DNA of 64,000 nucleotides, from contig OY759225.1 of the NCBI GenBank assembly GCA_963662175.1, forward strand, positions 13,013,601-13,077,600, given 5' to 3'. The notes under the pieces are model-generated. The model saw nothing but the letters and a program-made list of their open reading frames with translations. It was not told where the DNA came from and did no database searches. This document shows positions 1 to 64,000 of this stretch, in pieces. Numbering within the stretch: position 1 is the first letter of the stretch; every line of letters begins with the position of its first letter. Source of the stretch: Aradus depressus (Eukaryota; Arthropoda; Insecta; Hemiptera; Aradidae). The position numbers and the translations under genes are program-made.

Positions 1-137
1 TCAAAAATTCGATTCCGAGTTTACAACGGAATTTTATGTCTTCTGACCTCTAGATTCCAAATATAAAATGTTTCTGTATGTGTATATGTATCGACGCGAA
101 AGTTTATATGTGAATCATTCAGTCAAATCGACCACTT
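1..137 (+). repeat. Repeat B fragment, cut by window start
   Basis: Internal part of repeat B in the orientation used at 32410-33030: a segment around GACCTCTAGATTCCAAATAT, then the recurrent ATGTATCGACGCGAAA motif and CAGTCAAATCGACC. It is truncated by the window edge on the left and by a decayed SINE1 on the right. Confidence 0.6.
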
Positions 138-540
138 GTCACTGGTGGACATGAGCGACTCTACTACTAAATTTTGCTTAGGGTAAGGGCTCTTAAACGA
201 GTATTTGACATATCTTACTTAAAATTCTCTTGGATGTTGAAATGTTGATTTTTCCTGCATTTCTTCCAGAGATGTCTTCTTTTTTGACAATATTCCTGGA
301 CACTTTCACGTCCCTTATTCTGGTCACTATGAACCTAGGAATATAGTCACCTCTGGAAGAGACTCCGAAAAAATCAATACCTGACTTATAACAGGCTCAG
401 GATCATCGCTTAACGTCCCATACGAAGGACGGCGTGCTTAAGTTTTTTTTTTACTTCCCAGATGTAATAAAATAAGGGCCTCTCCCGGGTTTCGAACTCG
501 CAATCTTCAGCTCATTAACAAGCACGCATACCACTGAGCA
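138..540 (-). mobile_element. SINE1, old decayed copy
   Basis: Recognisable SINE1 blocks in order (minus-strand sense): the GGTGGACATGAGC block, a deletion, then CGCTTAACGTCCCAT, AAGGACGGCGTGCTTAAG and the B-box complement GGGTTTCGAACTC. The tRNA-like head is eroded at about 540. It is more diverged than the full copies at 38.9 or 47.6 kb, so it is an older insertion. Confidence 0.6.
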
Positions 541-594
541 CGTATATTTAAATAAATATATTAAAAGTATGAAAAAGAAATTAAAAAAAAAAAA

Positions 595-1000
595 AATGTC
601 TTCGATTATTTTTCCTCTGAACGAATTAATTCATTAATTTTTCGCTCTCCCTCCAAAACCAATCGAAAGTTTGCGCTAATAATCGATAGTTGACTGACGT
701 ATGCGACCTATAGGTTTTTGAATTTATATATGAAATTTTTTGATGATATTCATTACAACGGCAGTAATTATTTTTGAGTTAAATCTCACCCCTTATCTCT
801 CCTCTCCGTTTAACCGATTTGGCTGAAAATCCTTAGGGGCTTAACTCAAAGACCCCAATGACTCCGGATGTAATGAATGTATCGACACAATTTCAGTATG
901 AGGATTCAGACGTCCCAGGTAAGTCATGCCGCATGGTCATCTGGTTGCCAAGAACAAAAAAGTAATAGATTCTTCTGGGGAAGTAGATACACAGACGACT
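595..1000. repeat. Repeat B, two inverted pieces joined
   Basis: 595-838 runs in minus orientation (CTCTGAACGAATTAATTC, CGCTCTCCCTCCAAAACC, a TTCATTACAACGGCAG module). From about 839 it switches to plus orientation (ATGTAATGAATGTATCGACA, then TTCTGGGGAAGTAGAT). The switch is a junction of two copies or an internal inversion. Confidence 0.6.
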
Positions 1001-1334
1001 AGTTTTTTCGCTCAGGTAGTAATATTATTTTCTACTTTTTTTATGAGTTAATCCACTATGGGAGCGAATGATGGCCTAAGAGTTGTCAGTTTGAGAGGGA
1101 TCTGTGGAAACGAGCACAGTCTAGTGTGCACAGTTACACAGTTTTGTGGTTCGATCCGTTAGCTGTGCTACAACAGCCGTGCTAATCCAATCTACAGAGG
1201 CTACGCTCCAGTCTGACATGAGATGCCACTGGGTGGGCTGGTCTGGTACACCTAGGGACCTAAGCATTCAGTACTCTTATCCTTTCCTTGGAAGATGTAA
1301 TTTGGGAGTCATAGCCTTCTATGGTTTAGTTACC

Positions 1335-1415
1335 TAGAGTGTCTGGCATCGCACAGGCTCGGAACTGCCATTTAACGTCCACTCCAAAGGACGGTGTGCT
1401 CAAGAGGGCCTTTTT
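1335..1415 (-). mobile_element. SINE1 fragment, decayed
   Basis: Matches the central SINE1 block (CTGGCATCGCACAGGCTCGG, then TTAACGTCC and AAGGACGGTGTGCTCAAG) with many substitutions; both ends are lost. The surrounding 1001-1600 shows nothing else recognisable. Confidence 0.5.
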
Positions 1416-1599
1416 CTCGAGGGAAGCAAGACCCCCACTCTATTTTGAAGTAACATTTTTCAAAAAGAAAAAAAATAACCATCATATTAAAAACCGTGTT
1501 TCTTGTTAATTAACTTATAATATAAGTTAAATAATAATAATAAGTGAAATATCATCGCGAAAAAAGACAAATTATAGAAATATAAATATAAAATGTGTA

Positions 1600-1795
1600 G
1601 GTAAAATAAACTTAAGCACGCCGTTCTTCGGATGGGACGTTAAGCGATGGTCCCGAGCGTGTACGATCTCAGGTATTCGTTAAAGACCCCTGCTCTAGGT
1701 GAATAAAAATTTACGGTAAGCAAAATTTACGACTCCCATAATAAAAGTCGGGGTCATGTCCTCCAGAGCGACGAGAGAGCGCTCTGGTAGAGATT
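1600..1795 (+). mobile_element. SINE1, 5'-truncated
   Basis: Begins at GTAAAATAAACTTAAGCACG and runs through GGGACGTTAAGCGATGG and GTGAATAAAAATTTA to CGAGAGAGCGCTCTGGTAG. The tRNA-like head and the tail are missing. It is followed to about 2235 by AT-rich sequence with no recognisable feature. Confidence 0.65.
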
Positions 1796-2240
1796 TTTGA
1801 TTAGGTCATTAATATAAGCGGCATTTAGTTACATATGCTTAAGCCCGAAGTAAAGTGGTCTCAATTTACTGCCAATTTTGCCTAAAATTGAACAAGAGCT
1901 ATGTCAGCACATGTGACATCTCAATTTCACATTTCATGTTCGTGGCTGCAATAATTTCTTAGTTACAGCGCGCACAGATCCTCACCGTCCCAGAATAACA
2001 TATATGTAGACACTGGAATAGTAATACATTAGATTGTAATATATTAGATTCACCGACGAATTTTTTTTTTTTTTCTGGTAAAAAAAAATTGTATCACAAT
2101 TTTCGGAAAAGGGAACATCATAAAAATAGAAAAAGTCGATCGACCATAGAATTCTGTTTATGAATGTGAACTAGACCATTTTTCAAATTCGAAGTAGTAT
2201 AAATTTTGTGGCTTTGAGAAGGGGGATATATTGTTTAATG

Positions 2241-3180
2241 TTCTGTCTCACAATCGGCGTTCAATTTACTCATATAAAGTTGTATTTAGTGGCTTGTTAG
2301 TTCTGAATGCATCTAAAGTACCGACACGTTCCTCAACTGCCACGCAGTGCATTATTTAACACTTCATCCATTTAAACATTCATTTATTAACATTTGAAAC
2401 CTGTCTGAATTTTAATTTATGCTCTATTCTTTGGGACGAAGAGTAAGGAATAAATTAAAAGTGCATGCTATGAAAACACGACATTGATCAAAAATTCTAC
2501 TCATGTATTTGTCATTAAAATATACTTTGAATGTCTGTGTTATATATATTTTTTGCGTATAGAATAGGGAATATTATCCCGACTCAGTCCTATTATCCAA
2601 ATATATATCTAAGCTAATGTGGGAGTCCTAAATTTTGCCTACCCTAAATTTTTATTCACCTAGGGTAGGGTTCTTTAACGAGTACCTGACATCGTTTTAT
2701 GTTTTTTATCGAGTACCTGACATTGTTTTATGTTCTGTCTCACAATCGACGTTCAATTTACTCATATAAAGTTGCATTTAGTGGCTTGTTAGTTCTGAAT
2801 GCATCTAAAGTACCGACACGTTCCTCAACTGCCACGCAGTGCATTATTTAACACTTCATCCATTTAAACATTCATTTATTAACATTTGAAACCTGTCTGA
2901 ATTTTAATTTATGCTCTATTCTTTGGGACGAAGAGTAAGGAATAAATTAAAAGTGCATGCTATGAAAACACGACATTGATCAAAAATTCTACTCATGTAT
3001 TTGTCATTAAAATATACTTTGAATGTCTGTGTTATATATATTTTTTGCGTATAGAATAGGGAAGATTATCCCGACTCAGTCCTATTATCCAAATATATAT
3101 CTAAGCTAATGTGGGAGTCCTAAATTTTGCCTACCCTAAATTTTTATTCACCTAGGGTAGGGGTCTTTAACGAGTACCTG
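2241..3180. repeat. Tandem segmental duplication, about 450 bp x2
   Basis: 2241-2690 recurs at 2733-3182 (offset 492 bp) with only a handful of differences. Each unit holds a piece starting TTCTGTCTCACAATCG plus the 3' part of a minus-strand SINE1. The near identity implies a young local duplication that copied host sequence and SINE together. The 42-bp junction (2691-2732) repeats GAGTACCTGACAT, which may have served as the recombination homology. Confidence 0.85.
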
Positions 3181-3294
3181 ACATCGTACAGGCTCGGGAC
3201 CATCGCTTAACGTCCCATCCGAAGGACGGTGTGCTTAAGTTTATTTTACCTCCCAGATAAAATAAAAAGGGCCTCGGTCGGGTTTCGAACCCAC

Positions 3295-3296
<2 letters not shown>
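3109..3296 (-). mobile_element. SINE1 truncated against (TA)n
   Basis: Good SINE1 match from GTGGGAGTCCTAAATTTTGC to the B-box complement GGGTTTCGAACCC, where it runs straight into the TA microsatellite. Its 3' part belongs to the second unit of the tandem duplication. Confidence 0.75.

Positions 3297-3373
<77 letters not shown>
3297..3373. repeat. (TA)n microsatellite
   Basis: About 77 bp of uninterrupted TA dinucleotide at the boundary between a SINE1 fragment and a pogo-like element remnant. Confidence 0.95.
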
Positions 3374-3374
<1 letters not shown>

Positions 3375-4140
3375 CGACGGAATAAATAATGACGTACCGT
3401 CCATAACGACGAAATCGCGAGAAAAAGTTTGGTTCGCCATTACAAATTACAGGTAAAATATCCCTTATTACGACAGTTGATATAACAACGTCATCGGCTG
3501 TAGTAATGCTAGTTTAGACAACTCGGAGAATTAAAAGTCTATAACGACGGACAGAATGTAAACAAAACATCAAGTTAGAGATAATTGGATATATAATTGT
3601 TTTGAGATCTATGAATTCAGTTCATGGAATCATAAAAGACTTGGTGGTTTTTTTTTTAACTTTATTTTCAATTTGTTTGTGTTTTCTAAAAGTGTCAACA
3701 TGACATGTAAAAGAAAATCATTGACGATCGAATAAAATGCGAACATCATTTGGTGGCTGGAAGAGGGTGAGTCAAATTGTACTTTATCAAAAGAATTCGG
3801 AATTTCTCACAATTTCTACCGTGTGGCCAGTGAAGAAAAAACAAAAAAAAAAAACGTTTTGAGGATGAATCTTTTTCTGCAAAAAAAATTCTGATTGAGA
3901 CAATGCTTTGCTGCAAAGGTTGAATCGAAAGAAAAATGTTTAATCTAAATAAGTGCCATCTTTTAAATAAATATAATGTGTTGTTTTTAATAAATTGAGT
4001 TTCTTAAACCTTTATTACTTTGTTGTTTTGATCTTTTATTTGTTATTGATGAGATTGGTAAAAAAAAAGTGATTATATCGACCACTGGTTATAACGACCA
4101 GATTTTCCTATCCCCTTGGAGGTCGTTATAGACGATTTTC
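3374..4140 (+). mobile_element. Pogo/Tigger-like element remnant
   Basis: Internal ATAACGACGG repeats near the left side and AGGTCGTTATAGACGATTTT near the right resemble the subterminal repeats of the pogo-like elements elsewhere in this window. It contains a transposase N-terminus (3700-3850). The left end is destroyed by the TA microsatellite; the right end abuts PLE-a. Confidence 0.6.
3700..3850 (+). pseudogene. Pogo/Tigger transposase N-terminus
   Basis: Reading from the ATG at 3700: KRKSLTIE, one in-frame stop, then NANIIWWLEEGESN, CTLSKEFGIS and a degraded continuation. Basic start, acidic helix and an (L)SKEFGIS helix-turn-helix are typical of the pogo/Tigger (CENP-B-like) DNA-binding domain, which binds the element's terminal repeats. 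The DDE catalytic domain is absent here, so this is a dead fragment. Assignment rests on motif recognition, not a database search. Confidence 0.65.
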
Positions 4141-4176
4141 ACTTATAGTTACATTGTTTTCTTTCTCTTTTCTATA

Positions 4177-4230
4177 TTTCACTGTAACCTGATGAAAGGA
4201 CCTAAGAACGTCCTGAAATGTCGTAGTGAA
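4177..4230 (+). ncRNA. Hammerhead-like motif, PLE-a copy 1
   Basis: CUGAUGA at 4189-4195, stem II AGGAC/GUCCU around loop CUAAGAAC, GAAA at 4215-4218, then AUGUCGU and A as a GUA-type cleavage triplet. Stem I next to the core is only about 2 bp, though UUUCAC upstream can pair with GUGAAA downstream. The core is intact but stem I is weak, so activity is uncertain. Confidence 0.55.
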
Positions 4231-4460
4231 AAAGACACTTCAAAGTTATAGCTAAAAATTATTATCTAAATTTAAATTAAATCATAAAACTCATCTACCA
4301 TTTATTCTAATATTATTTTTTTTATACTCATATTTTCAAGTAATTATTTATAAATTTTATTTATTTTTATTAGTATTGTCAATTCTAATCCATGTGTGTC
4401 AGACTCTAAGAGTTAATATCTGTTTATGTATCTAAATTATAAGCTATCTTAATGTATATA

Positions 4461-5414
4461 CAGTTGACTCTCGAAAATTTGAAACTCAAGGGACGAGGGG
4501 AAAAGTTCAAATTACCGAGTGTTCAAAATAATAAAAGTTCAAATAACCAAGACGGAGTTAGGAAAATATTCAAATAAACAAGAGTGTGATTCATAAGTGA
4601 TATTTATTTAAAAATATACAAAATAATATACATATGTACATACATAATTATGTACATACATAGGTATATGGTACAATTGGTACTCGTAATAATTACGGAC
4701 TTCTTTTCAAAATGAACATTTGCCTATAATATTTTCATTTTTAAGTTTTTGTACCATATATGTATGTACATATGTAAGAAAATTATTTTCTTTTGAGTAA
4801 GAGACTTCCATCTTGCATTATCCAGGGAGTTTTCTATAGTGATGAGAGCTGAGAAAAAATCATCATTCGTTTCTGTCCTGAGGGCGTCGGAGCGTAGAGT
4901 GTTAAGAGAAGACCTTGCCTCGCTCAAATGTGACCAGATTTGGCCGTTGCTCTTCTTCAATTTCTTCCTCGTCCTCATCCTGACAGGCCAACAGTTCAGC
5001 ATCAGTTTGGATCGTCAACGGCTTTCCGCAGCTTCTATAACACGCAGTTTCTCACCAATTGAAAGACATTTATTCTTTCTGGAGCTCATTTTGATTTTTA
5101 AAATTAGAAAAACGCTGTTTAAATTTAACAAAAGAAAGAAAACTGCAAAGTCAATTAATCTAGTCCAGGGCATGTAAACAAAGGACAGGTCTGTGCAGGA
5201 TCAAATGACTCACATCAGAAGTGGGGACTTCAAATTATAGAGAGTTGGGGAGCCCTAACTTCAAATTATAGTGTTGGCGAATATGATGCCATTGCTACAA
5301 CTTCAAATTACCGAGGGGACAAAATGTACATTAATTGTTTACAATTTATCGAGTGTTTCTCAAGGGACCTGGACAAAACTTCAAATTATCGAGTGTCAAA
5401 TCGAGAGTCGACTG
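4461..5414. mobile_element. Pogo/Tigger-like element, TA target duplication
   Basis: Terminal inverted repeats CAGTTGACTCTCG... and ...CGAGAGTCGACTG are flanked by TA on both sides (4459-4460, 5415-5416). Inside, the motif CTTCAAATTA(T/C)CGAG recurs near the right end as degenerate copies of the terminus. At 954 bp it is shorter than a full element but retains the end of a transposase frame on the minus strand. Confidence 0.85.
4724..5002 (-). pseudogene. Pogo-like transposase C-terminal remnant
   Basis: The frame reads LKKSNGQIWSHLSEARSSLN, then TLRSDALRTETNDDFFSALI and TIENSLDNARWKSLTQKKI. An acidic/leucine-rich tail with a LxxL...IE pattern is common at the C-terminus of Tigger-like transposases. 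Its place inside a TIR-bounded pogo-like element supports this. It lacks the DDE domain and is non-functional alone. The family call is an inference. Confidence 0.45.
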
Positions 5415-5764
5415 TATTCTTATTACGTATCCTATTACCATGTTATGGTTTAACAGAAATAAATATTAGTATTATTATTATTGTGTTCATTAATGATTTT
5501 TAGCGAAGATGGTCGACTGGTGTCGGATAGCAAAAATCTAGTAGATTAAATTCTGGGGAATCAAGCAACCATCTTATTCTAATTAATTATAGGCAACTAA
5601 GATGGGGGCGGCTCAGAGGGGAAATAGCGTCCTTGAACTTGCCTCCCGCTGATCGGATTACAAGAAGGGATGTGTAAGGTACACCACAGACAGTGGGTCC
5701 CGCCTCAGCGGCTGTCTGCGGAGTCGAGTTCTGTCCACTTCTAGACTAGGGTATAGTCGGTCTC

Positions 5765-5875
5765 TTCACGTTGGAGAGTTACTATTCATTTAAAAACATT
5801 CGTCAGTGAATCACTAGCAGTGTACTTCCCCAGAACGAATTAATTAAATGTTTGCTTCCCCTCTGACCGTTTGGG
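5765..5875 (-). repeat. Repeat B terminal fragment
   Basis: GTCAGTGAATCACTAG, GTACTTCCCCAGAACGAATT and GCTTCCCCTCTGACC mark the B terminus. The preceding stretch 5481-5764 holds no recognisable feature. Confidence 0.55.
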
Positions 5876-5889
5876 GTAGTGATAATAAT

Positions 5890-6530
5890 AATAATATTAA
5901 ATAATAAATATATTTCCGTTAAACCAATATATAGTAATAGGATATGTCAAATGAATTTATACATTAAGATAGCTAACACATCTATGATTAGTAATAATAA
6001 CAAAACTATTAAAAAAAGTCAAATGAAATTAATAAAAACTGAACAAATAAATACATAAAAATATATGAGTATATAAAAAATAACTAATACAAGATACGTT
6101 CATAATAAGTAGACACATTTTTCAATTTAATGAAAATTAAGATAACTATTTTTAAAAAAAAAACTCTTCGTAAGTGTCTTTATCCCCCAACGATGTTTTG
6201 GGACGTTCTTACGTCCCATCATCAGGTCCCAATGTGGCGAGATATAGAAAAGAAAGAAAACAATGTAACTATAACAATATATGAAAAAATAATGTATATA
6301 TATATACAATTATAAATGAATGTATAAAAAACACGATTCTTTATTGTGATTATATTATTCTTTTTGAACAGTGAGAATAAAATTCCGTTTTCGTGTGAAG
6401 GGTTTCCTCTAACATGAACGTTTTTAGTTGAAATATAATTTTTTTTATTGTATCTATTGCCTTCAAGAAGTGGGGAAGGGCAATAAATTAATTCCTTTAT
6501 GAGTTATAATTTTTTCAAAAATAGAAGAGC
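5890..6530 (-). mobile_element. PLE-a copy 2
   Basis: Reverse-oriented homologue of 24040-24640 and 4141-4460: TTCCGTTAAACCAATATA on the left, AAGATAGCTAACACATCT, then GTGTCTTTATCC and the hammerhead complement. No open frame with PLE motifs survives. Confidence 0.65.
6185..6232 (-). ncRNA. Hammerhead-like motif, PLE-a copy 2
   Basis: On the minus strand: CUGAUGA, stem II GGGACG/CGUCCC with loop UAAGAA, then AAAA in place of GAAA. The G-to-A change at the first base of GAAA should inactivate it; the 6-bp stem II is still perfect. Confidence 0.5.
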
Positions 6531-6711
6531 AATGTTTGGTTATTCGAACTATTCTGAATAATATTTGACTTACATAGGGACTTCTAAAGCCTCATAATAA
6601 ATGTTGTGTAGATAAATTCATGAAAGAATAGGGGTTTTTGAGTTAAGCGCCCCCCCCCCCCTCCCCTGAACCCCCCTTCTCTTGAGTCTATTCCGCTGAA
6701 AACACCAATAG

Positions 6712-7180
6712 GTGTCAATGTTATCCATCCAGACACTTCTCCAGGATCCAGGCTTCTATCCCTTCCAAGTCATGTTTCCACCACCATTATCCATCCAGAC
6801 ACTTCTCCAGGATCCAGCCTTCTATCCCTTCCAATTCATGTTTCCACCGCCATTATCCATCCAGACACTTCTCCAGGATCCAGCCTTCTATCCCTTCCAA
6901 GTCATGTTTCCACCACCATTATCCATCCAGACACTTCTCCAGGATCCAGCCTTCTATCCCTCCCAAGTCATATTTCCACCACCATTATCCATCCAGACAC
7001 TTCTCCAGGATCCACGCTTCTATCCCTCCCAAGTCATGTTTCCACCACCATTATCCATCCAGACACTTCTCCAGGATCCAGCCTTCTATCCCTTCCAAGT
7101 CATGTTTCCACCATCATTATCCATCCAGACACTTCTTCACCAGGATCCAGCCTTCTATCCCTTCCAGGTCATAGATACGC
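6712..7180. repeat. Minisatellite, 66-bp unit, about 7 copies
   Basis: Seven consecutive units of about 66 bp (CCATCCAGACACTTCTCC core). Because 66 is a multiple of three and units lack stops, a plus-strand frame of 212 codons repeats a 22-residue peptide. The last unit has a 3-bp insertion. No start context, signal peptide or homology suggests a real protein; it is best read as a minisatellite. Confidence 0.9.
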
Positions 7181-7532
7181 AATCCATTGAATCATCCACA
7201 ACATTCTCACAAAATTCGAATCCCGTTCAATTCTATCAAATATCCTTTTTTTTTAGAAAGTATATTTGTAATTTTTTTCTTATTAACCTTGAAAGGGGAC
7301 AGCGGCTCTACTTGAAAGTTAATTTCTGTTTCCCATCGATAACACACTAATGGATACTGACATAGTGATAGCCCATAGCCATGTCACTTTCAATATTCGA
7401 TGGGTGAAAAGTATCAATGAGGCGAACTGTTATATGTTGTGATCTCTGTCGTTTCGTAAGTGGACCACACACAAAAAAAAACAAAAAAAAAACGGTGAAT
7501 CACCGGTAATGTACCTCCCCAGAACGGATTAA

Positions 7533-7830
7533 TCAAGATCGTGGGTTCGAAATCCGACCGAGGCCCTAAGCTTATTTTATCTGGGAGGTAAAAAAAAAGG
7601 TAAGCACGCCACACGGGATGTTAAGCGATGGTTCCGAGCCTGTATGCTGTTAGGTACTCATTAAAGACCCCTACACTAGGTGAATAAAAATTTAGGGTAG
7701 GCAAAATTTAGGACTCCCACAATAGAGTCGGGCTCATGTCCACCAGAGTGACGAAAGAGCGCTCTGGTAGTAGGCCATATGACCTCGTAGTTAAAGCCCG
7801 AGCATTAGTCATAAAACCAAATCAAACCAA
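7533..7830 (+). mobile_element. SINE1, 5'-truncated, degenerate tail
   Basis: Starts at the B box (GGGTTCGAAATCCGACC) without the A box and runs to GCATTAGTCATAAAACC followed by AAATCAAACC, a decayed form of the CCTAA tail. A small repeat B end (GGTGAATCACC, GTACCTCCCCAGAACGG) precedes it at 7490-7535. Confidence 0.8.
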
Positions 7831-8690
7831 AATGAATATGTAGGGCGCCACAATTTCAAAGTTCAAATTGTAGTTCCTGTCACCGAATTTTCCTTTACAT
7901 TATACTTGACTCCAGAATGATTCTACTTTAAAAAGAAGTTTGTTTATACTTTGTTGAAAGCTTTAAAAGTAATAACAGTCAGTTTTGTGTTTTTTATTAT
8001 TATTATTATTACATTTTTGTTGTAGTTCCTTTCAAAAGAAGAAGGAATTCACGGTGGCAACTTCCGTGAGAACCTCGACTCTAGATCATTTTATACAATT
8101 CTTGTCCTTCCTTTGGCATCGTAAAAAGTTGAGTTCACTCAAGCAAAAACAGGATCGATTCTGCAAGCAGAGAGTTTGCAGTGTCCCCCCCCCCCCCCCC
8201 CCCCCCTGTAAAACGGGATGTTGCACCTTCAAGTTCGTTGAGTTCCAACAATCTTTTTTTTTTTTTTTCTTATTTTTTTTTTTTACAAAGAGTCGGTTCG
8301 GTGGGGTGCGTTTCTGATGTTAGACATCGGAGATTCGTCACACCCACATTTTTTTCTTGTGGGATTTATGAAGGAGAGTTAAGAAGAAGAAATGTCCAGT
8401 CAGTTTGTAGACTGCCCAGATACAAGACATGACCTATCACATTCCTTCCTCTTTCTAACCAAGAACCAAGTTGTAATTTTATTTAGCTTCAATACTAGAA
8501 ATTTTGCGCCACCATTCCCGGCCAGTTGCTCAGGTCTTTTAATTTTAATATACTGCACCTCCGGAAGAACAAATGGAAATCAAGATCGACAATATATAAG
8601 CGGCATCTTGTAAAATTCACTGTGATAATAAAAAAAATGTTAAATACAATAAATAATAATTGAATTAATAGAATTAATAATAAAATCACC
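7831..8690. other. Low-complexity stretch without genes
   Basis: Contains a run of about 22 C at 8185-8206, T-rich tracts at 8252-8284 and AT-rich DNA. The short frames across it are low-complexity translations (poly-Pro, poly-Phe). Nothing recognisable. Confidence 0.7.
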
Positions 8691-9330
8691 ACATTTTCTG
8701 TAGAAATTGTAGCTGGTCTTTTACTAAATTTTGATTTCTTCAGTAATTTCCGAAAAGGACCCTAAAAATATCAAAAGTTCAAGACGTGCAATTTTGAAGA
8801 AAGTGCACCTATTTTTAAAAAAACATTCAATTAACAAATTTTTCAATTGGAATATTTTAAATATAATAATGATATGCCATGTTCAATCCAATGCAAAGGT
8901 ATAAATTATCTTACTGGGTTCGCAGGGAAAATGAATAGCATAGAATAAGAGTAATATTGGGTTTATTTATCTAAACCTACATTATAAATTATTGTAAAAA
9001 AAAAAAAAAAAAAAATATTTTATAAAAAGAAATCTTAGTAATTACTTAAAACTATATCAGTCTTTTTTGTGTTTTTATATTTTGGGCATATAAACATATA
9101 TATAAATAAAAGTACCTTTGCGCATCTACTTCACTGTTATTTTCACTCCTACATGGTTCACTACACCTTAACCCTAAAACACTTCTCTCTTTAGACTGTC
9201 CACTTCCACATCTCAACTCAGACTGTTCCTCACTCTAATAGAACAGATCGTCGTCTTTTGTCTCCATTCATAGGTTGTTCACATTTCGTTTTAAAACAAA
9301 ATGCGACTAGTCCATCTTCATATATTTATT
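8690..9330 (+). repeat. Repeat C, copy 1
   Basis: Homologous in inverse orientation to 13990-14640 and directly to 23815-24030. Shared landmarks are ACATTTTCTGTAGAAATT, TTCCGAAAAGG, AAGACGTGCAATTTTGAAG and TCCACTTCCACATCTCAAC. There is an A20 tract near 9000. AT-rich, no coding signal, class unknown. Confidence 0.7.
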
Positions 9331-9388
9331 CACTAATTAAGTTACTTCACTCCTAACAGCTGTTTTTATTCCTATAATAATTAATTGA

Positions 9389-9760
9389 CTCTTCTGGGCT
9401 GACTTCCTCCATCCTCTTGACTCTACAGGACTCTCTTCTGGGCTGACTTCCTCCATCCTCTTGACTCTACAGGACTCTCTTTGGGGCTGACCTCCATCCT
9501 CTTGACTCTGCAGGACTCTCTTCTGGGCTGACTTCCTCCATCCTCTTGACTCTACAGGACTCTCTTCTGGGCTGACTTCCTCCATCCTCTTGACTCTGCA
9601 GGACTCTCTTCTGGGCTGACTTCCTCCATCCTCTTGACTGCAGGACTCTCTTTGGGGCTGACCTCCATCCTCTTGACTCCGCAGGACTCTCTTCTGGGCT
9701 GACTTCCTCCATCCTCTTGTGTGCAGGACTCTCTTCTGGGCTGACCTCCTCCGTCATCCT
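9389..9760. repeat. Minisatellite, 44-bp unit, about 8 copies
   Basis: Tandem units of 44 bp (CTTCTGGGCTGACTTCCTCC core), with two short variants carrying GGGGCTGACCTCC. Since 44 is not a multiple of three the array is open in all three minus-strand frames in turn, which explains three overlapping spurious frames. It directly follows repeat C. Confidence 0.9.
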
Positions 9761-10970
9761 GACCCATCCTGGCTCCGCATACAGCTCCTAACACAACTAT
9801 TTACCTGATGAAGCACTAACCGCTAGGAAGGACGAAGCTGTCTTCGTGTGTGGCCTCTCCGTTCAAGTCACTAATCGTGTAGTTGGGTTGCCGGTACAAA
9901 AAGACTTGAACCAGATGATCCGGGTGTGAACCTCGTCTTTATTTGACCTTACCATCCATCATTTATTTATAATTATACTGTACCAAATGTTTTATTGCAA
10001 CCAAGATAAGGGACTAGTCACGAATCTCCGTTCGCGGAGCCTCCTCCCAGCCTCCATATCAAAGTCACTCCATACCAAAAAGATCCCAGAATATATTTAT
10101 TTAAATTTTTTGATCTTCAGTTTTCCATTAGCTTTACTACTGTTCAAATATATTGTTACGAACTGACTCATTGTCGATAGATTATTTCATACATTCTTTG
10201 TTGATCTAGAATGGCCCAGGTCATGGATCAATTTATATATTGATTTCTTTCAAATAACATTTTTCGGTAATTTTATATTTGAAATAAGTTTATTTTATTT
10301 TTATTTTTTTCTTCTTTAAGGCATTTCGACCACGAGGGTCATGGATGCCTGATGGATGCAGGTCTCTGGGGATTCTAATTAAATTAGATCCAAATCTTAA
10401 TTAATTTTAATTATATCCAAATTTTGGATAGGCGCAGATTAGTAATGATAAAGGAGATTGCTGTATATGCAATAGAAAGGCTACCTGATGAAGGCAATTT
10501 TGTTTTATAATTTAGACAGGAGGTTTGTGAATTGCAAAAAATGAAATAGTTGGGTAATTTGGCAGCTATTATTGGATAGAATTTCGGAAATATCCACCGC
10601 AAGGTTGAAATTCTCACGCTGGCGACTATATGTTATGCATTCAGTTAGTTTTATTTCTTACACCTTTAGTATAAAAAAGTACTATAATCTAGCGATAATC
10701 TGAAATCGAGTTTTCAACAGATCTCTACGTTTTAAGGTCCCCTTCAACATGACCATTTTCGCGATGTAGTCTATATGTGTGTGTAGAACTTAGTGAGCAA
10801 ACTAGCTAACATAGTAACGATTGTAGCTACATATCTATGAACCTGAAATTTGTAATAAAGCAATTGATTACATTTTGGCTCAAATTGACATCAATTTTAC
10901 TTCGGAACCTATTTATTTTTTTAATTTATTTATCTATTTCATAATTGTTATTGTTGTTTTGTTTATTTTT
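9761..10970. other. Unassigned AT-rich stretch
   Basis: No gene. A CCTGATGAAGC sequence at 9805 followed by GGACGAAGC is reminiscent of a degraded hammerhead core but lacks GAAA. The rest is AT-rich without repeats I can match inside the window. Confidence 0.5.
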
Positions 10971-11170
10971 CTCCTTTATATATTTCGCACATTGCGACCT
11001 GATGAAAAGGCGTAAGAACATCATGGAAAAAAACACTTTCGAAAAAGTTATAAACAATTCTTACCTTAATTTTAATGGAATTAAAAAAATTATCTACTGT
11101 ATTTTTTAATATTATTATTTTTGTATTCATATTTTCAAGTATTTATTTATTAATTCCATTTTATTCCTTT
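10970..11170 (+). mobile_element. PLE-a copy 3, with eroded hammerhead
   Basis: Matches PLE-a around TATATATTTCGCACATTGCG, CCTGATGAAAAGGCGTAAGA and the following AT-rich part (CATATTTTCAAGTATTTATT). Stem II and GAAA are mutated (10990-11035), so the motif is dead. Confidence 0.55.
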
Positions 11171-11574
11171 TAATTATAACTTTTTTTTTTTTTTTCTGTT
11201 CTTGTCCTCTGGTGAACAAAAAATTCTGTTCTTCAAATTTATTTTACCAGTTTGTGAGAGACATTGCAATGCCGGACCAAAGTTAATTTAATTTTTTTGT
11301 AAATTAAAATAATAATAAAGTTTTTTTTTGGTGTTGCAGGTACGTACCTTCGGTTTACTAAACAGTACAATTCTACCATTTGTAACTTATAAAATTATTA
11401 AATAATTTTAAATATATTTTATAGCGTTATATATTTTATTTATTCAAAAATTATATTACGTTTATCAGTAGCCACATTTTTCACCCATTAATTTTTTTGT
11501 TTTTACAACCTAATAAATATAGACGTTTCGGTAAGAGCGAAAATTGTTTCTGAATATACTAATAACATCATATT

Positions 11575-11631
11575 TATCAGAGCGATGAAAGAGCGCTATG
11601 GTATTCGATATGACCTCGTAGTTAAAGCCAC
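11575..11631 (+). mobile_element. SINE1 3' fragment
   Basis: Short match to the SINE1 3' region: GAGCGATGAAAGAGCGC and GATATGACCTCGTAGTTAAA. The stretch 11175-11574 around it is AT-rich with no feature seen. Confidence 0.6.
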
Positions 11632-11805
11632 ACATCACAATAAGTACGTTACTTAACATAATTATTCAAACAATTTTTTTAATTTGTATATTACTTGAAA
11701 TTTCTTTGTCGCCTTTCATCTTGAGTATATTTATTGTAGTGTAAGGATTTTCTGATTTACAATATATTAATGATTATATTCAAAAACATTATTTAGTACA
11801 TAGAT

Positions 11806-12149
11806 TTAGGTTAGGTTTTATGACTCATGCCCGGGCTTTAACAACGAGGTCATAACGCCTACTACCAGAGTGCTCTTTCGTCACTCTGGTGGACATGAGC
11901 CCGACTCTACTATGGGAGTCCTAAATTTTGCCTACCCTAAATTTTTATTCACCTAGGGCAGGGGTCTTTAACGAGTACCTGACATCGTACAGGCTCGGGA
12001 CCATCGCTTAACGTCCCATCCGAAGGACGGCGTGCTTAAGTTTATTTTACCTCCCAGATAAAATAAACTAAGGGCCTCGGTCGGGTTACGAACCCACGTT
12101 CTTTAGCTCAGAAGTCAAGCACGCATACCACTGAGCTACCGGCGCCCTC
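11806..12149 (-). mobile_element. SINE1, full length with target duplication
   Basis: Complete copy. On the minus strand it runs from the tRNA-like head (GGGCGCCGGTAGCTCAGTGG, A box TAGCTCAGTGGTA, B box GGTTCGTAACC) to a tail of CCTAA units. Flanks GTACATAGATTTA are repeated on both sides (13 bp), showing a single retroposition event. Length is about 345 bp. Confidence 0.9.
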
Positions 12150-13000
12150 GGTACATAGATTTATATATTCTTTGAGGCCCTATAACTTTGGTTAACTGGT
12201 TCTGTCTCTTTGAGGACACATTAGCGATTGGGTATTTAATAACAAACATTTTTAGTAAGAACCAATGTTTCGATAGGACCTTCAGTTGTCTTCAGCTGTT
12301 GACGATTGAGAAATCTTCACATTCCCTGGTTTCCTGTGTTACTAATTTCTTCAATCGTCGCTAATTGCACAATCAGGGTGAAGTAAAAGAATACTAAATG
12401 CAATTTGCTGTCTGGATGGCAATTGAAGGATTCGGTCTATTGGATGCACTTTGTCGATTTAATGCTTTGGGGACTTTATCCTACTTGCCGACTTCATCAA
12501 AGCACCTATTCACCACGGAGGAGGAAAGATCACTTTGAAAGTACTCCAGCATCTGGGTCACCCGGTGACAGTCTCCTTCGTGTCTCTGCCGATTGTTCAC
12601 ACGGTCCTTAACAAAACTGTTTCACAGCCTTTCTTTATCTAATTTGCCTATTACACCCAAAGTGGAAACTTCACCGTCTTTCTTAGTCTAGGGATCTTAG
12701 ATCATAGATTCAAAAATTCAAATCTTTATGTTCGTGATTCTGTAGTCCTAAGACCCCTGTCACACAAGACACTCAGTCTACTCCCTCGAGTCGCCCGTAC
12801 ACACAGCTGCATCTCGGCCACTTATTTATTATTTGGGGGTGTTGAAAGAGAAATAAATTATTAATGACACTCCATTCATTATATTGTATAAATCAGCGGA
12901 TGTGAGAAATATAAATTAAAATATATAGAAAAAATAAATAAACAATTAAATGATAAAAGAAAACTATGGCATAAAAAGTATATAGATGATTAAGTTTCAA
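12150..13000. other. Unassigned; possible degraded PLE
   Basis: On the minus strand near 12270-12335 there is GCUGAAGA ... AUCGAAACAUUGGUUC, which resembles a hammerhead core but has no convincing stem II. 12400-12620 has a weak minus-strand frame I cannot identify. Nothing else is recognised up to 13000. Confidence 0.3.
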
Positions 13001-13009
13001 TAAACTACT

Positions 13010-13800
13010 AGGTATCGAGGCCATTGCCGCCTAAGCCTCCGAAAATGAACATTAAGCCGGCTCCACAAATGCGGTGTTTGTCAAATACCGAGCAACTGTT
13101 AGGCGAACTCCTAGTAGTGTGGATGGGTGGCTCGCCTGTGCTCGCCCTAGGCCGAGGGTTTTTGAGTCTGCCTTCTCATCCCTTCGAAAAATTACTAAGT
13201 ACCGTCCTTATATCGTTTTGAATTTAAATATAAAATTGCTGTTCGATTCTACACTCATTACATCAGCTATTAAAAATCGATAGGTGTCCTTATAAGGTAT
13301 TGAAGACACATATAAACATTCGTATCGTTACATTCAATCTATCGAAAGGTTATGTAATCGGAAATTCGATGTATTCAACGGAATTTGACGTTTTCCGACC
13401 TTCCCGTTAGAATTATTGCATCGACATGAAATTGTATATATGTATCCAGAACTGTCTAAGGTCGACACTTACTGATTTTCAGAAGAAAACAGGGGACTAG
13501 GGAGAAGGCATAACACAAAAACTCCATTAACTGCTGTTGTAATGATTGTATTGACAAGAAATTTCATATGTAAATTCAAAGCCCTGTAAGGACAACACCT
13601 ATCAATTTTCAGCGCAATCAGCCCGAAGGAATGGAGGGACCAGAGGGACTCAACTATAAAATCCAAATAACTCCCAATGTAATGAATATCAATAAGAAAT
13701 TTTATATTGAAATGCAAAACCATATACAATAGAGAAGGGGCAACCGGTCAAATGGTTTTGGAGAGAGAGCGAAAACAGTTCTTGCTGGGGAAGTACATAG
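13010..13800 (+). repeat. Repeat B block with an embedded 100-bp repeat
   Basis: Several B modules (CACTCATTACATCAGC, TTCCGACCTTCCC, GTATTGACAAGAAATTTCAT, CAATTTTCAGCGCAATCAG) ending at GTCAAATGGTTTTGG, GAGAGAGCGAAAACAG, TGGGGAAGTACATAG. At 13055-13158 it includes a segment (GCGGTGTTTGTCAAATACCG) that recurs inverted at 26270-26372. Confidence 0.65.
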
Positions 13801-13989
13801 ACGATGATTCAGCGACGCATTTTTTTCTTTTTTTTTCAGGTGTGATGTATAAAAAATATACACATTTAAATTATTAATATTAAAAAATTAATTATATTTA
13901 TTTTTCTATAAAATCCAAGAAGCAACTGAAATAATTAATAAATAATATGAAAGCATTTTCTTTTAAAACAAATGAGTAGAAAACAAAAC

Positions 13990-14650
13990 ACGGGCATCAG
14001 CAGTTTTTGAATTAGTGTAGAGTGAATGGTGTGTGGTCTGGGTTGAGATGTGAAGGTGGACAGAGAGTGTTGTTTAGGTTTAAGATGTGATGAACTAAGT
14101 AGGTGTGAATTAACAATAAAATTGATCCGCAAAGAAGGTACTGTTATTTATTTATATGTACAAAAATATATAACTTTGATTTGAAGAATGGCCAAAATAT
14201 TAAACAAAAAAAAAAAAAAAAAAAAAGATTGACATAGTTTTAAGAATTGAGTTTTTACGATTTTTCTTTTGATTTTTGTTTCAATGTTTAGTTTTTAATT
14301 TTATAATGTAGATTTAAGAAAATAAACCCAATTATTTTTTCTCGTAAATTCTATGCTATTAATTTTCCCTGTTGTCCCAGTAGGATAATTTGAAAACCTT
14401 TGGATTAGATTTAATATTACTGAAAAAAACATATGGCATCTCTCTATAAATCCAAATGAAAAGTTTGCTAATTGAAATTTTAAAAAATATATGTGCCTTT
14501 TCTTAAAAATTGCACGTCTTAAACTTTTGATATTTTTTAGGGCCCTTTTCGGAAATTACTGTAGAAATCAAAATTTAGTGAAAGACCAGAGTTATAAAAT
14601 TTCTACAGGAAATGTGGTAATTTATTGTTTATTTATTTTTATATTTATTA
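13990..14650 (-). repeat. Repeat C, copy 2 (inverted)
   Basis: Reverse complement of 8690-9330: GGGTTGAGATGTGAAGGTGG, an A20 tract near 14207, AAATTGCACGTCTTAAAC, TTCGGAAATTACTGTAGAAA and GAAATTTCTACAGGAAATG-type end sequence. The two copies lie 5 kb apart in opposite orientation. Confidence 0.65.
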
Positions 14651-14659
14651 TTTGAAATA

Positions 14660-15278
14660 TATATTTATATATTTGTTTTTTTAACTTTAACTTAAAATCC
14701 ATTTACCACACAGGAGAAAATACGTAATAGTTTATTAACGGTTGTATATGCTTTACTGTAATGATATAGAAATATCCGTTCATATGTTCACACAAGATGA
14801 AGATTTACATAATTGTATACGATATGCAGAAAATGAAGGCTTAAACGTTTTGGACAGTTAGAGAGAAGGAAGGATATCCTCCCTCTTTCAGATCTGGAAC
14901 AAACATCCTTAGAGACTATGGCTCTGTGTGAAGGGACCGGATATTATATGTTACTTTCGCTTGGGTTATCTTGTAGCGGAAATGGTGACTCTTTGAGGAG
15001 CGTAGAAACTCTGACCGAATTGAAATCCTTCTCAAGGGTTGAATATAACTTGAAGCTTGGTCCTCAAAATCATGTAGAGTATGACAACACTCCGTCAGTC
15101 CTTGGTATAGATCATGTCTCCAGTCGTCAAATATCTCCAGCATCTCTCCTCCAATCATAAACTTAAAAAAATTCCAGAACTTTTTGGATTGCGCGCTAAT
15201 GGAGCGTCGGAGTGGTACAGTTGGCGCAGCATTGTGACTATTCCTGAGCTCAGCTGTTTTTGTAGATTCTCTACAACC
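14660..15278. other. Unassigned stretch
   Basis: Two overlapping frames exist (plus 14918-15160; minus 14916-15329, 137 codons) but neither shows a domain, hydrophobic pattern or homology I recognise. It is more GC-rich than its surroundings and may be part of an unidentified element. Confidence 0.4.
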
Positions 15279-15470
15279 TACTTTTTTTTTTTTTTTGGAC
15301 ATATGTACGATGCATATTAGCCATGTCACTGGGTTATCTAGTTATTTACGTCATCCATGGCCCCTAGAGGGAGTTATATCTACGGAATAAAACTCACTCC
15401 CGGACGGGATTCGTACCCGCAAACCATGGGAGAACATGCGACCAAAAAAGCCCTACTCCCTAGCCTTATA
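15279..15470 (-). mobile_element. SINE2, 5'-truncated, poly(A) tail
   Basis: T15 at about 15282 is the poly(A) tail seen from the plus strand, followed by GTACGATGCATATTAGCCAT and the B-box complement GGGATTCGTACCCGC. Homologous to 39370-39630 but lost beyond CCCTACTCCCTAGCC, so the A-box head is missing. A second tRNA-derived SINE family distinct from SINE1. Confidence 0.8.
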
Positions 15471-15553
15471 ATCTTAATGTGTGTAAAGGCTTACTTTGTT
15501 GTGAAGTAACGTCTTTGTAAAAAAATGGTTGATTGGATTAGCTAATGCCATTC

Positions 15554-15895
15554 GAGGGCGCCGGTAGCTCAGTGGTATGCGTGCTTGCCTTCTGAGCTCA
15601 AGATCGTAGGTTCGAAACCCGACCGAGGCCCTTAGTTTATTTTATCTGGGAGGTAAAATAAACTTAAGCACGCCGTCCTTTGGATGGGACGTTAAGCGAT
15701 GGTCCCGAGCCTGTACGATGTCATGTACTCGTTAAAGACCCCTACCCTAGGTGAATAAAAATTTAGGGTAAGCAAAATTTAGAACTCCCACAGTAGAGTC
15801 GGGCTCTTGTCCACCAGAGTGACGAAAGAGCGCTCTGGTAGTAGGCGATATGACCTCGTAGTTAAAGCCCGGGCATTAAACCTAACAGTTAATGT
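15554..15895 (+). mobile_element. SINE1, full length
   Basis: Head GAGGGCGCCGGTAGCTCAG with A box and B box GGTTCGAAACC at about 15610. The body is complete through AGAGCGCTCTGGTAGTAGGC and the end is CATTAAACCTAAC, with the tail reduced to one to two CCTAA units. No clear target duplication. Confidence 0.88.
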
Positions 15896-16139
15896 GTTAA
15901 TATTCTTGCCAAGTGTTATACTCAATGCGATTATTTTCGACAGAAAACGTTATTTCCAAAAAATAAAAGTTCGATTTGAAAGAACAATTACTTATTCGAT
16001 TGATATTTGTATTCCCCTTTCATCCTTCATAACATAGAATAATTTAAATTAGGTAGTTGTACATGAAAAAATAAAAATAAAATAATCATATCATAATAAA
16101 ATATTGGAATTGGAAAGTATTTTGCATGAAAAGCGACAA

Positions 16140-16235
16140 CTTACTAAATTATCGATACTATCGATAGTTTTCCACCGATATATTCGGTTTATCGATAGTG
16201 GCCAACTATCGACTGTCGCCCATCCCTACTCTCTC
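16140..16235. repeat. Cluster of ATCGAT palindromes
   Basis: Dense ATCGATA/TATCGATAG motifs in about 90 bp ending GTCGCCCATCCCTAC. The same type of cluster is seen at 42755-42850 and, more weakly, at 46225-46290 and 50515-50570. It looks like the end of an AT-palindrome-rich transposon, but I see no partner terminus. TATCGATA also resembles the DRE sequence of insect promoters; that use here is speculative. Confidence 0.4.
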
Positions 16236-16579
16236 CCCCTCGGGGAGGGTCTGTAGTCATGGTTGGTATAAAAAAGTCCTGTAATGGTCACATCACATAT
16301 TTTTTTCTAAAATATTGTCGTCTAGAGCCCAGCTTTCCGATACGATAGGCTGATCTGTTGATCTTGAAAGCCGCCTACCCTTTGACTGTTCGGTAAACAG
16401 CTGTACGTCCTAACGCCTTTCATTCACCTTTAAAGGTCGATTCTCAGCACTCTGATTGACCTAAGTCATCCTACACTAATATTTAACATTGCACAAGTCC
16501 ATTGTTCGAGATTTCAATCGAATTTTGCCACAGTTCGATTTCCCATTACGTTACGTCGTATCATCGAATTGATCAGAAA

Positions 16580-17996
16580 ATTTAAAAAATCGTCGGTGAA
16601 TCATCGACAATGTTCTTCCCCAGAACGCATTAATCCATTATATTTTCGCTCCCCCTCTAAAACCAGTCGACTGTTTGCCCTAATACAGTAGAACCTCTAT
16701 AAGTCGAACATCAAGGGAGACGCCAAAAAAAAAAGTTATAGAGTTTTCGACTTATGGACTTATTTTGATACGACTTGTAGAGGTTAAGATTCATTCTAAC
16801 TAATTTTGAGTTAGAGAGGTGAAATAAATAAAAATTCAAGCTACAGAGGTAACAAACATATTTATATTTATTATAAATCAACATTATTTCAAAGCATGCT
16901 TAAAATAAAAAATACGTAGCATATGTAGGTATTAAAAAAAGTCAGTAATTTTTTTTAGCTTTAAATAATTGGTAATCCTATTTATTGTATACTCCTAAAT
17001 TGTTTTCTAAGAAACAATGGTGTATATTGTCGGCAAATTCTTAAAGTCGGTAACTTATTTTTCTTCGAGCTATAGAGGTAATAAGTTTCAAATAATCGAG
17101 TTGTAAAGGTTGTAAAATAAAACATTGTTATGTTCGAGATACAGAGGTCCAATTTATTATTTCGAGTTATAGTGGGAAATATGTACCAAAATGGCGTGTA
17201 GGGACTCACTGATTATTTCGATTAATAGAGGGTTGAGATTTCGAGTAATAGAGGTTTTGGGGCTTGAAGGGAAAGGAACAAAACTTTTTTTCGAGTTTTG
17301 GAGGTTTTCGACTTATCGAGGTTCGACTTAAAGAGGTTCTACTGTATTTAATAGTTGACTTATGTACTCATAAATCATCATATTACATTTTATGTCAATA
17401 AATTCATTACATCGGCAGTTATTGGGGTTTTTGAATTGAGCCCCCTCTCATCCCCCCTTCCCTTCGGCCGATTTCAGTTGAAAATCAGTAAGTGTCGCCA
17501 TTATGGGGTTTTGAATTCACATATTAAAAATTGTGTGGATACTTTCATTCTATCGGCAGTTATTGTGTTCTACAAACATACACGTACGCACAGACACACA
17601 CACGAAAAAAAGAAGTTATCGCGAAAATGGTTACAACGTATTCAGGGGACCTTGAAACCACGATCTCGGATTTTCGCAAGATTTCAATACTTCCGTATAA
17701 TATAGGAGTAGAAAAGATTTTACCAAAATTTCATGTTTTCCGACGCCATGATTTCAAAAATGAAAAAAAAAAAAAATTTCGTCTACATGTGTGTCTGTGA
17801 ACACGATAACTGCCGACAGGATGAATGTATTAATACAAAATGTATGTGTATCCAGGGCTCCATAAGAATAACATCTTTGGATTTTCAGTCAAATCGGCCG
17901 AAGGAAAAGGGGGAATTAGAGGGGCTTAACAAAAACAATAACTGCGGTTGTAATGAATGTTTCGAAACAAAATTCAAGATAACTATTGTTATAATA
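16580..17996 (-). repeat. Repeat B, interrupted by a pogo-like element
   Basis: 16580-16683 (GTCGGTGAATCATCGAC, TTCCCCAGAACGCATTAATC, AAAACCAGTCGACTG) continues after the insertion at 17347 (AATAGTTGACTTATGTACTC, TTCATTACATCGGCAG). The continuity matches the uninterrupted copy at 63050-63140, giving a clean empty site. Further right the modules change orientation near 17650. Confidence 0.75.
16686..17344. mobile_element. Pogo-like MITE, TIR CAGTAGAACCTCTATAAGTC
   Basis: Inverted termini CAGTAGAACCTCTATAAGTC and (reverse complement) CAGTAGAACCTCTTTAAGTC lie between TA target duplications. The interior repeats the motif CGAGTTATAGAGGT and close variants many times, as if the terminus had spread inward. 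No transposase frame. A second copy is at 21354-21968. Confidence 0.88.
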
Positions 17997-18606
17997 CAGT
18001 GAAACCTCTCCATAGCGGACAAACTCGGGTCTACCGCTTTTGCCCTTTATTGTGAGGTGTCCGTTATCGAGACATTATGACCTTTTCTAAATTTGTCAAC
18101 CATTTGACCCTTTAAAATCCCCAAAATTTCGGCGACTTCGGATGCCTTTTCCTGTATCATAGAGCCAGAAATAGGGAGATCAATTTCAAAACCATTACCG
18201 TGTTTTTTTGTGAAAGCCGTTTTCGTTTCTTCATTTCCATGTTCCTGCCATTTTAGTAAGTGTGCATTCCTATCTTTTAAAATGGTCGCGATCTGAGTCT
18301 TTCCCATCTTAAACTTTGCCGCTAAATCCCTGGATTCTGGGCTTTTCTCGATTATAAAATTTAATTACTGTTACGAAACGCGAACGAAATTTTCGAGCAG
18401 CCGTGCCTCACGTGTTCCAAGAAACCAAGAGCCTGCTATCCGCTTTCGGGAGGTAGATTTTTCTCATGGGACCATTTAATGTCCGTTGTCTGTTAAGAGC
18501 CCGTTATCGATAGGTAAACTAAGCATTGATTTGAGTGTTCTGTTGCCGGGACCATAGAAATTTTGTCTATTAATAGAGTTTTTCCCTATTTTCCCAGGTT
18601 TCACTG
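17997..18606. mobile_element. Pogo/Tigger-like element, TIR CAGTGAAACCT
   Basis: Termini CAGTGAAACCTCTCC and its counterpart ending AGGTTTCACTG are flanked by TA. The 610-bp body carries the transposase N-terminus on the minus strand (18047-18364). A deletion derivative of a larger element, inserted in repeat B. Confidence 0.85.
18047..18364 (-). pseudogene. Pogo/Tigger transposase N-terminal fragment
   Basis: The frame reads IEKSPESRDLAAKFKMGKTQ, then IATILKDRN, HLLKWQEHGNEETK and a long acidic stretch ending at a stop. SRDLAAKF followed by GKTQIATIL is the helix-turn-helix of Tigger/CENP-B-type transposases, expected to bind the terminal repeats. It opens right after an in-frame stop, has no DDE domain, and cannot be an active transposase. 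The intact DNA-binding part could in principle act as a repressor; that is speculation. Confidence 0.75.
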
Positions 18607-18609
18607 TAT

Positions 18610-19005
18610 TTTTTTCCTTCATTTAACCCATTTTTCGCCCAAGAAATATCTGGATAAAGCGCCTTCTTCAGGGCCCTTAAAACTGTAGATCCGCCATTGC
18701 TCGACTGGACTTGATGTGTTAGGTTTCAAGTTTACTAATGTAAGTCTGTGTGATTGGCTGATGCTATCTAGAGAGAAGCCAGGTTGTTCAACCTAATTAG
18801 TGTCATGTTCACTTTCCCCAACCTAACAAAATGGACACTCCTCTTAATATATCCTCGTATGTCAATCCTTTACTTATTACATGAAAGCAGCTTTAAAAGA
18901 TGCACCAGATTGCAACAGGTAATTACACGAAATCTAACTGACTTTAAATGACACCCACGTTCATCAACTGGTTTTTCATGTCACTGGCTTTATCGAGTTT
19001 CATAA
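18610..19005. other. Unassigned stretch
   Basis: No feature recognised between the pogo-like element and the tandem array; AT-rich with no long frame. Confidence 0.5.
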
Positions 19006-19014
19006 TATGAAATA

Positions 19015-19375
19015 TAGAATATATATTATATAGAATAACCCAATAGAATATATATATTATATAGAATAACCCAATAGAATATATATATTATATAGAATAA
19101 CCCAATAGAATATATATATTATATAGAATAACCCAATAGAATATATATTATATAGAATAACCCAATAGAATATATATATTATATAGAATAACCCAATAGA
19201 ATATATATATATTATATAGAATAACCAAATAGAATATATATTATAAAGAATAACCCAATAGAATATAATAAAACTAAAGATTACTAATAATAAACTAAAG
19301 ATTACTAATAATAAAACTAAAGATTACTAATAATAAACTAAAGATTACTAATAATAAAACTAAAGATTACTAACC
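19015..19375. repeat. Two adjacent AT-rich tandem arrays
   Basis: 19015-19262: about 8 units of 29-33 bp (ATTATATAGAATAACCCAAT) differing in TA count. 19262-19375: about 5 units of about 22 bp (ACTAAAGATTACTAATAATA). The last unit of the second array forms the outer edge of the palindrome that follows. Confidence 0.9.
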
Positions 19376-19553
19376 CAAACGAACAAAGGTTTTTGGTGGG
19401 AGAGGAACGACTTAATTAATTCTTGTCGGGGAAGTATCAGAATTGGGTTATTATATAGAGTAACCCAATTCTGATACTTCCCCGACAAGAATTAATTAAG
19501 TCGTTCCTCTCCCACCAAAAACCTTTGTTCGTTTGGGTTAGTAATCTTTAGTT
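19358..19553. repeat. Perfect palindrome, 93-bp arms, 10-bp spacer
   Basis: 19358-19450 and 19461-19553 are exact reverse complements around TTATATAGAG. The arms are the terminal part of repeat B (GAATTAATTAAG, TTCCCCGACAAG), so this is a head-to-head dimer of a B end. Perfect identity points to recent formation, such as fold-back repair or template switching, or to gene conversion. Confidence 0.95.
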
Positions 19554-19720
19554 GACTTACACATGTACTTCTGAATATTCATACTAAATTTTGTGTCGAT
19601 ATATTCATTTTATCGACAGTTATTAAGGTATTTGAATTGAGTGCCCCTCGGATCCTCCTTTCCCTTCAGATTCCGCTAAAAATTATTAGTTGTCGTCCTT
19701 ATGAGGTTATGTGAATTGTG
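19554..19720 (-). repeat. Repeat B module
   Basis: GTTGACTTACACATGTACTT, GATATATTCATTTTATCG and a GGATCCTCCTTTCCCTTC stretch match B modules; it directly extends from the palindrome's right arm. Confidence 0.6.
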
Positions 19721-19856
19721 ATTTTTCAGTATTTATTTATAGGTTAATTATGTCAAAATAGGTCTTAAAATCGAAAATTCTTGACGATTTTAATACATTC
19801 AAAATGAGAATGATGAGATACATTAAAAAATTAGATTAAACTAAAATACAACTACA

Positions 19857-19929
19857 CAGTGTGACGAAAGAGCGCTCTGGTAGTAGGCGATATGACCTCG
19901 TAGTTAAAGCCCGGGCATGAGTCATAACA
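19857..19929 (+). mobile_element. SINE1 3' fragment
   Basis: GTGTGACGAAAGAGCGCTC through CCGGGCATGAGTCATAA; 5'-truncated and without a clear CCTAA tail. Confidence 0.65.
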
Positions 19930-20029
19930 ACTAAGTAAATAACTAATGTTAATTTAAATTATATTTGTATAATAATGCAATTGATAATGAGACTAGCGCA
20001 AGCAGTTTCTCCCACCTAGTAACCGAAAG

Positions 20030-20350
20030 CTGTGTATTGTATATGAATGTATCCAGAACACTATAAAGATGATGATACATATTGATTTGAGCCTCCCCCC
20101 TCTGTCCCCCCCCCTCCATATCGTCTGATTTGGCTGAATATTATTTGTTGTTTTCCTTAGAAGGTTCTGAATACACATATAAAATTTCGTGTCTATACAT
20201 TCATTCTATCGGGAGTTATCGTGTTCAAAGACAGATTTTTTTTTTTCATTTTTGGAATTACGGGTCGGAAAACTTGAAATTCCGTTGAAAAGTCCGCAAC
20301 GAATTTTTGACTGATTACATAATTTCCCCTATGCTATGAGGAAGTAAAAA
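20030..20350 (-). repeat. Repeat B with intact outer end
   Basis: Modules with GATTTGGCTGAATATT and ATTCATTCTATCGGGAG, then GGAATTACGGGTCGGAAA, ATTCCGTTGAAAAGTCC, and the hairpin-like end CTTCCCCTATGC ... GAGGAAGTAAAAA. A good example of one B terminus. Confidence 0.7.
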
Positions 20351-20755
20351 AAAAAAAATTTAAATATATATTCAAAGAATGTGTATTGAAGTAAAAAATG
20401 TCTTGAGATAATCTTTATTGCATTTTTACCTATATACTTTTTTTTTGTTTTTTCTTTGTCGGAAAAGTTCTTTTATATTATAATTTGTTAATGTTATTTC
20501 AATTTTTTTTCGTAAATTTTTATTGTTGAATGCCTTTCCAGCAGCGAAGTCCCGCTAACTTATACGTACCGTTAGTACTCCAAGTTCGAATTCTTTTCCT
20601 ATTGTAAAAATCGTCTCTCCGCTATCCGACCATCATGTCCTTATTTCTCTGATTCGGACATTATAAGAAGATTTCTTCTGTATGTATGGAGAATGTATTG
20701 GAACGAATGAACATGTAATGTAATACATGTCCAGGAATATATGTAGTGTGAATAA
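20351..20755. other. Unassigned AT-rich stretch
   Basis: No gene or known repeat seen; T-rich tracts around 20440 and 20505. Confidence 0.5.
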
Positions 20756-20759
20756 TGTC

Positions 20760-20930
20760 TGTTGGTGAATCATCAAAAATGTACTTGTTCAGCACGGATT
20801 AAACAATTAAATTTTCGCTCTGAATTCAAAACCAGACCGAACTCTTAAATCCTCATAATAAATTCTGTGTCGATACATTCATTATATCGACAGTTAATGA
20901 GGGCGCAGGTAGCTCAGTGGTATGCGTGGG
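20760..20930 (-). repeat. Repeat B with a SINE1 head attached
   Basis: B sequence (GTTGGTGAATCATC, TGTTCAGCACGGATTAAAC) runs to TATCGACAGTTAATGAGG and is followed at 20903-20930 by only the first 28 bp of SINE1 (GGTAGCTCAGTGGTATGCG). 20931-21350 beyond holds nothing recognisable. Confidence 0.6.
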
Positions 20931-21353
20931 ATGCTGGAAGTATATGAAAATATATTCGATTGTTATAACTGTAGTCGCCCTCTAGAAAGGAGAAATAAAT
21001 TTGAATTTATTTTGGATTTTTTATATAAAAAATAAAATAATGAATACAAGAATACCCCTGGATGCCATATTTCAATAAAAATACATAATTATATATATAT
21101 AAATACGTTGAACATTATGTGACACGATGAATGAAACGGATTCTGACTTAAGTATGATATATTTACGTCTAATGAAGCCGTTTTTATATGGATATATATT
21201 TTTTTTTAATGGAGAAAACATTTTGTGAAATAAAATATATTTTTCTTCATACTTTAACTAAAATTTTACGAATAAATTGGCATGGCGTTAGTGAGAACAT
21301 ATAATGTTAAAATTGAGTAATTGAGAGTGCCGGTTGTGGCCAACCCTTATGTA

Positions 21354-21968
21354 TAGTAGAACCTCTATAAGTCGAACATCAAGGGAGACGCAAAAAAATT
21401 CGAGTTATAGAGTTTTCGACTTATGGAGGATTTCGACTTAGGCGGATTTTGATTCGACTTGTAGAGGTTAAGATTCATTCTAACTAATTTTGAGGTAGAG
21501 AGGTGAAATAAATAAAAATTCGAGTTACAGAGGTAACAAACATATTTATATTTATTATAAATCAACATTATTTCAAAACATCCTTAAAATAAAAAATACG
21601 TAGTATATGTAGGAATTAAAAAGTCAATAATTTTTTTTTGCTTTAGATAATTGGTAATCCTATTTATTGTATACTCCTAAATTGTTTTCTAAGAAACAAT
21701 GGTGTACTTATTTTTCTTCGAGCTATAGAGGTAATAAGTTTCAAATAATCGAGTTGTAAAGGTTGTAAAATAAAACATTGCTATGTTCGAGATACAGAGG
21801 TCCAATTTATTTTTTCGAGTTATAGAGGGAAAATATGTACCAAAATGGCTTGTAGGGACTCATTGATTATTTCGACTAATAGAGGGTTGAGATTTCGAGT
21901 AATGGAGGTTTTGGGGCTTGAAGGGAAAGGAACATAACTTTTTTTCGAGTTTTGGAGGTTTTCGACTT
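21354..21968. mobile_element. Pogo-like MITE, second copy, 3'-truncated
   Basis: Collinear with 16686-17344 from GTAGAACCTCTATAAGTCG onward, including the internal CGAGTTATAGAGG repeats. It breaks off after GAGGTTTTCGACTT, so the last 30 bp with the right terminus are missing. The first base of the terminus is changed (TAG for CAG). Confidence 0.85.
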
Positions 21969-22064
21969 CATCTGTACCATGTTGATCTTCTTTCATTCTT
22001 GGTCTGCCTCCGCTGCTAGACAGTGCATTGACGAAGCAAGAAGGCGATAAGGATCACTCGAACG

Positions 22065-22480
22065 GTCGTCTGTCTGAGTGTGTGTTCGTGAACACGATAA
22101 CGTCCAAAAGGATGAATGTATCGAGAACGAAGTAGTGTAATCTGTCAGAAATTCGATGCGGTTTACAACAAAATTTCATGCTTTCGGATCTCCAAATTCC
22201 AAAAATGAAAGAAAAGTCCTAACACGACATTTTATATCTGTATCCAGAACCTCGTAAGGACAACACATAGATTTTTTCAGCCAAATCGGATTAGTAGAAA
22301 GGCTCAACTCAAAAACTGCTGTTGTGACGAATGTATCGACATAAAATTTCATTTGTTCATTTAAAACTTCATAGGGATGACACTTATTAGTTTTCAGCGG
22401 ATTCGGCCAAAGGGCAGAGCGGGGTTCAACTCAAAAAACTTAACAACTGCCGATGTAATGAATTTATCGATTTAGGAGCA
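22065..22480 (+). repeat. Repeat B modules
   Basis: GTGTTCGTGAACACGATAAC, TTTCATGCTTTCGG, then three modules with AATGTATCGACATAAAA, CAGCCAAATCGG and AACTGCCGATGTAATG. The 3' end is replaced by the LINE poly(A) tail. Confidence 0.7.
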
Positions 22481-22481
22481 C

Positions 22482-22482
<1 letters not shown>

Positions 22483-22530
<48 letters not shown>

Positions 22531-23232
22531 TTTTTTGTCTGTATAATGTTGATCGCAACTGTTACCATGACGCAACAACCAGCTACCAAGAGGACTTCAT
22601 TGAATGTGGATGACTTGATTGGCCTGAGAGAGGAAGGCCACCCAGCGGTAGCTCCTCAGGGCGAAATTTAAAACAATGAATATTATGGTTATTATCAATG
22701 AATGGGGATTTTATGATTTTGTTTCAAGAAGTGGGGGGGTTGTAATTTGGGATTATATGATTTTGTTTCAAGAAGTGGGGGGTTGCAATTTGGGATTACA
22801 TTAAGTCACGGTTTCACCTCCTCTTCAATCTCCTGGGAGGATTGTGTGGCAAGTGTGGTGAAGAATGTATGGATTTGGGTGTGAAACCAATTTGTTGTGG
22901 AAACGTCTGTAAAGGTCCTGAATTGTGTCGTGTACTGTGTTTATCATGAGGTCATTGTGAAGTGTTCTGTTACTTACGTATGGGGGGCATTGTGTAATGA
23001 GTCTGAGTGTCTTTGACTGGAAAACCTGGATACGTTTCAGGTTAGATATTTTAGCCGAACCGTAGATTTGTGAGCCATACATCCAGAGTGGCTTTAGTAG
23101 AAATGTGTAGCAGTTACGCTTTTGTGTTAAGGGTAATTTTGAATGTCTGTGCAGAAGAGAATAAAGCATTTTAAATCGTTTGTTTAGTGTATTACGTATG
23201 AGGCTTGTATGTGGGTTCCATGTCAGTCGTCT
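22483..23232 (-). mobile_element. Jockey-clade LINE 3' end with poly(A)
   Basis: T43 at 22489-22530 is the poly(A) tail of a minus-strand element. Upstream on that strand come a 3' UTR, with a 50-bp stretch (TTTTGTTTCAAGAAGTGGGG) duplicated in tandem, and the end of the reverse transcriptase ORF. It is 5'-truncated at about 23232 where repeat B begins. The 3' UTR is shared with 53090-53240 (GTGGCCTTCCTCTC). Confidence 0.85.
22825..23230 (-). pseudogene. Jockey-like LINE ORF2, C-terminal part
   Basis: Reads RLTWNPHTSLIRNTLNKRF, KMLYSLLHRHSKLPLTQKR, YTFLLKPLWMYGSQIYGSA, KISNLKRIQVFQSKTLRLIT, PPYVSNRTLHNDL. The motifs TWNPHT, LLKPLW.YG.Q..GSA, IQ.FQSK.LR.I and YVSN.TLH are the post-RT region of Jockey-clade non-LTR retrotransposons. 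Past the apparent stop, another frame gives PPRRLKRR, a stop in place of W, then NRDLM: one frameshift and one nonsense change. The RT catalytic YADD region and the endonuclease are not present. Confidence 0.85.
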
Positions 23233-23320
23233 GTTTTGGGAGGGGAGCGAAAAGTTAATTGATTAATTCGTTCTGGGGAAGTACATTGCCGGTGATGCAC
23301 CGACAATTTTTTTTTTGTAC
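23233..23320 (+). repeat. Repeat B terminal end
   Basis: GGAGGGGAGCGAAAAG, ATTGATTAATTCGTTCTGGG, GAAGTACATTGCCGGTGAT and GCACCGAC: a well-preserved B 3' end followed by T9. 23321-23515 after it is not assignable. Confidence 0.75.
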
Positions 23321-23519
23321 CTATTCATCCATGAAGGCCCCGTAAGGTTTCTTGTACGTTCGGGCAAAGTAGAAACAACGGAAGAGGGGTGGGAGTGGTC
23401 GATTACCAGGTGCCATCCGGAGCAGGTGCAGGTGTAGAGGCACATGCGAGATGGGGGGGCAGGCTGCATCGAACAGGCAATTAACACACATTGCCTGACG
23501 GCTTGCCAGTTATCCAGGA

Positions 23520-23635
23520 GGAGCACGCCGTCCTTCGAATGAGACGTTATTTGATGCTTGATGTCAAGAGATGAAAGAACGCTCTGGTTGTAGACGAAAT
23601 GACCTCGTAGTTAAAGCCCAGACATGAATCTCAAT
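23520..23635 (+). mobile_element. SINE1, internally deleted old copy
   Basis: GAGCACGCCGTCCTTCG, then a jump to AAGAGATGAAAGAACGCTC and CCTCGTAGTTAAAGCCC. Head missing, middle deleted. Confidence 0.6.
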
Positions 23636-23814
23636 AACTCTTTCAATATCCCACTCTGTGGGGAAATGCTGACGATGAGACATGTGATTGAGGGCTATCA
23701 GAAGCTGTCCAAGCTTCGGGGCAACACTCCAAGATATATTTTTTGAGAGAACACCCAGATCCCAAAACCTAATAAAATTTCTGAAAGAGATACTAATATT
23801 ATTGCATACTTAGA

Positions 23815-24030
23815 TATGCTGTGATAATAAAAATAAATAAATAATAATATTAACACATTTCCTGTAGAAATTAGCTGGTCATCTATTAATTTTTGATTTG
23901 TACAGTAGTTTCCGAAAAGGGTCTTAATAAAAATAATTTAAACTGTAAGACGTGCAATTTTGAAGAAAGTGCAAGTATATAAAAAAAATGCATTTATCTA
24001 ATCCAAAGATTTTTTTTATTTGGTTGACAG
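23815..24030 (+). repeat. Repeat C, copy 3, partial
   Basis: ACATTTCCTGTAGAAATTAG, TAGTTTCCGAAAAGGGTC and GACGTGCAATTTTGAAGAAA match copies at 8.7 and 14.5 kb. Confidence 0.65.
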
Positions 24031-24039
24031 GGAAAAATA

Positions 24040-24645
24040 TTAAGTTTATATTTTTTAAATTTATTTCCGTTAAACCAATACATCAAAAAGTGTATATATT
24101 AAGATAGCTTTTAAATTAGATTTATAACTACTTGAATCTAACTCACGTATGATTAGTAGTAATAACAAAACTATTAAAAAAAGTAAAATGAAATTAATAA
24201 AAACTGAATAAATAAATACTTAAAAATATGTGAGTATAAAAAAAAAAATAAAACATAGATACATTTATAATAAGTAGACACAATTTCAAATTTAATAAAA
24301 ATTAGGATAACTATTTTTCAAAAATCTCTTCGGAAGTGTCTTTATCCGAACGACGTTTCGGGACGTTCTTACGTCCCTTCATCAGGTCCCAATGTGCGAG
24401 ATATAAAAAAGAAAAAGAAAACAATATAACTCTAACAATATATGAAAAATAAAATAAATATATATATTATTCAATTATAAATGAATAAATAAAACAATAA
24501 CGTACATTTGACTGACCTTTAAGGTGTGGAGGAACTCTGCCCAAAAAATAAAAATGAAAGCTTTGTATCAAATAATGTTTTTGACTATGAAACACGATGT
24601 TATTATTTTTGAACAGTGAGAATAAAATTCAGTTTCCGTGTATAG
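24040..24645 (-). mobile_element. PLE-a copy 4
   Basis: Longest and best-preserved PLE-a flank: TTTCCGTTAAACCAATAC on the left, AGATAGCTTTTAAATTAG, then GTGTCTTTATCCGAACG, the hammerhead complement and ATAACAATATATGAAAAA. It is followed by the same GTGAGAATAAAATTC sequence as at 6370. No frame with RT or GIY-YIG motifs. Confidence 0.65.
24343..24392 (-). ncRNA. Hammerhead-like motif, PLE-a copy 4 (best a copy)
   Basis: Minus strand: CUGAUGA, stem II GGGACG/CGUCCC with loop UAAGAA, GAAA, then ACGUCGUU. ACG-U-CGU is self-complementary except for its central base, so two copies could pair there; GUU is a permitted cleavage triplet. The first stem I pair is a C-C mismatch, so a standard fold needs help from outer pairs. 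Confidence 0.6.
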
Positions 24646-24755
24646 GGTTTCCTTGAAATTTTAGTCGAAACGGTAAATTTTGGTGAAAGAGCGAAAATTT
24701 AGTTGAATAATTCGTGGTGGAGAAGTACATTGACGGTGATTGACCGACTTTTTTG
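24646..24755 (+). repeat. Repeat B terminal end
   Basis: GAAAGAGCGAAAATTTAG, GTTGAATAATTCG, GAGAAGTACATTGACGGTGA and TGACCGAC. Confidence 0.6.
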
Positions 24756-24999
24756 AAAAATGATTTTGCCCTCAACTCCCTGACTGTATGTGTGGAGTGT
24801 GGAGTGTGGATATACGCTTTCTGCATCCACACTATGGCCGACCCCATCACTTTCACACTATCCTCTCTTCATATGATGTCCATTGTTCTTCTTCTTCAGT
24901 GCTGATTGCAATCCAGGATTTCCTCAAAGTCTGAATATGATGTTAACATTCAATCAAGTCCTGTAGGTTTTCGAATTTAAGATATGAATTTTTTTATAT

Positions 25000-25143
25000 T
25001 ATATAATTTATTTTCTCTATAGTTAGTTAAAAATATAAAGAAAAACGAATGTTTTTTTAAAATACTGTCTATTTCACAAGATATATAAAATATATGGGAG
25101 TACTTTCGGTATTGCTACCATCTTCAGCCACGACTTAACAAAT
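25000..25143 (-). mobile_element. PLE-d end, copy 1
   Basis: Carries the d-type hammerhead (25094-25131) and downstream AT-rich sequence with GTCTATTTCACAAGATATA and AAGAAAAACGAATG, matched at 34204-34262. Coding sequence is absent. Confidence 0.6.
25094..25131 (-). ncRNA. Hammerhead ribozyme candidate, PLE-d copy 1
   Basis: Minus strand in order: stem I GUGG, core CUGAAGA (the variable seventh base is A), stem II GGUA/UACC closed by the GNRA loop GCAA, GAAA, stem III AGUACU (self-complementary), cleavage triplet CUC, stem I CCAU. All invariant bases are present and stem I gives three Watson-Crick pairs plus one wobble pair. As stem III is a palindrome, the expected active form is a dimer or tandem arrangement. 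Confidence 0.8.
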
Positions 25144-26265
25144 ACTAAATGGAAACCTGAGAAGCAGCATTAAACTTGCTATGACACTCCCCTATAATAA
25201 GGGTCATATCTACTATCTCACTAGCGCTGAACATTTTTTATAATTATCCTTTTATTATTATAATTATTACAATCTGAGTATTTTTATATTAAAGTAAAGA
25301 AAAAAATACATTAAGAACCATTCTTAACTTCAGTTACAATACTCACTCTTTTCAAAGGATTAACACGTCAAACACTGAGATCAGATTTTGAACCAACATA
25401 TCTCCTCCGGTAGTTTTACAGGTACAAAGATTTCTTTTGCGGGGTTCTTCCTAACTTTTTAATTAATTTTAAATTGTGTTAATTGTTAATGGGCTTAAAA
25501 GGTAACCCTTTCCTTCCGTTGGCCATTTAAGCCTTATTACATTAAATTTTTAATTTTTTTTCACACCACTGCATACCACTCGTTGAGACGTACAACTTTC
25601 ATTCTTTGTAAAATTTTGCTAGCACTAATCGTTTCCGAATTATTTGGATTGTGGCCCGTTTATCTGGGACACCCTGTATACTGTGAAATTGTGATATCGC
25701 CTAAATTGGCCGACAAATAGATTTTTAAAGTCGTTTTTTAAACAAAGTGTTATCACAAAGTGCGTTTTGACATAAAAGCAATTCGCATAATAAAAAAATT
25801 TTAAAATTCATATAAGTAAAATAATTGATGGAATTTCTTGTTTTGTTGTTACTTTACTCTAATAAACACAAGTAATCGGAATATTGCAAATCCCCGAACC
25901 CGATGCAGTTTCCTCATTGGAATTAAATTAGGAATAAACTGCATCCTTAGAAAATATAAGGAGATAGATAGATTCACTATTTATTTTATTCACATTTATT
26001 TTATTACATGTGTACCTCCTGTAAACTATTGCTTTAGTTTGGGCTGATGTTTTTGGCCTGATGTGACAAACTAAATCAAAAGTGATAACGTGTTCTCCGA
26101 TGAAGCGATATCTCTGTTGTTATCATCTATACTACCATTTATTTGCTATTTGGCAAGCACCGAATGTGTGGAGCACAAGGACCGACAATGCAGAAGGCAT
26201 GTGCTCGTCTCCTTTGATGTGGCATAAAAGACAGACAAACTAAGGGAATAGTGAGCACCCGAATG
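25144..26265. other. Unassigned AT-rich stretch
   Basis: No gene recognised. At 25650-25680 the sequence CTGGGACACCCTGTATAC resembles the CAGGGTGTCCC-type terminus that recurs in insect repeats, but no partner end is visible here. Confidence 0.45.
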
Positions 26266-26269
26266 TTTG

Positions 26270-26372
26270 TGATCGGCCTAGGGCGAGCACTGGCGAGCGA
26301 CTCATCCACACTACTAGCGAGTTCAACAGTTGCTCGGTATTTGACAAACACCGCATGTCTGGAGCCGGCTTT
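26270..26372 (-). repeat. 100-bp dispersed repeat, second copy
   Basis: Reverse complement of 13055-13158: GCTCGCCCTAGGCCGA and GGTATTTGACAAACACCGC with about 10 percent differences. Only these two copies are seen. It gives matching minus-strand and plus-strand frames, but nothing identifiable. Confidence 0.7.
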
Positions 26373-26435
26373 AGATTCATTCTGCTCACATTCAGCAGCT
26401 CTCGACTCCTTTTCTCCAGAGGGTTCCATAACAAA

Positions 26436-26779
26436 GGTTAGGTTAGGTTTTATGACTCATGCCCGGGCTTTAACTACGAGGTCATATCGCCTACTACCAG
26501 AGCGCTCTTTTGTCACTCTGGTGGACATGAGCCCGACTCTACTATGGGAGTCCTAAATTTTGCCTACCCTAAATTTTTATTCACCTAGGGTAGGGGTCTT
26601 TAACGAGTACCTGACATCGTACAGGCTCGGGACCATCGCTTAACGTCCCATCCGAAGGACGACGTGCTTAAGTTTATTTTACCTCCCAGATAAAATAAAC
26701 TAAGGGCCTCGGTCGGGTTACGAACCCACGTTCTTGAGCTCAGAAGTCAAGCACGCATACCACTGAGCTACCGGCGCCC
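26436..26779 (-). mobile_element. SINE1, full length with target duplication
   Basis: Complete with tail GGTTAGGTTAGG on the plus strand. CCATAACAAAG (11 bp) lies directly left of the tail and again at about 26799-26809. Between the head and the right-hand duplication are about 15 extra bases (TAAGTACGCTGGTAC), possibly non-templated or a longer 5' end. Confidence 0.88.
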
Positions 26780-26979
26780 CTAAGTACGCTGGTACCCATA
26801 ACAAAGAGTTTTGAATGTGTTAACTATTAGAGGGGTCCCTAACCCTCTCCAGAACTGAATGTTTCCTCATTACTCACCTGTTTATTGTGGCAATAAACAG
26901 CTTCTTAGAGATCCCGCAGAATGGTTCCGGTCCTATGAGTTCACAGGCACCTATTAATAATCAGCTGAATCTGCCATAG

Positions 26980-27356
26980 AGAAAGGGGGATCAAAAAGGT
27001 TCCAAACTCAAAAACCCCAATAAATGTCGATTTAATGAATGTATCGATACATTCAGAAGGCTCTGTATAATTCAAGTATTGAATTTCAGCACTTACTATC
27101 AATAGGTTTGCAGGTACAGCGAAAACTTAATTGATTAATTCGCGTTAATCATCGCTGATGATGCACCGACCAATTATCGCATCTAACTTTTTTATCTCCG
27201 TCTTTAGAATGAAGAGCGTGTGAAGGTTTTTTTACTTCCTCGACTATACAAAGTACAGGAGACGTTAAATAATTGGTCAGAAATTCGATGTCGAGTTTTC
27301 AGCGAAATTTCGTGTTTTCCAACACCCTGATTCTAAAAAAAACGCAAACTTAATTG
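26980..27356 (+). repeat. Repeat B pieces flanking PLE-c on the left
   Basis: Modules with AATGAATGTATCGATACATT and a partial end (CAGCGAAAACTTAATTGATT), then an outer end in the same orientation (TTACTTCCTCGACTATAC, AATTCGATGTCGAGTTTTC). It stops at CAAACTTAATTGAT, which is the left copy of the PLE-c target duplication. Confidence 0.65.
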
Positions 27357-27436
27357 ATGCATGTGTTAGTAAGATGTTGTGGGACAAGATTTCTCAAAGA
27401 AATAAAAGATGTTGTCTTCCCACTGTTTTATTTTTG

Positions 27437-27478
27437 ACCAGAATCGGTTTTCAACGCAACAGCGTCATCATCAGTGGT
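27437..27478 (-). ncRNA. Hammerhead candidate, PLE-c left arm
   Basis: Minus strand: stem I ACCA, CUGAUGA, stem II GACGC/GCGUU with loop UGUU, GAAA, stem III region AACCGAUU, C, stem I UGGU. Core and both outer stems are intact; stem III deviates by one base from the palindrome AACCGGUU of the other copies. Confidence 0.78.
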
Positions 27479-27926
27479 ACATCTATGATAGAATAAATAT
27501 AATATACAAATAATGAAAAGTATAAATCTTAAAGCATCAGGGTACAGAGTAACAAAATAAAAACTTACCCCACCCACACAGCGTAGCGGTTAAAGGAGAA
27601 CTGGCATAGCTCAAAGGAATGGGGATAACTAGGTTCACTCACTATACATACAAAAACATTCATTCAAATATAATCAATAACTATAAAATAAATCATAATA
27701 GTAAATTATCTCTGCAATAGTATAAAATTCTCCGTATAGCCGAAAGAATTTTTGTCATAAAAAATAATAAATAAATATAAATAAAATAAAATACACATAA
27801 TAAATATCTTTATAAAACCCAGCCAAAAAAACGTTTACAATACATCTGTTAGAGGACAGGTACTTGCCTTAGTTTTGGACCAATCTCTCACACCAGGTAG
27901 GTCAGGCAGAAGGGAGATCTTAACCT

Positions 27927-28196
27927 CTACTTTTTGTTAAGACTGTTCGTATCCTCATATAAAGAAAGTCGCATCTCCAAGCCTTCTAAGATGTCCGTAC
28001 GTCTTCCCTTGGTACCCTCGTGCAACAGTGCCACTCTATGGGTACCAATATGGCCCTCATTTAGACAATGAATGTAGAACTCTGAATCCCTTCTTCGTAG
28101 ATGTTTCTTAGTCCGTATGTATAGTTTCCTTCCTGTCTGTCCAATATATATTGCATTACAATCTCCACCATTATTGTGTATATTTAATGTATGTTT
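27927..28196 (-). pseudogene. Penelope-like GIY-YIG endonuclease, C-terminal fragment
   Basis: A stop-terminated minus-strand frame without a start codon (about 89 residues): HNNGGDCNAIYIGQTGRKLY, IRTKKHLRRRDSEFYIHCLN, EGHIGTHRVALLH, EGTKGRRTDILEGLEMRLSL, YEDTNSLNKK. The C-x-AIYIGQTGR signature, the R/H pair (IRTKKH), FYIHCLNEGH and the LEGLEM acidic motif match the GIY-YIG endonuclease that ends Penelope ORFs; it nicks target DNA for reverse transcription. The frame is open to its stop, so decay is modest, but the RT part is gone. Family assignment is from motifs; a profile search would confirm it. Confidence 0.85.
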
Positions 28197-28686
28197 TTGT
28201 GCGTAGAGTGAGTGAACCTAGTCTGTCCTACCTGCTGTTACAGACTGGTTCCAAACTAAGGCAAGTAGCTGTCCTGTAACAGATGTATTGTAAAATGTTT
28301 TTTGGCTGGTTGTTATATATGTATTCATTATGTGTATTTTATTTTATTTATATTTTTTAACTCTGTGATTTATTTCTTTGAAATTTTTATTTATTATTTT
28401 TTATGACAAAAATGCCTTCATAGTATGGAGAATTGTATACTATTCCAGAGATATTTTACTATTATGATTTATTTTATAGTTATTAATTATATTTGAATGA
28501 ATGTTTTTGTATGTATAGTGAGTGAACCTAATTATCCTCACTCCTTTGAGCTACGCCAGGTCTCCTTTAACCTCTACGCTGTGTGAGTGGGGTGAGTTTT
28601 TATTTTTGTTACTCTGTACACTGATGCTTTAAGATTTATACTTTTCATTATTAGTACATTATATTTATAGGTACTATCATAGATGT

Positions 28687-28728
28687 ACCACTGATGATGA
28701 CGCTGTTGCGTTGAAAACCTGTTCTGGT
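28687..28728 (+). ncRNA. Hammerhead candidate, PLE-c right arm
   Basis: Plus strand: ACCA, CUGAUGA, GACGC-UGUU-GCGUU, GAAA, AACCUGUU, C, UGGU. Same as the left arm, with a different single deviation in stem III. Confidence 0.78.
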
Positions 28729-28770
28729 CAAAAATAAAACCGTGGCAAGACGTATTTTATTTCTATGAGA

Positions 28771-28815
28771 AAACTTAATTGATTAATACACACTGTGGAA
28801 GTACATGATTTACCA
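28771..28815 (+). repeat. Repeat B end, right flank of PLE-c
   Basis: AAACTTAATTGATTAATAC and GTGGAAGTACATGAT continue the B terminus interrupted by PLE-c. 28816-29180 beyond it holds no recognised feature. Confidence 0.6.
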
Positions 28816-29184
28816 AATACTTAATTTTATTCATGTGAAGTATTCCCACTGGAGGGTACTTAATTTCCTGGTTAAGTCCACTAACTTGTCTATCATTACG
28901 GTGGAAGCTCCCAAACGTCGTATTACCTTGATTTTGTTGCTATCCCCTGTCTTTAGAAGGAAGGTCGTGGGAAGGTTTTTTTCCCCTTGAAAAGTGTTAG
29001 TCGTTCTGAGAGTCATTTTGAGTCAGTTCTATCCCAACTTTGGCATCCTCAATGTGCTTCTTCCTTAATTTGTTTGTTTTTTTCGTTTTTTACTAAAAAA
29101 AAAAATGTCAAAATCGTTGGACAACCGGATCGACCTTAAATATACCAAAAAGATCTTTGCGTTCTTATGTGAAGACTTAATGAC

Positions 29185-29800
29185 TGAAGTTGGCATACCT
29201 GATGCTTGTATGTATGGAATTTTATATATATAAAATTAAAGTGTTTGTATATATATTTTGGGTTTTGCAGGAATTTCGTGTTTCCATCCCCCCTCGATCG
29301 TTTGGGCTAAAAAGCCCTCATTCTAAATTTTGTGTCGATACATTCATTACATTAACAGGTGTCGTCCTTATGGGGCTTTGAATTTACATATCAAATATCG
29401 TGTCGATACATTAATTTTATCGGGAAGTATTGTGTTCAGGCACATAGGTAGTTAATATTTTTTTCCAAAAAATATAGGACAAGTTATGTAATCGATCAGA
29501 AATTCAATACTGAATTTATGAGTCAATCAATTAATCATTTACTCCCCCCCTCCTACTTACATAATCCTCATACTAAATTTTGCGTCGATAAATTCATTAT
29601 ATCGGTAGTTATAGGGGTTTTTCAGTTGAAAGCTCCCTCTGATTCAGCTGAAAATTAGTAAGTGTTGTCCTTATAGGGCTTTGAATTTACATATGAAATT
29701 GCATGTCAATATAGTCACTACAACGGCAGTTACGAGAGCTTTTGTGTTAAGTTTCCCCCCAACGATCTGACATCATTAGATGTTGTCCTTAGAGAATTCT
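29185..29800 (-). repeat. Repeat B modules
   Basis: At least four modules with TCGATACATTCATTAC, GGTAGTTATAGGGGTTTTTC, AATTTACATATGAAATT and CCTTATGGGGCTTTGAATTT, with an internal end fragment at 29440-29520. Confidence 0.65.
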
Positions 29801-29945
29801 GGTCACACTTACGCTAGAGGATTCCCATGCAATTGCAATTTTTGTTAGCTTTCCTAAAATCATTAAATAACAATTTAATTTTAGGAAAATTGAACGTCTC
29901 AGGTTATTACAGTTCGAAAATGACATTTGTTAATTTACAACAGTT

Positions 29946-30188
29946 TTGAGAAAAAATTACTGTTATGACCAACTCAAAAAGTACAATGCGGCTATAAATG
30001 GTGAAGATATTGAATTGGATCTACAACCTGAAATTATAAGCAGCTACAAAAAATGCCCCATCACAAGCGTCAGCGTCGAGAGATCGTTTTCCCAGCTAAA
30101 ACACATAATTAGCGACAGGCAGCACAGTTTTTCAGACAAGAATTTTGAAATGTATTTATTGATAAATTTTAACGCATCAAATACTTAA
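29946..30188 (+). pseudogene. hAT transposase C-terminal (dimerisation) fragment
   Basis: The frame opens after a stop at 29931 and has no ATG at its start. It contains CPITSVSVERSFSQLKHIIS, then DRQHSFSDKNFEMYLLINFN. P-I-(T/S)-S-V-S-VERSFS is the conserved hAT dimerisation signature used in transposase oligomerisation. About 80 residues remain of a normally 500-700-residue protein. No TIR or 8-bp duplication is seen nearby, so the ends are lost. Confidence 0.7.
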
Positions 30189-30189
30189 G

Positions 30190-31145
30190 TAAAAAATATA
30201 TATACAATTAATTTAAGTCAAATTCTAGGCCTCGAGTAATGTGGTCAACTCTTTTGTATTTGTATATGCTTTTATAATTAAAACATGAAGGTAAAAAAAA
30301 AAACTTGTGCTTTGAGTAAATATTTTTTATAAATTGTATGAATAAATTCCTTTAGGCTTTTTATTTTATAGATTTATTTTTCAAATCCTACCCTATTTTA
30401 TGCTAAAAAAAAGAGTTATTTAATTTACAAATTAGATACAATTTTGTTTTAGCAGAAAAACAGATAATGGCATAATTTTATTTTTTGTTGCACATTTTTG
30501 CACGTTTGCATTGTTGCACGCCTTTTTATTGTAAGTTTTTAATTTTTTTTTTTTACTGCACGAAATCCGAGCTATAGTTATCGCGTTCACAGGCACACAC
30601 TTTTTTTTTTTTTTTTTTTTTTTTCATTTTTGGAATGTGGAATTTTTGACAGGTTAGGTAAGGAGTAACTAAAAAAATATTGCTAATAATACTGAGTACT
30701 TGATAGTAACATCATTTTAATTAAAAGTAATTTTTTAATTAATTGTTAAGATGGTTAAGGTGGGAGATGTTCACAGTCGACTGAAGACTTACCTTGAAAG
30801 TAAAGAAGATTGGCACGGATATAATTACGGTTAGACTCCGTGACGGACACCATATGACCTTGTTTTCTAGCTCAACCTACGGATTTGTTTATTTCACAAC
30901 CTACGGATGGAGAAGTCATCTCAACGTTGTAATAGGCTGTCTGTCTGTCAGAATAAAATAAAAAAACTATTTTTTTTTGTGTCTCATGAAATTGATAACA
31001 TGCCGAAAACCTGCTTTGTCGGACCAAGTTAGAGATAAATTTAAATTGTAGAACAATACTTGAGTTAACGGAACCCAGGTTGAAAAAATGGGGTTTGGTC
31101 TTTTAAACGACGAAAGGCAGGTGTAGTAATTTAGATGTTCTGGCC
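30190..31145. other. AT-rich stretch with minor repeat B
   Basis: Homopolymer T24 at about 30601, a B fragment (CATTTTTGGAATG) at 30625, and otherwise unassigned sequence. No frame of interest. Confidence 0.5.
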
Positions 31146-31148
31146 CCC

Positions 31149-31423
31149 TTCATGCCCGGGCTTTAACTATGAGGTCATATCGCCTGAAAGAGCGACGAAA
31201 GAACGCTTTGGTGGGCATGTGTCCTACTCTACCTACTCTACTGTAGGAGTCCTAAATGTTGCCTACCCAGTTTTAGTTACCTAGGGGCGTTTACATGACA
31301 TCCCTTCCGAAGGACGGCGTGCTCAAGGTTTTTTCAAATTCTAGAAAAACGGAAGGGAGTCGGCCGGGTATCGAACCCGCGATTTTGAGCTCTGTACGCA
31401 ACCTATGAGCTATTGGTGACATT
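31149..31423 (-). mobile_element. SINE1, diverged subfamily
   Basis: CATGCCCGGGCTTTAACTAT to ATGAGCTATTGGTGAC. It differs from the main group by CTCAAGGTTTTTTCAAATTC in place of the usual CTTAAGTTTATTTTACC; the same variant is seen at 49578-49710. Confidence 0.75.
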
Positions 31424-31433
31424 TTAAAAAGTA

Positions 31434-31515
31434 TAGTAAAACCCCTTTGCAAGGGGCAATCACGGGACCAAGAAAATGGTCCATTTCAAAAGGGTGTCCG
31501 TCGAGGATAGTTAAA
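31434..31515 (+). mobile_element. Pogo-like left end
   Basis: TATAGTAAAACCCCTTTGC and GGTGTCCGTCGAGGATAG resemble the terminus and interior of the remnant at 51487-51963. It is cut off by an A-rich tract and the next SINE1. Confidence 0.5.
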
Positions 31516-31545
31516 AAAAAAAAAAAAACTATATACGTTAGTTAT

Positions 31546-31862
31546 TATGACTCATGCCCGGGCTTTAACTATAAGGTCATATCGCCTACTACCAGAGCGC
31601 TCTTTCGTCACTCTGGTGGACATGAGCCCGACTCTACTGTGGGAGTCCTAAGGTCTGCCTACAGTTTTGCCTACCCTAAATTTTTATTCACCTAGGGCAG
31701 GGGTCTTTAACTAGTACCTTACATCGTACAGGCTCGGGACCATCGCTTAACGTCCCATCCGAAGGACGGCGTGCTTAAGATATTTTACCTCCCAAATCAA
31801 ATAAACTAAGGGCCTCGGCCGGGTTTCGAACCCACGAAAACGAACCTTGAGCTCAGAAGTAC
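31546..31862 (-). mobile_element. SINE1, 5'-truncated
   Basis: Body complete from TTATGACTCATGCCCGGGC to CTTGAGCTCAGAAGT, then ACATATATAGG instead of the A-box head; no TTAGG tail remains. 31865-32190 after it is unassigned. Confidence 0.8.
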
Positions 31863-32189
31863 ATATATAGGTAACGAATAATAGATAATCAGATAAAACA
31901 CCCATAATGATAGGTATTATGGATTTTAAGTTAACAAATTTATCCCTTGACTTGCTAGGCGTAAAATCTCTGATAAAGATATCTGCTCCGAAAAGTGTCT
32001 GCAAAAGTACGAGGCGACAGGACAGTTGCTTGTTCAAGGATTTTATGTTGTCAAGAAATATACGCTAACGTGAAGATATCAGTAACATTAACTACGGGGA
32101 TCACGTAATGTCAAGGATAACGTAAGTTTCACTCGCCGTCACACATAGTATATAGGTTCGTGAGCTAACTTATGAACTGAATCACTTCG

Positions 32190-32400
32190 ACGTTGTCTTC
32201 CCACTGTTTTATTTTTTAAGTCATCATCAGTGGCACATTTATGATTGAATAAATATAAAATATAAATAATGAAAAGTATCTAACATCAGAGTACAGAGTA
32301 ACGAAATACATAACAAAAAATTGATTCTCCCATCCGTATAATTTACAGGCTAAAATACTACTGGCACAGCTCATTTACTTTTAAAAAATATTAAATAATT
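32190..32400 (-). mobile_element. PLE-c fragment, hammerhead deleted
   Basis: GTTGTCTTCCCACTG, TTTTATTTTTTAAGTC then CATCATCAGTGGCACAT: about 25 bp comprising stem II, GAAA and stem III are deleted. It continues with AGTACAGAGTAACGAAATA as in the other c copies. Confidence 0.7.
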
Positions 32401-32409
32401 TTTTTTAAA

Positions 32410-33030
32410 TGGTTTTTACTTTCCCAGCTATATGATGTATAGGGGAAGTTATGTAATCGGTCAAAAAAATTGATTTGCGGAGTTTTCAATTAAATGTTAT
32501 GGATCCGACCTCTAGATTCCAAATATGAAAGAAAAAGCTCTGTCTGTATAATAAGTGACTGTGAACATGATAACTCCAGCTAGAATGAACATATCGACAC
32601 GAAATTTTATATATGAATCCAGGAGCCTCTAACGACGACACCTATTGTTTTTCAGTCAAATCGACCAAGGAGAAGAGGGGGATTTGAGAGGAGGCTACAC
32701 ATAAAAACTGTCATAACTGCCGGTAGAATTAATGTATCGACACAATATTTTTTATGTGCTATCAAAAGCCCGTAAGGACAACACCTGTCGAATTTCAGCT
32801 AAATCGGTCAAAGAGGCGGGGGATTAGGGGTGAGGTTTGATTCAAAAACTCTAATAACTGCCGATGTAATGAATTTATCTACACAAAATTTAGTATGAGG
32901 ATTTAGAAGCCCTTATGTAAGTCAACTGTTGAATATTAACCCAAATTTGGTTTTGGAGGTGTAGCGAAATGTTAATTGATGAATTCGTTCTGACGAAGTA
33001 CATTGCCGATGATTCATCTACGACATTTTT
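32410..33030 (+). repeat. Repeat B, near full-length copy
   Basis: Best single copy in this orientation. Start ACTTTCCCAGCTATATGATG with hairpin partner ATAGGGGAAGTTATG; AATTGATTTGCGGAG; three modules each with a TATCGACAC-type motif and a CAG(T/C)(C/T)AAATCG(A/G) motif; end GGTTTTGGAGGTGTAGCG, AATTCGTTCTGACG, AAGTACATTGCCGATGATTC. No coding potential. The ends form a short inverted repeat (TACTTCCCCAG/CTGGGGAAGTA in consensus). Confidence 0.75.
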
Positions 33031-33349
33031 ATTTTTTGACCTGGGAAATAAATTTAATTCGTATCCTGCCAATCTTTACACCATTTTGAGACTTCTCATT
33101 CTGATAAAAATGTCCACTTTACGAATAATACATTATCTTTGAGAACTTTTTTTTTCCCAACAATTTTATTTGAGAAGATAAAAAAAAAAATGAATAAACG
33201 AAATAAAAGAACAGAAAAAAAAGAAAAAAAAGGACAAACATTCAGATTCTTTTCGACTGACTGAACCTTGACCATCTAATCGCCCTAATTTTCTGTATCC
33301 GTTACTCAGGGAGCAAACGGCTCAAAATTCCACCAACTAATATTACAGT

Positions 33350-33490
33350 TTATTTTATTTATTATTTACTTCCTCAGATACACAAAGTATAAGGGAAGTT
33401 ATGTAATTTCAGAAATTTTATGTTGAGCTATAACTGAAATTTTATGTTTTTTCAGTCTCTTTCCAAAATGAAGATAAAAAAAAATGTATC
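33350..33490 (+). repeat. Repeat B outer end
   Basis: TTACTTCCTCAGATAC, AAGTATAAGGGAAGTTATG, TTTTATGTTTTTTCAG. Truncated by a SINE1 remnant at 33516-33595 (GTGACTCATGCC, TGAGGTCATATCGCC). Confidence 0.6.
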
Positions 33491-33515
33491 TGACTGTATT
33501 TGTTGGTTTGCTTTT

Positions 33516-33595
33516 GTGACTCATGCCTGGACTTTATGAGGTCATATCGCCTACTACCTGAGAGCTCTTCCGTCGCTCTCGTTAGACATACAAAT
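33516..33595 (-). mobile_element. SINE1 tail-side fragment, decayed
   Basis: Retains GACTCATGCCTGGAC, GGTCATATCGCCTACTACC and TCGCTCTCGTTAGACAT; the remainder of the SINE is absent. Confidence 0.55.
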
Positions 33596-33919
33596 ACATT
33601 TTTCAGCTCCCTTGAAAAATCATGTCACGATAGACGAGGGGCTAACAAGCCAGCCTTCCATACGAAATGTGGTGAGTTCAGACCTCGTCAGATATGTTTT
33701 TTTTTTCTTTAGTAGTCACGCCTAATGGATTTAATATAATAATAATAATAATTTGATTTCTAGGCGCTTGGGAGCGCTAGTGAGCTAAATTAAAATTAAA
33801 ATTTGCAGATATTGAAATGTAAAAAAAATCTAGGGAGGTTATTAAGAAATAAATATCTGCAATAATCGATATTTTTATATTTTGTAAAATTGATATTACT
33901 AAAATCACAATAATTGTTA

Positions 33920-34120
33920 TTATAACCTGACATGGATAATCACACGGGGAGGTTTCAATGGCGATTAACGGTAACATAACCTGACACGGATTACCACACG
34001 GGAAGGTTACTATGGTGGGAGTAACATAACCTGACATTCATAACCACACGGGGAGGTTTGAGTGGCGATTAACGGTAACATAACCTGACACGGATTACCA
34101 CACCAGGAGGTTATAGTAGT
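33920..34120. repeat. Minisatellite, about 53-bp unit, 4 copies
   Basis: Four units with AACCTGACA(C/T)GGAT, CCACACGGG(A/G)AGGTT and GGCGATTAACGGTAACAT, alternating two sub-variants. 33600-33919 before it is AT-rich and unassigned. Confidence 0.85.
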
Positions 34121-34203
34121 GGGGGGGTTAAGGGTTGTCACATATCACACCACCCATCACCACCACCACTTATGATAGAACTGGCCATTATACACTACTT
34201 CGA

Positions 34204-34262
34204 AAGTACTCCCATATAATAATAGACAATATATTTTTTTTAAACATTCCTTTTTCTTTATA
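34204..34262 (+). mobile_element. PLE-d remnant starting inside the ribozyme
   Basis: Begins CGAAAGTACTCCCATATAAT, i.e. at the GAAA of the d hammerhead, and continues with AGACAATATATTTTTTTTAA and TTCTTTATAT as at 25.0 kb (reverse complement). The upstream half of the ribozyme is missing. Confidence 0.6.
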
Positions 34263-34267
34263 TATTT

Positions 34268-34484
34268 TATTCACCTATGATAGGGTTTTTTGAGTACCTG
34301 ACATCGCATAGGATCATAAACATATAAACATTACTTAACTTCCCATCCAAAGGACGGCATGCTTAAGTTTTTTTTTTAACTTCCAGATAAAATATAGATA
34401 CTAAGGGCCTCGACCTGGTTTTGAACCCGCGATCTTGAGCTCAGTAAGCAAGCACGCATACCACTGAGGTACCGGCGCCCTCAA
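34268..34484 (-). mobile_element. SINE1, diverged, head intact
   Basis: ATTCACCTATGATAGGG to GGTACCGGCGCCCTC with CTTAAGTTTTTTTTTTAACT. It lacks the tail-side third. Confidence 0.7.
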
Positions 34485-34619
34485 CGTACCCAATTATGAA
34501 CACGCAGTATTAAAATGACTTGCTCAACTTTTTTTTTTTTTTTTTTTAAATCCCAGATAAAAAAGACGTCGGGACAATCAACCTCTTGTGTCGATACATT
34601 CATTACATCCGCTCATGTT

Positions 34620-34693
34620 CAAAGTGTCAAAAGAGCGCTCTGATAGTAGGCGATATGACCTCTTAGTTAAAGCCCGGGCATGAGTCATAATAA
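34620..34693 (+). mobile_element. SINE1 3' fragment
   Basis: GTGTCAAAAGAGCGCTCTG to GGGCATGAGTCATAATAAC. 34695-35285 beyond it has no recognised feature. Confidence 0.6.
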
Positions 34694-35306
34694 CTAACTA
34701 TTATGTTATTTTTACCTCATCTGTTGAATAATTATCATGATCAGATGAGCCACAGCTTCCCTTGTTTGCCTCCAAGTCTTTCAAACTAGTTCTTCGATAG
34801 GCTCATTCTCGAGGTTTAGTGACAGCCCACTATTTCACGAAACAAGGCAGGTTTTCCAAAGAATTTCAAAAAAATAAAAAAATAAATTATGAAAAACACA
34901 AGGTTGTTCCAATCACTAGCTAATTGATTCAAGGATAACGCTATAGACCCACTTCGTGTCTTCTGCTAGTAACTTTAAAGATTTTATAGATCCCATTAGT
35001 TCTAATAGACGAAGAGGAAAAAATAGAATCCTTTTTAGAATTCCGCTGTGGTCTAGGATAGCCGAATAGTATAGAGGTGGTTCGGAGCACTGAAGGACAT
35101 CGGGTCAACATCCTTAACTTGATGAGTTCAATATAATAAACTACTTCGAATCAGCGGCAGGGAACAATTGATTTATAACTTGATATAAATAACTTATGTT
35201 AATTTTAATTTGTTTATATTCTTACAGTGGTAAATGCTATTAATAATAACCCGGCTAGTAACCGGGTTCAATAAGAAGTACTATCTACAAGTGCAATGCC
35301 GTTTGC

Positions 35307-35640
35307 GTGATGCAATCCGAAAAAATTCATTTAGCATCACTTCATTGCTTGTTCGTGAATTTTTGGCCAAAAAACAACACTGAAATGATGCCCCAGCCTC
35401 CATATTCACCAGACATGGCTCCGTGTGACTTTTTTCTGTTCCCAACAATAAAGAGAACCTTAAAGGGCCGACGTTTCACAAGCATAGACGAGATTAAAAT
35501 CGCTGAGAGAGCTAAATGCTATCCCAAAGATCGAGTTCCAGACGTGTTTCAGGGATTGGAAGAAGCGCTGGCATAAGTGTATATTATCTAATGGGGAATA
35601 TTTTGAAGGGGATAACCAGTGTTGCCAGACGTACGATAAT
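35307..35640 (+). pseudogene. Mariner transposase C-terminal fragment
   Basis: Contains FWPKNNTEMMPQPPYSPDMA, PCDFFLFPTIKRTLKGRRF and SIDEIKI. PPYSPDMAPCDFF holds the third catalytic aspartate of the mariner D,D34D triad. There is one frameshift near 35345 (the adjacent frame reads LLVREFLAKNN) and another near 35555, after which the correct sense is DWKKRWHKCILSNGEYFEGD. It is further interrupted by a hAT MITE at 35617, and is clearly inactive. Confidence 0.9.
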
Positions 35641-36113
35641 TCAAGCAAAATTAGGAAAATGTACGATGTACGGTTATCGTACAATTTTTGTACAATAATA
35701 ACAAAAAAAGTACGATAAAAAATAAAATGTTTACTTTATTCAAAGTCAAACCATTTCAAAATTTCCCGCTTATTTTATGTAACTGTAGGTCTCTATATGC
35801 AGCGATAGATCGATGTTCAGAGTATCGATTCGACACTATCTTCATAGTTGTATTCAAAGAGCAAAGTATTTGAATGTCCTCTGCTAATCTTATCGTGTAG
35901 AAAAACCAAAACAATATTTCGAAAACGGTTTCTTCGGGCACGTGCAACTTTTTTTAATTTTTAATTTTAATAAGAAACTTGTATAATCATTTAGTACGAT
36001 TTAAAAAAAAAAAATGTACGTACGATAAAACGTACGATAATTTCATTTTTCACCGTACGATAATTTTCGATACCTCGATACGATATGTTGTAGTCAAGAA
36101 TCTGGCAACACTG
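35617..36113. mobile_element. hAT-like MITE with GTACGATA subterminal repeats
   Basis: Termini CAGTGTTGCCAGA and TCTGGCAACACTG are perfect inverted repeats. Flanks GGGATAAC/GATTAACA are an imperfect duplication in the mariner. Near both ends GTACGATA occurs repeatedly in both orientations (about eight copies), the expected layout for hAT transposase subterminal binding sites. No coding capacity. Confidence 0.85.
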
Positions 36114-36238
36114 GATTAACATTGATGTAGACCAATAAATAAAATTATTTTCAAAAACCGAAAATTCCCGTTATTTTTTGAACACAACACACCTTGATTT
36201 GAGCCCCCCCCCCCCCCTCCCTATTGGGTTATTCTAGA

Positions 36239-36762
36239 TCATATATATAAAGCTGAAAATGTCTGTGCGTTGTACCGCTATAACTCACGAACGGCTTGAT
36301 GGATTTGATTAATTTTTTTAAAAATTTGTTCGTCATCGTCTGTGGAAGGTTATAGGCGTATTAGTACCTCAATATCTGGTCCATCCCAGCATCCACCCAC
36401 GCAATCTTTGTAACTCAAAAACCACTGCAATGATTAATGAGGAATCTTTTTGAATAGATAAGTTTTATCTACCGGAAGGTTAAGGTCTATTTTTTAATCA
36501 ACCCCTGGTCCATCCCAGCATCCACTCACGCAATCTTTGTAACTCGAAAACCATTGCAACGATTAATGAGAAATCTTTTTGAATAAATTAGTTTTAGCTC
36601 CAAAGCTAGCGTTACTATAGTTGAAGGACTATAAGCCTTATTCCGTATGAATAATTGAAAATTATAACATCATGAATATACTGTCGAGGAACTGAATAGC
36701 CTTATAGGAGATATTGGGAGAAAAGTCAAAGTTCCCCGGGCAACGCCGGGTATTACTGCTAG
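36239..36762 (+). mobile_element. Non-autonomous Helitron
   Basis: Starts TCATATATATAAAGCTG after A and ends with the hairpin CCCGGGCAACGCCGGG, 8 bp, then CTAG before T, i.e. a rolling-circle element inserted between A and T with no target duplication. An internal segment (GGTCCATCCCAGCATCCAC, CGCAATCTTTGTAACTC, AAAACCA) is duplicated at about 127-bp spacing. No Rep/helicase. Confidence 0.85.
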
Positions 36763-36780
36763 TTATATATATGGACTAAG

Positions 36781-37080
36781 AGGGCGCCGGTAGCTCAGTG
36801 GTATGCGTGCTAGACTTCTTAGCTCAAGAATGTGGGTTCTTAACCCGACCGAGGCCCTTAGTTTATTTTATCTGGGAGGTAAATTGAACGTTAGCACGCC
36901 ATCCTTCGGATGGCACGTTAAGGTATGGTCCCGAGCCTGTACGATGTCAGGTACTCGTTAAAGACCCCACCCTAGGTGAATAAAAATTTAGGGTAGGCAA
37001 AATTTAGGACTCCCATAGTAAATTCGATATGACCTCTTAGTTAAAGCCCGGGCATGAGTCATAAAACCTAACCTAACTGT
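36781..37080 (+). mobile_element. SINE1 with internal deletion
   Basis: Head and tail (AAACCTAACCTAAC) are intact. About 45 bp (the GTCGGGCTCATGTCC to CTCTGGTAGTAGG region) are deleted between CATAGTAAATTC and GATATGACCTC. It lies 19 bp from the Helitron end. Confidence 0.85.
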
Positions 37081-37159
37081 ATACTTCGTATAAAAGTTTA
37101 AAAAAAAAGCCTTCAATACAGAATTAACAAAGAGCCTGTTTAACTAGAGTGGTTGTTTT

Positions 37160-37162
<3 letters not shown>

Positions 37163-37196
<34 letters not shown>

Positions 37197-37675
37197 CTAA
37201 CTGAAATTAGATGAAGAACCTAGTAGTTTGCTATTTGCTATAAGAACCAGGTGCCATATGAGGCTGTTGAAGCCAAGGGAACATGGAATGCAGCTTCCAG
37301 TCTGGAATGCTCGGCTTGTATCCTGGACGGATTTGGCATCAAAATACAATATGACACGGTCACTTTTTTTTCTCTCTGTCCAGGTCACCCCTTCTTCTGT
37401 CTAGAGACAGCTCATGTTCTTCAACGGTACAAAAAAGTCGAAACTTCAAAATGACATCTTCAACTTCTTTTTCACACAGCAATACGAAGAATGGTATAGA
37501 AAATAAAAGGAAAAAACATGTAAAAAACTGACCGCCCAAGAGTACTTATAGACGCTTCAACTACTACAGTAGAAGACACCAAAAAACCTATACATTTTTT
37601 TTCGCCTTACCTTTTTTGAGATACAGATAACACAGAGCATCTGAATTCTAAATCTAAAAACGGAAATTTTCCACT
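37163..37675 (-). other. Unidentified retroposed sequence with poly(A)
   Basis: T34 at 37163-37196 looks like a poly(A) tail of a minus-strand insertion. Upstream on that strand a 63-codon frame (DRVILYFDAKSVQDTSRAF ...) is not recognised. It could be a retropseudogene or a LINE/SINE 3' part; no intron evidence. Confidence 0.35.
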
Positions 37676-37679
37676 TTCC

Positions 37680-37998
37680 GTGCTTGACTTCTGAGCTCAA
37701 GATCGTGGGTTCGTAACCCGACCGAGGCCCTTAGTTTATCTGGGAGGTAAAATAAACTTAAGCACGCCGTCCTTCGGATGGGACGTTAAGCGATGGTCAC
37801 GAGCCTGTACAATGTCAGGTACTCGTTAAAGACCCCTACCCTAGGTGAATAAAAATTTAGGGTAGGCAAAATTTAGGACTCCCACAGAAGAGTCGGGCTC
37901 ATGTCCACCAGAGAGACGAAAGAGCGCTCTGGTAGTAGGCGATATGACCTCGTTGTTAAAGCCCGGGCATGAGTCATAAAACCTAACCTAACCTAACC
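37680..37998 (+). mobile_element. SINE1, 5'-truncated, inserted at a mariner end
   Basis: Begins in the head after the A box (GTGCTTGACTTCTGAGCTC) and ends with three CCTAA units (CCTAACCTAACCTAACC). CGGAAATTTTC occurs at 37666-37676 and again right after the tail at 37999, consistent with an 11-bp target duplication inside the mariner terminus, with 8 extra bases at the 5' side. Confidence 0.8.
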
Positions 37999-38476
37999 GG
38001 AAATTTTCGGTTTTTGAAAAGAATTTGATTTATTCGTCTATATCAATGTTATCCCCTTCAAAATAGTCCCCATTAGATATTATACACTTATGCCAGCGCT
38101 TCTCCCAATCCCCGAAACACTTCTGGAACTCGATCTTTGCGATGCTTTGGGGGCCGTTAACATAGAAAAACATAGTGACCTTCCTCTTCAATGTCTTCAC
38201 GGCCTTCTTGGAAACGCCTATACCACTCGTAAACCCTAGTTTTACTCATAGCAGACTCTCCAAAAGCAACATTTATAAAACGTTGCTGCCGATCGTAGCA
38301 AAACACATGTAACCTCATTGACAGGGGACAGCAGACTAAACATCCGGTTTGTCTAACAATGTAAAGATACTTTTCAGACATGTTTACCAACACAACAACG
38401 AAATAATCCCGCGAATCAGACTAATACAACCAGCGAAATTACAAAATTCCCATTACTTTTTGAACACACCTCGTAC
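37999..38476 (-). mobile_element. Internally deleted mariner
   Basis: On the minus strand: left terminus GAGGTGTGTTCAAAAAGTAA, transposase N-terminus, a deletion, C-terminus (FGDWEKRWHKC, SNGDYFEGDNIDIDE), 3' UTR to CCGAAAATTTCCGG, where the SINE1 interrupts it. About 480 bp instead of about 1.3 kb. Same family as 35290-36193. Confidence 0.85.
38157..38393 (-). pseudogene. Mariner transposase N-terminal domain
   Basis: From MSEKYLYIVRQTG the frame reaches RFINVAFGESAMSKTRVYEW, YRRFQEGREDIEEE, then leaves the family at the deletion point. FGESAMSKTRVYEWYRRFQEGRED is the mariner helix-turn-helix region that binds the terminal repeats. All catalytic residues are deleted. Such DNA-binding-only remnants may compete for termini, but expression is unproven. 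Confidence 0.85.
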
Positions 38477-38479
38477 AGT

Positions 38480-38600
38480 CATTTTTTTATTTATAGAAGT
38501 ATAGGAAAAGTTATCAAATCTGTCGAAAATTCGATGCAGAGTTTTCAATAGAATTTGATGTTTTCTGTGTCTCCTGATTCAAAAAAAAAAAAAAGCAAAT
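38480..38600 (+). repeat. Repeat B outer end
   Basis: GAAAAGTTATCAAATCTG, AAAATTCGATGCAGAG, TTTTCTGTGTCTCCTG and A14. Confidence 0.55.
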
Positions 38601-38893
38601 GTGTAACGCGGTTCTCACGAGAATTGATGTGTAAAAATCTGCTTTAGTTTCAAAAACTTGCTGTGATGCACTGATTTTGATTAAAATTTGTTTTATAATA
38701 TTACAATAAGAAAAGTAGTATGAGCAATTAAACTTTCAAATTTATTGTTCTTCAATTTTTTTTGTACATGAAATAATAGGTTTGTGATAGATAAATAAGA
38801 TATATACAACTGTGATGGTAGTGTCACTAAATATAGCGTCGATGATAGTTTTCGAATTTTTGTTGAAATTCTTCGATTCGTATTCATTTGTAG

Positions 38894-39239
38894 AGGTTAG
38901 GTTAGGTTAGGTTTTATGACTCATGCCCGGGCTTTAACTACGAGGTCATATCGCCTACTATCAGAGCGCTCTTTCGTCACTCTTGTGGACATGAGCCCGA
39001 TTCTACTGTGGGAGTCCTAAATTTTGCCTACCCTAAATTTTTATTCATCTAGGGTAGGGGTCTTTAACGAGTAGCTGACATCGTACAGGCTCGGGACCAT
39101 CGCTTAACGTCCCATCCGAAGGACGGCGTGCTTAACTTTATTTTACCTCCCAGATAAAATAAACTAAGGGCCGGGTTATGAACCCACGACCTTGAGCTCA
39201 GAAGTCAAGCACGCATACCACTGAGCTACCGGCGCCCTC
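38894..39239 (-). mobile_element. SINE1, full length, longest TTAGG tail
   Basis: Plus strand begins GAGGTTAGGTTAGGTTAGG (three telomere-type units) and ends GAGCTACCGGCGCCCTCG. The body lacks only CTCGGTC before the B box. No target duplication is visible. Confidence 0.92.
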
Positions 39240-39367
39240 GAAATATTATATATCTTCTTTAGATTTACACTGCTGTATTATTTTCTTTTACCACAATTTT
39301 ATTTATGTTGACAAATTTAAGCTATTAAAAGTTTCTTACCGAAAGATCTTTTTATAGTTCGTAATAT

Positions 39368-39369
<2 letters not shown>

Positions 39370-39439
<70 letters not shown>

Positions 39440-39630
39440 TTATGTACGGTGCATATTAGCCATGTCAATGTGTTATATATAATTATTTAAGACATCCATG
39501 GCCCCGGGAGGGAGTTCTATCTACGAAATAAAACTCACTCCCGGACGGGATTCGAACCCGCAAACCATGGTGAGACCATGCGACCAAAGCCCTACGCTCT
39601 AGCCCGCACGGCCACCATGGCCCCCAATAT
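39370..39630 (-). mobile_element. SINE2, full length, long poly(A)
   Basis: T67 at 39370-39436 is the poly(A) tail. On the minus strand the head is GGGGGCCATGGTGGCCGTGC with an A-box-like TGGCCGTGCGGGCTAGAG and a B box GGGTTCGAATCCC, tRNA-like in spacing. The tRNA of origin cannot be fixed by eye. The body ends CATGGCTAATATGCACCG before poly(A). Confidence 0.85.
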
Positions 39631-40079
39631 ATTTTAGTTAAATTCACTGCAACGGTTAATATGATCAATAATGTAAAAATACAATAGAAATGCTCAAAAA
39701 CAGCTGACATCGCAGATAAAGAAGTGTGTAGCTGCGCGCGCAACCGTCTGTCTGTGTGTCCAGAATCCTCTTAGAGGACGACACCGATTAACTAACTATT
39801 CTTAATTACATTTTATGAAAGTAATAACTGTTATTGAAATAAGTAGTCAATAACTTCAATTACCTTTCTGAGTTATAAATGTTGTTATGTCATAGTAAAT
39901 TGTACAGCTGATGATTCAATAAATTTAGCAACATAAAATTTCGTCTTAAATGCCTGAAATACAATTTTTATGTAATAATTACCTATAATGACGTCAAGAT
40001 AACATATTTGTTAGAGAGAATATATTATTGTGCATAAAATTCATGTTAATTTTGCACACATTAATCGTAACTTGTAAAA

Positions 40080-40170
40080 GAGTTATCGGTGAATCACCGA
40101 TATGTACATTCCCACCACAAATTAATCTATGTTTTTGCTCTACCTCCAAAACTACCGTTTGTGCTGATTA
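40080..40170 (-). repeat. Repeat B terminal end
   Basis: ATCGGTGAATCACCGATATG, ACATTCCCACCACAAATTA, CTCTACCTCCAAAACTACC. 39785-40079 before it has no recognised feature. Confidence 0.55.
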
Positions 40171-40348
40171 TACTGTTCAAAAAAAAAAATTTAATTTTTC
40201 TGGGGGTATTATTCTTGATTCTTATGGGAAATTGATTCCAGGATTCAAATTTGCAATTAGTTTTTCTGTGTCAGGTATAGTTTTGAAGTTATAAGGAATT
40301 TCAGTTTTTTCAAAATTGTTACACTTCTTATTTCCACGCTGTGTATTT

Positions 40349-40690
40349 AGGTTAGGTTTTATGACTCAAGCCCGGGCTTTAACTACAAGGTCATATCGCC
40401 TACTACCAGAGCGTTCTTTTGTCACTCTGGTGGACATGAGCCCGACTCTAATGTGGGAGTCCTAAATGTTGCCTACCCTAAATTTTTATTCACCTAGAGT
40501 AGGGATCTTTAATGAGTACCTGACATTATACAGGCTCGGGACCATCGCTTAACGTCCCATCCGAAGGACGGCGTGCTTAAGTTTATTTTACCTCCCAGAT
40601 AAAATAAACTAAGGGCCTCGGTCGGGTTTCGAACCCACGTTCTTGAGCTCAGAAGGCAAGCACGCATACCACTGAGCTACCGGCGCCCTC
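40349..40690 (-). mobile_element. SINE1, full length with target duplication
   Basis: CGCTGTGTATTTA (13 bp) precedes the tail (GGTTAGG) and follows the head (GGCGCCCTCG), a clean duplication. A and B boxes are intact. Confidence 0.93.
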
Positions 40691-40876
40691 GCTGTGTATT
40701 TATAAAGGCAAAACATGCAACTATCAATATTTTAGTCACTTATAAAATTATTTAGAAACATTTTAGACAGTATAAAACAAAAACATGAAGGCGCCCATAA
40801 ATTATCATCATATATTGTATAAAAAAACTTATATAAGATTAGAAAATATGAAAAAAATCATATTTTACCCAAGAAT

Positions 40877-41428
40877 TTAGAAGGCTAATTTTTTTCTATT
40901 GTGTTCAATTTTGCAGTCTCGAATGATGTTCCAGCAGTAGTCAGCAAGTATTGCAGGCATCCATTTCCCTTCATACCGCTTTTCCATGGTAATTATATCT
41001 TTATGGAACCTTTCACCATGTTCATCGGAAACTTTACTGCAGTTTTCAGGAAAATAATGTAGACGTGATTCCAGGAAATGTACTTTTAAAGACATGCTAC
41101 GTCTTAAATCTCTATATGCATTTATCATTTCTTGAAACAGTTGTTTGTAGTTGTTAGCTCGTTTTCTTCTCAGAAAGTTTTGTGTTACATTCTTGAAACA
41201 AGACCACGCTCTTCTCTCTTTTGGTGTAAGGCATTGTTCAAAATGTGAGTCCTTCTGAACTTCTCTAATTTGGGGACCCACAAACACGCCCTCTTTTATT
41301 TTTGCTCCAGAAAGTCGAGGAAACGTTTTCGCAAGGTAAATAAACCCTTTTCCAGAAGAATCCATGGCCTTAACAAATTGTTTCATAAGGCCAAGCTTGA
41401 TATGAAGGGGGCAGCAGAACGTTTTCAC
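40877..41428 (-). pseudogene. Multicopy insect protein family, 5'-truncated
   Basis: A 183-codon frame with CPLHIKLGLMKQFVKAMDSS, FIYLAKTFPRLSGAKIKEGV, FVGPQIREVQKDSHFEQCL, RRSMSLKVHFLESRLHYFPE, SDEHGERFHKDIITMEKRYE and GKWMPAILADYCW. I recognise this (HIKLGLMKQ, GPQIR, FPEN, DE.GERFH.D...E.RY.G.W) as a conserved protein found in many copies in insect genomes, probably carried by a mobile element; its function is not known to me. The frame begins at GTG, with a TAG two codons upstream, and a pogo-like element starts 41 bp away, so the 5' part is lost. The open, conserved C-terminus suggests recent activity. Confidence 0.6.
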
Positions 41429-41469
41429 TGGCTACCAATTTCTCATTCGTTACGTGATAATTATCAATA

Positions 41470-42348
41470 CAGTAAACTCTCCCTTATACGGCGCTTACAA
41501 AATAATATCAAATTTGTTAAACTAAAATTATCATTAAATTATTAGATTATCAATTATATGAGCCCCGTGTATTTAGGAGCACATAATAATTCCGTAACTC
41601 ACGAATCTATCATGTATTTTTATTGTACATACGTACATATGAACATTGTATTAATAATGAAGGGAACGCTAATACAATATTTTATTACTTCACTAATATC
41701 CTATAAATAAATTATAATAATTACATAGTTGAAAATCAAACATTTATAAATAATGTTTTCTAGAATAGAAAAACCCCCCCGTGGCACAACAATATCGTCT
41801 TATCGGGAAATGAACACTTAACTAGTAAAGTCAAAGTTTAATTTTTTTCCACAGAATTTAATTTTTTTCTCAGTTTTCATTTGATTCTCATAGTGAAAAG
41901 AATCGTTGAAACGTTTTTCAGACGTCTTAACACTAAACAAGTGGTGGGACTATGCAGCATGGAACAGTGTTGTGTTAGCGAAACAAAAGAAAATTACCGA
42001 TTTTTTTAACAAATATTTTTTTTAGAATTTTAGATTTTGTTTTAAATATGTACCTATGTAATTATACGCAAATTTCAAAATATGTTTTTAATGCTTGGAT
42101 AAATATACATATGTACCTACGTACATATAATAAATCAATGTTCAGTATGTACATATTTGTCAATTTAATAAATGTTATCAACAAAATACATACGTATTTT
42201 ATTCCTTGGCTCACCTAAAAACACTTTTTTTATACTTTAATTGATATATTTTTTCATCATCATTAATTGATGATTTCCGTTATCCGGCGTTTTCTGTTAT
42301 CCGGCGTTACGACGGTCCCGGCAACGCCGGATAAGGGAGAGTCTACTG
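41470..42348. mobile_element. Pogo-like MITE, TIR CAGTA(A/G)ACTCTCCCTTAT
   Basis: Left CAGTAAACTCTCCCTTATAC and right counterpart ATAAGGGAGAGTCTACTG are flanked by TA. CCGGCGTT motifs repeat near the right end. 879 bp, AT-rich, without a transposase frame. Confidence 0.85.
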
Positions 42349-42354
42349 TAGTAA

Positions 42355-42490
42355 ATTACATAGACTGAATATATTCATTAAATCGGTAGTTATTAAAGTT
42401 TTATCGTTGCGATTTTGCTGAAAATTGACAAGTGTTGTCGTTGTGAGTTTTCTGGGGAAGTAAATTGAAAGAACAACTATATCTTTTTTA
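42355..42490 (-). repeat. Repeat B module
   Basis: AATATATTCATTAAATCGG, GATTTTGCTGAAAATTGAC, and TTCTGGGGAAGTAAATTG in a rearranged order. Confidence 0.5.
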
Positions 42491-42754
42491 TGTTTTTTGA
42501 TTTTTTCGCTCTTTGCAAAAGCAGTGTTGTTGAACCGTTTAGGCTGAGTCACGTCTTCACTTGCATTTTTTTTATCTTTTTGGGCGAAAATACCACCTAT
42601 AGTCTTCTTCGACCCTCTGCATAAGAGTAAATGTGTGTGGTGTATTCATCGTATGCAAATGATCAATGAGGTGCCACGCTGAAGAATAATAGAGTATTGT
42701 TTTCTAAGACCGGGTCACGCAGACCTCAAACCATCCAAAAATAGATAGTTGTCG

Positions 42755-42850
42755 ATTATGTCATCTATCGATTTATATTCAAATATCGATCCCTTATATA
42801 TTATGTAATATCGATTAGTATTCAGAGATATATCCCTCGATATAGATGGC
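42755..42850. repeat. ATCGAT-rich cluster
   Basis: ATCTATCGATTTATATTC, AATATCGATCCC, AATATCGATTAG and CCTCGATATAGATGG within 95 bp; same type as 16140-16235. Confidence 0.4.
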
Positions 42851-43204
42851 AGTGGGGATGTCTGGCACCAGAACACGTCCCGCTTTCCGGTGTAACGCTT
42901 CCTTCGTCTTCTACGACAGTGCTCTTTCATTAATTTTTTTTTAGTTTTAGTTTAGTGAATGTGCGTTTTTTTTTTCTTACAAATTATTTTTCCATGTGTT
43001 CACACTTTTTTTATGAACAAAATTGGAGTGAACTGGACATCGAAGGTAAAATTCATTTTTTCATGTGTTCGTTTGACAAGAATTTTTTTGGAACTGACAA
43101 AGTTCTGTCGGAAAAGAAATTTTTTTGTCTCCACAGAAACTTTTTTTTAATTTGTTTGACTCATAAGTTAACGTATTACAATTGTTTATAACTGGTGAGC
43201 TTTC

Positions 43205-43640
43205 AATGTAAAAAAAATATATATATTTAACCGAAAACGCCCTCTTCACTTGGAATAGTCTGCCGTAGTGAATAAATGGTTATATGCAGTTATCTCGTAA
43301 ATAATTCCTCAAAGAAGTAGATTAATTTGATTTAACCGAGAACATACACAGTTTACGAGATACCAAGAAACCTACATCTTTATAATTCCGATAGTATTAG
43401 AGATCATCACAGTAAACTTAACTCATGTATGGTTAATAATTAGATTAGCTAAGTGTGGTCAATAATTAGGTAAATGATGGGGAATGATTAGGTAACTAAG
43501 GGAAAATCCAAGAAAGGATTAACAATATTCATTTTCATTCACTCCTATGTATTTAGAAGGTATATGATTAATAATGATGCAAATATAATTTATTTATTCC
43601 AGAAACTGGATTTACACGATTAATGCAAAAGTAAAAAAAG
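43205..43640 (+). repeat. Repeat D, copy 1
   Basis: Segment X (AACCGAAAACGCCCTCTTC, GCAGTTATCTCG, CCTCAAAGAAGTAGATTAA) is followed by segment Y (GGTAAATGATGGGGAATGAT, CAAGAAAGGATTAACAATAT, GATTTACACGATTAATGC). The second copy at 59700-60175 has Y inverted and placed before X. Confidence 0.7.
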
Positions 43641-43799
43641 TGCTTCTTTCGATGCTCTGGTGGACATGAGCCTGACTTTAAAATAAGAGTCATAAATTTT
43701 GCCTACTCAGGTTTAGTTTCCATGGGTACGGTCTATAACAAGTACCTCACATAGCACAGCTTCGCTTAACGTCCCATCCGAAGGACGGCGTGCTCAAAC
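43641..43799 (-). mobile_element. SINE1, diverged fragment
   Basis: GCTCTGGTGGACATGAGCC to AAGGACGGCGTGCTCAAACC, with the Y segment of repeat D directly at its tail side. Confidence 0.65.
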
Positions 43800-43879
43800 C
43801 TCTGATTCCTAAGGCTAGCTCCTATGGGATATTTCTCGCCTTCCTATAAGTCTCTCACTCTATTGGACAGATTGTTACT

Positions 43880-44175
43880 CTCAGTTGGAACATAAGTTTT
43901 GAACGGAATTTCATGTTTTCTGACCGCTAAAAAAAAAAAAAAAAAAGAACACTTCTAACTATGTGTCTGTGAAAATCCGTGTGATGAATGTATCGACACG
44001 AAATTTAGAATGAAAATTTAGGAGCTCCTACGTAAGTCAACTATTGAATATTTGCGTTAACGGTCGATTCGTAAATCGCCAGTGAATCATCGACTACTTT
44101 TTTTTTTCACACTTGGAATCAGGTGTTCGGCAAACATGAAATTCCGTTGAAAACACAACATCGAATTTGTTACCT
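43880..44175. repeat. Repeat B, mixed orientation
   Basis: ACGGAATTTCATGTTTTC (plus), ATGAATGTATCGACACGAAA, CGCCAGTGAATCATCGAC, then GGAATCAGGTGTTCGG and ATTCCGTTGAAAAC (minus). 44176-44620 after it is unassigned. Confidence 0.6.
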
Positions 44176-44690
44176 TCGTATAGCTTGGAAAGAAAAAAAC
44201 AAAAAAACCATGGCTAATGTGATCCGAGTACTAGGTATCCAAACTCAAAAGTAACAGTGATCGTTGAGATAACATCTCAGCCCTCCGGCTGCTATGCTAA
44301 TCTCAATCTTGAATCCCTTGCTATCATCTTCAAATTATTTCAAGATATTTATTTTTTTATAACTTTTATTCCCACTAAAACATTTTCACCTTCAGAATTT
44401 CTGATAGGGATAGTATGTAAAAAGATCTAGAGTTGAAATACCATGATTTTAAACACCATTTTAATAATCGGTGGGGTGTTTATGTCAATGTTTGGGCACC
44501 GTTAGAGTGGCTAGTCTACAGAGCTCAAGATCCGCCAGTTTGGAAGTTGAGCTGAGTAAATTTGAGTCGGTAAAGAACTATGAAAACTGACATAATTGCA
44601 GAGATATTGTGAAATAATTCAAATGGACTTGAAAAATAAAATAAAACTGGTTTATTTAATATGTTGTCTAATTTCACTAACTATATATAC

Positions 44691-44728
44691 ATGGGAGTAC
44701 TTTCGGTATTTCTACCATCCTCAGCCAA
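44691..44728 (-). ncRNA. Hammerhead candidate, PLE-d palindrome left arm
   Basis: Minus strand: UUGG, CUGAGGA (variable position G), stem II GGUA/UACC with GNRA loop GAAA, GAAA, stem III AGUACU, C, CCAU. Relative to 25094-25131, loop and variable base differ but pairing is kept. Confidence 0.75.
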
Positions 44729-44773
44729 AAGCATAAGAGATAAGACTGATCTTAAGTCTTATCTCTTATGCTT

Positions 44774-44811
44774 TTGGCTGAGGATGGTAGAAATACCGAA
44801 AGTACTCCCAT
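44774..44811 (+). ncRNA. Hammerhead candidate, PLE-d palindrome right arm
   Basis: Exact mirror of the left-arm motif: UUGG 44774-44777, core 44778-44784, AGUACU 44801-44806, predicted cleavage after C44807. Confidence 0.75.
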
Positions 44812-44883
44812 GTATATATAGTTAGTGAAATTAGACAACATATTAAATAAACCAGTTTTATTTTATTTTTCAAGTCCAGGTAA

Positions 44884-44951
44884 AGAACTAGTCGAGCTCA
44901 TGTCCATCAGAGCGACAAACGAGCGCTCTGGTAGTAGGCAATATGACCTCA
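44884..44951 (+). mobile_element. SINE1 3' fragment
   Basis: GTCGAGCTCATGTCCATC to GGCAATATGACCTCATC. Confidence 0.6.
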
Positions 44952-45019
44952 TCTCGATCTGTGTCGATATAGTGACAACGATTGATATATTGATGTAACA
45001 TCGGCAGACAAGAGGTATG

Positions 45020-45459
45020 CAGTGCTGGATTAAGTCTATTCGATGCCCAAAGCATTTTGAGCTTATGGTGCCCCTGTCTCACTATTGATATGGTTAACGT
45101 CTTACTTATGTTGGCAAGTTCAATAATAAAGCCCGATTGAACAAAACGAAAACAAAATTAACTAAGCGAGAAAATAAGAAAATAAATTTTTCCAAAATTA
45201 ATTTATTAAAACATTAAATTTCTCATTCTTCCATCATATATCTGCACTTCTTACTCAGTATCATCACAATCAGGATTTGATATTTGGTCTTCCATCCTAA
45301 GTTTATGGAAGGGTATGAAAAAAATTATGTGACCTATAAATCTTTTTAAATTTAACATATTAGATTCATTTTTAATTAAAAATAATAGCGGATTTGGTGC
45401 CCCCGAGACGTGATGCCCTAAACAATTGCTTAGTTTGATTATAGGTTAATCCGGCACTG
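45020..45459. mobile_element. hAT MITE, perfect 8-bp target duplication
   Basis: Termini CAGTGCTGGATTAA and TTAATCCGGCACTG; GAGGTATG immediately on both sides. 440 bp without transposase. Contains the motif GGTGCCCC(T/C)G near each end. Confidence 0.92.
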
Positions 45460-45730
45460 GAGGTATGTTAAGGTCAGTGTGAAGAGTTTTGTTGGAGATG
45501 TAATAAGGAGCATTGGCTGTTTTACGAAGGATTTTGGATTGAAAGGATTGGATGCGCTGGAGATTGGATGCCTTAGCAGAACCCCAGAAGTCCGTAAGTT
45601 CACATAGGTTTGAATACTGAGTTGTATATAAATCGTTTTGTTTTCAAAGTTAATTTGTATCTTTTGTCTAGTAGTCTTAGTAACAGTTTATGTCGTATGT
45701 TCATATCTTGTCTTATATGTCTCGTGTGAG

Positions 45731-46462
45731 CAGGCCCGGATTTAGAAATTTGCCGCCCCTAGGCAGTTGCGAAAATTGCCGCCCCTAGGCAATTGCGAAA
45801 ATTGCCGCCCCCCCCCCCCCGCCCCTCAAAACTTCCTCAATGGTGGAATAAGTTTGGTACGAAAAGTTTTTCAATAAATAATATGCACCGGTCTGAGTGC
45901 AAATATTTTATTTTATTATTGTCAGTATCCTTATAATCATGAAGTATATGACATCATTCAACAATTACCATTATGTATGCGATTTTTTTTTGTAGAGAAA
46001 TTATTGCTTATTGGTTAAAATTTTTACGTCTCGATTTTCGGATGGCAAACTCATCGATAATGGAATCAAAATCTAAAGACATAAGCAAATCTGACTCTAT
46101 AGTTAACAAAGCGAGTGCGTTTAATCGTTCTGCAACCAGTTTTGATCTCAAGTAGTTTTTCACTCGCCGCAGTACGGAAAATGATCGTTCAGCGCTACAA
46201 TTTGATAATAAGATGATTTTCGATACAGAAACTTATCGAATATTCGATATTAGGCCAATATCGAGACTTATATAAATCGATTCTTTTCTCGATTCGGGCA
46301 TTTTTCACTTATAATGCTGGTACGCGTGCCAAAGAAATAGACGAGAAATTCAATTACCACGAATATAACAAGTTTTCAAAGTTTGCGCCCAAATATGCCG
46401 CCCTTCAATTCTTGCCGCCCTAGGCAACTGCCTACTCTGTCTGCATGGTAAATCCGGGCCTG
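45731..46462 (-). mobile_element. hAT element, 8-bp target duplication
   Basis: Termini CAGGCCCGGATTTA and TAAATCCGGGCCTG are flanked by CGTGTGAG/TGTGTGAG (7 of 8). GCCGCCCCTAGGC and GCCGCCCTAGGC motifs lie near the two ends. It encodes the last part of a hAT transposase on the minus strand. Confidence 0.92.
46008..46210 (-). pseudogene. hAT transposase C-terminus
   Basis: Minus-strand frame to a stop at 46008: SNCSAERSFSVLRRVKNYLR, SKLVAERLNALALLTIESDL, LMSLDFDSIIDEFAIRKSRR, KNFNQ. AERSFS.LRR.K..LR and RLN.LALL.IE are the hAT dimerisation motifs (ZMYM-like hAT subgroup, from memory). No internal stops remain in this stretch; the N-terminal zinc finger and DDE parts are deleted. Confidence 0.85.
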
Positions 46463-47034
46463 TGTGTGAGGATTCCAAGTTAGTCGTTTGTCTAAAGTTT
46501 GTTTAAAGAGATGGGATTGTTGTTAAGATACACTGGGCAGGAGGTATTTGTTTGAGAAAGACATTGTGAACTGAATTCTTGTCGTTTACCTTCACTCTTC
46601 ACTTTTTGTAACAGGACTGAAGGGATATCGATGTTCTTGGAGGCGTCTTAAGGATAAGAATAGGTCGGCGCTGGGGATATAAAGCGGTCAATTCTGCCCT
46701 GGTACAGATATGCAGCCAGGCGGGAAAATAGTAAAGGAAATGAAATAATAATAAGAAAATTAGTTCTTAGAGATCCTGAATGCAGGAGGAAAAACCTGTT
46801 TCTTGGTAACAAGGAGGCTGCTTCTATCTGTTAAAACAGATAAATTGTACACAAATTGAGGATGTACTTCCGTCTGAGTCCGCAATTTCAAATCTATATT
46901 TCAGTCCCTCCAATTTTTAAAAACTAAAATGATACCAATTACAGAAGAACAGGATAAAGGAATATACACACACTAAAGGAAATATAAACTCCAAACACTA
47001 CTTGTCAATATTTTCACTATATTGGTCAAAATTA

Positions 47035-47072
47035 CACGACTATAGTTTCGCCTCTTACGGCATTATCAAGTG
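47035..47072 (-). ncRNA. Decayed hammerhead-like motif, family f
   Basis: Minus strand: stem I CAC, UUGAUAA (two transitions from CUGAUGA), stem II GCC/GGC with loop GUAAGA, GAAA, stem III ACUAUAGU (perfect palindrome), C, stem I GUG. Everything but two core bases fits. 46740-47030 before it is unassigned. Confidence 0.45.
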
Positions 47073-47245
47073 AACTCAACAGAGAGTACTGTTGAACTAA
47101 CACAAGGCAGGACAAACAATGTCATAAATTAGACATGTGACAAGAAAGTAAATGTAAACAATAATAGATGTTTGCTAGCGACTGTAGAATTCAAAATTCT
47201 GGGGGTATTGAGGGTCAGTCAATGATGAAAACAACCTATTCAAAT

Positions 47246-47282
47246 GCCAACGTTTCGATATATTTCATATCATCATCAGGGC
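47246..47282 (-). ncRNA. Hammerhead candidate, PLE-e left copy
   Basis: Minus strand: stem I GCC, CUGAUGA, stem II GAUAU/AUAUC with loop GAAAU, GAAA, stem III ACGU (palindrome), U, stem I GGC. Core complete; stem III only four bases. Confidence 0.7.
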
Positions 47283-47618
47283 CTAACAAAAACAAGACAA
47301 AACCTCAAGACAACCCAAAACCTCAAATACTGTCAATTTTCGCACTGATACCAATAACCTGAGCAACATTTATGCCAATTTGCTTCAAAACTGCTGAATC
47401 CATAGTTCTGTCTCCAATTATATTTAAAATATAAAACTGTCTGTTTCAGTGTCTACATTCACCGAGTTTATTTATAGATTAATTTCATTGTGTGTCTATT
47501 TATTCTTTATTATGTATTAATTCATTTTTGGTTAGTGTCACTTCTGTCGAAAATTCTTCATTTAATTAATAAGTTTAATTATGTTACTATTTATATAATT
47601 ATTGAGTTACTATTTATA

Positions 47619-47964
47619 GGTTAGGTTAGGTTTTATGACTCATGCCCGGGCTTTAACTACGAGGTCATATCGCCTACTACCAGAGTGCTTTTTCGTCACT
47701 CTGGTGGACATGAGCTCGAGTCTACTGTGGGAGTCCTAAATTTTGCCTACCCTAAATTTTAATTCATCTAGGGTAGGGGTCTTTAACGAGTACCTGACAT
47801 CGTACAGGCTCGGGACCATCGCTTAACGTCCCATCCGAAGGACGGCGTGCTTAAGTTTATTTTACCTCCCAGATAAAATAAACTAAGGGCCTCGGTCGGG
47901 TTACGAACCCACGACCTTGAGGTCAGAAGTCAAGCACGCATACCACTGAGCTACCGGCGCCCTC
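47619..47964 (-). mobile_element. SINE1, full length with target duplication
   Basis: Inserted in PLE-e. GTTACTATTTATA (13 bp) flanks both tail (GGTTAGGTTAGG) and head (GCGCCCTC). The body is nearly identical to 38894-39239. Confidence 0.94.
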
Positions 47965-48375
47965 GTTACTATTTATATAATTATTGAGTTTTATTTATTT
48001 ATTTATTTTTTTTTTTTTTTGTAACATAGTAAAATATCTGTTAGCCAGTAGTTAGTTCTCTACAAATTTAAGTACCGTTAACTGGGGTTTTCCCCGGATT
48101 TATTATCTGTTACCCTCTACCCTTCTGTACCCTTAGTTGAACGTAAGACTTCACAGTCTTCATGCCTTCTCCTCAACCATCTATATTCATAGTAAGTTTT
48201 CTTGTTGTTCATCAATGTGTATATGTATGTGTATGTATATGGATATATAATTATGTATTTATGTGTATGTGTGTATGTTTTGAGTGTATATTTATGTACC
48301 TATATATAATTTTAATCGATCACTCATTATATTTTTCCAATCTTGATTCCCCCATGTTTGTCTTGTTTTTGTTAG

Positions 48376-48412
48376 GCCCTGATGATGATATGAAATATAT
48401 CGAAAAGTTGGC
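48376..48412 (+). ncRNA. Hammerhead candidate, PLE-e right copy
   Basis: GCC, CUGAUGA, GAUAU/AUAUC, GAAA, then AAGUU in place of ACGUU, GGC. The C-to-A change breaks the self-complementary stem III. Confidence 0.6.
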
Positions 48413-48664
48413 ATTTGAATAGTGTTTTCATCATTGACACCCTCAATACCCCCAGAATACTGTAAACAATAATGTACAAAGGATACATTACAACATTCAA
48501 GTCTAACAGAAATATGAAACAAAACTTAATTGAATATTTAACAATATAGTCTTAATCTATTGATATATGTATAAAAAATTATTTATGTAAAATCTCTCTT
48601 TAAATAAAGCCTAGCTTTCCCCTATTTTTTCTACTCTGCAATGTCTCTATTTCCTGTATTATAC

Positions 48665-48790
48665 ATGAAATTTCATATTTAAAGTCAAAACCAAATGAAG
48701 ACATAGCCTATGAAATTTCAGCGATATTAGCCGAAGGGGAGGAGCGGGACAGAGGGAGGGCTCTTGAAATGTCTGATACATTACATAATA
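48665..48790 (+). repeat. Repeat B module
   Basis: ATGAAATTTCATATTTAAAG, AATTTCAGCGATATTAGCCG and AGGGGAGGAGCGGGAC. Confidence 0.55.
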
Positions 48791-49577
48791 ATAATAATCT
48801 TTATTCCATTTGAAATAAAATACATTTCATTGGAAGGAGTTCAGCCAGCCTTCTTAAATAAAATTGAAAGATATGAAAAAGAATATACAAGTGAGAATAA
48901 ATTTAAAAAAAAATAAGCTAAGAATAAGCTACAGTGAAAAAAAAGAAAAGAAAATTGACATGGTTAAGTATTGTGATGAAATAACTATATTTAAAAAATG
49001 GATAAATATGGAAATACAAATTAAAAAATTGCTTCCTCTTGACTTTTGAAATAAGACAATCAAAAATAATATTTAAAACTATATTACAATAAATCCTGAG
49101 AATAGAAAAAAACTAAAAAAATAATAAAACACGTTCACATAAAAAATTGGAAAACAAAGAATGCAACATTATTGCTTATATAGATCCCAATCTCTTAGCA
49201 AGGGTTGACCTTACTGGTCCACACATAAACGGTATATACATATATACATTACATAACTGCTCCTATACATTGTACAGTTGAGGATGCAATAAAATGTGTT
49301 GAACCTGAAATTGACCTATAGAACCCTTTCACGTGTGGACATTGAACTCACTTGACTCAAACCTTTTTAAGTTCACCATCTATTGGGTAATAGGTGAACT
49401 GGTTGTATTACATAAAAAAAAAAGTTGTGAAATTTCAATCCTAAAAAATTATTGGATCAAAAAAATTCTTTCATACACACAAAATATCACTTATTTATTC
49501 AAGTGTGTTGTAGTTACAGGAATAAAAATTCTTTATACATCAAAATTCTTCGTATATCGAAATTTTTTTGAGTGCTT
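48791..49577. other. Unassigned AT-rich stretch
   Basis: AATAATAATAATCTTTATTCC at 48787 resembles the trinucleotide tail of a minus-strand LINE, but no coding part follows. The rest is AT-rich without recognisable genes. Confidence 0.4.
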
Positions 49578-49710
49578 TCATATCGCCTCCTACTACTAGA
49601 GCGCTTTTTCATCTCTCTGGTGGACATGAGCCCAACCCATATGGGAGTTCTAAATTGTGTGTCCCATCCGAAGGACGACGTGCTCAAGGTTTTTTCACCT
49701 TCCAGATAAA
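49578..49710 (-). mobile_element. SINE1, diverged subfamily with deletion
   Basis: TCATATCGCCTCCTACTAC, GGTGGACATGAGCCC, then a jump to GTCCCATCCGAAGGACG and CTCAAGGTTTTTTCACC, the same variant as 31149-31423. Confidence 0.65.
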
Positions 49711-49796
49711 ATGTTAAATAAATGTATTTTTCTTCCTTTGTATTTATTTTCTTTCCAAATATCTTTTAAGTAGAATATCTGTCAAATTTTCCTTTG

Positions 49797-49905
49797 AAAA
49801 ATGAGTTATACTACAAATAATTGTGATATAATAAATGAGTTATACTACAAATAATTGTGATATAATAAATGAGTTATACTACAAATAATTGTGATATAAT
49901 AAATG
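49797..49905. repeat. Tandem repeat, 34-bp unit, about 3 copies
   Basis: AATGAGTTATACTACAAATA plus TTGTGATATAAT repeated exactly at 49801, 49835 and 49869. Confidence 0.92.
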
Positions 49906-50153
49906 ATTCAACGAATTCAAACCGACATTTTAAGATGGTTTAAGGTTTTCGGATTGTATTTCGAAAATTGAGCGACCTGCAAAAAATCGGATTTCATGTA
50001 ATGTGTGTCTCTCAGTTTTCTCTCCAACTTTTATCTGCAGAGATTTTCGATTAGGTTATAAATGTAAGCAGTATTTTATCAAATGTCCTTTGGATTCAAA
50101 GAAAGCGGTCTTCATTATCTTTCGATTTCGGCCAAAATCTAATCAGATCTATC

Positions 50154-50260
50154 GATCGCGGGTTCGAAACCTGGGCGAGACTTAGGTTTTTTTTATCTTA
50201 AACCCTTGAGCACACCGTCCGTCGGATGGAACGTTAAACGATGGCCCTGAGCCTACCATC
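50154..50260 (+). mobile_element. SINE1, diverged fragment
   Basis: GATCGCGGGTTCGAAACC (B box), CACACCGTCCGTCGGATGG, CGTTAAACGATGGCC. 50265-50840 after it is unassigned. Confidence 0.6.
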
Positions 50261-50844
50261 CACGATCTTGCGCCTGCCCTGTTTATCAGCTATGTTTAAT
50301 ATTGTTGTTATGTGTTATAGATGGTGTTGTAAAGGGACGCAAGGCAGCTAATGGTGTTGTCAACAGAGCCGATGACAAACTCTCCACACTTTCCAGGTAT
50401 GACAACATTCTAAGTTTAAAGGGAGACTGAAAATAGTTGAAATTAGGAAGGAAATCGGCTACGGCGCTGCATAGAGTGAAATTATTTCGGGGGGGCCTGG
50501 CTACGCCACTGATTTGGATGTAGGGATGGACGATAGTCAATAGTTTCAACGATAGTCGTTTAGGGCAGATATTCAGGATATTCCACTGCTCCATTTAGCT
50601 TCATAACAACGATTAGCAGAAGTCAAATCACGTCTTGGTGAGTTCTCAGGCCCAGAGTATGTCTTGTTTTTATTTGTGCGTTCGAGGTCTTGAATAGCTA
50701 AACGTGCAACCGGATTTCGAACGTTGAGAATATATTTGAAATTCTGCAGCCAATTCAAATCCCAACCGAAAATTCAAAGAATGGAACATGTTATTAACTA
50801 TTCAAAGGTTAGCTAATATACGAATAACGCAACAAGAACAAAAA

Positions 50845-51172
50845 ATAATTGGTGAATCATCGTCAGTGTACTTTCACAGAACGAATCATCCAACTAACTT
50901 TTAATAATTGGTGAATCATCGTCAGTGTACTTTCACAGAACGAATCATCCAACTAACTTTTAATAATTGGTGAATCATCGTCAGTGTACTTTCACAGAAC
51001 GAATCATCCAACTAACTTTTAATAATTGGTGAATCATCGTCAGTGTACTTTCACAGAACGAATCATCCAACTAACTTTTAATTATTTAATGTCCACAGAG
51101 ACTCCTAAATGTCCACAGAGACTCCTAAATGTCCACAGAGACTCCTAAATGTCCACAGAGACTCCTAAATCC
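50845..51172 (-). repeat. Two tandem arrays made from repeat B ends
   Basis: 50845-51080: four identical 59-bp units (GGTGAATCATCGTCAGTGTA, TTTCACAGAACGAATC). 51090-51172: four 20-bp units (TGTCCACAGAGACTCCTAAA). Both sequences are neighbouring parts of the B terminus (cf. 63070-63095), amplified in place without losing their order. Confidence 0.9.
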
Positions 51173-51486
51173 TTATATGTATTAAACTCTGCGTCGATAA
51201 ATTCATTCTTACATCTACCTAATTTAAATTATTCCATCTTATGGAGGATGAAAGGGGGATAAAAATATCAATTGAATAAATAATTGTTCTTTCAAATCGA
51301 ACTTATATTTTATAGAAATAACGTTTTCTGTCGAAAATAATTGCATTAAGTTTAACACATGGCAAGAATAATAACACATTAATTCAAGTTCAAAAACACT
51401 TATTGTAGATTATCAAAAAACAATCAAGTAGGTACAATGGCATTAGATCCAACAATTATTTTGTAACTATCCGCTTAGGAGAGGTA

Positions 51487-51963
51487 AATTTATCTCTTGA
51501 TGAAAAATTGGTTCTCCGCGTCCGTTGCGAGGGGAAAAAAAATACATTTTTTTCCTATACTTCGGGCCGGGACATCGCAAAATTGTCCGTTGGAGAGAGG
51601 TGTCCGTAAAGACGGGGGTAAAAATACATTGTTTTCATATACCGTAAGATGTCCGTAAAGAGGGGGGCAAAAATACATTGGTTTCCTATACTTCGGGCCG
51701 GAACATCGCAAAATTGTCCTTAAGATGTCCGTTGGAGAGGAGTGTCCGTAAAGAGGGGGAGGGGGGGGGGGGGGGGGGGCAAAAATACATTGTTTTCCTA
51801 TACTTCGGGCCGGGACATCGCAAAATTGTCCGTAAGGAGAGGTGTCCGTAAAGAAGGGGGCAAAAATACATTGCTTTCCTATACTTCGGGCCCGGACATC
51901 GCAAATTTGTCTTTAGGTTGTCCGTTGGAGAGGGGTGTCCATAAAGCAAGGGTTTTACTTTAC
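51487..51963 (-). mobile_element. Pogo-like remnant turned into a VNTR
   Basis: Right end GCAAGGGTTTTACTTTAC relates to the terminus at 31434. The interior has five partial repeats of CAAAAATACATTG, TACTTCGGGCCGGGACATCG, CAAAATTGTCC, GTTGGAGAGG and GTGTCCGTAAAGA, including a G18 run at about 51761. 51175-51486 before it has no recognised feature. Confidence 0.65.
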
Positions 51964-51964
51964 T

Positions 51965-52440
51965 AACATTGTTACAATGATGGACCTAGCCTCGAATCCT
52001 AGATCAACAATGAATTTATGAAATGACCTATAGTTAATCATAAATAATGCAATTGATAATAATATTTCTGTATCTCTTTTTACCATTTGCCGTTCTACAT
52101 TTTTCAAAAGGACTAATAATTTTCTAATAAATCAAAAAAGAGATTGCAAAATCCAACTTTAGTATAATTTACGACATCATGTAGGATGGAAGACGTTAAT
52201 TACATCAATGGAAACTGAACACCATTCATGAAAGATTTCTTTAATGAAAAATGATTGTAATCTTTTAGCCGAGGAAAATTATGAGGTACATCATTGACTT
52301 TATTTATTTTATAACCATAAATCATTTTAACGCAGGTTGGAAACATTTATTGTGCAAAACGGAAATTAGCATAAATATATAATTTGTCATAAATGTCCAA
52401 CGATTCATTTCTGCCAGAATAATGGTGCTCCATTTCGCTT
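51965..52440. other. Unassigned AT-rich stretch
   Basis: No feature recognised. Confidence 0.5.
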
Positions 52441-52444
52441 TTAC

Positions 52445-52756
52445 TTCTACAGCTTGGTATAGGGGAAGTTATGTAATCGATAAGAATGTTCAGTCAAATC
52501 GACCAGAAGGAAGTGAGAGATTACGTGAGGAGAATTAACATAAAAAAATTCTAATAAATGCCATTGTAAAGAATGTATTAGCACATAATTTAATATGTGA
52601 ACTCATAAGGATGACAATAACAGCATTTTCATTTAAATCGGCCGATCGGAATGGAGGAGGATCAGAAGCAGTCTCAACAAAAAAAATTATTTTCAAATTG
52701 TGAGCCCCAGAAGGAAAACACCTATTAATTTTCCGCGAAATCAGCCGCAGTGGGTC
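52445..52756 (+). repeat. Repeat B modules
   Basis: TATAGGGGAAGTTATGTAATC, CAGTCAAATCGACC, GCATTTTCATTTAAATCG and AATTTTCCGCGAAATCAGCC; the right end is replaced by a LINE. Confidence 0.6.
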
Positions 52757-53240
52757 TTTTGTTTCAATCAAAAACCCTCAGAGTGATAACACAGTACCCA
52801 CCGTACATAAACAACAGAACACTTCAAAACGATCTCATGATACCCGAAACAATACTAACTACTTACATACGGTTTTTAGCAAAATTTACACTACAAACTC
52901 AGAAATACGTACTTTATCTTCACAACACTTACCACAAAACCCACCACGAAGGTTGAAGAGAAGATAGAACCGCGACTTACTGCCACCTTAAATCATATTC
53001 GTTATTAATATTTTTCAACATTATTTTCCTTTACTTTTATCATCTCTCTTACTACCCAAAATTGTATTTCGATTCCTTTTTATTTATTTTATTATTATTT
53101 TTTTAAATATTTTTGTCCTAAAAATTAAAATAAATTTTCGTCCCGAGGACCAACCCACTGGGTGGCCTTCCTCTCACACGCCATTCCTGCCACCGTATCA
53201 TCATAGATGCTGGTTGTTGTACCCCAGCAACAATTATATC
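52757..53240 (+). mobile_element. Jockey-like LINE 3' end, second copy
   Basis: The ORF end (FQSKTLRVITQYPPYINN, RTLQNDLMIPE, then HNTYHKTHHE) shifts frame to PRRLKRR, stop, NRDLL, mirroring the 22.8-kb copy. The 3' UTR shares CCACTGGGTGGCCTTCCTC and GCTGGTTGTTG. No poly(A) remains. Confidence 0.85.
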
Positions 53241-53254
53241 TTTATAAATAGAAG

Positions 53255-53333
53255 ACAAAGCATAAAAAATGCTGATCGATTTCATAACTCCCCCTATACG
53301 TCGTATACTTGGGGAAGTACAATACTCAATGTA
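53255..53333 (-). repeat. Repeat B outer end
   Basis: ATCGATTTCATAACTCCCCC, TATACGTCGTATACTTGG and GGAAGTACAAT. Confidence 0.6.
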
Positions 53334-53680
53334 GGTTAGGTTAGGTTTTATGACTCATGCCCGGGCGTTAACTACGAGGTCATATCGCCTACTACCAGAG
53401 CTCTCTTTCGTCACTCTGGTGGACATGAGCCCGACTCTACTATGGGAGTCATAAATTTTGCCTACCCTAAAGTTTTATTCACCTAGGGTAGGGGTCTTTA
53501 ACGAGTACCTGACATCGTACAGGCTCAGGACCATAGCTTAACGTCCCATCTGAAGGACGGCGTGCTTTAAGTTTATTTCACCTCCCAAATAAAATAAACT
53601 AAGGGCCTCGGTCGGGTTTCGAACCCACGATCTTGAGCTCAGAAGACAAGCACGCATACCACTGAGCTACCGGCGCCCTC
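53334..53680 (-). mobile_element. SINE1, full length
   Basis: Tail GGTTAGGTTAGG at the left; head GAGCTACCGGCGCCCTC at the right. Left flank ATACTCAATGTA and right flank TGACTCAAAGTA may be an aged duplication (9 of 12). Confidence 0.92.
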
Positions 53681-53809
53681 TGACTCAAAGTACAGACCAT
53701 ACAATTTTATTTTTAAAAAATAATACATTTTCTGGACTCTATTATATTCTAGTTCTTAGAAAATTGAACCAATTCTTTGTAAAGAATTCAGAAGAAACAT
53801 AGAGACTGT

Positions 53810-54210
53810 AGAGAAAAAAAAAGTCATCGGCAATATGCTTCCCCAGAACGAATTAATCAATTAAATTTTCGCTCCCCCTCCAAAACCAGTCGACCGTTTG
53901 TGCTAACATTAGGGTTTTTGAATTGAGCCTCCTCCCAGAACCCCCTTTCTCTTCATCCGATATCGGTGAAATTTGTCAGGTTATGTCTTCATTGGGTTTT
54001 GAGTTTATTTATAAAATTTCATGTCGATATATTCATTACAACGGCAGTTATTAATGTTTTTGAGTTAAGCCTCTCCCCTAAATCTTCCCTTTGACAGATT
54101 TGACTGAAAATCTATAGATGTCATAAGGAATCTAGAGGTCGGATAACATAAAATTCCATTCAAAAAATCTGCATCAAATGTTTGACCAATTCCTTAACTT
54201 CCCCTAAACT
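53810..54210 (-). repeat. Repeat B, long copy
   Basis: CATCGGCAATATGCTTCCCC, AGAACGAATTAATC, CGCTCCCCCTCCAAAACC, AGTCGACCG, modules with TTCATTACAACGGCAG, then ATTCCATTCAAAAAATC and CTTCCCCTAAACTTCG. Confidence 0.75.
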
Positions 54211-54370
54211 TCGTATAAATTGTTGGTGAATCATCACAAGTCGTCCCTGTTTGAAATAATCAACTAAATTATCGCTAATAATACGAAGATGGTTGATGTA
54301 GTGAGAAATGATTATTTCACAGGTTGTCAAATCAGACATAGTCTGACATCTCACAAATTTTTATTTGTAT

Positions 54371-54412
54371 TAGCTAGCCGGCTTTCGAGGTTGCCCTCAT
54401 CATCAGGCAGTC
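54371..54412 (-). ncRNA. Hammerhead candidate, PLE-b left arm
   Basis: Minus strand: stem I ..GC, CUGAUGA, stem II GAGG/CCUC with GNRA loop GCAA, GAAA, stem III AGCCGGCU (perfect palindrome), cleavage triplet CUA, stem I GC... Stem I is two adjacent pairs, then mismatches. Confidence 0.7.
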
Positions 54413-54685
54413 CGATAAAATACTTTTTTTGAAATTAACCTAATTAAAATATTTTAGTAAATAAAGAAAATTTTTTTTTTAAAGTTTTAAATTTTACTCA
54501 AGTTGTGGAGTTGTGACTCATATGGGGGACATGAATAACTTATCTGTCCCCCATCCATGAAATTTTAAGTTGTTATAGTTTTTAGATGGTTTTATTTATT
54601 TATTGGTTTATTTTTATTATAAAAAAATTTTAAATTTTATTTACTAAAATATTATAATTAGATTAATTTAAAAAATATATATATT

Positions 54686-54730
54686 ATCTGCCTGATGATG
54701 AGGGCACCCTCGAAAGCCGGCTAGCTAATA
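54686..54730 (+). ncRNA. Hammerhead candidate, PLE-b right arm
   Basis: CUGAUGA at 54692, stem II GAGG/CCUC with loop GCAC, GAAA 54712-54715, AGCCGGCU 54715-54722, predicted cleavage after A54723. Confidence 0.7.
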
Positions 54731-54795
54731 AAAATAAAAATCTGTGAGAGGTCAGACTATATCTCATTTGACAACCTGTGAAATGAGTTATTGCT

Positions 54796-54846
54796 CTCTC
54801 TCTCTCTCTCTCTCTCTCTTGCTCTTTCTCTCTTTCTTTCTCTCTG
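54796..54846. repeat. (TC)n microsatellite
   Basis: About 24 bp of pure TC followed by interrupted CTTT/TCTT repeats. Confidence 0.9.
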
Positions 54847-54962
54847 AAATCAATTGACTGTTTTTTTTCTGCCTAGTAGCCCTAGAACAGGAAGCATTTA
54901 TTTTACACATTCCTCGTAACCATGTTTATATATCTATAAGATGGGAGATTCTTAGATACCTT

Positions 54963-55270
54963 TAGGTTAGGTTTTATGACTCATGCCCGGGCTTTAACTA
55001 CGAGGTCATATCGCCTACTACCAGAGAGCTCTATCGTCACTCTGGTGAACATGAGCCCGACTCTACTGTGGGAATCCTAAATTTTGCCTACCCTAAATTT
55101 TTATTCACCTAGGGCAGCAGGGGTCTTTAACGAGTACCTGACATCGTACAGGCTCGGGACCATCGCTTAACGTCCCATCCGAAGGACGGCGTGCTTACGT
55201 TTATTTTACCTCCCAGATAAAATAAACTAAGGGCCTCGGTCGGGGCTACGAACCCACAACCTTGAGCTTA
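54963..55270 (-). mobile_element. SINE1, 5'-truncated with target duplication
   Basis: Runs from the tail (GGTTAGG) to CTTGAGCTTA; AGATACCTTTA on the left and AGATTCCTTTA on the right form a duplication with one mismatch. This shows that insertion can occur from an incompletely copied head. Confidence 0.85.
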
Positions 55271-55494
55271 GATTCCTTTATAAAATGTAAATGTAATTTT
55301 AATGTATACAATAAAACAGGACTTAAATCAGACTCTAAATATAAGAAGAAATCTGGTGTGTTCTTATATCCAGTAACGCCAGTGTGAAATGAATTTGAGA
55401 GGATTGAGGGGGAAGGAAAATGAATAACTGTAAAAACGTGGTTGGTTTAGGGAAGCAAACTTATGTAGTTACAGTTTATTATTCTCCCAGTAAA

Positions 55495-56262
55495 CCAAGA
55501 TTAAAGTCTCATAAAATTATTGGTAGCTATTCAATCAAAATGAGAAAATTACTTGGTTCTTTGTTGATTGGTTTGAACTGTCAGCTGTTTGAACTGTTGT
55601 TACATTGTTACAACTGCTCGCTTCCAAGCTATTCTGATCCAATTGTACTTCTGCTGTCACAAAGCACAACGCACTCTAACTTTAGATATATTTTAGCTTA
55701 TCTCAAAGCTTTATGATTCAATGGCCAGCTCCATTGAGACCTTTCTCATTCATTTTAGAATGTGTCGAAGTACTTCCTTAGAGACAGTATACGAAGTTAT
55801 GTATTCGAATACAGGAGTTTTTAACGAAATTTCATGTTTTTCGACTTCCTGATTCCAAAAATGAAAAAAAAAAAGAAAAAAAAATGTTTGTCTGTATGCG
55901 AACACGATAACACCCACCCGATAGTACGAATCCCTGCTTTTCTTTGGTCGATTTGGCTGAAAATTAATACTGTGTCCTTGTGGGGTTCTGCATATACACA
56001 TCAGGGGTTGGCGATTACGTAACTTCACCCATACTTTGTATAGCTAGTGTAGTTAGTCTAAGTATTTCTATGAAGACCATAACGGTATTATGAATACTTC
56101 GTAAAAACCTCTAATGAAGGGCTATCATTTGCACTTATAAATCCTCCCTGTACTTGCATACTGGCAATATTTCTGACCAAGATTAAAGTCTCATAAAATT
56201 ATTGGTAGCTATTCAATCAAAATGAGAAAATTACTTGGCTCTTTGTTGATTGGTTTGAAGTT
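55495..56262. repeat. Direct duplication of 85 bp
   Basis: 55495-55580 (ACCAAGATTAAAGTCTCAT ... GTTGATTGGTTTGAA) recurs at 56177-56262 with one or two changes. The interval contains repeat B (55750-56030) and unassigned DNA, so B may have inserted after or with the duplication. Confidence 0.8.
55750..56030. repeat. Repeat B, rearranged
   Basis: ACGAAATTTCATGTTTTTCG, CGAACACGATAACACCC, TGGTCGATTTGGCTGAAAAT and TTACGTAACTTCACCC mixed in two orientations. Confidence 0.6.
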
Positions 56263-56404
56263 CCTTTTTGAAATATAGGAGTTGTTCCCTGTTTTATTTA
56301 CAAATAATCACAGTATATTCAATGGTCTTTATTGCTGTATTGAAGTAGCAGACATAAAACGTAAAGAATCAAGAGCAATCTCATTAATCCTGAGACAAGG
56401 CCAC

Positions 56405-56644
56405 GAGGGCGCCGGTAGTTCAGAGGTAACTTGCTTGTCTATTGAGCTCAAGAAATCAAGAAAAGAAACCTTGAGCACGCCCTCCTTCGGATGGGACGTT
56501 AACCGATGGCCCCGAGTCTGTGTCATATCAAGTACTCGTACAAAATCTGAGTTGGCAAAATTTAGGACTCGCACAGTAGAGTCGAGCTTATGTTCACCAG
56601 AGCGATGAAAAAGCGCTCTGGTAGTAGGCGATGTGACCTCGTAT
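56405..56644 (+). mobile_element. SINE1, diverged, with deletions
   Basis: GAGGGCGCCGGTAGTTCAG head, lost B box, CTTGAGCACGCCCTCC, ACTCGTACAAAATCTGAG deletion joint, GAAAAAGCGCTCTGGTAG. Confidence 0.7.
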
Positions 56645-56884
56645 GAGCATAAAAATACGATACCATAGAGCAGAGATGAACATTTTAGATCCCATTATCC
56701 GAAGTATAGGGGTAGTTATGTCATGAGCTAGGGGTTCTTACCCTTGATTCTGAAAATGAAAAAAAAAAAAAAATGTGTGTCCATAGACACGATAATTGCC
56801 AATAGAACGAATGAGAATGGGGGAATAAAAAATCGAGGAGGAGGGGGGCTAACACAAAAATTCGCAATGTAATTAACAACTGAA

Positions 56885-57000
56885 TAGAACGCCAGTTGTC
56901 TTTTAACCGCTGTGCTGTGTGGGTGGGATGTACTACTGATGATGACACTGTTGCCTTGAAAACCAGTTCTGATAAAAAAACAAACAGTGATAAAGACAAT
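56885..57000 (+). mobile_element. PLE-c fragment with eroded hammerhead
   Basis: AACGCCAGTTGTCTTTTAAC, CGCTGTGCTGTGTGGGTGG, then ACTA, CUGAUGA, GACACUGUUGCCUU, GAAA, ACCAGUU. Stem II and stem I contain mismatches. Confidence 0.65.
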
Positions 57001-57004
57001 AATA

Positions 57005-57290
57005 TGAAGAGGGCTGATGTAGTGAGAAGTGATTATTTCACAGGATGTCAAATATAAGATAGTCTGACCTCTCACAGATTTTTATTGGTAGTAATAGCTA
57101 GCCGACTTTCGAGGTTTCCCTCATCATCAGGCAGTCTGATAAAAAATAAAAATTTTGAATAAAACTAAATAATATAATGAAAATAAATAAATAACAATCT
57201 AAAACATTAACAATTTAAAATATCATGGATGGGGACAGACGAGTTATCCCTGTCCACCATCTGAGTCACAACACAGAGTTGTCAAAAACT
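57005..57290 (-). mobile_element. PLE-b single-arm copy
   Basis: GATGTAGTGAGAAGTGATT to GGGACAGACGAGTTATCC and CTGAGTCACAAC, collinear with the left arm at 54284 but without the inverted partner. Hammerhead at 57095-57136. Confidence 0.7.
57095..57136 (-). ncRNA. Hammerhead candidate, PLE-b copy 3
   Basis: CUGAUGA, GAGG/CCUC with GNRA loop GAAA, GAAA, AGUCGGCU (one base off the palindrome), A. The loop change GCAA to GAAA between copies keeps the GNRA class. Confidence 0.68.
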
Positions 57291-57533
57291 CTAATAACTG
57301 TCGACATGAAATTTCATATTTTAAAACCCAATGAGGACATAACCTGTCAAATTTCATCGATATTGGCCGAAGGGAAGGGAGGGTTCAGGGGAAGGGCTCA
57401 ATTCAATAACCCTATAATAAGAATTAATCGACGCAAAATTAAGGGATGAGGGTTAGAAGTCCCTATGTTAATTGTGGAATAATGGCGCAAATGGGCGCCT
57501 GGTTTTGGAGGAGGGATGAAAGTTTAATTGATT
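57290..57533 (+). repeat. Repeat B, left flank of PLE-c
   Basis: AACTCTAATAACTGTCG, AATTTCATCGATATTGGCCG, GGTTTTGGAGGAGGGATG, ending at GTTTAATTGATT, the left target duplication. Confidence 0.7.
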
Positions 57534-57611
57534 CATATGTGATAGTAAGATGTTGTGGGACTAGATTTCTAATAGAAATAAAAGACGTTGTCTTCCCACT
57601 GTTTTATTTAT

Positions 57612-57653
57612 ACCAGAACCGGTTTTCGACGCAACAGCGTCATCATCAGTGGT
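57612..57653 (-). ncRNA. Hammerhead ribozyme candidate, best PLE-c copy
   Basis: Minus strand: stem I ACCA, CUGAUGA, stem II GACGC/GCGUC (5 Watson-Crick pairs) with loop UGUU, GAAA, stem III AACCGGUU (perfect palindrome), UUC cleavage triplet, stem I UGGU (4 pairs). Every invariant position is met. The C-to-U difference at 27437-27478 changes a G-C pair to G-U, preserving stem II. Confidence 0.85.
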
Positions 57654-58050
57654 TCATCTATCATAGAATAACAACAATATACAAATAATAAAGTATAAAA
57701 AATTTCTAAAGCATCAGGGTACAGAGTAAAATTATAAAATTAACTTACCCCACCCACACAGCATAGCGGTTGGAAGATAACTGGCATAGCTCTAAGGGGT
57801 GGGGATAGCTCCACTCACTCTCTCAACATGCAAAAACCATTCGTAGTAGATATTAGAATGAATGGTTTTTGCATGTTGAGAGAGTGAGTGAACCTGGCTA
57901 TCCCCACCCCTTAGAGCTATGCCAGTTGTCTTCCAACCGCTGTGCTGTGGGTGGGGTAAGTTAATTTTATAATTTTACTCTGTACCCTGATGCTTTAGAA
58001 ATTATTTATACTTTATTATTTGAATATTTTTGTTATTCTATGATAGATGA

Positions 58051-58087
58051 ACCACTGATGATGACGCTGTTGCGTCGAAAACCGGTT
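58051..58087 (+). ncRNA. Hammerhead cut at its own cleavage point
   Basis: ACCA, CUGAUGA, GACGC-UGUU-GCGUC, GAAA, AACCGGUU, then the target duplication starts. The 3' strand of stem I is absent, as expected if the inserted RNA or cDNA ended where the ribozyme cuts. Confidence 0.75.
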
Positions 58088-58245
58088 GTTTAATTGATTA
58101 ATTCGTTCTGAAGAAGTACATTGCCGTTGAAGTGCCTTTTTAAATTTTAGAAATCGAGAGATCGAAAAACATGAAATTCTGCATCGAATTTCTGACAGAT
58201 TACGTACCTTTCTCTATACTTCGTACAGCTGGGGAAGTACGAGGT
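58088..58245 (+). repeat. Repeat B end plus an outer end in reverse
   Basis: GTTTAATTGATTAATTCG, TTCTGAAGAAGTACATTGCC continue the interrupted B, followed by GAAAAACATGAAATTCTGC and CTTCGTACAGCTGGGGAAG. Confidence 0.65.
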
Positions 58246-58317
58246 TCGATTTATCTATGACGAAGGTTGAAGAAAGAGAGACATTAGCAAAATTTCGCAA
58301 TAACCCAGTGTTGTGTG

Positions 58318-59098
58318 CAGGGCCGGCCTTAGATGAGATAGCGGCCGGTGCGAGTATGAAAAAATGCGCCCCTTCATAGATTTTTCTTTCAATTATCACT
58401 GGTTATTTTTGAGGGTCGCCAAAACTTATTGATCATTTTACAGTCAGTTTAGAACAATAGTTGATTTTTCGTGATTTAAAAATTTTAAGTTTTAATTTTA
58501 CATTAAACACGAAAAATTCAGTTTCTGTTTTTATTACATATCGCCTATTGCTAAACAAGTTGAAGAGTAAGCTCAATTTTTGGTCAATGAAAACTTGACA
58601 TGTTCACGATTGATCACAATTATTCTTACCTGTTTTCAGTTTGAGACACGAAAAGATTCCAGTATGGTGGTTATTATCACAAACGACGTAATTCAATTAA
58701 TTTTTCAATTATGGATAAAAAAACTTTTACAGTTTTTTTTTCTCCAATAAGTTTGTGCTGCACTTCGAATTGCTTGGAATAATGAAATGTCATTCATTGA
58801 CATTTGTACGCAAAAGAACAGCAGCGCTTGTGGTGGAAAATACGCGAACCGACGTTATTGACCGCAAAGTTTGAATTTGATATTTTATTGATAAATTCAA
58901 ATCAAATTTATTCAATCGCTATATTGACTAACTTAAATGATGGTTACAGTTCTACACTTTATGATACTAATTGCAGAAGATAAAAAACAAAAAAGGTTTG
59001 TTTTTTTTGTTTTTTTTATGCTACCCAGAAAATGGCGCCCCCAACACCGTGGCGCCCTGTGCGACTGCACTGCTCGCACCGCCCTAAGGCCGGCCCTG
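58318..59098. mobile_element. hAT element, perfect 8-bp target duplication
   Basis: Termini CAGGGCCGGCCTTAG and CTAAGGCCGGCCCTG; GTTGTGTG directly on both sides (58310-58317, 59099-59106). GGTGCGAG and CTCGCACC lie just inside the two ends. 781 bp; I see no transposase frame. Confidence 0.93.
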
Positions 59099-59106
59099 GT
59101 TGTGTG

Positions 59107-59695
59107 TATCTCCAACTAGTTCTGACTGCATCTGTGAGTGGAGTTAACGGGTCTGGCAGACTTGAGTTCGACCCACTTCCTCTTAGATCCAAGTCACTGT
59201 CTAATGGTCGGAACGTTTCACATTTAAAGTAATTACAGTGAGAGGCCTCTCTTTGAAGAAGGTCTCCAGGCCAGAGCCACAACGATCTTCAACAAAGCCA
59301 AATGTAAACCATTAGCTTTCAGAGAGCGTCGTCTGGACTCTTCAGTACAGCGCTTTCATTGTCACGCCAGCTCAAAGGAGTAGCCTAGTAGCTGTCTAGA
59401 TGGTATACAACGGAACCCTGCCCGGGCTCTAACTAAGAGGTCTACAGGGCTCTCTTGTCGCCCAAGAACATCATCTCGTGGATCCCTCCGAATGACAGTG
59501 TTCTCAGGTGTTTTTGCTACAAGGTAAAGTCATGTAACCGGTTTTCATACCCTCTGATTCCAAAATAAAAAAATCCTCTCCAAAACCAATCGATCGTTTG
59601 TACTAAAAATCTATAATTGACTTACAAAGGATCTCTCATATTATATCTGTGGTCACAGGGAATAAATTGGTAACTCTAAATTCGTAACTTTTCAG
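59107..59695. other. Mostly unassigned, minor SINE1 and B remnants
   Basis: 59418-59512 resembles a very decayed SINE1 (CTGCCCGGGCTCTAACTAAG, CCGAATGACAGTGTTCTC); 59520-59640 has B traces (AAAACCAATCGATCG). No gene. Confidence 0.45.
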
Positions 59696-59699
59696 GGCA

Positions 59700-60175
59700 G
59701 TACTTTTTTACTTTTGCATTAATCGTGTAAATCCAGTTTTTGGAATACATAAATTATGTTTGCATCATTATTAATCATATATCTTCTAAATCTATAAGAG
59801 TGAATGAAAATGAATATTGTTAATCTTTTCTTGGATTTTCCCTTAGTTACCTAATCATTCCCCATCACTTACCTAATTATTGACCACACTTTTTGAAATA
59901 CTCGTGAATGATGCCGCTCAAAAATTGATTTAACCGAAAACACCCTCTCCACTTGGAATAGTTTAATAAATATTTAAATGCAGTTATCTCGTGAATGACT
60001 CCTCAAAGAAGTAGATTAAGTTGATTTAACCGAGAACATACACAATTTTACGAGATGCCAAGAAACCCACATCTTTATAATTCCGAAAGTGTTAGAGTCC
60101 TGAGCTCCCAACTTTTTCACAGTGCGCAGATAGCTTGGGAGATGATCACAGTACACTTAACTCATTTTGGCCATT
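59700..60175. repeat. Repeat D, copy 2, with segment Y inverted
   Basis: 59700-59895 is the reverse complement of 43430-43640 (segment Y); 59930-60150 is collinear with 43215-43410 (segment X). An inversion of one segment accounts for the difference. Confidence 0.7.
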
Positions 60176-60280
60176 TTACGACTTAACAACTTATTCCCTG
60201 TGACTATAAATAGGTATATGCCATTTTATTTTTGGGTCAAACCCGGTAATTATAATATTAAGAATATTCCATACTTATTA

Positions 60281-60619
60281 GGGCGCCGGTAGCTCAGTGG
60301 TATGCGTGCTTGCCTTCTGAGCTCAAGAACGTAGGTTCGAAACCCGACCGAGGCCCTTAGTTTATTTTATCTGGGAGGTAAAATAAACTTAAGCACGCCG
60401 ACCTTCGGATGGGACGTTAAGCTATGGTCCCGAGCTTGTACGATATCAGGTACTCGTTAAAGACTCCTACCCTAGGTGAATGAAAATTTAGGGTAGGCAA
60501 AATTTAGGACTCCCACAGTAGAGTCGGGCTCATGTCCCCCAGAGTGACGAAAGAGCGCTCTGGTAGTAGGCGATATGCCCTCGTAGTTAAAGCTTAGGCA
60601 TGAGTCATAAAACCTAACC
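60281..60619 (+). mobile_element. SINE1, full length
   Basis: Head GGGCGCCGGTAGCTCAGTGG, B box GGTTCGAAACCC at 60334, tail CATAAAACCTAACC. The reference copy for the plus orientation. CTTATT flanks both sides but is too short to prove a duplication. Confidence 0.92.
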
Positions 60620-60674
60620 TTATTTAATTTCTTCTTGCTGAAGAAGTTACATTACCGGTAATTCCCTGACGATT

Positions 60675-61100
60675 TTTTAAAAAATCATATTAACAAAATA
60701 ACGAGCGAAAAATTAATATAATATATTATATATACGACCCCCTCCTCACCTTACGCAGTTTATAGGTGCTCCCTAACTTACTACACCTTGTCCCCATTTA
60801 AGGCATGCATAATTCCTGTTTAACCACTTGTTCGTATCCCGTGGAAGTTGGCTCAGCCATGAATGAGAACAACGGAATGCAAATGATGGATCTTGTAGTA
60901 CAAATTGTAGATGCCTACAACAAAATGTAGTACAGTTATTCAAATTTGAGTTGGAATTAGTCGTCCCGTCTTCTTCCATAACCGGTAGAACGAGAACTTC
61001 TCCTATCCTAATGCCTTTAACGATTTTAATAAGTCATACATTTTTCATATTCTGTTTACATTGATTCGATTTACTGTGATTAACATAGAGTAATAAAATC
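60675..61100. other. Unassigned stretch
   Basis: No recognised feature; a minus-strand frame at 60773-60979 is short and unidentifiable. Confidence 0.5.
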
Positions 61101-61104
61101 AATA

Positions 61105-61193
61105 TTAAAAAAAAAGTCTGCGGTGAATCACCGGCAATATACTTCCCCCGAAAGAATTAATAAATTAACTTTTTGCTCCCCCCTTCAAAACCA
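61105..61193 (-). repeat. Repeat B terminal end
   Basis: GCGGTGAATCACCGGCAATA, TACTTCCCCCGAAAGAATTA and TGCTCCCCCCTTCAAAACC, ending abruptly at the minisatellite. Confidence 0.7.
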
Positions 61194-62612
61194 GAGATGA
61201 TTGGATAGTGACAGGGATAGTGTAGTGGATGACTACACTATGTAAAGCTGATACTACATTGTGATGATTGGATAGTGACAGGTTGAAGTGGATGACTACA
61301 TTATGTAAAGCTGATACTACATTGTGATGATTGGATAGTGACAGGTTGAAGTGGATGAGTACACTATGTAAAGCTGATACTCCTTTGTGTTGATTGGGTA
61401 GTGACAGGGTGAAGTGGATGACTACAATAGGCAAAACTGATACTCCATTGTGATGATTGGATAGTGACAGGTTGAAGTGGATGAGTACACTATGTAAAGC
61501 TGATACTACATTGTGATGATTGGATAGTGACAGGTTGAAGTGGATGAGTACACTATGTAAAGCTGATACTCCTTTGTGTTGATTGGGTAGTGACAGGGTG
61601 AAGTGGATGACTACAATAGGCAAAACTGATACTCCATTGTGATGATTGGATAGTGACAGGTTGAAGTGGATGAGTACACTATGTAAAGCTGATACTACAT
61701 TGTGATGATTGGGTAGTGACAGGTTGAAGTGGATGAGTACACTATGTAAAACTGATACTCCATTGTGATGATTGGGTAGTGACAGGTTGAAGTGGATGAG
61801 TACACTATGTAAAACTGATACTCCATTGTGATGATTGGATAGTGACAGGTTGAAGTGGATGAGTACACTATGTAAAACTGATACTCCTTTGTGTTGATTG
61901 GGTAGTGACAGGGTGAAGTGGATGACTACAATAGGCAAAACTGATACTCCATTGTGATGATTGGATAGTGACAGGTTGAAGTGGATGAGTACACTATGTA
62001 AAACTGATACTCCTTTGTGTTGATTGGATAGTGACAGGGTGAAGTGGATGACTACAATAGGCAAAACTGATACTCCATTGTGATGATTGGATAGTGACAG
62101 GTTGAAGTGGATGGCTACATTATGTAAAACTGATATTCCTTTGTGTTGATTGGGTAGTGACAGGTTGAAGTGGATGAGTACACTAAGCAACACTGATACT
62201 CCATTGTGATGATTGGATAGTGACAGGGTGAAGTGGGTGAGTACTCTAGGAACACTGATACTCCATTGTGTTGATTGGATAGTGACAGGGTGAAGTGGAT
62301 GATTACACTAGGCAAAACTAATACTCCATTGTGGTGATTGGATAGTGACACGGTGAAGTGGATGACTACACTAGGCAAAACTGATACTCCATTGTGATGA
62401 TTGGATAGTGACAGGGTGAAGTGGATGACTACACTAGGCAAAACGGATACTCCATTGTGATGATTGGATAGTGACAGGGTGAAGTGGATGACTACACTAG
62501 GCAAAACGGATACTCCATTGTGATGATTGGACAGTAACAGGGTGAAGTGGATAACTACACTAGGCAAAACTGATACTCCATTGTGATGATTGGACAGTGA
62601 TAGGATGAAGTC
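61194..62612. repeat. Minisatellite, 63-bp unit, about 22 copies
   Basis: Units of 63 bp (GATGATTGGATAGTGACAGG core). Two main variants (GTGTTGATTGGGTAGTGACAG... and GTGATGATTGGATAGTGACAG...) are arranged so that a 189-bp three-unit pattern repeats around 61320-61700 and again further right. Because 63 = 3x21, the minus strand is open for 342 and 150 codons with a 21-residue peptide repeat. No start context or homology; I treat it as non-coding. Confidence 0.92.
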
Positions 62613-62965
62613 CTGCAGATTAGAGTCTCTTGTCCAGACTGACTATTGTCCTGATCTTCCTACCCGTGCGGAGACCTCCAGGCTGGAGGCTCCAGCTGAC
62701 GAGTCAATCAGTACAATGTGGGTCAGTCCTTTTGAAGTGCCGCCCCAGACGTACAAGTTTACGACCTCTGATTGTCTCCCATTACCGGGCCCAATTAACG
62801 ACCTCACCGGATCTAACAAGCAACAACAGCTCGTAACTATGGAGCCTTCCCTACAAGCCGCCACGTCTTCTCCAGTTCGAAAGAGGGGTCAACAAGGACG
62901 TACCCAGAGGATGGAGGTTACAAAAATAGTAATAATGTGAAGTTACCTGATCTAGAGAGAAATTA
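62613..62965. other. Unassigned, GC-richer flank of minisatellite
   Basis: A plus-strand frame (62590-62940, 116 codons) has no recognisable domain. The base composition is more balanced than elsewhere, so it could be part of an unidentified gene or element. Confidence 0.35.
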
Positions 62966-62969
62966 TGCA

Positions 62970-63595
62970 ATATAAAAAAATCGTCGGTGAATCACTGGCT
63001 ATATACTTTCCCAGCATCAATTATTTTTTCGCTCCCCCCTACAACCAGTCGACAATTTGCGCTAATATTCGATAGTTGACTCTCATAGAGGCTCCTAAAT
63101 CCTCATACTAAATTTTTTGCCGATATATTCATTACATCGGCAGTTATTGGGCTTTTGGAGTTGAGCCTCTCTCTGACCCTATTCGCTTCTGACAACTCCG
63201 CTGAAAATTAATAATTGCTGTCCTTATGGGATTTCGAAATGACATATAAAATTCTATGTCAATACATTCATTACAACGGCCATTATTAGAGTTTTTGAAT
63301 TAAGTCTCACCCCTAATCCCACCGCCTCCTTGACCGATTTGGTCGAAATTCGATACCTGAAAAACAATAGGTGTCGTCTTTAAAGGGTGCTGGATACACA
63401 TATAAAATTTCGTGTCGATATATTCATTCTATCTGGAGTTATCGTGTTCACCATCACTTATTATACAGACAGACATTATTCTTTCAATTTGGAATTTAGA
63501 GGCGGAATGCATTAAATTCCGTTGAAAACTCCACAAATCGAATTATCATATCTTCCCCTATACATCATACAGCTGGGAAAGTAATATGTAATAAC
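62970..63595 (-). repeat. Repeat B, near full-length copy
   Basis: CGTCGGTGAATCACTGG, TTTCCCAGCATCAATT, CAACCAGTCGACAATTTG, three modules starting at TTCATTACATCGGCAG (63126), TTCATTACAACGGCC (63267) and TTCATTCTATCTGGAG (63421), then GGAATTTAGAGGCGG, ATTCCGTTGAAAACTCC and CTTCCCCTATACATCATACA, AGCTGGGAAAGTA. Module spacing here is 141 and 154 bp. Confidence 0.75.
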
Positions 63596-64000
63596 ATTCA
63601 TTACAACGGCAGTTATTATAGTTTTTGAGTTAAGCCTCTCACTTAATCCTCCCCTTTGACCGATTTGACTGAAAATCAATAGGTGTTGTCCTTGAGAGCT
63701 TCTGGATTCGTGTATAAAATTTCGTGATGATACATTTATTATATCGGAAGCTATCGTATTCAAGGTCACACATAGACCTTTTTTTTTAAATTTGGAATTT
63801 CGTGGTCGGAAAACATGATATTCCGTTGAAAACTCAGGGGTGGAGGGGGGGGAGGTAAAAATATCATGGATGAAAATAGGATTCCTGTTCCGTGAGTCAC
63901 AACTGGTAGCACAGAGTGCGTTAGGGCAGACAAGCTAATCCCCTCCTTATATTGAAGATCCCCCCTCCCTCCTTCCATTAGATTTAAATTTAGTATGAAA
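63596..64000 (-). repeat. Repeat B, further modules to window end
   Basis: Two modules (63597, 63731), outer part GGAATTTCGTGGTCGGAAAA, ATTCCGTTGAAAACTC, then a G-rich stretch and a PLE-b-like fragment (ATCATGGATGAAAATAGG, GTGAGTCACAACTGG). Confidence 0.6.

Follow-up and report, generated by a model that had tools for sequence, protein, structure and literature searches.

In the canonical hammerhead ribozyme core, helix II directly follows A9. Minimal type I hammerheads that act as dimers have reportedly been described in Penelope-like elements (PLEs) by Cervera and de la Pena in 2014 and by Lunse, Weinberg and Breaker in 2017. Dimer action and the palindrome it requires are set out in the available portions of two reviews (PMC6466107, PMC7761336), the second of which calls the role of hammerheads in PLEs "still a mystery". 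In PAc, a Poseidon element of Anolis carolinensis, reverse transcription starts 111-118 nt into an open reading frame (ORF) that begins at stem II, and the hammerhead is dispensable for insertion in vitro (PMC11167929). According to the available part of another report, the plus-strand hammerhead of Chrysanthemum chlorotic mottle viroid has one extra nucleotide between A9 and stem II; this A slows cutting moderately, replacing it with U makes the reaction 3-4 fold faster, and both C and G are harmful (PMC3705267).

Here we analysed a 64-kb window, meaning the whole stretch of Aradus depressus DNA given above. Judged from its sequence, the window most probably contains several PLE families whose pseudo-LTRs (pLTRs) carry minimal type I hammerhead motifs, in short, worn and mostly inverted insertions, a reading to which we assign a probability of about 0.88. 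The core, a covarying stem II, a palindromic stem III, target duplications and a one-sided tail are all present. With the inverted pLTR-like arms, these features sustain the PLE origin proposed in a preliminary description of this DNA, but no reverse transcriptase gene was seen in the open frames listed or scanned. That description had also called the shared dimer-only design of so many families notable; dimer-type PLE hammerheads are a known kind, already in print in the review portions cited above, and here several families stand side by side.

Hammerhead motifs and their helices

A strict descriptor (CUGANGA, 0-2 nt, a stem of at least 4 bp, a loop of 3-9 nt, then GAAA) gave 14 matches in the window, whereas 40 dinucleotide shuffles gave 0.175 on average and never more than 3. 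These 14 strict copies carry the conserved CUGANGA ... GAAA core of the type I hammerhead layout, in which three helices are open at stem I. In ten of them a self-complementary stretch runs from A15.1 and is followed by a non-G (G-U pairs allowed; shuffles, mean 0.05, maximum 1). Including three decayed copies (a3, a4 and c5), we count 17 copies in five families, a to e, whose flanks are unrelated: BLAST at E<=1e-4 joined no different families over the motif. The hammerhead motifs are genuine, and the five families are present above chance, as had been claimed. Ten of the 17 copies are complete on paper, that is, they have an intact core, a fully paired stem III (G-U allowed), an H17 other than G and a stem I of at least 2 bp. 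The cores are as follows.

4189-4218, plus strand: a1, core of family a (C3 to A15.1), stem III AUGU with one G-U pair
6196-6225, minus strand: a4, decayed copy of family a, AAAA replacing GAAA
10999-11028, plus strand: a3, decayed copy of family a, GGAA replacing GAAA, without stem III or I
24356-24385, minus strand: a2, best copy of family a, stem III ACGU, H17 C, stem I 4 bp
25104-25127, minus strand: d3, solo copy of family d, stem III AGUACU, stem I 4 bp, predicted dimer a double hammerhead
27449-27474, minus strand: c4, core of family c, one broken stem III pair
28691-28716, plus strand: c1, core of family c, one broken stem III pair
44701-44724, minus strand: d2, core of family d
44778-44801, plus strand: d1, core of family d
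47032-47069, minus strand: f, doubtful single-copy site, core UUGAUAA, stem III ACUAUAGU
47253-47279, minus strand: e2, core of family e, stem III ACGU
48379-48405, plus strand: e1, core of family e, stem III AAGU, broken
54383-54406, minus strand: b3, core of family b, stem III AGCCGGCU, stem I 2 bp
54692-54715, plus strand: b1, core of family b
56936-56961, plus strand: c5, family c, decayed, with one of its stem III pairs broken
57107-57130, minus strand: b2, solo copy of family b
57624-57649, minus strand: c3, only complete copy of family c, stem III AACCGGUU, stem I 4 bp
58055-58080, plus strand: c2, core of family c, without the strand past stem III

We computed covariation for stem II and tabulated stems I and III. 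Pairing in stem II reached 94.7% of 75 cells, with 24 double-change cells, a level matched by 0 of 500 shuffles, and it collapsed once the helix was slid by 1-3 columns; two of the five stem II covariation measures failed to beat the shuffles (87 and 471 of 500). The Rfam release 15 hammerhead models gave no match in the window, neither at gathering level nor at E<=10, and none when two short stretches were scanned. MicroRNA matches from Rfam, at 44678-44824 and 57806-57896, were set aside, being the long palindromes of insertions d and c_57.

Stem III was exactly self-complementary in the best copy of each of the five families (background, 98 of 975 GAAA sites), and the proposal of a common self-complementary stem III is upheld for these copies. 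For family a, the register first suggested, ACG-U-CGU, leaves 0 bp of stem I; we read it instead as ACGU before a GUC site, with C at H17 and 4 bp of stem I. Stem I is 2 bp in family b. The one complete copy of family c is c3; in c2, H17 is G and stem I is 1 bp long.

A looser descriptor (up to two mismatches) found 22 sites at a score of at least 8, where shuffles gave 4.3 each; one extra nucleotide was present in 17 of these sites, and no repeated family in the 64-kb window was added beyond the named copies. The preliminary description had listed a further family, f, on the minus strand at about 47032-47069. This site has two core mismatches and a 3-bp stem II and no second copy in the window at E<=0.01, and we did not accept it as proof of a family because equivalent sites occur in 3 of 100 shuffles; family f is weak and doubtful.

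Inverted insertions and their ends

Motif copies are paired in inverted orientation, an arrangement overlooked in the preliminary description. We delimited five inverted, outward-facing insertions, listed here with their target duplications and one open stretch; strand is given where it applies.

27346-27358: left target duplication of c_27, 13 bp
27359-28770: c_27, family c, an inverted insertion with its tailed end at left
27930-28208, minus strand: GIY-YIG-like motif in a 93-aa open stretch, seen by eye only, no profile support
28771-28783: right target duplication of c_27
44569-44580: left target duplication of d, 12 bp
44581-44878: inverted insertion d, arms (44624-44878) a 98% palindrome, left end longer by 43 nt
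44879-44890: right target duplication of d
47153-47165: left target duplication of e, 13 bp
47166-48460: inverted insertion e, containing a later 340-bp repeat, left end longer by 32 nt
48461-48473: right target duplication of e
54277-54799: inverted insertion b, ends approximate, without target duplication
57522-57533: left target duplication of c_57, 12 bp
57534-58087: c_57, family c, an inverted insertion whose right end coincides with the final stem III base
58088-58099: right target duplication of c_57

The motif lies within pLTR-like arms in families b to e. Target duplications of 12-13 bp bound four of the five insertions, and the right-hand duplicate begins within 6 bases of the arm end in all four. 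In a matched-size control, random pairs of equal-length stretches of the window shared a word of at least 12 in 19-38 of 1,000 draws; a smaller flank control of 60 x 60 bases, undersized for the stretches searched, gave 4 of 1,971 pairs. The window also holds six unoccupied relatives that span the c_57 junction. No target duplication was found at the family b insertion, and the search around solo copies returned only short or AT-rich matches. Family a consists of four dispersed copies with no inverted unit and no duplication except chance-size matches near a3; it is assigned to the PLEs by its motif alone.

In three of the four bounded insertions one end is the longer, by 32 nt (e), 36 nt (c_27) and 43 nt (d), an excess resembling the published PLE tail of about 30-40 bp. 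The ends of c_57 differ by 83 nt, one of them stopping at stem III. Measured from C3, the longer ends of c and e lie at 114-116 nt and the long end of d at 144 nt.

Inverted arms and target duplications, with the nearly perfect palindrome of insertion d, are also what foldback or MITE-like DNA transposons would leave, their terminal inverted repeats merely holding a hairpin that resembles a hammerhead. DNA transposons, however, have matching ends, whereas the two ends of one insertion differ here by 32-83 nt in four of four bounded cases, and the CUGANGA/GAAA core recurs across five families with different stems; we consider such an origin improbable. It would fit with coding capacity, as no reverse transcriptase gene was recognised among the open frames of the window that were listed or scanned. 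The ORF that marks a PLE encodes a telomerase-like reverse transcriptase with a GIY-YIG endonuclease; of this, only the GIY-YIG-like motif in c_27 was observed. It was matched to a pattern written after that stretch had been seen, and it found no support in Pfam, NCBIfam, PHROGs, PDB sequences or protein homologues; its single-sequence structure prediction was unusable (mean pLDDT 46.4). Pattern scans of IMG/VR gave 0 matches, and plasmid similarity amounted to five records at E 0.007-0.3 covering at most 18% of the query.

The orientation of the copies bears on two further proposals. Only 2 of 12 successive same-family neighbours in the window are direct, 19.6 and 28.2 kb apart, and there is no direct tandem array of motifs. 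Cleavage in tandem transcripts, as suggested earlier, is not shown by this window; an inverted pair yields antisense copies, not tandem ones. Retrozymes, which are small circular-RNA elements that carry type I hammerheads and are non-autonomous, share the short length and the layout, and PLE machinery has been proposed to mobilise them (PMC7761336, available portion). Yet the direct tandem repeats of about 170-400 nt with a hammerhead that mark metazoan retrozymes are absent from the 64-kb window, and the insertion ends overrun the cut, so the insertions were not made from a unit-length cut circle of RNA. A retrozyme origin is, to our minds, very improbable.

Cleavage, dimers and the extra nucleotide

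Genomic insertion ends are a natural record of events at the motif. Seven of the eight resolved ends run past the predicted cut, so the RNAs behind them were uncut there; the remaining one (c_57, right) halts one base before. From published work we infer that a PLE protein would start reverse transcription 46-114 nt past the predicted cut, on RNA reading through the motif, which would leave genomic ends with an uncut motif and a tail. If the RNA served on both target strands, the head-to-head inverted pairs could result. Whether within tandem transcripts or between separate RNAs, two motifs could pair through the palindromic stem III to give a double hammerhead, probably with help from the element's protein; this would trim the RNA, a step not needed for insertion.

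Predicted dimer folding of one copy per family gave the double hammerhead as the best dimer for d only; it lay within 0.5 kcal/mol of the best for c, and 8.8 and 9.2 kcal/mol above it for a and e. The earlier statement that stem III cannot close alone, making the motifs dimer-only, goes too far: in b and c, the 8-nt palindrome could by itself fold into 2 bp and a tetraloop, and an axolotl hammerhead with such a stem III plus loop contacts is given a monomer cleavage of 22% in an hour in the available part of its report (PMC7229834).

One extra unpaired nucleotide, also overlooked at first, separates A9 from helix II in all 17 copies (U in 14, A in 3), a departure from the canonical core. Given the active viroid precedent, in the part of PMC3705267 available, this marks a variant hammerhead. 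An in-frame AUG occurs at A6 or A9 in 17 of 17 copies. We rejected the idea that the extra U serves to create the main start codon: the frame from the core AUG spans only 3-12 codons in families b, c and e, compared with 13-15 for d and 19-35 for a, and in the present copies of b, c and e this AUG cannot be the main ORF start. The extra U/A might be a class-wide feature of PLE hammerheads that is kept because it makes the ribozyme slow, or dependent on protein, and thereby preserves the template for insertion, the c_57 end one base short of the predicted cut then being a rare insertion from a ribozyme-trimmed RNA end; we offer this as speculation with the odds against it. The same nucleotide beside different stems, in five families of one window, provides a cheap comparative test of its role.

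These motifs could alternatively be relics of once-working PLE hammerheads, variants (extra nucleotide, stem I of 2-4 bp, no loop contacts) that no longer cut at all and are kept as part of an RNA signal recognised by the reverse transcriptase. The Anolis motif was uncleaved without protein and its mutants inserted normally (PMC11167929), most ends here overrun the predicted cut, and the double hammerhead falls well short of the best predicted dimer in families a and e. The core letters are nevertheless kept while the stems covary, suggesting selection on the fold itself, and an extra U or A is tolerated in the viroid hammerhead (PMC3705267, in part). We regard inactivity as possible, if on balance unlikely.

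Comparison with known systems

The motifs of the window, which we read as PLE hammerheads, agree with dimer-acting ones in their type I layout, vestigial palindromic stem III, pLTR-like repeats and many dispersed copies; the available portions of the reviews stress tandem arrangement, whereas the bounded copies here are inverted pairs (PMC7761336, PMC6466107). As in PAc, the hammerhead lies at the pLTR-ORF junction, with a tail between two reverse transcription start sites and an AT-rich target, and the longer ends of c and e compare with the Anolis start; the long end of d disagrees with it. Because the PAc ORF begins at stem II directly behind G8, we infer from PMC11167929 that its motif has this extra U as well (A9-U-G reading AUG); there the core AUG begins the ORF, whereas here it opens only the short frames given above. 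Penelope families of Adineta vaga, in the available part of PMC3846280, likewise have pLTRs in inverted orientation, one of which bears a 31-bp tail, as well as palindromic junctions and short target duplications, of 8-10 bp compared with 12-13 bp here. Newt and axolotl satellite hammerheads share the very weak stem III and palindromic loop and cut far better as dimers, but have loop-loop contacts and direct tandem repeats (PMC7229834, in part). The viroid hammerhead is alike in its one extra nucleotide, the letters found here (U/A) being those tolerated there, and differs, as far as the available text goes, in being a viroid ribozyme of unrelated sequence with loop-loop contacts (PMC3705267).

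Five families of hammerhead motifs

The hammerheads in the window form a set that is real and well supported, and they belong to a known kind, that of Penelope-like retroelements (PLEs). The window is AT-rich and repeat-rich (GC 0.34–0.40) and has the look of eukaryotic genomic DNA. A strict hammerhead descriptor identified 14 sites in it versus a mean of 0.175 and a maximum of 3 in 40 dinucleotide shuffles; no Rfam hammerhead match was obtained at the thresholds tried. BLAST of the window against itself grouped the 14 strict sites and 3 decayed ones into families a (four copies), b (three), c (five), d (three) and e (two), with no between-family match across the motif at E<=1e-4. In a further c-like fragment (32190–32280, minus strand), the hammerhead is deleted after CTGATGATGAC; this motif-less fragment was left out of the 17-copy count. 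The preliminary description claimed five to six families, of which five, with 17 copies, stand. The sixth, f, is doubtful: it is a single site whose core has two mismatches and whose stem II is 3 bp long, with ACUAUAGU; 3 of 100 shuffles hold a site satisfying the same criteria, and no second copy of its region was found in the window at E<=0.01.

To assess stem II, we aligned the 17 copies (16 distinct rows). Pairing was observed in 94.7% of 75 cells, 24 cells were altered on both sides and the covariation score was 0.785 compared with 0.361 for shuffles; each of these values was matched by 0 of 500 shuffles, with the reservation that related copies are counted singly and the effective sample is nearer five families. 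Pairs with a double change (as many in 87 of 500 shuffles) and further pair types (as many in 471 of 500) were not distinctive. Shifting the helix by 1–3 columns reduced pairing to 25–48%.

In every family, the best copy has a stem III that is its own exact complement.

Best-copy stem III sequences by family
a: ACGU
b: AGCCGGCU
c: AACCGGUU
d: AGUACU
e: ACGU

Of the window's 975 GAAA sites, a number that includes the motif copies, 98 have a palindrome of 4, 6 or 8 nt followed by a non-G nucleotide, and the presence of such a palindrome in five of five families has a chance probability of about 1 in 100,000, uncorrected for the choice of best copy. When G–U pairs were allowed, a self-complementary stretch running from core position A15.1 and followed by non-G was present at 10 of the 14 strict sites versus 0.05 per shuffle. 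Of the 53 stem III pairs in the 17 copies, 46 are intact (with lengths fixed per family after inspection), and 10 copies are complete on paper.

Inverted insertions and their surroundings

Inverted, outward-facing pairs of copies make up five insertions (one each of b, d and e, and two of c, which we call c_27 and c_57), with 54 to 1,217 bp from core position C3 to C3. Four of the five are flanked by target duplications of 12–13 bp; none was found for b.

Target duplications and end lengths from C3, the lengths depending on the duplications as called
57522–57533/58088–58099: c_57 (57534–58087), ends of 116 and 33 nt
27346–27358/28771–28783: c_27 (27359–28770), ends of 116 and 80 nt
47153–47165/48461–48473: insertion e, ends of 114 and 82 nt
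44569–44580/44879–44890: insertion d, ends of 144 and 101 nt

Taken alone, a single duplication is only suggestive, because random pairs of stretches of matched sizes share a word of at least 12 in 19 to 38 of 1,000 draws. Four duplications in five insertions, each with the right-hand duplicate beginning at most 6 bases from the arm end, are beyond chance. When the flanks of c_57 were joined at the duplication, six other places in the window matched through the junction (from query base <=100 to >=150). The same search around solo copies yielded 9-bp matches near a3, 11-bp and 9-bp AT-rich matches near d3, and an 8-bp match around c5 and b2, all of which we take to be chance. Within the window, family a has neither inverted arms nor duplications, and its motif is the sole basis on which it is a putative PLE.

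The end difference of 32–43 nt (c_27, d and e) fits the PLE tail as published, an extra stretch that excerpts of PMC3846280 place on one of two inverted pseudo-LTRs and that has been equated with the stretch separating two reverse transcription start sites (PMC11167929). The AT-rich target sequence of both bounded c insertions (27346–27358 and 57522–57533) shares TTAATTGAT, a sequence belonging to a short dispersed repeat; this may point to a target preference. Antisense within c_27 lies a 93-amino-acid open stretch with a GIY-YIG-like motif; over six frames, it is the window's sole match to a pattern composed after the stretch had been seen. Pfam, NCBIfam, PHROGs, PDB sequences and a protein database gave it no support, and the label is therefore by eye.

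Other repeats and fragments in the window
7610–7833, 11806–12150, 15553–15892, 26435–26779, 37731–37998, 38892–39172, 40347–40691, 47617–47972, 53329–53578, 60271–60632: dispersed repeat of about 340 bp
61196–62611: minisatellite, 63-bp unit, 22.4 copies
61165–62307, minus strand: 380-codon stop-to-stop frame covering most of this minisatellite
2230–3187: tandem duplication, 492 bp, 1.9 copies, 98% matches
50844–51086: 59-bp tandem repeat, 4.1 copies, 99% matches
19416–19495: hairpin with weak microRNA matches, adjoining AT-rich tandem repeats
18050–18364, minus strand, and 35262–35573, plus strand: weak, below-cut-off Pfam matches to Tc5-type and DDE transposase domains

Copies of the ~340-bp repeat are 88–97% alike in the 25 longest of 808 inverted pairs; one lies within insertion e, and insertion d is at the edge of another. 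By eye, the repeat has a stretch resembling tRNA-type promoter boxes (SINE-like); ARAGORN called no tRNA in the window. Minus-strand CTGACGA and GAAA occur in units of the 59-bp tandem repeat, which has no match to the strict hammerhead descriptor.

Possible dimer cleavage and the arrangement of copies

The palindromic stem III had been read as unable to close by itself, implying cleavage as a dimer or in tandem transcripts. For the 8-mers this is too strong: according to extracts from PMC7229834, an axolotl hammerhead with a 2-bp stem and a tetraloop reaches 22% cleavage in an hour, and dimers cleave much more. We folded dimers of one copy per family using ViennaRNA without constraints. The full double hammerhead was the best predicted dimer for d3 and lay above the best dimer by 0.5 kcal/mol for c3, 3.6 for b3, 8.8 for a2 and 9.2 for e2; each of the five minimum folds computed for monomers departed from the exact hammerhead. 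On the basis of these dimer folds, a dimer design appears plausible for d and c, less so for b and, in this simple model, not favoured for a and e.

Among 12 pairs of successive same-family neighbours in the window, only 2 are direct, at distances of 19.6 and 28.2 kb, with 6 facing outward and 4 inward. The closest two copies of one family on the same strand, c5 and c2 (1.1 kb), have the antisense copy c3 between them. The copies in the window therefore do not make tandem templates for dimer cleavage within one transcript. The dimer-only design falls as a novelty: excerpts of PMC7761336, PMC6466107 and PMC6155905 already describe minimal type I PLE hammerheads, their possible cutting as dimers and the stem III palindrome, with all three citing Cervera and de la Pena 2014, and PMC7761336 and PMC6466107 also citing Lunse and colleagues 2017.

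An extra core nucleotide and the record of insertion ends

Two features are most worth pursuing: a nucleotide that every copy shares, and what the insertion ends show of cut and uncut RNA. Canonical hammerheads are not known to have a nucleotide between core position A9 and stem II; all 17 copies have exactly one, U in 14 and A in 3. The reading frame from the core AUG extends for 3–12 codons in b, c and e, 13–15 in d and 19–35 in a, so the extra U as the start of an open reading frame is ruled out for the b, c and e copies. Extracts from PMC3705267 report on chrysanthemum chlorotic mottle viroid, whose plus-strand hammerhead has an extra A10: this base moderately slows trans-cleavage, changing it to U gives 3–4-fold faster cleavage, and C and G are harmful. 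For a viroid hammerhead, PMC11014351 states that cleavage increases once the nucleotide at position 10 is taken out. The letters observed here are the two tolerated in the chrysanthemum viroid, a likeness made less telling by an AT-rich genome. In the portions of the open-licence literature covered, we found no statement of an extra nucleotide after A9 common to PLE hammerheads and no mention of insertions that end at the cut; this says little on novelty.

The published scheme for an Anolis PLE has a repetitive locus yielding multi-copy RNA, a protein that cleaves AT-rich DNA on both strands, and reverse transcription that begins within the RNA, most often 111–118 nt into the open reading frame (PMC11167929). 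This scheme probably also accounts for the ends here, which carry the hammerhead plus a tail, and we infer that inverted pairs would arise if both target strands were primed. In excerpts of PMC3846280, Arkhipova and colleagues attribute palindromic junctions to self-priming; the near-perfect palindrome of d is compatible with either priming of both strands or self-priming.

Cleavage is predicted after core position H17, which, counted from C3, is position 34 for c, 30 for d and 31 for e. The right end of c_57 coincides with the final base of stem III, a single base short of the predicted 3' end of the cut RNA, and adjoins an exact target duplication; as one case in eight, this may be coincidence. 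The other seven of the eight resolved ends extend 46–114 nt beyond the predicted cut, and those RNAs were therefore uncut at that motif. This agrees with the Anolis PLE, for which unprocessed RNA is the dominant substrate in vitro (PMC11167929).
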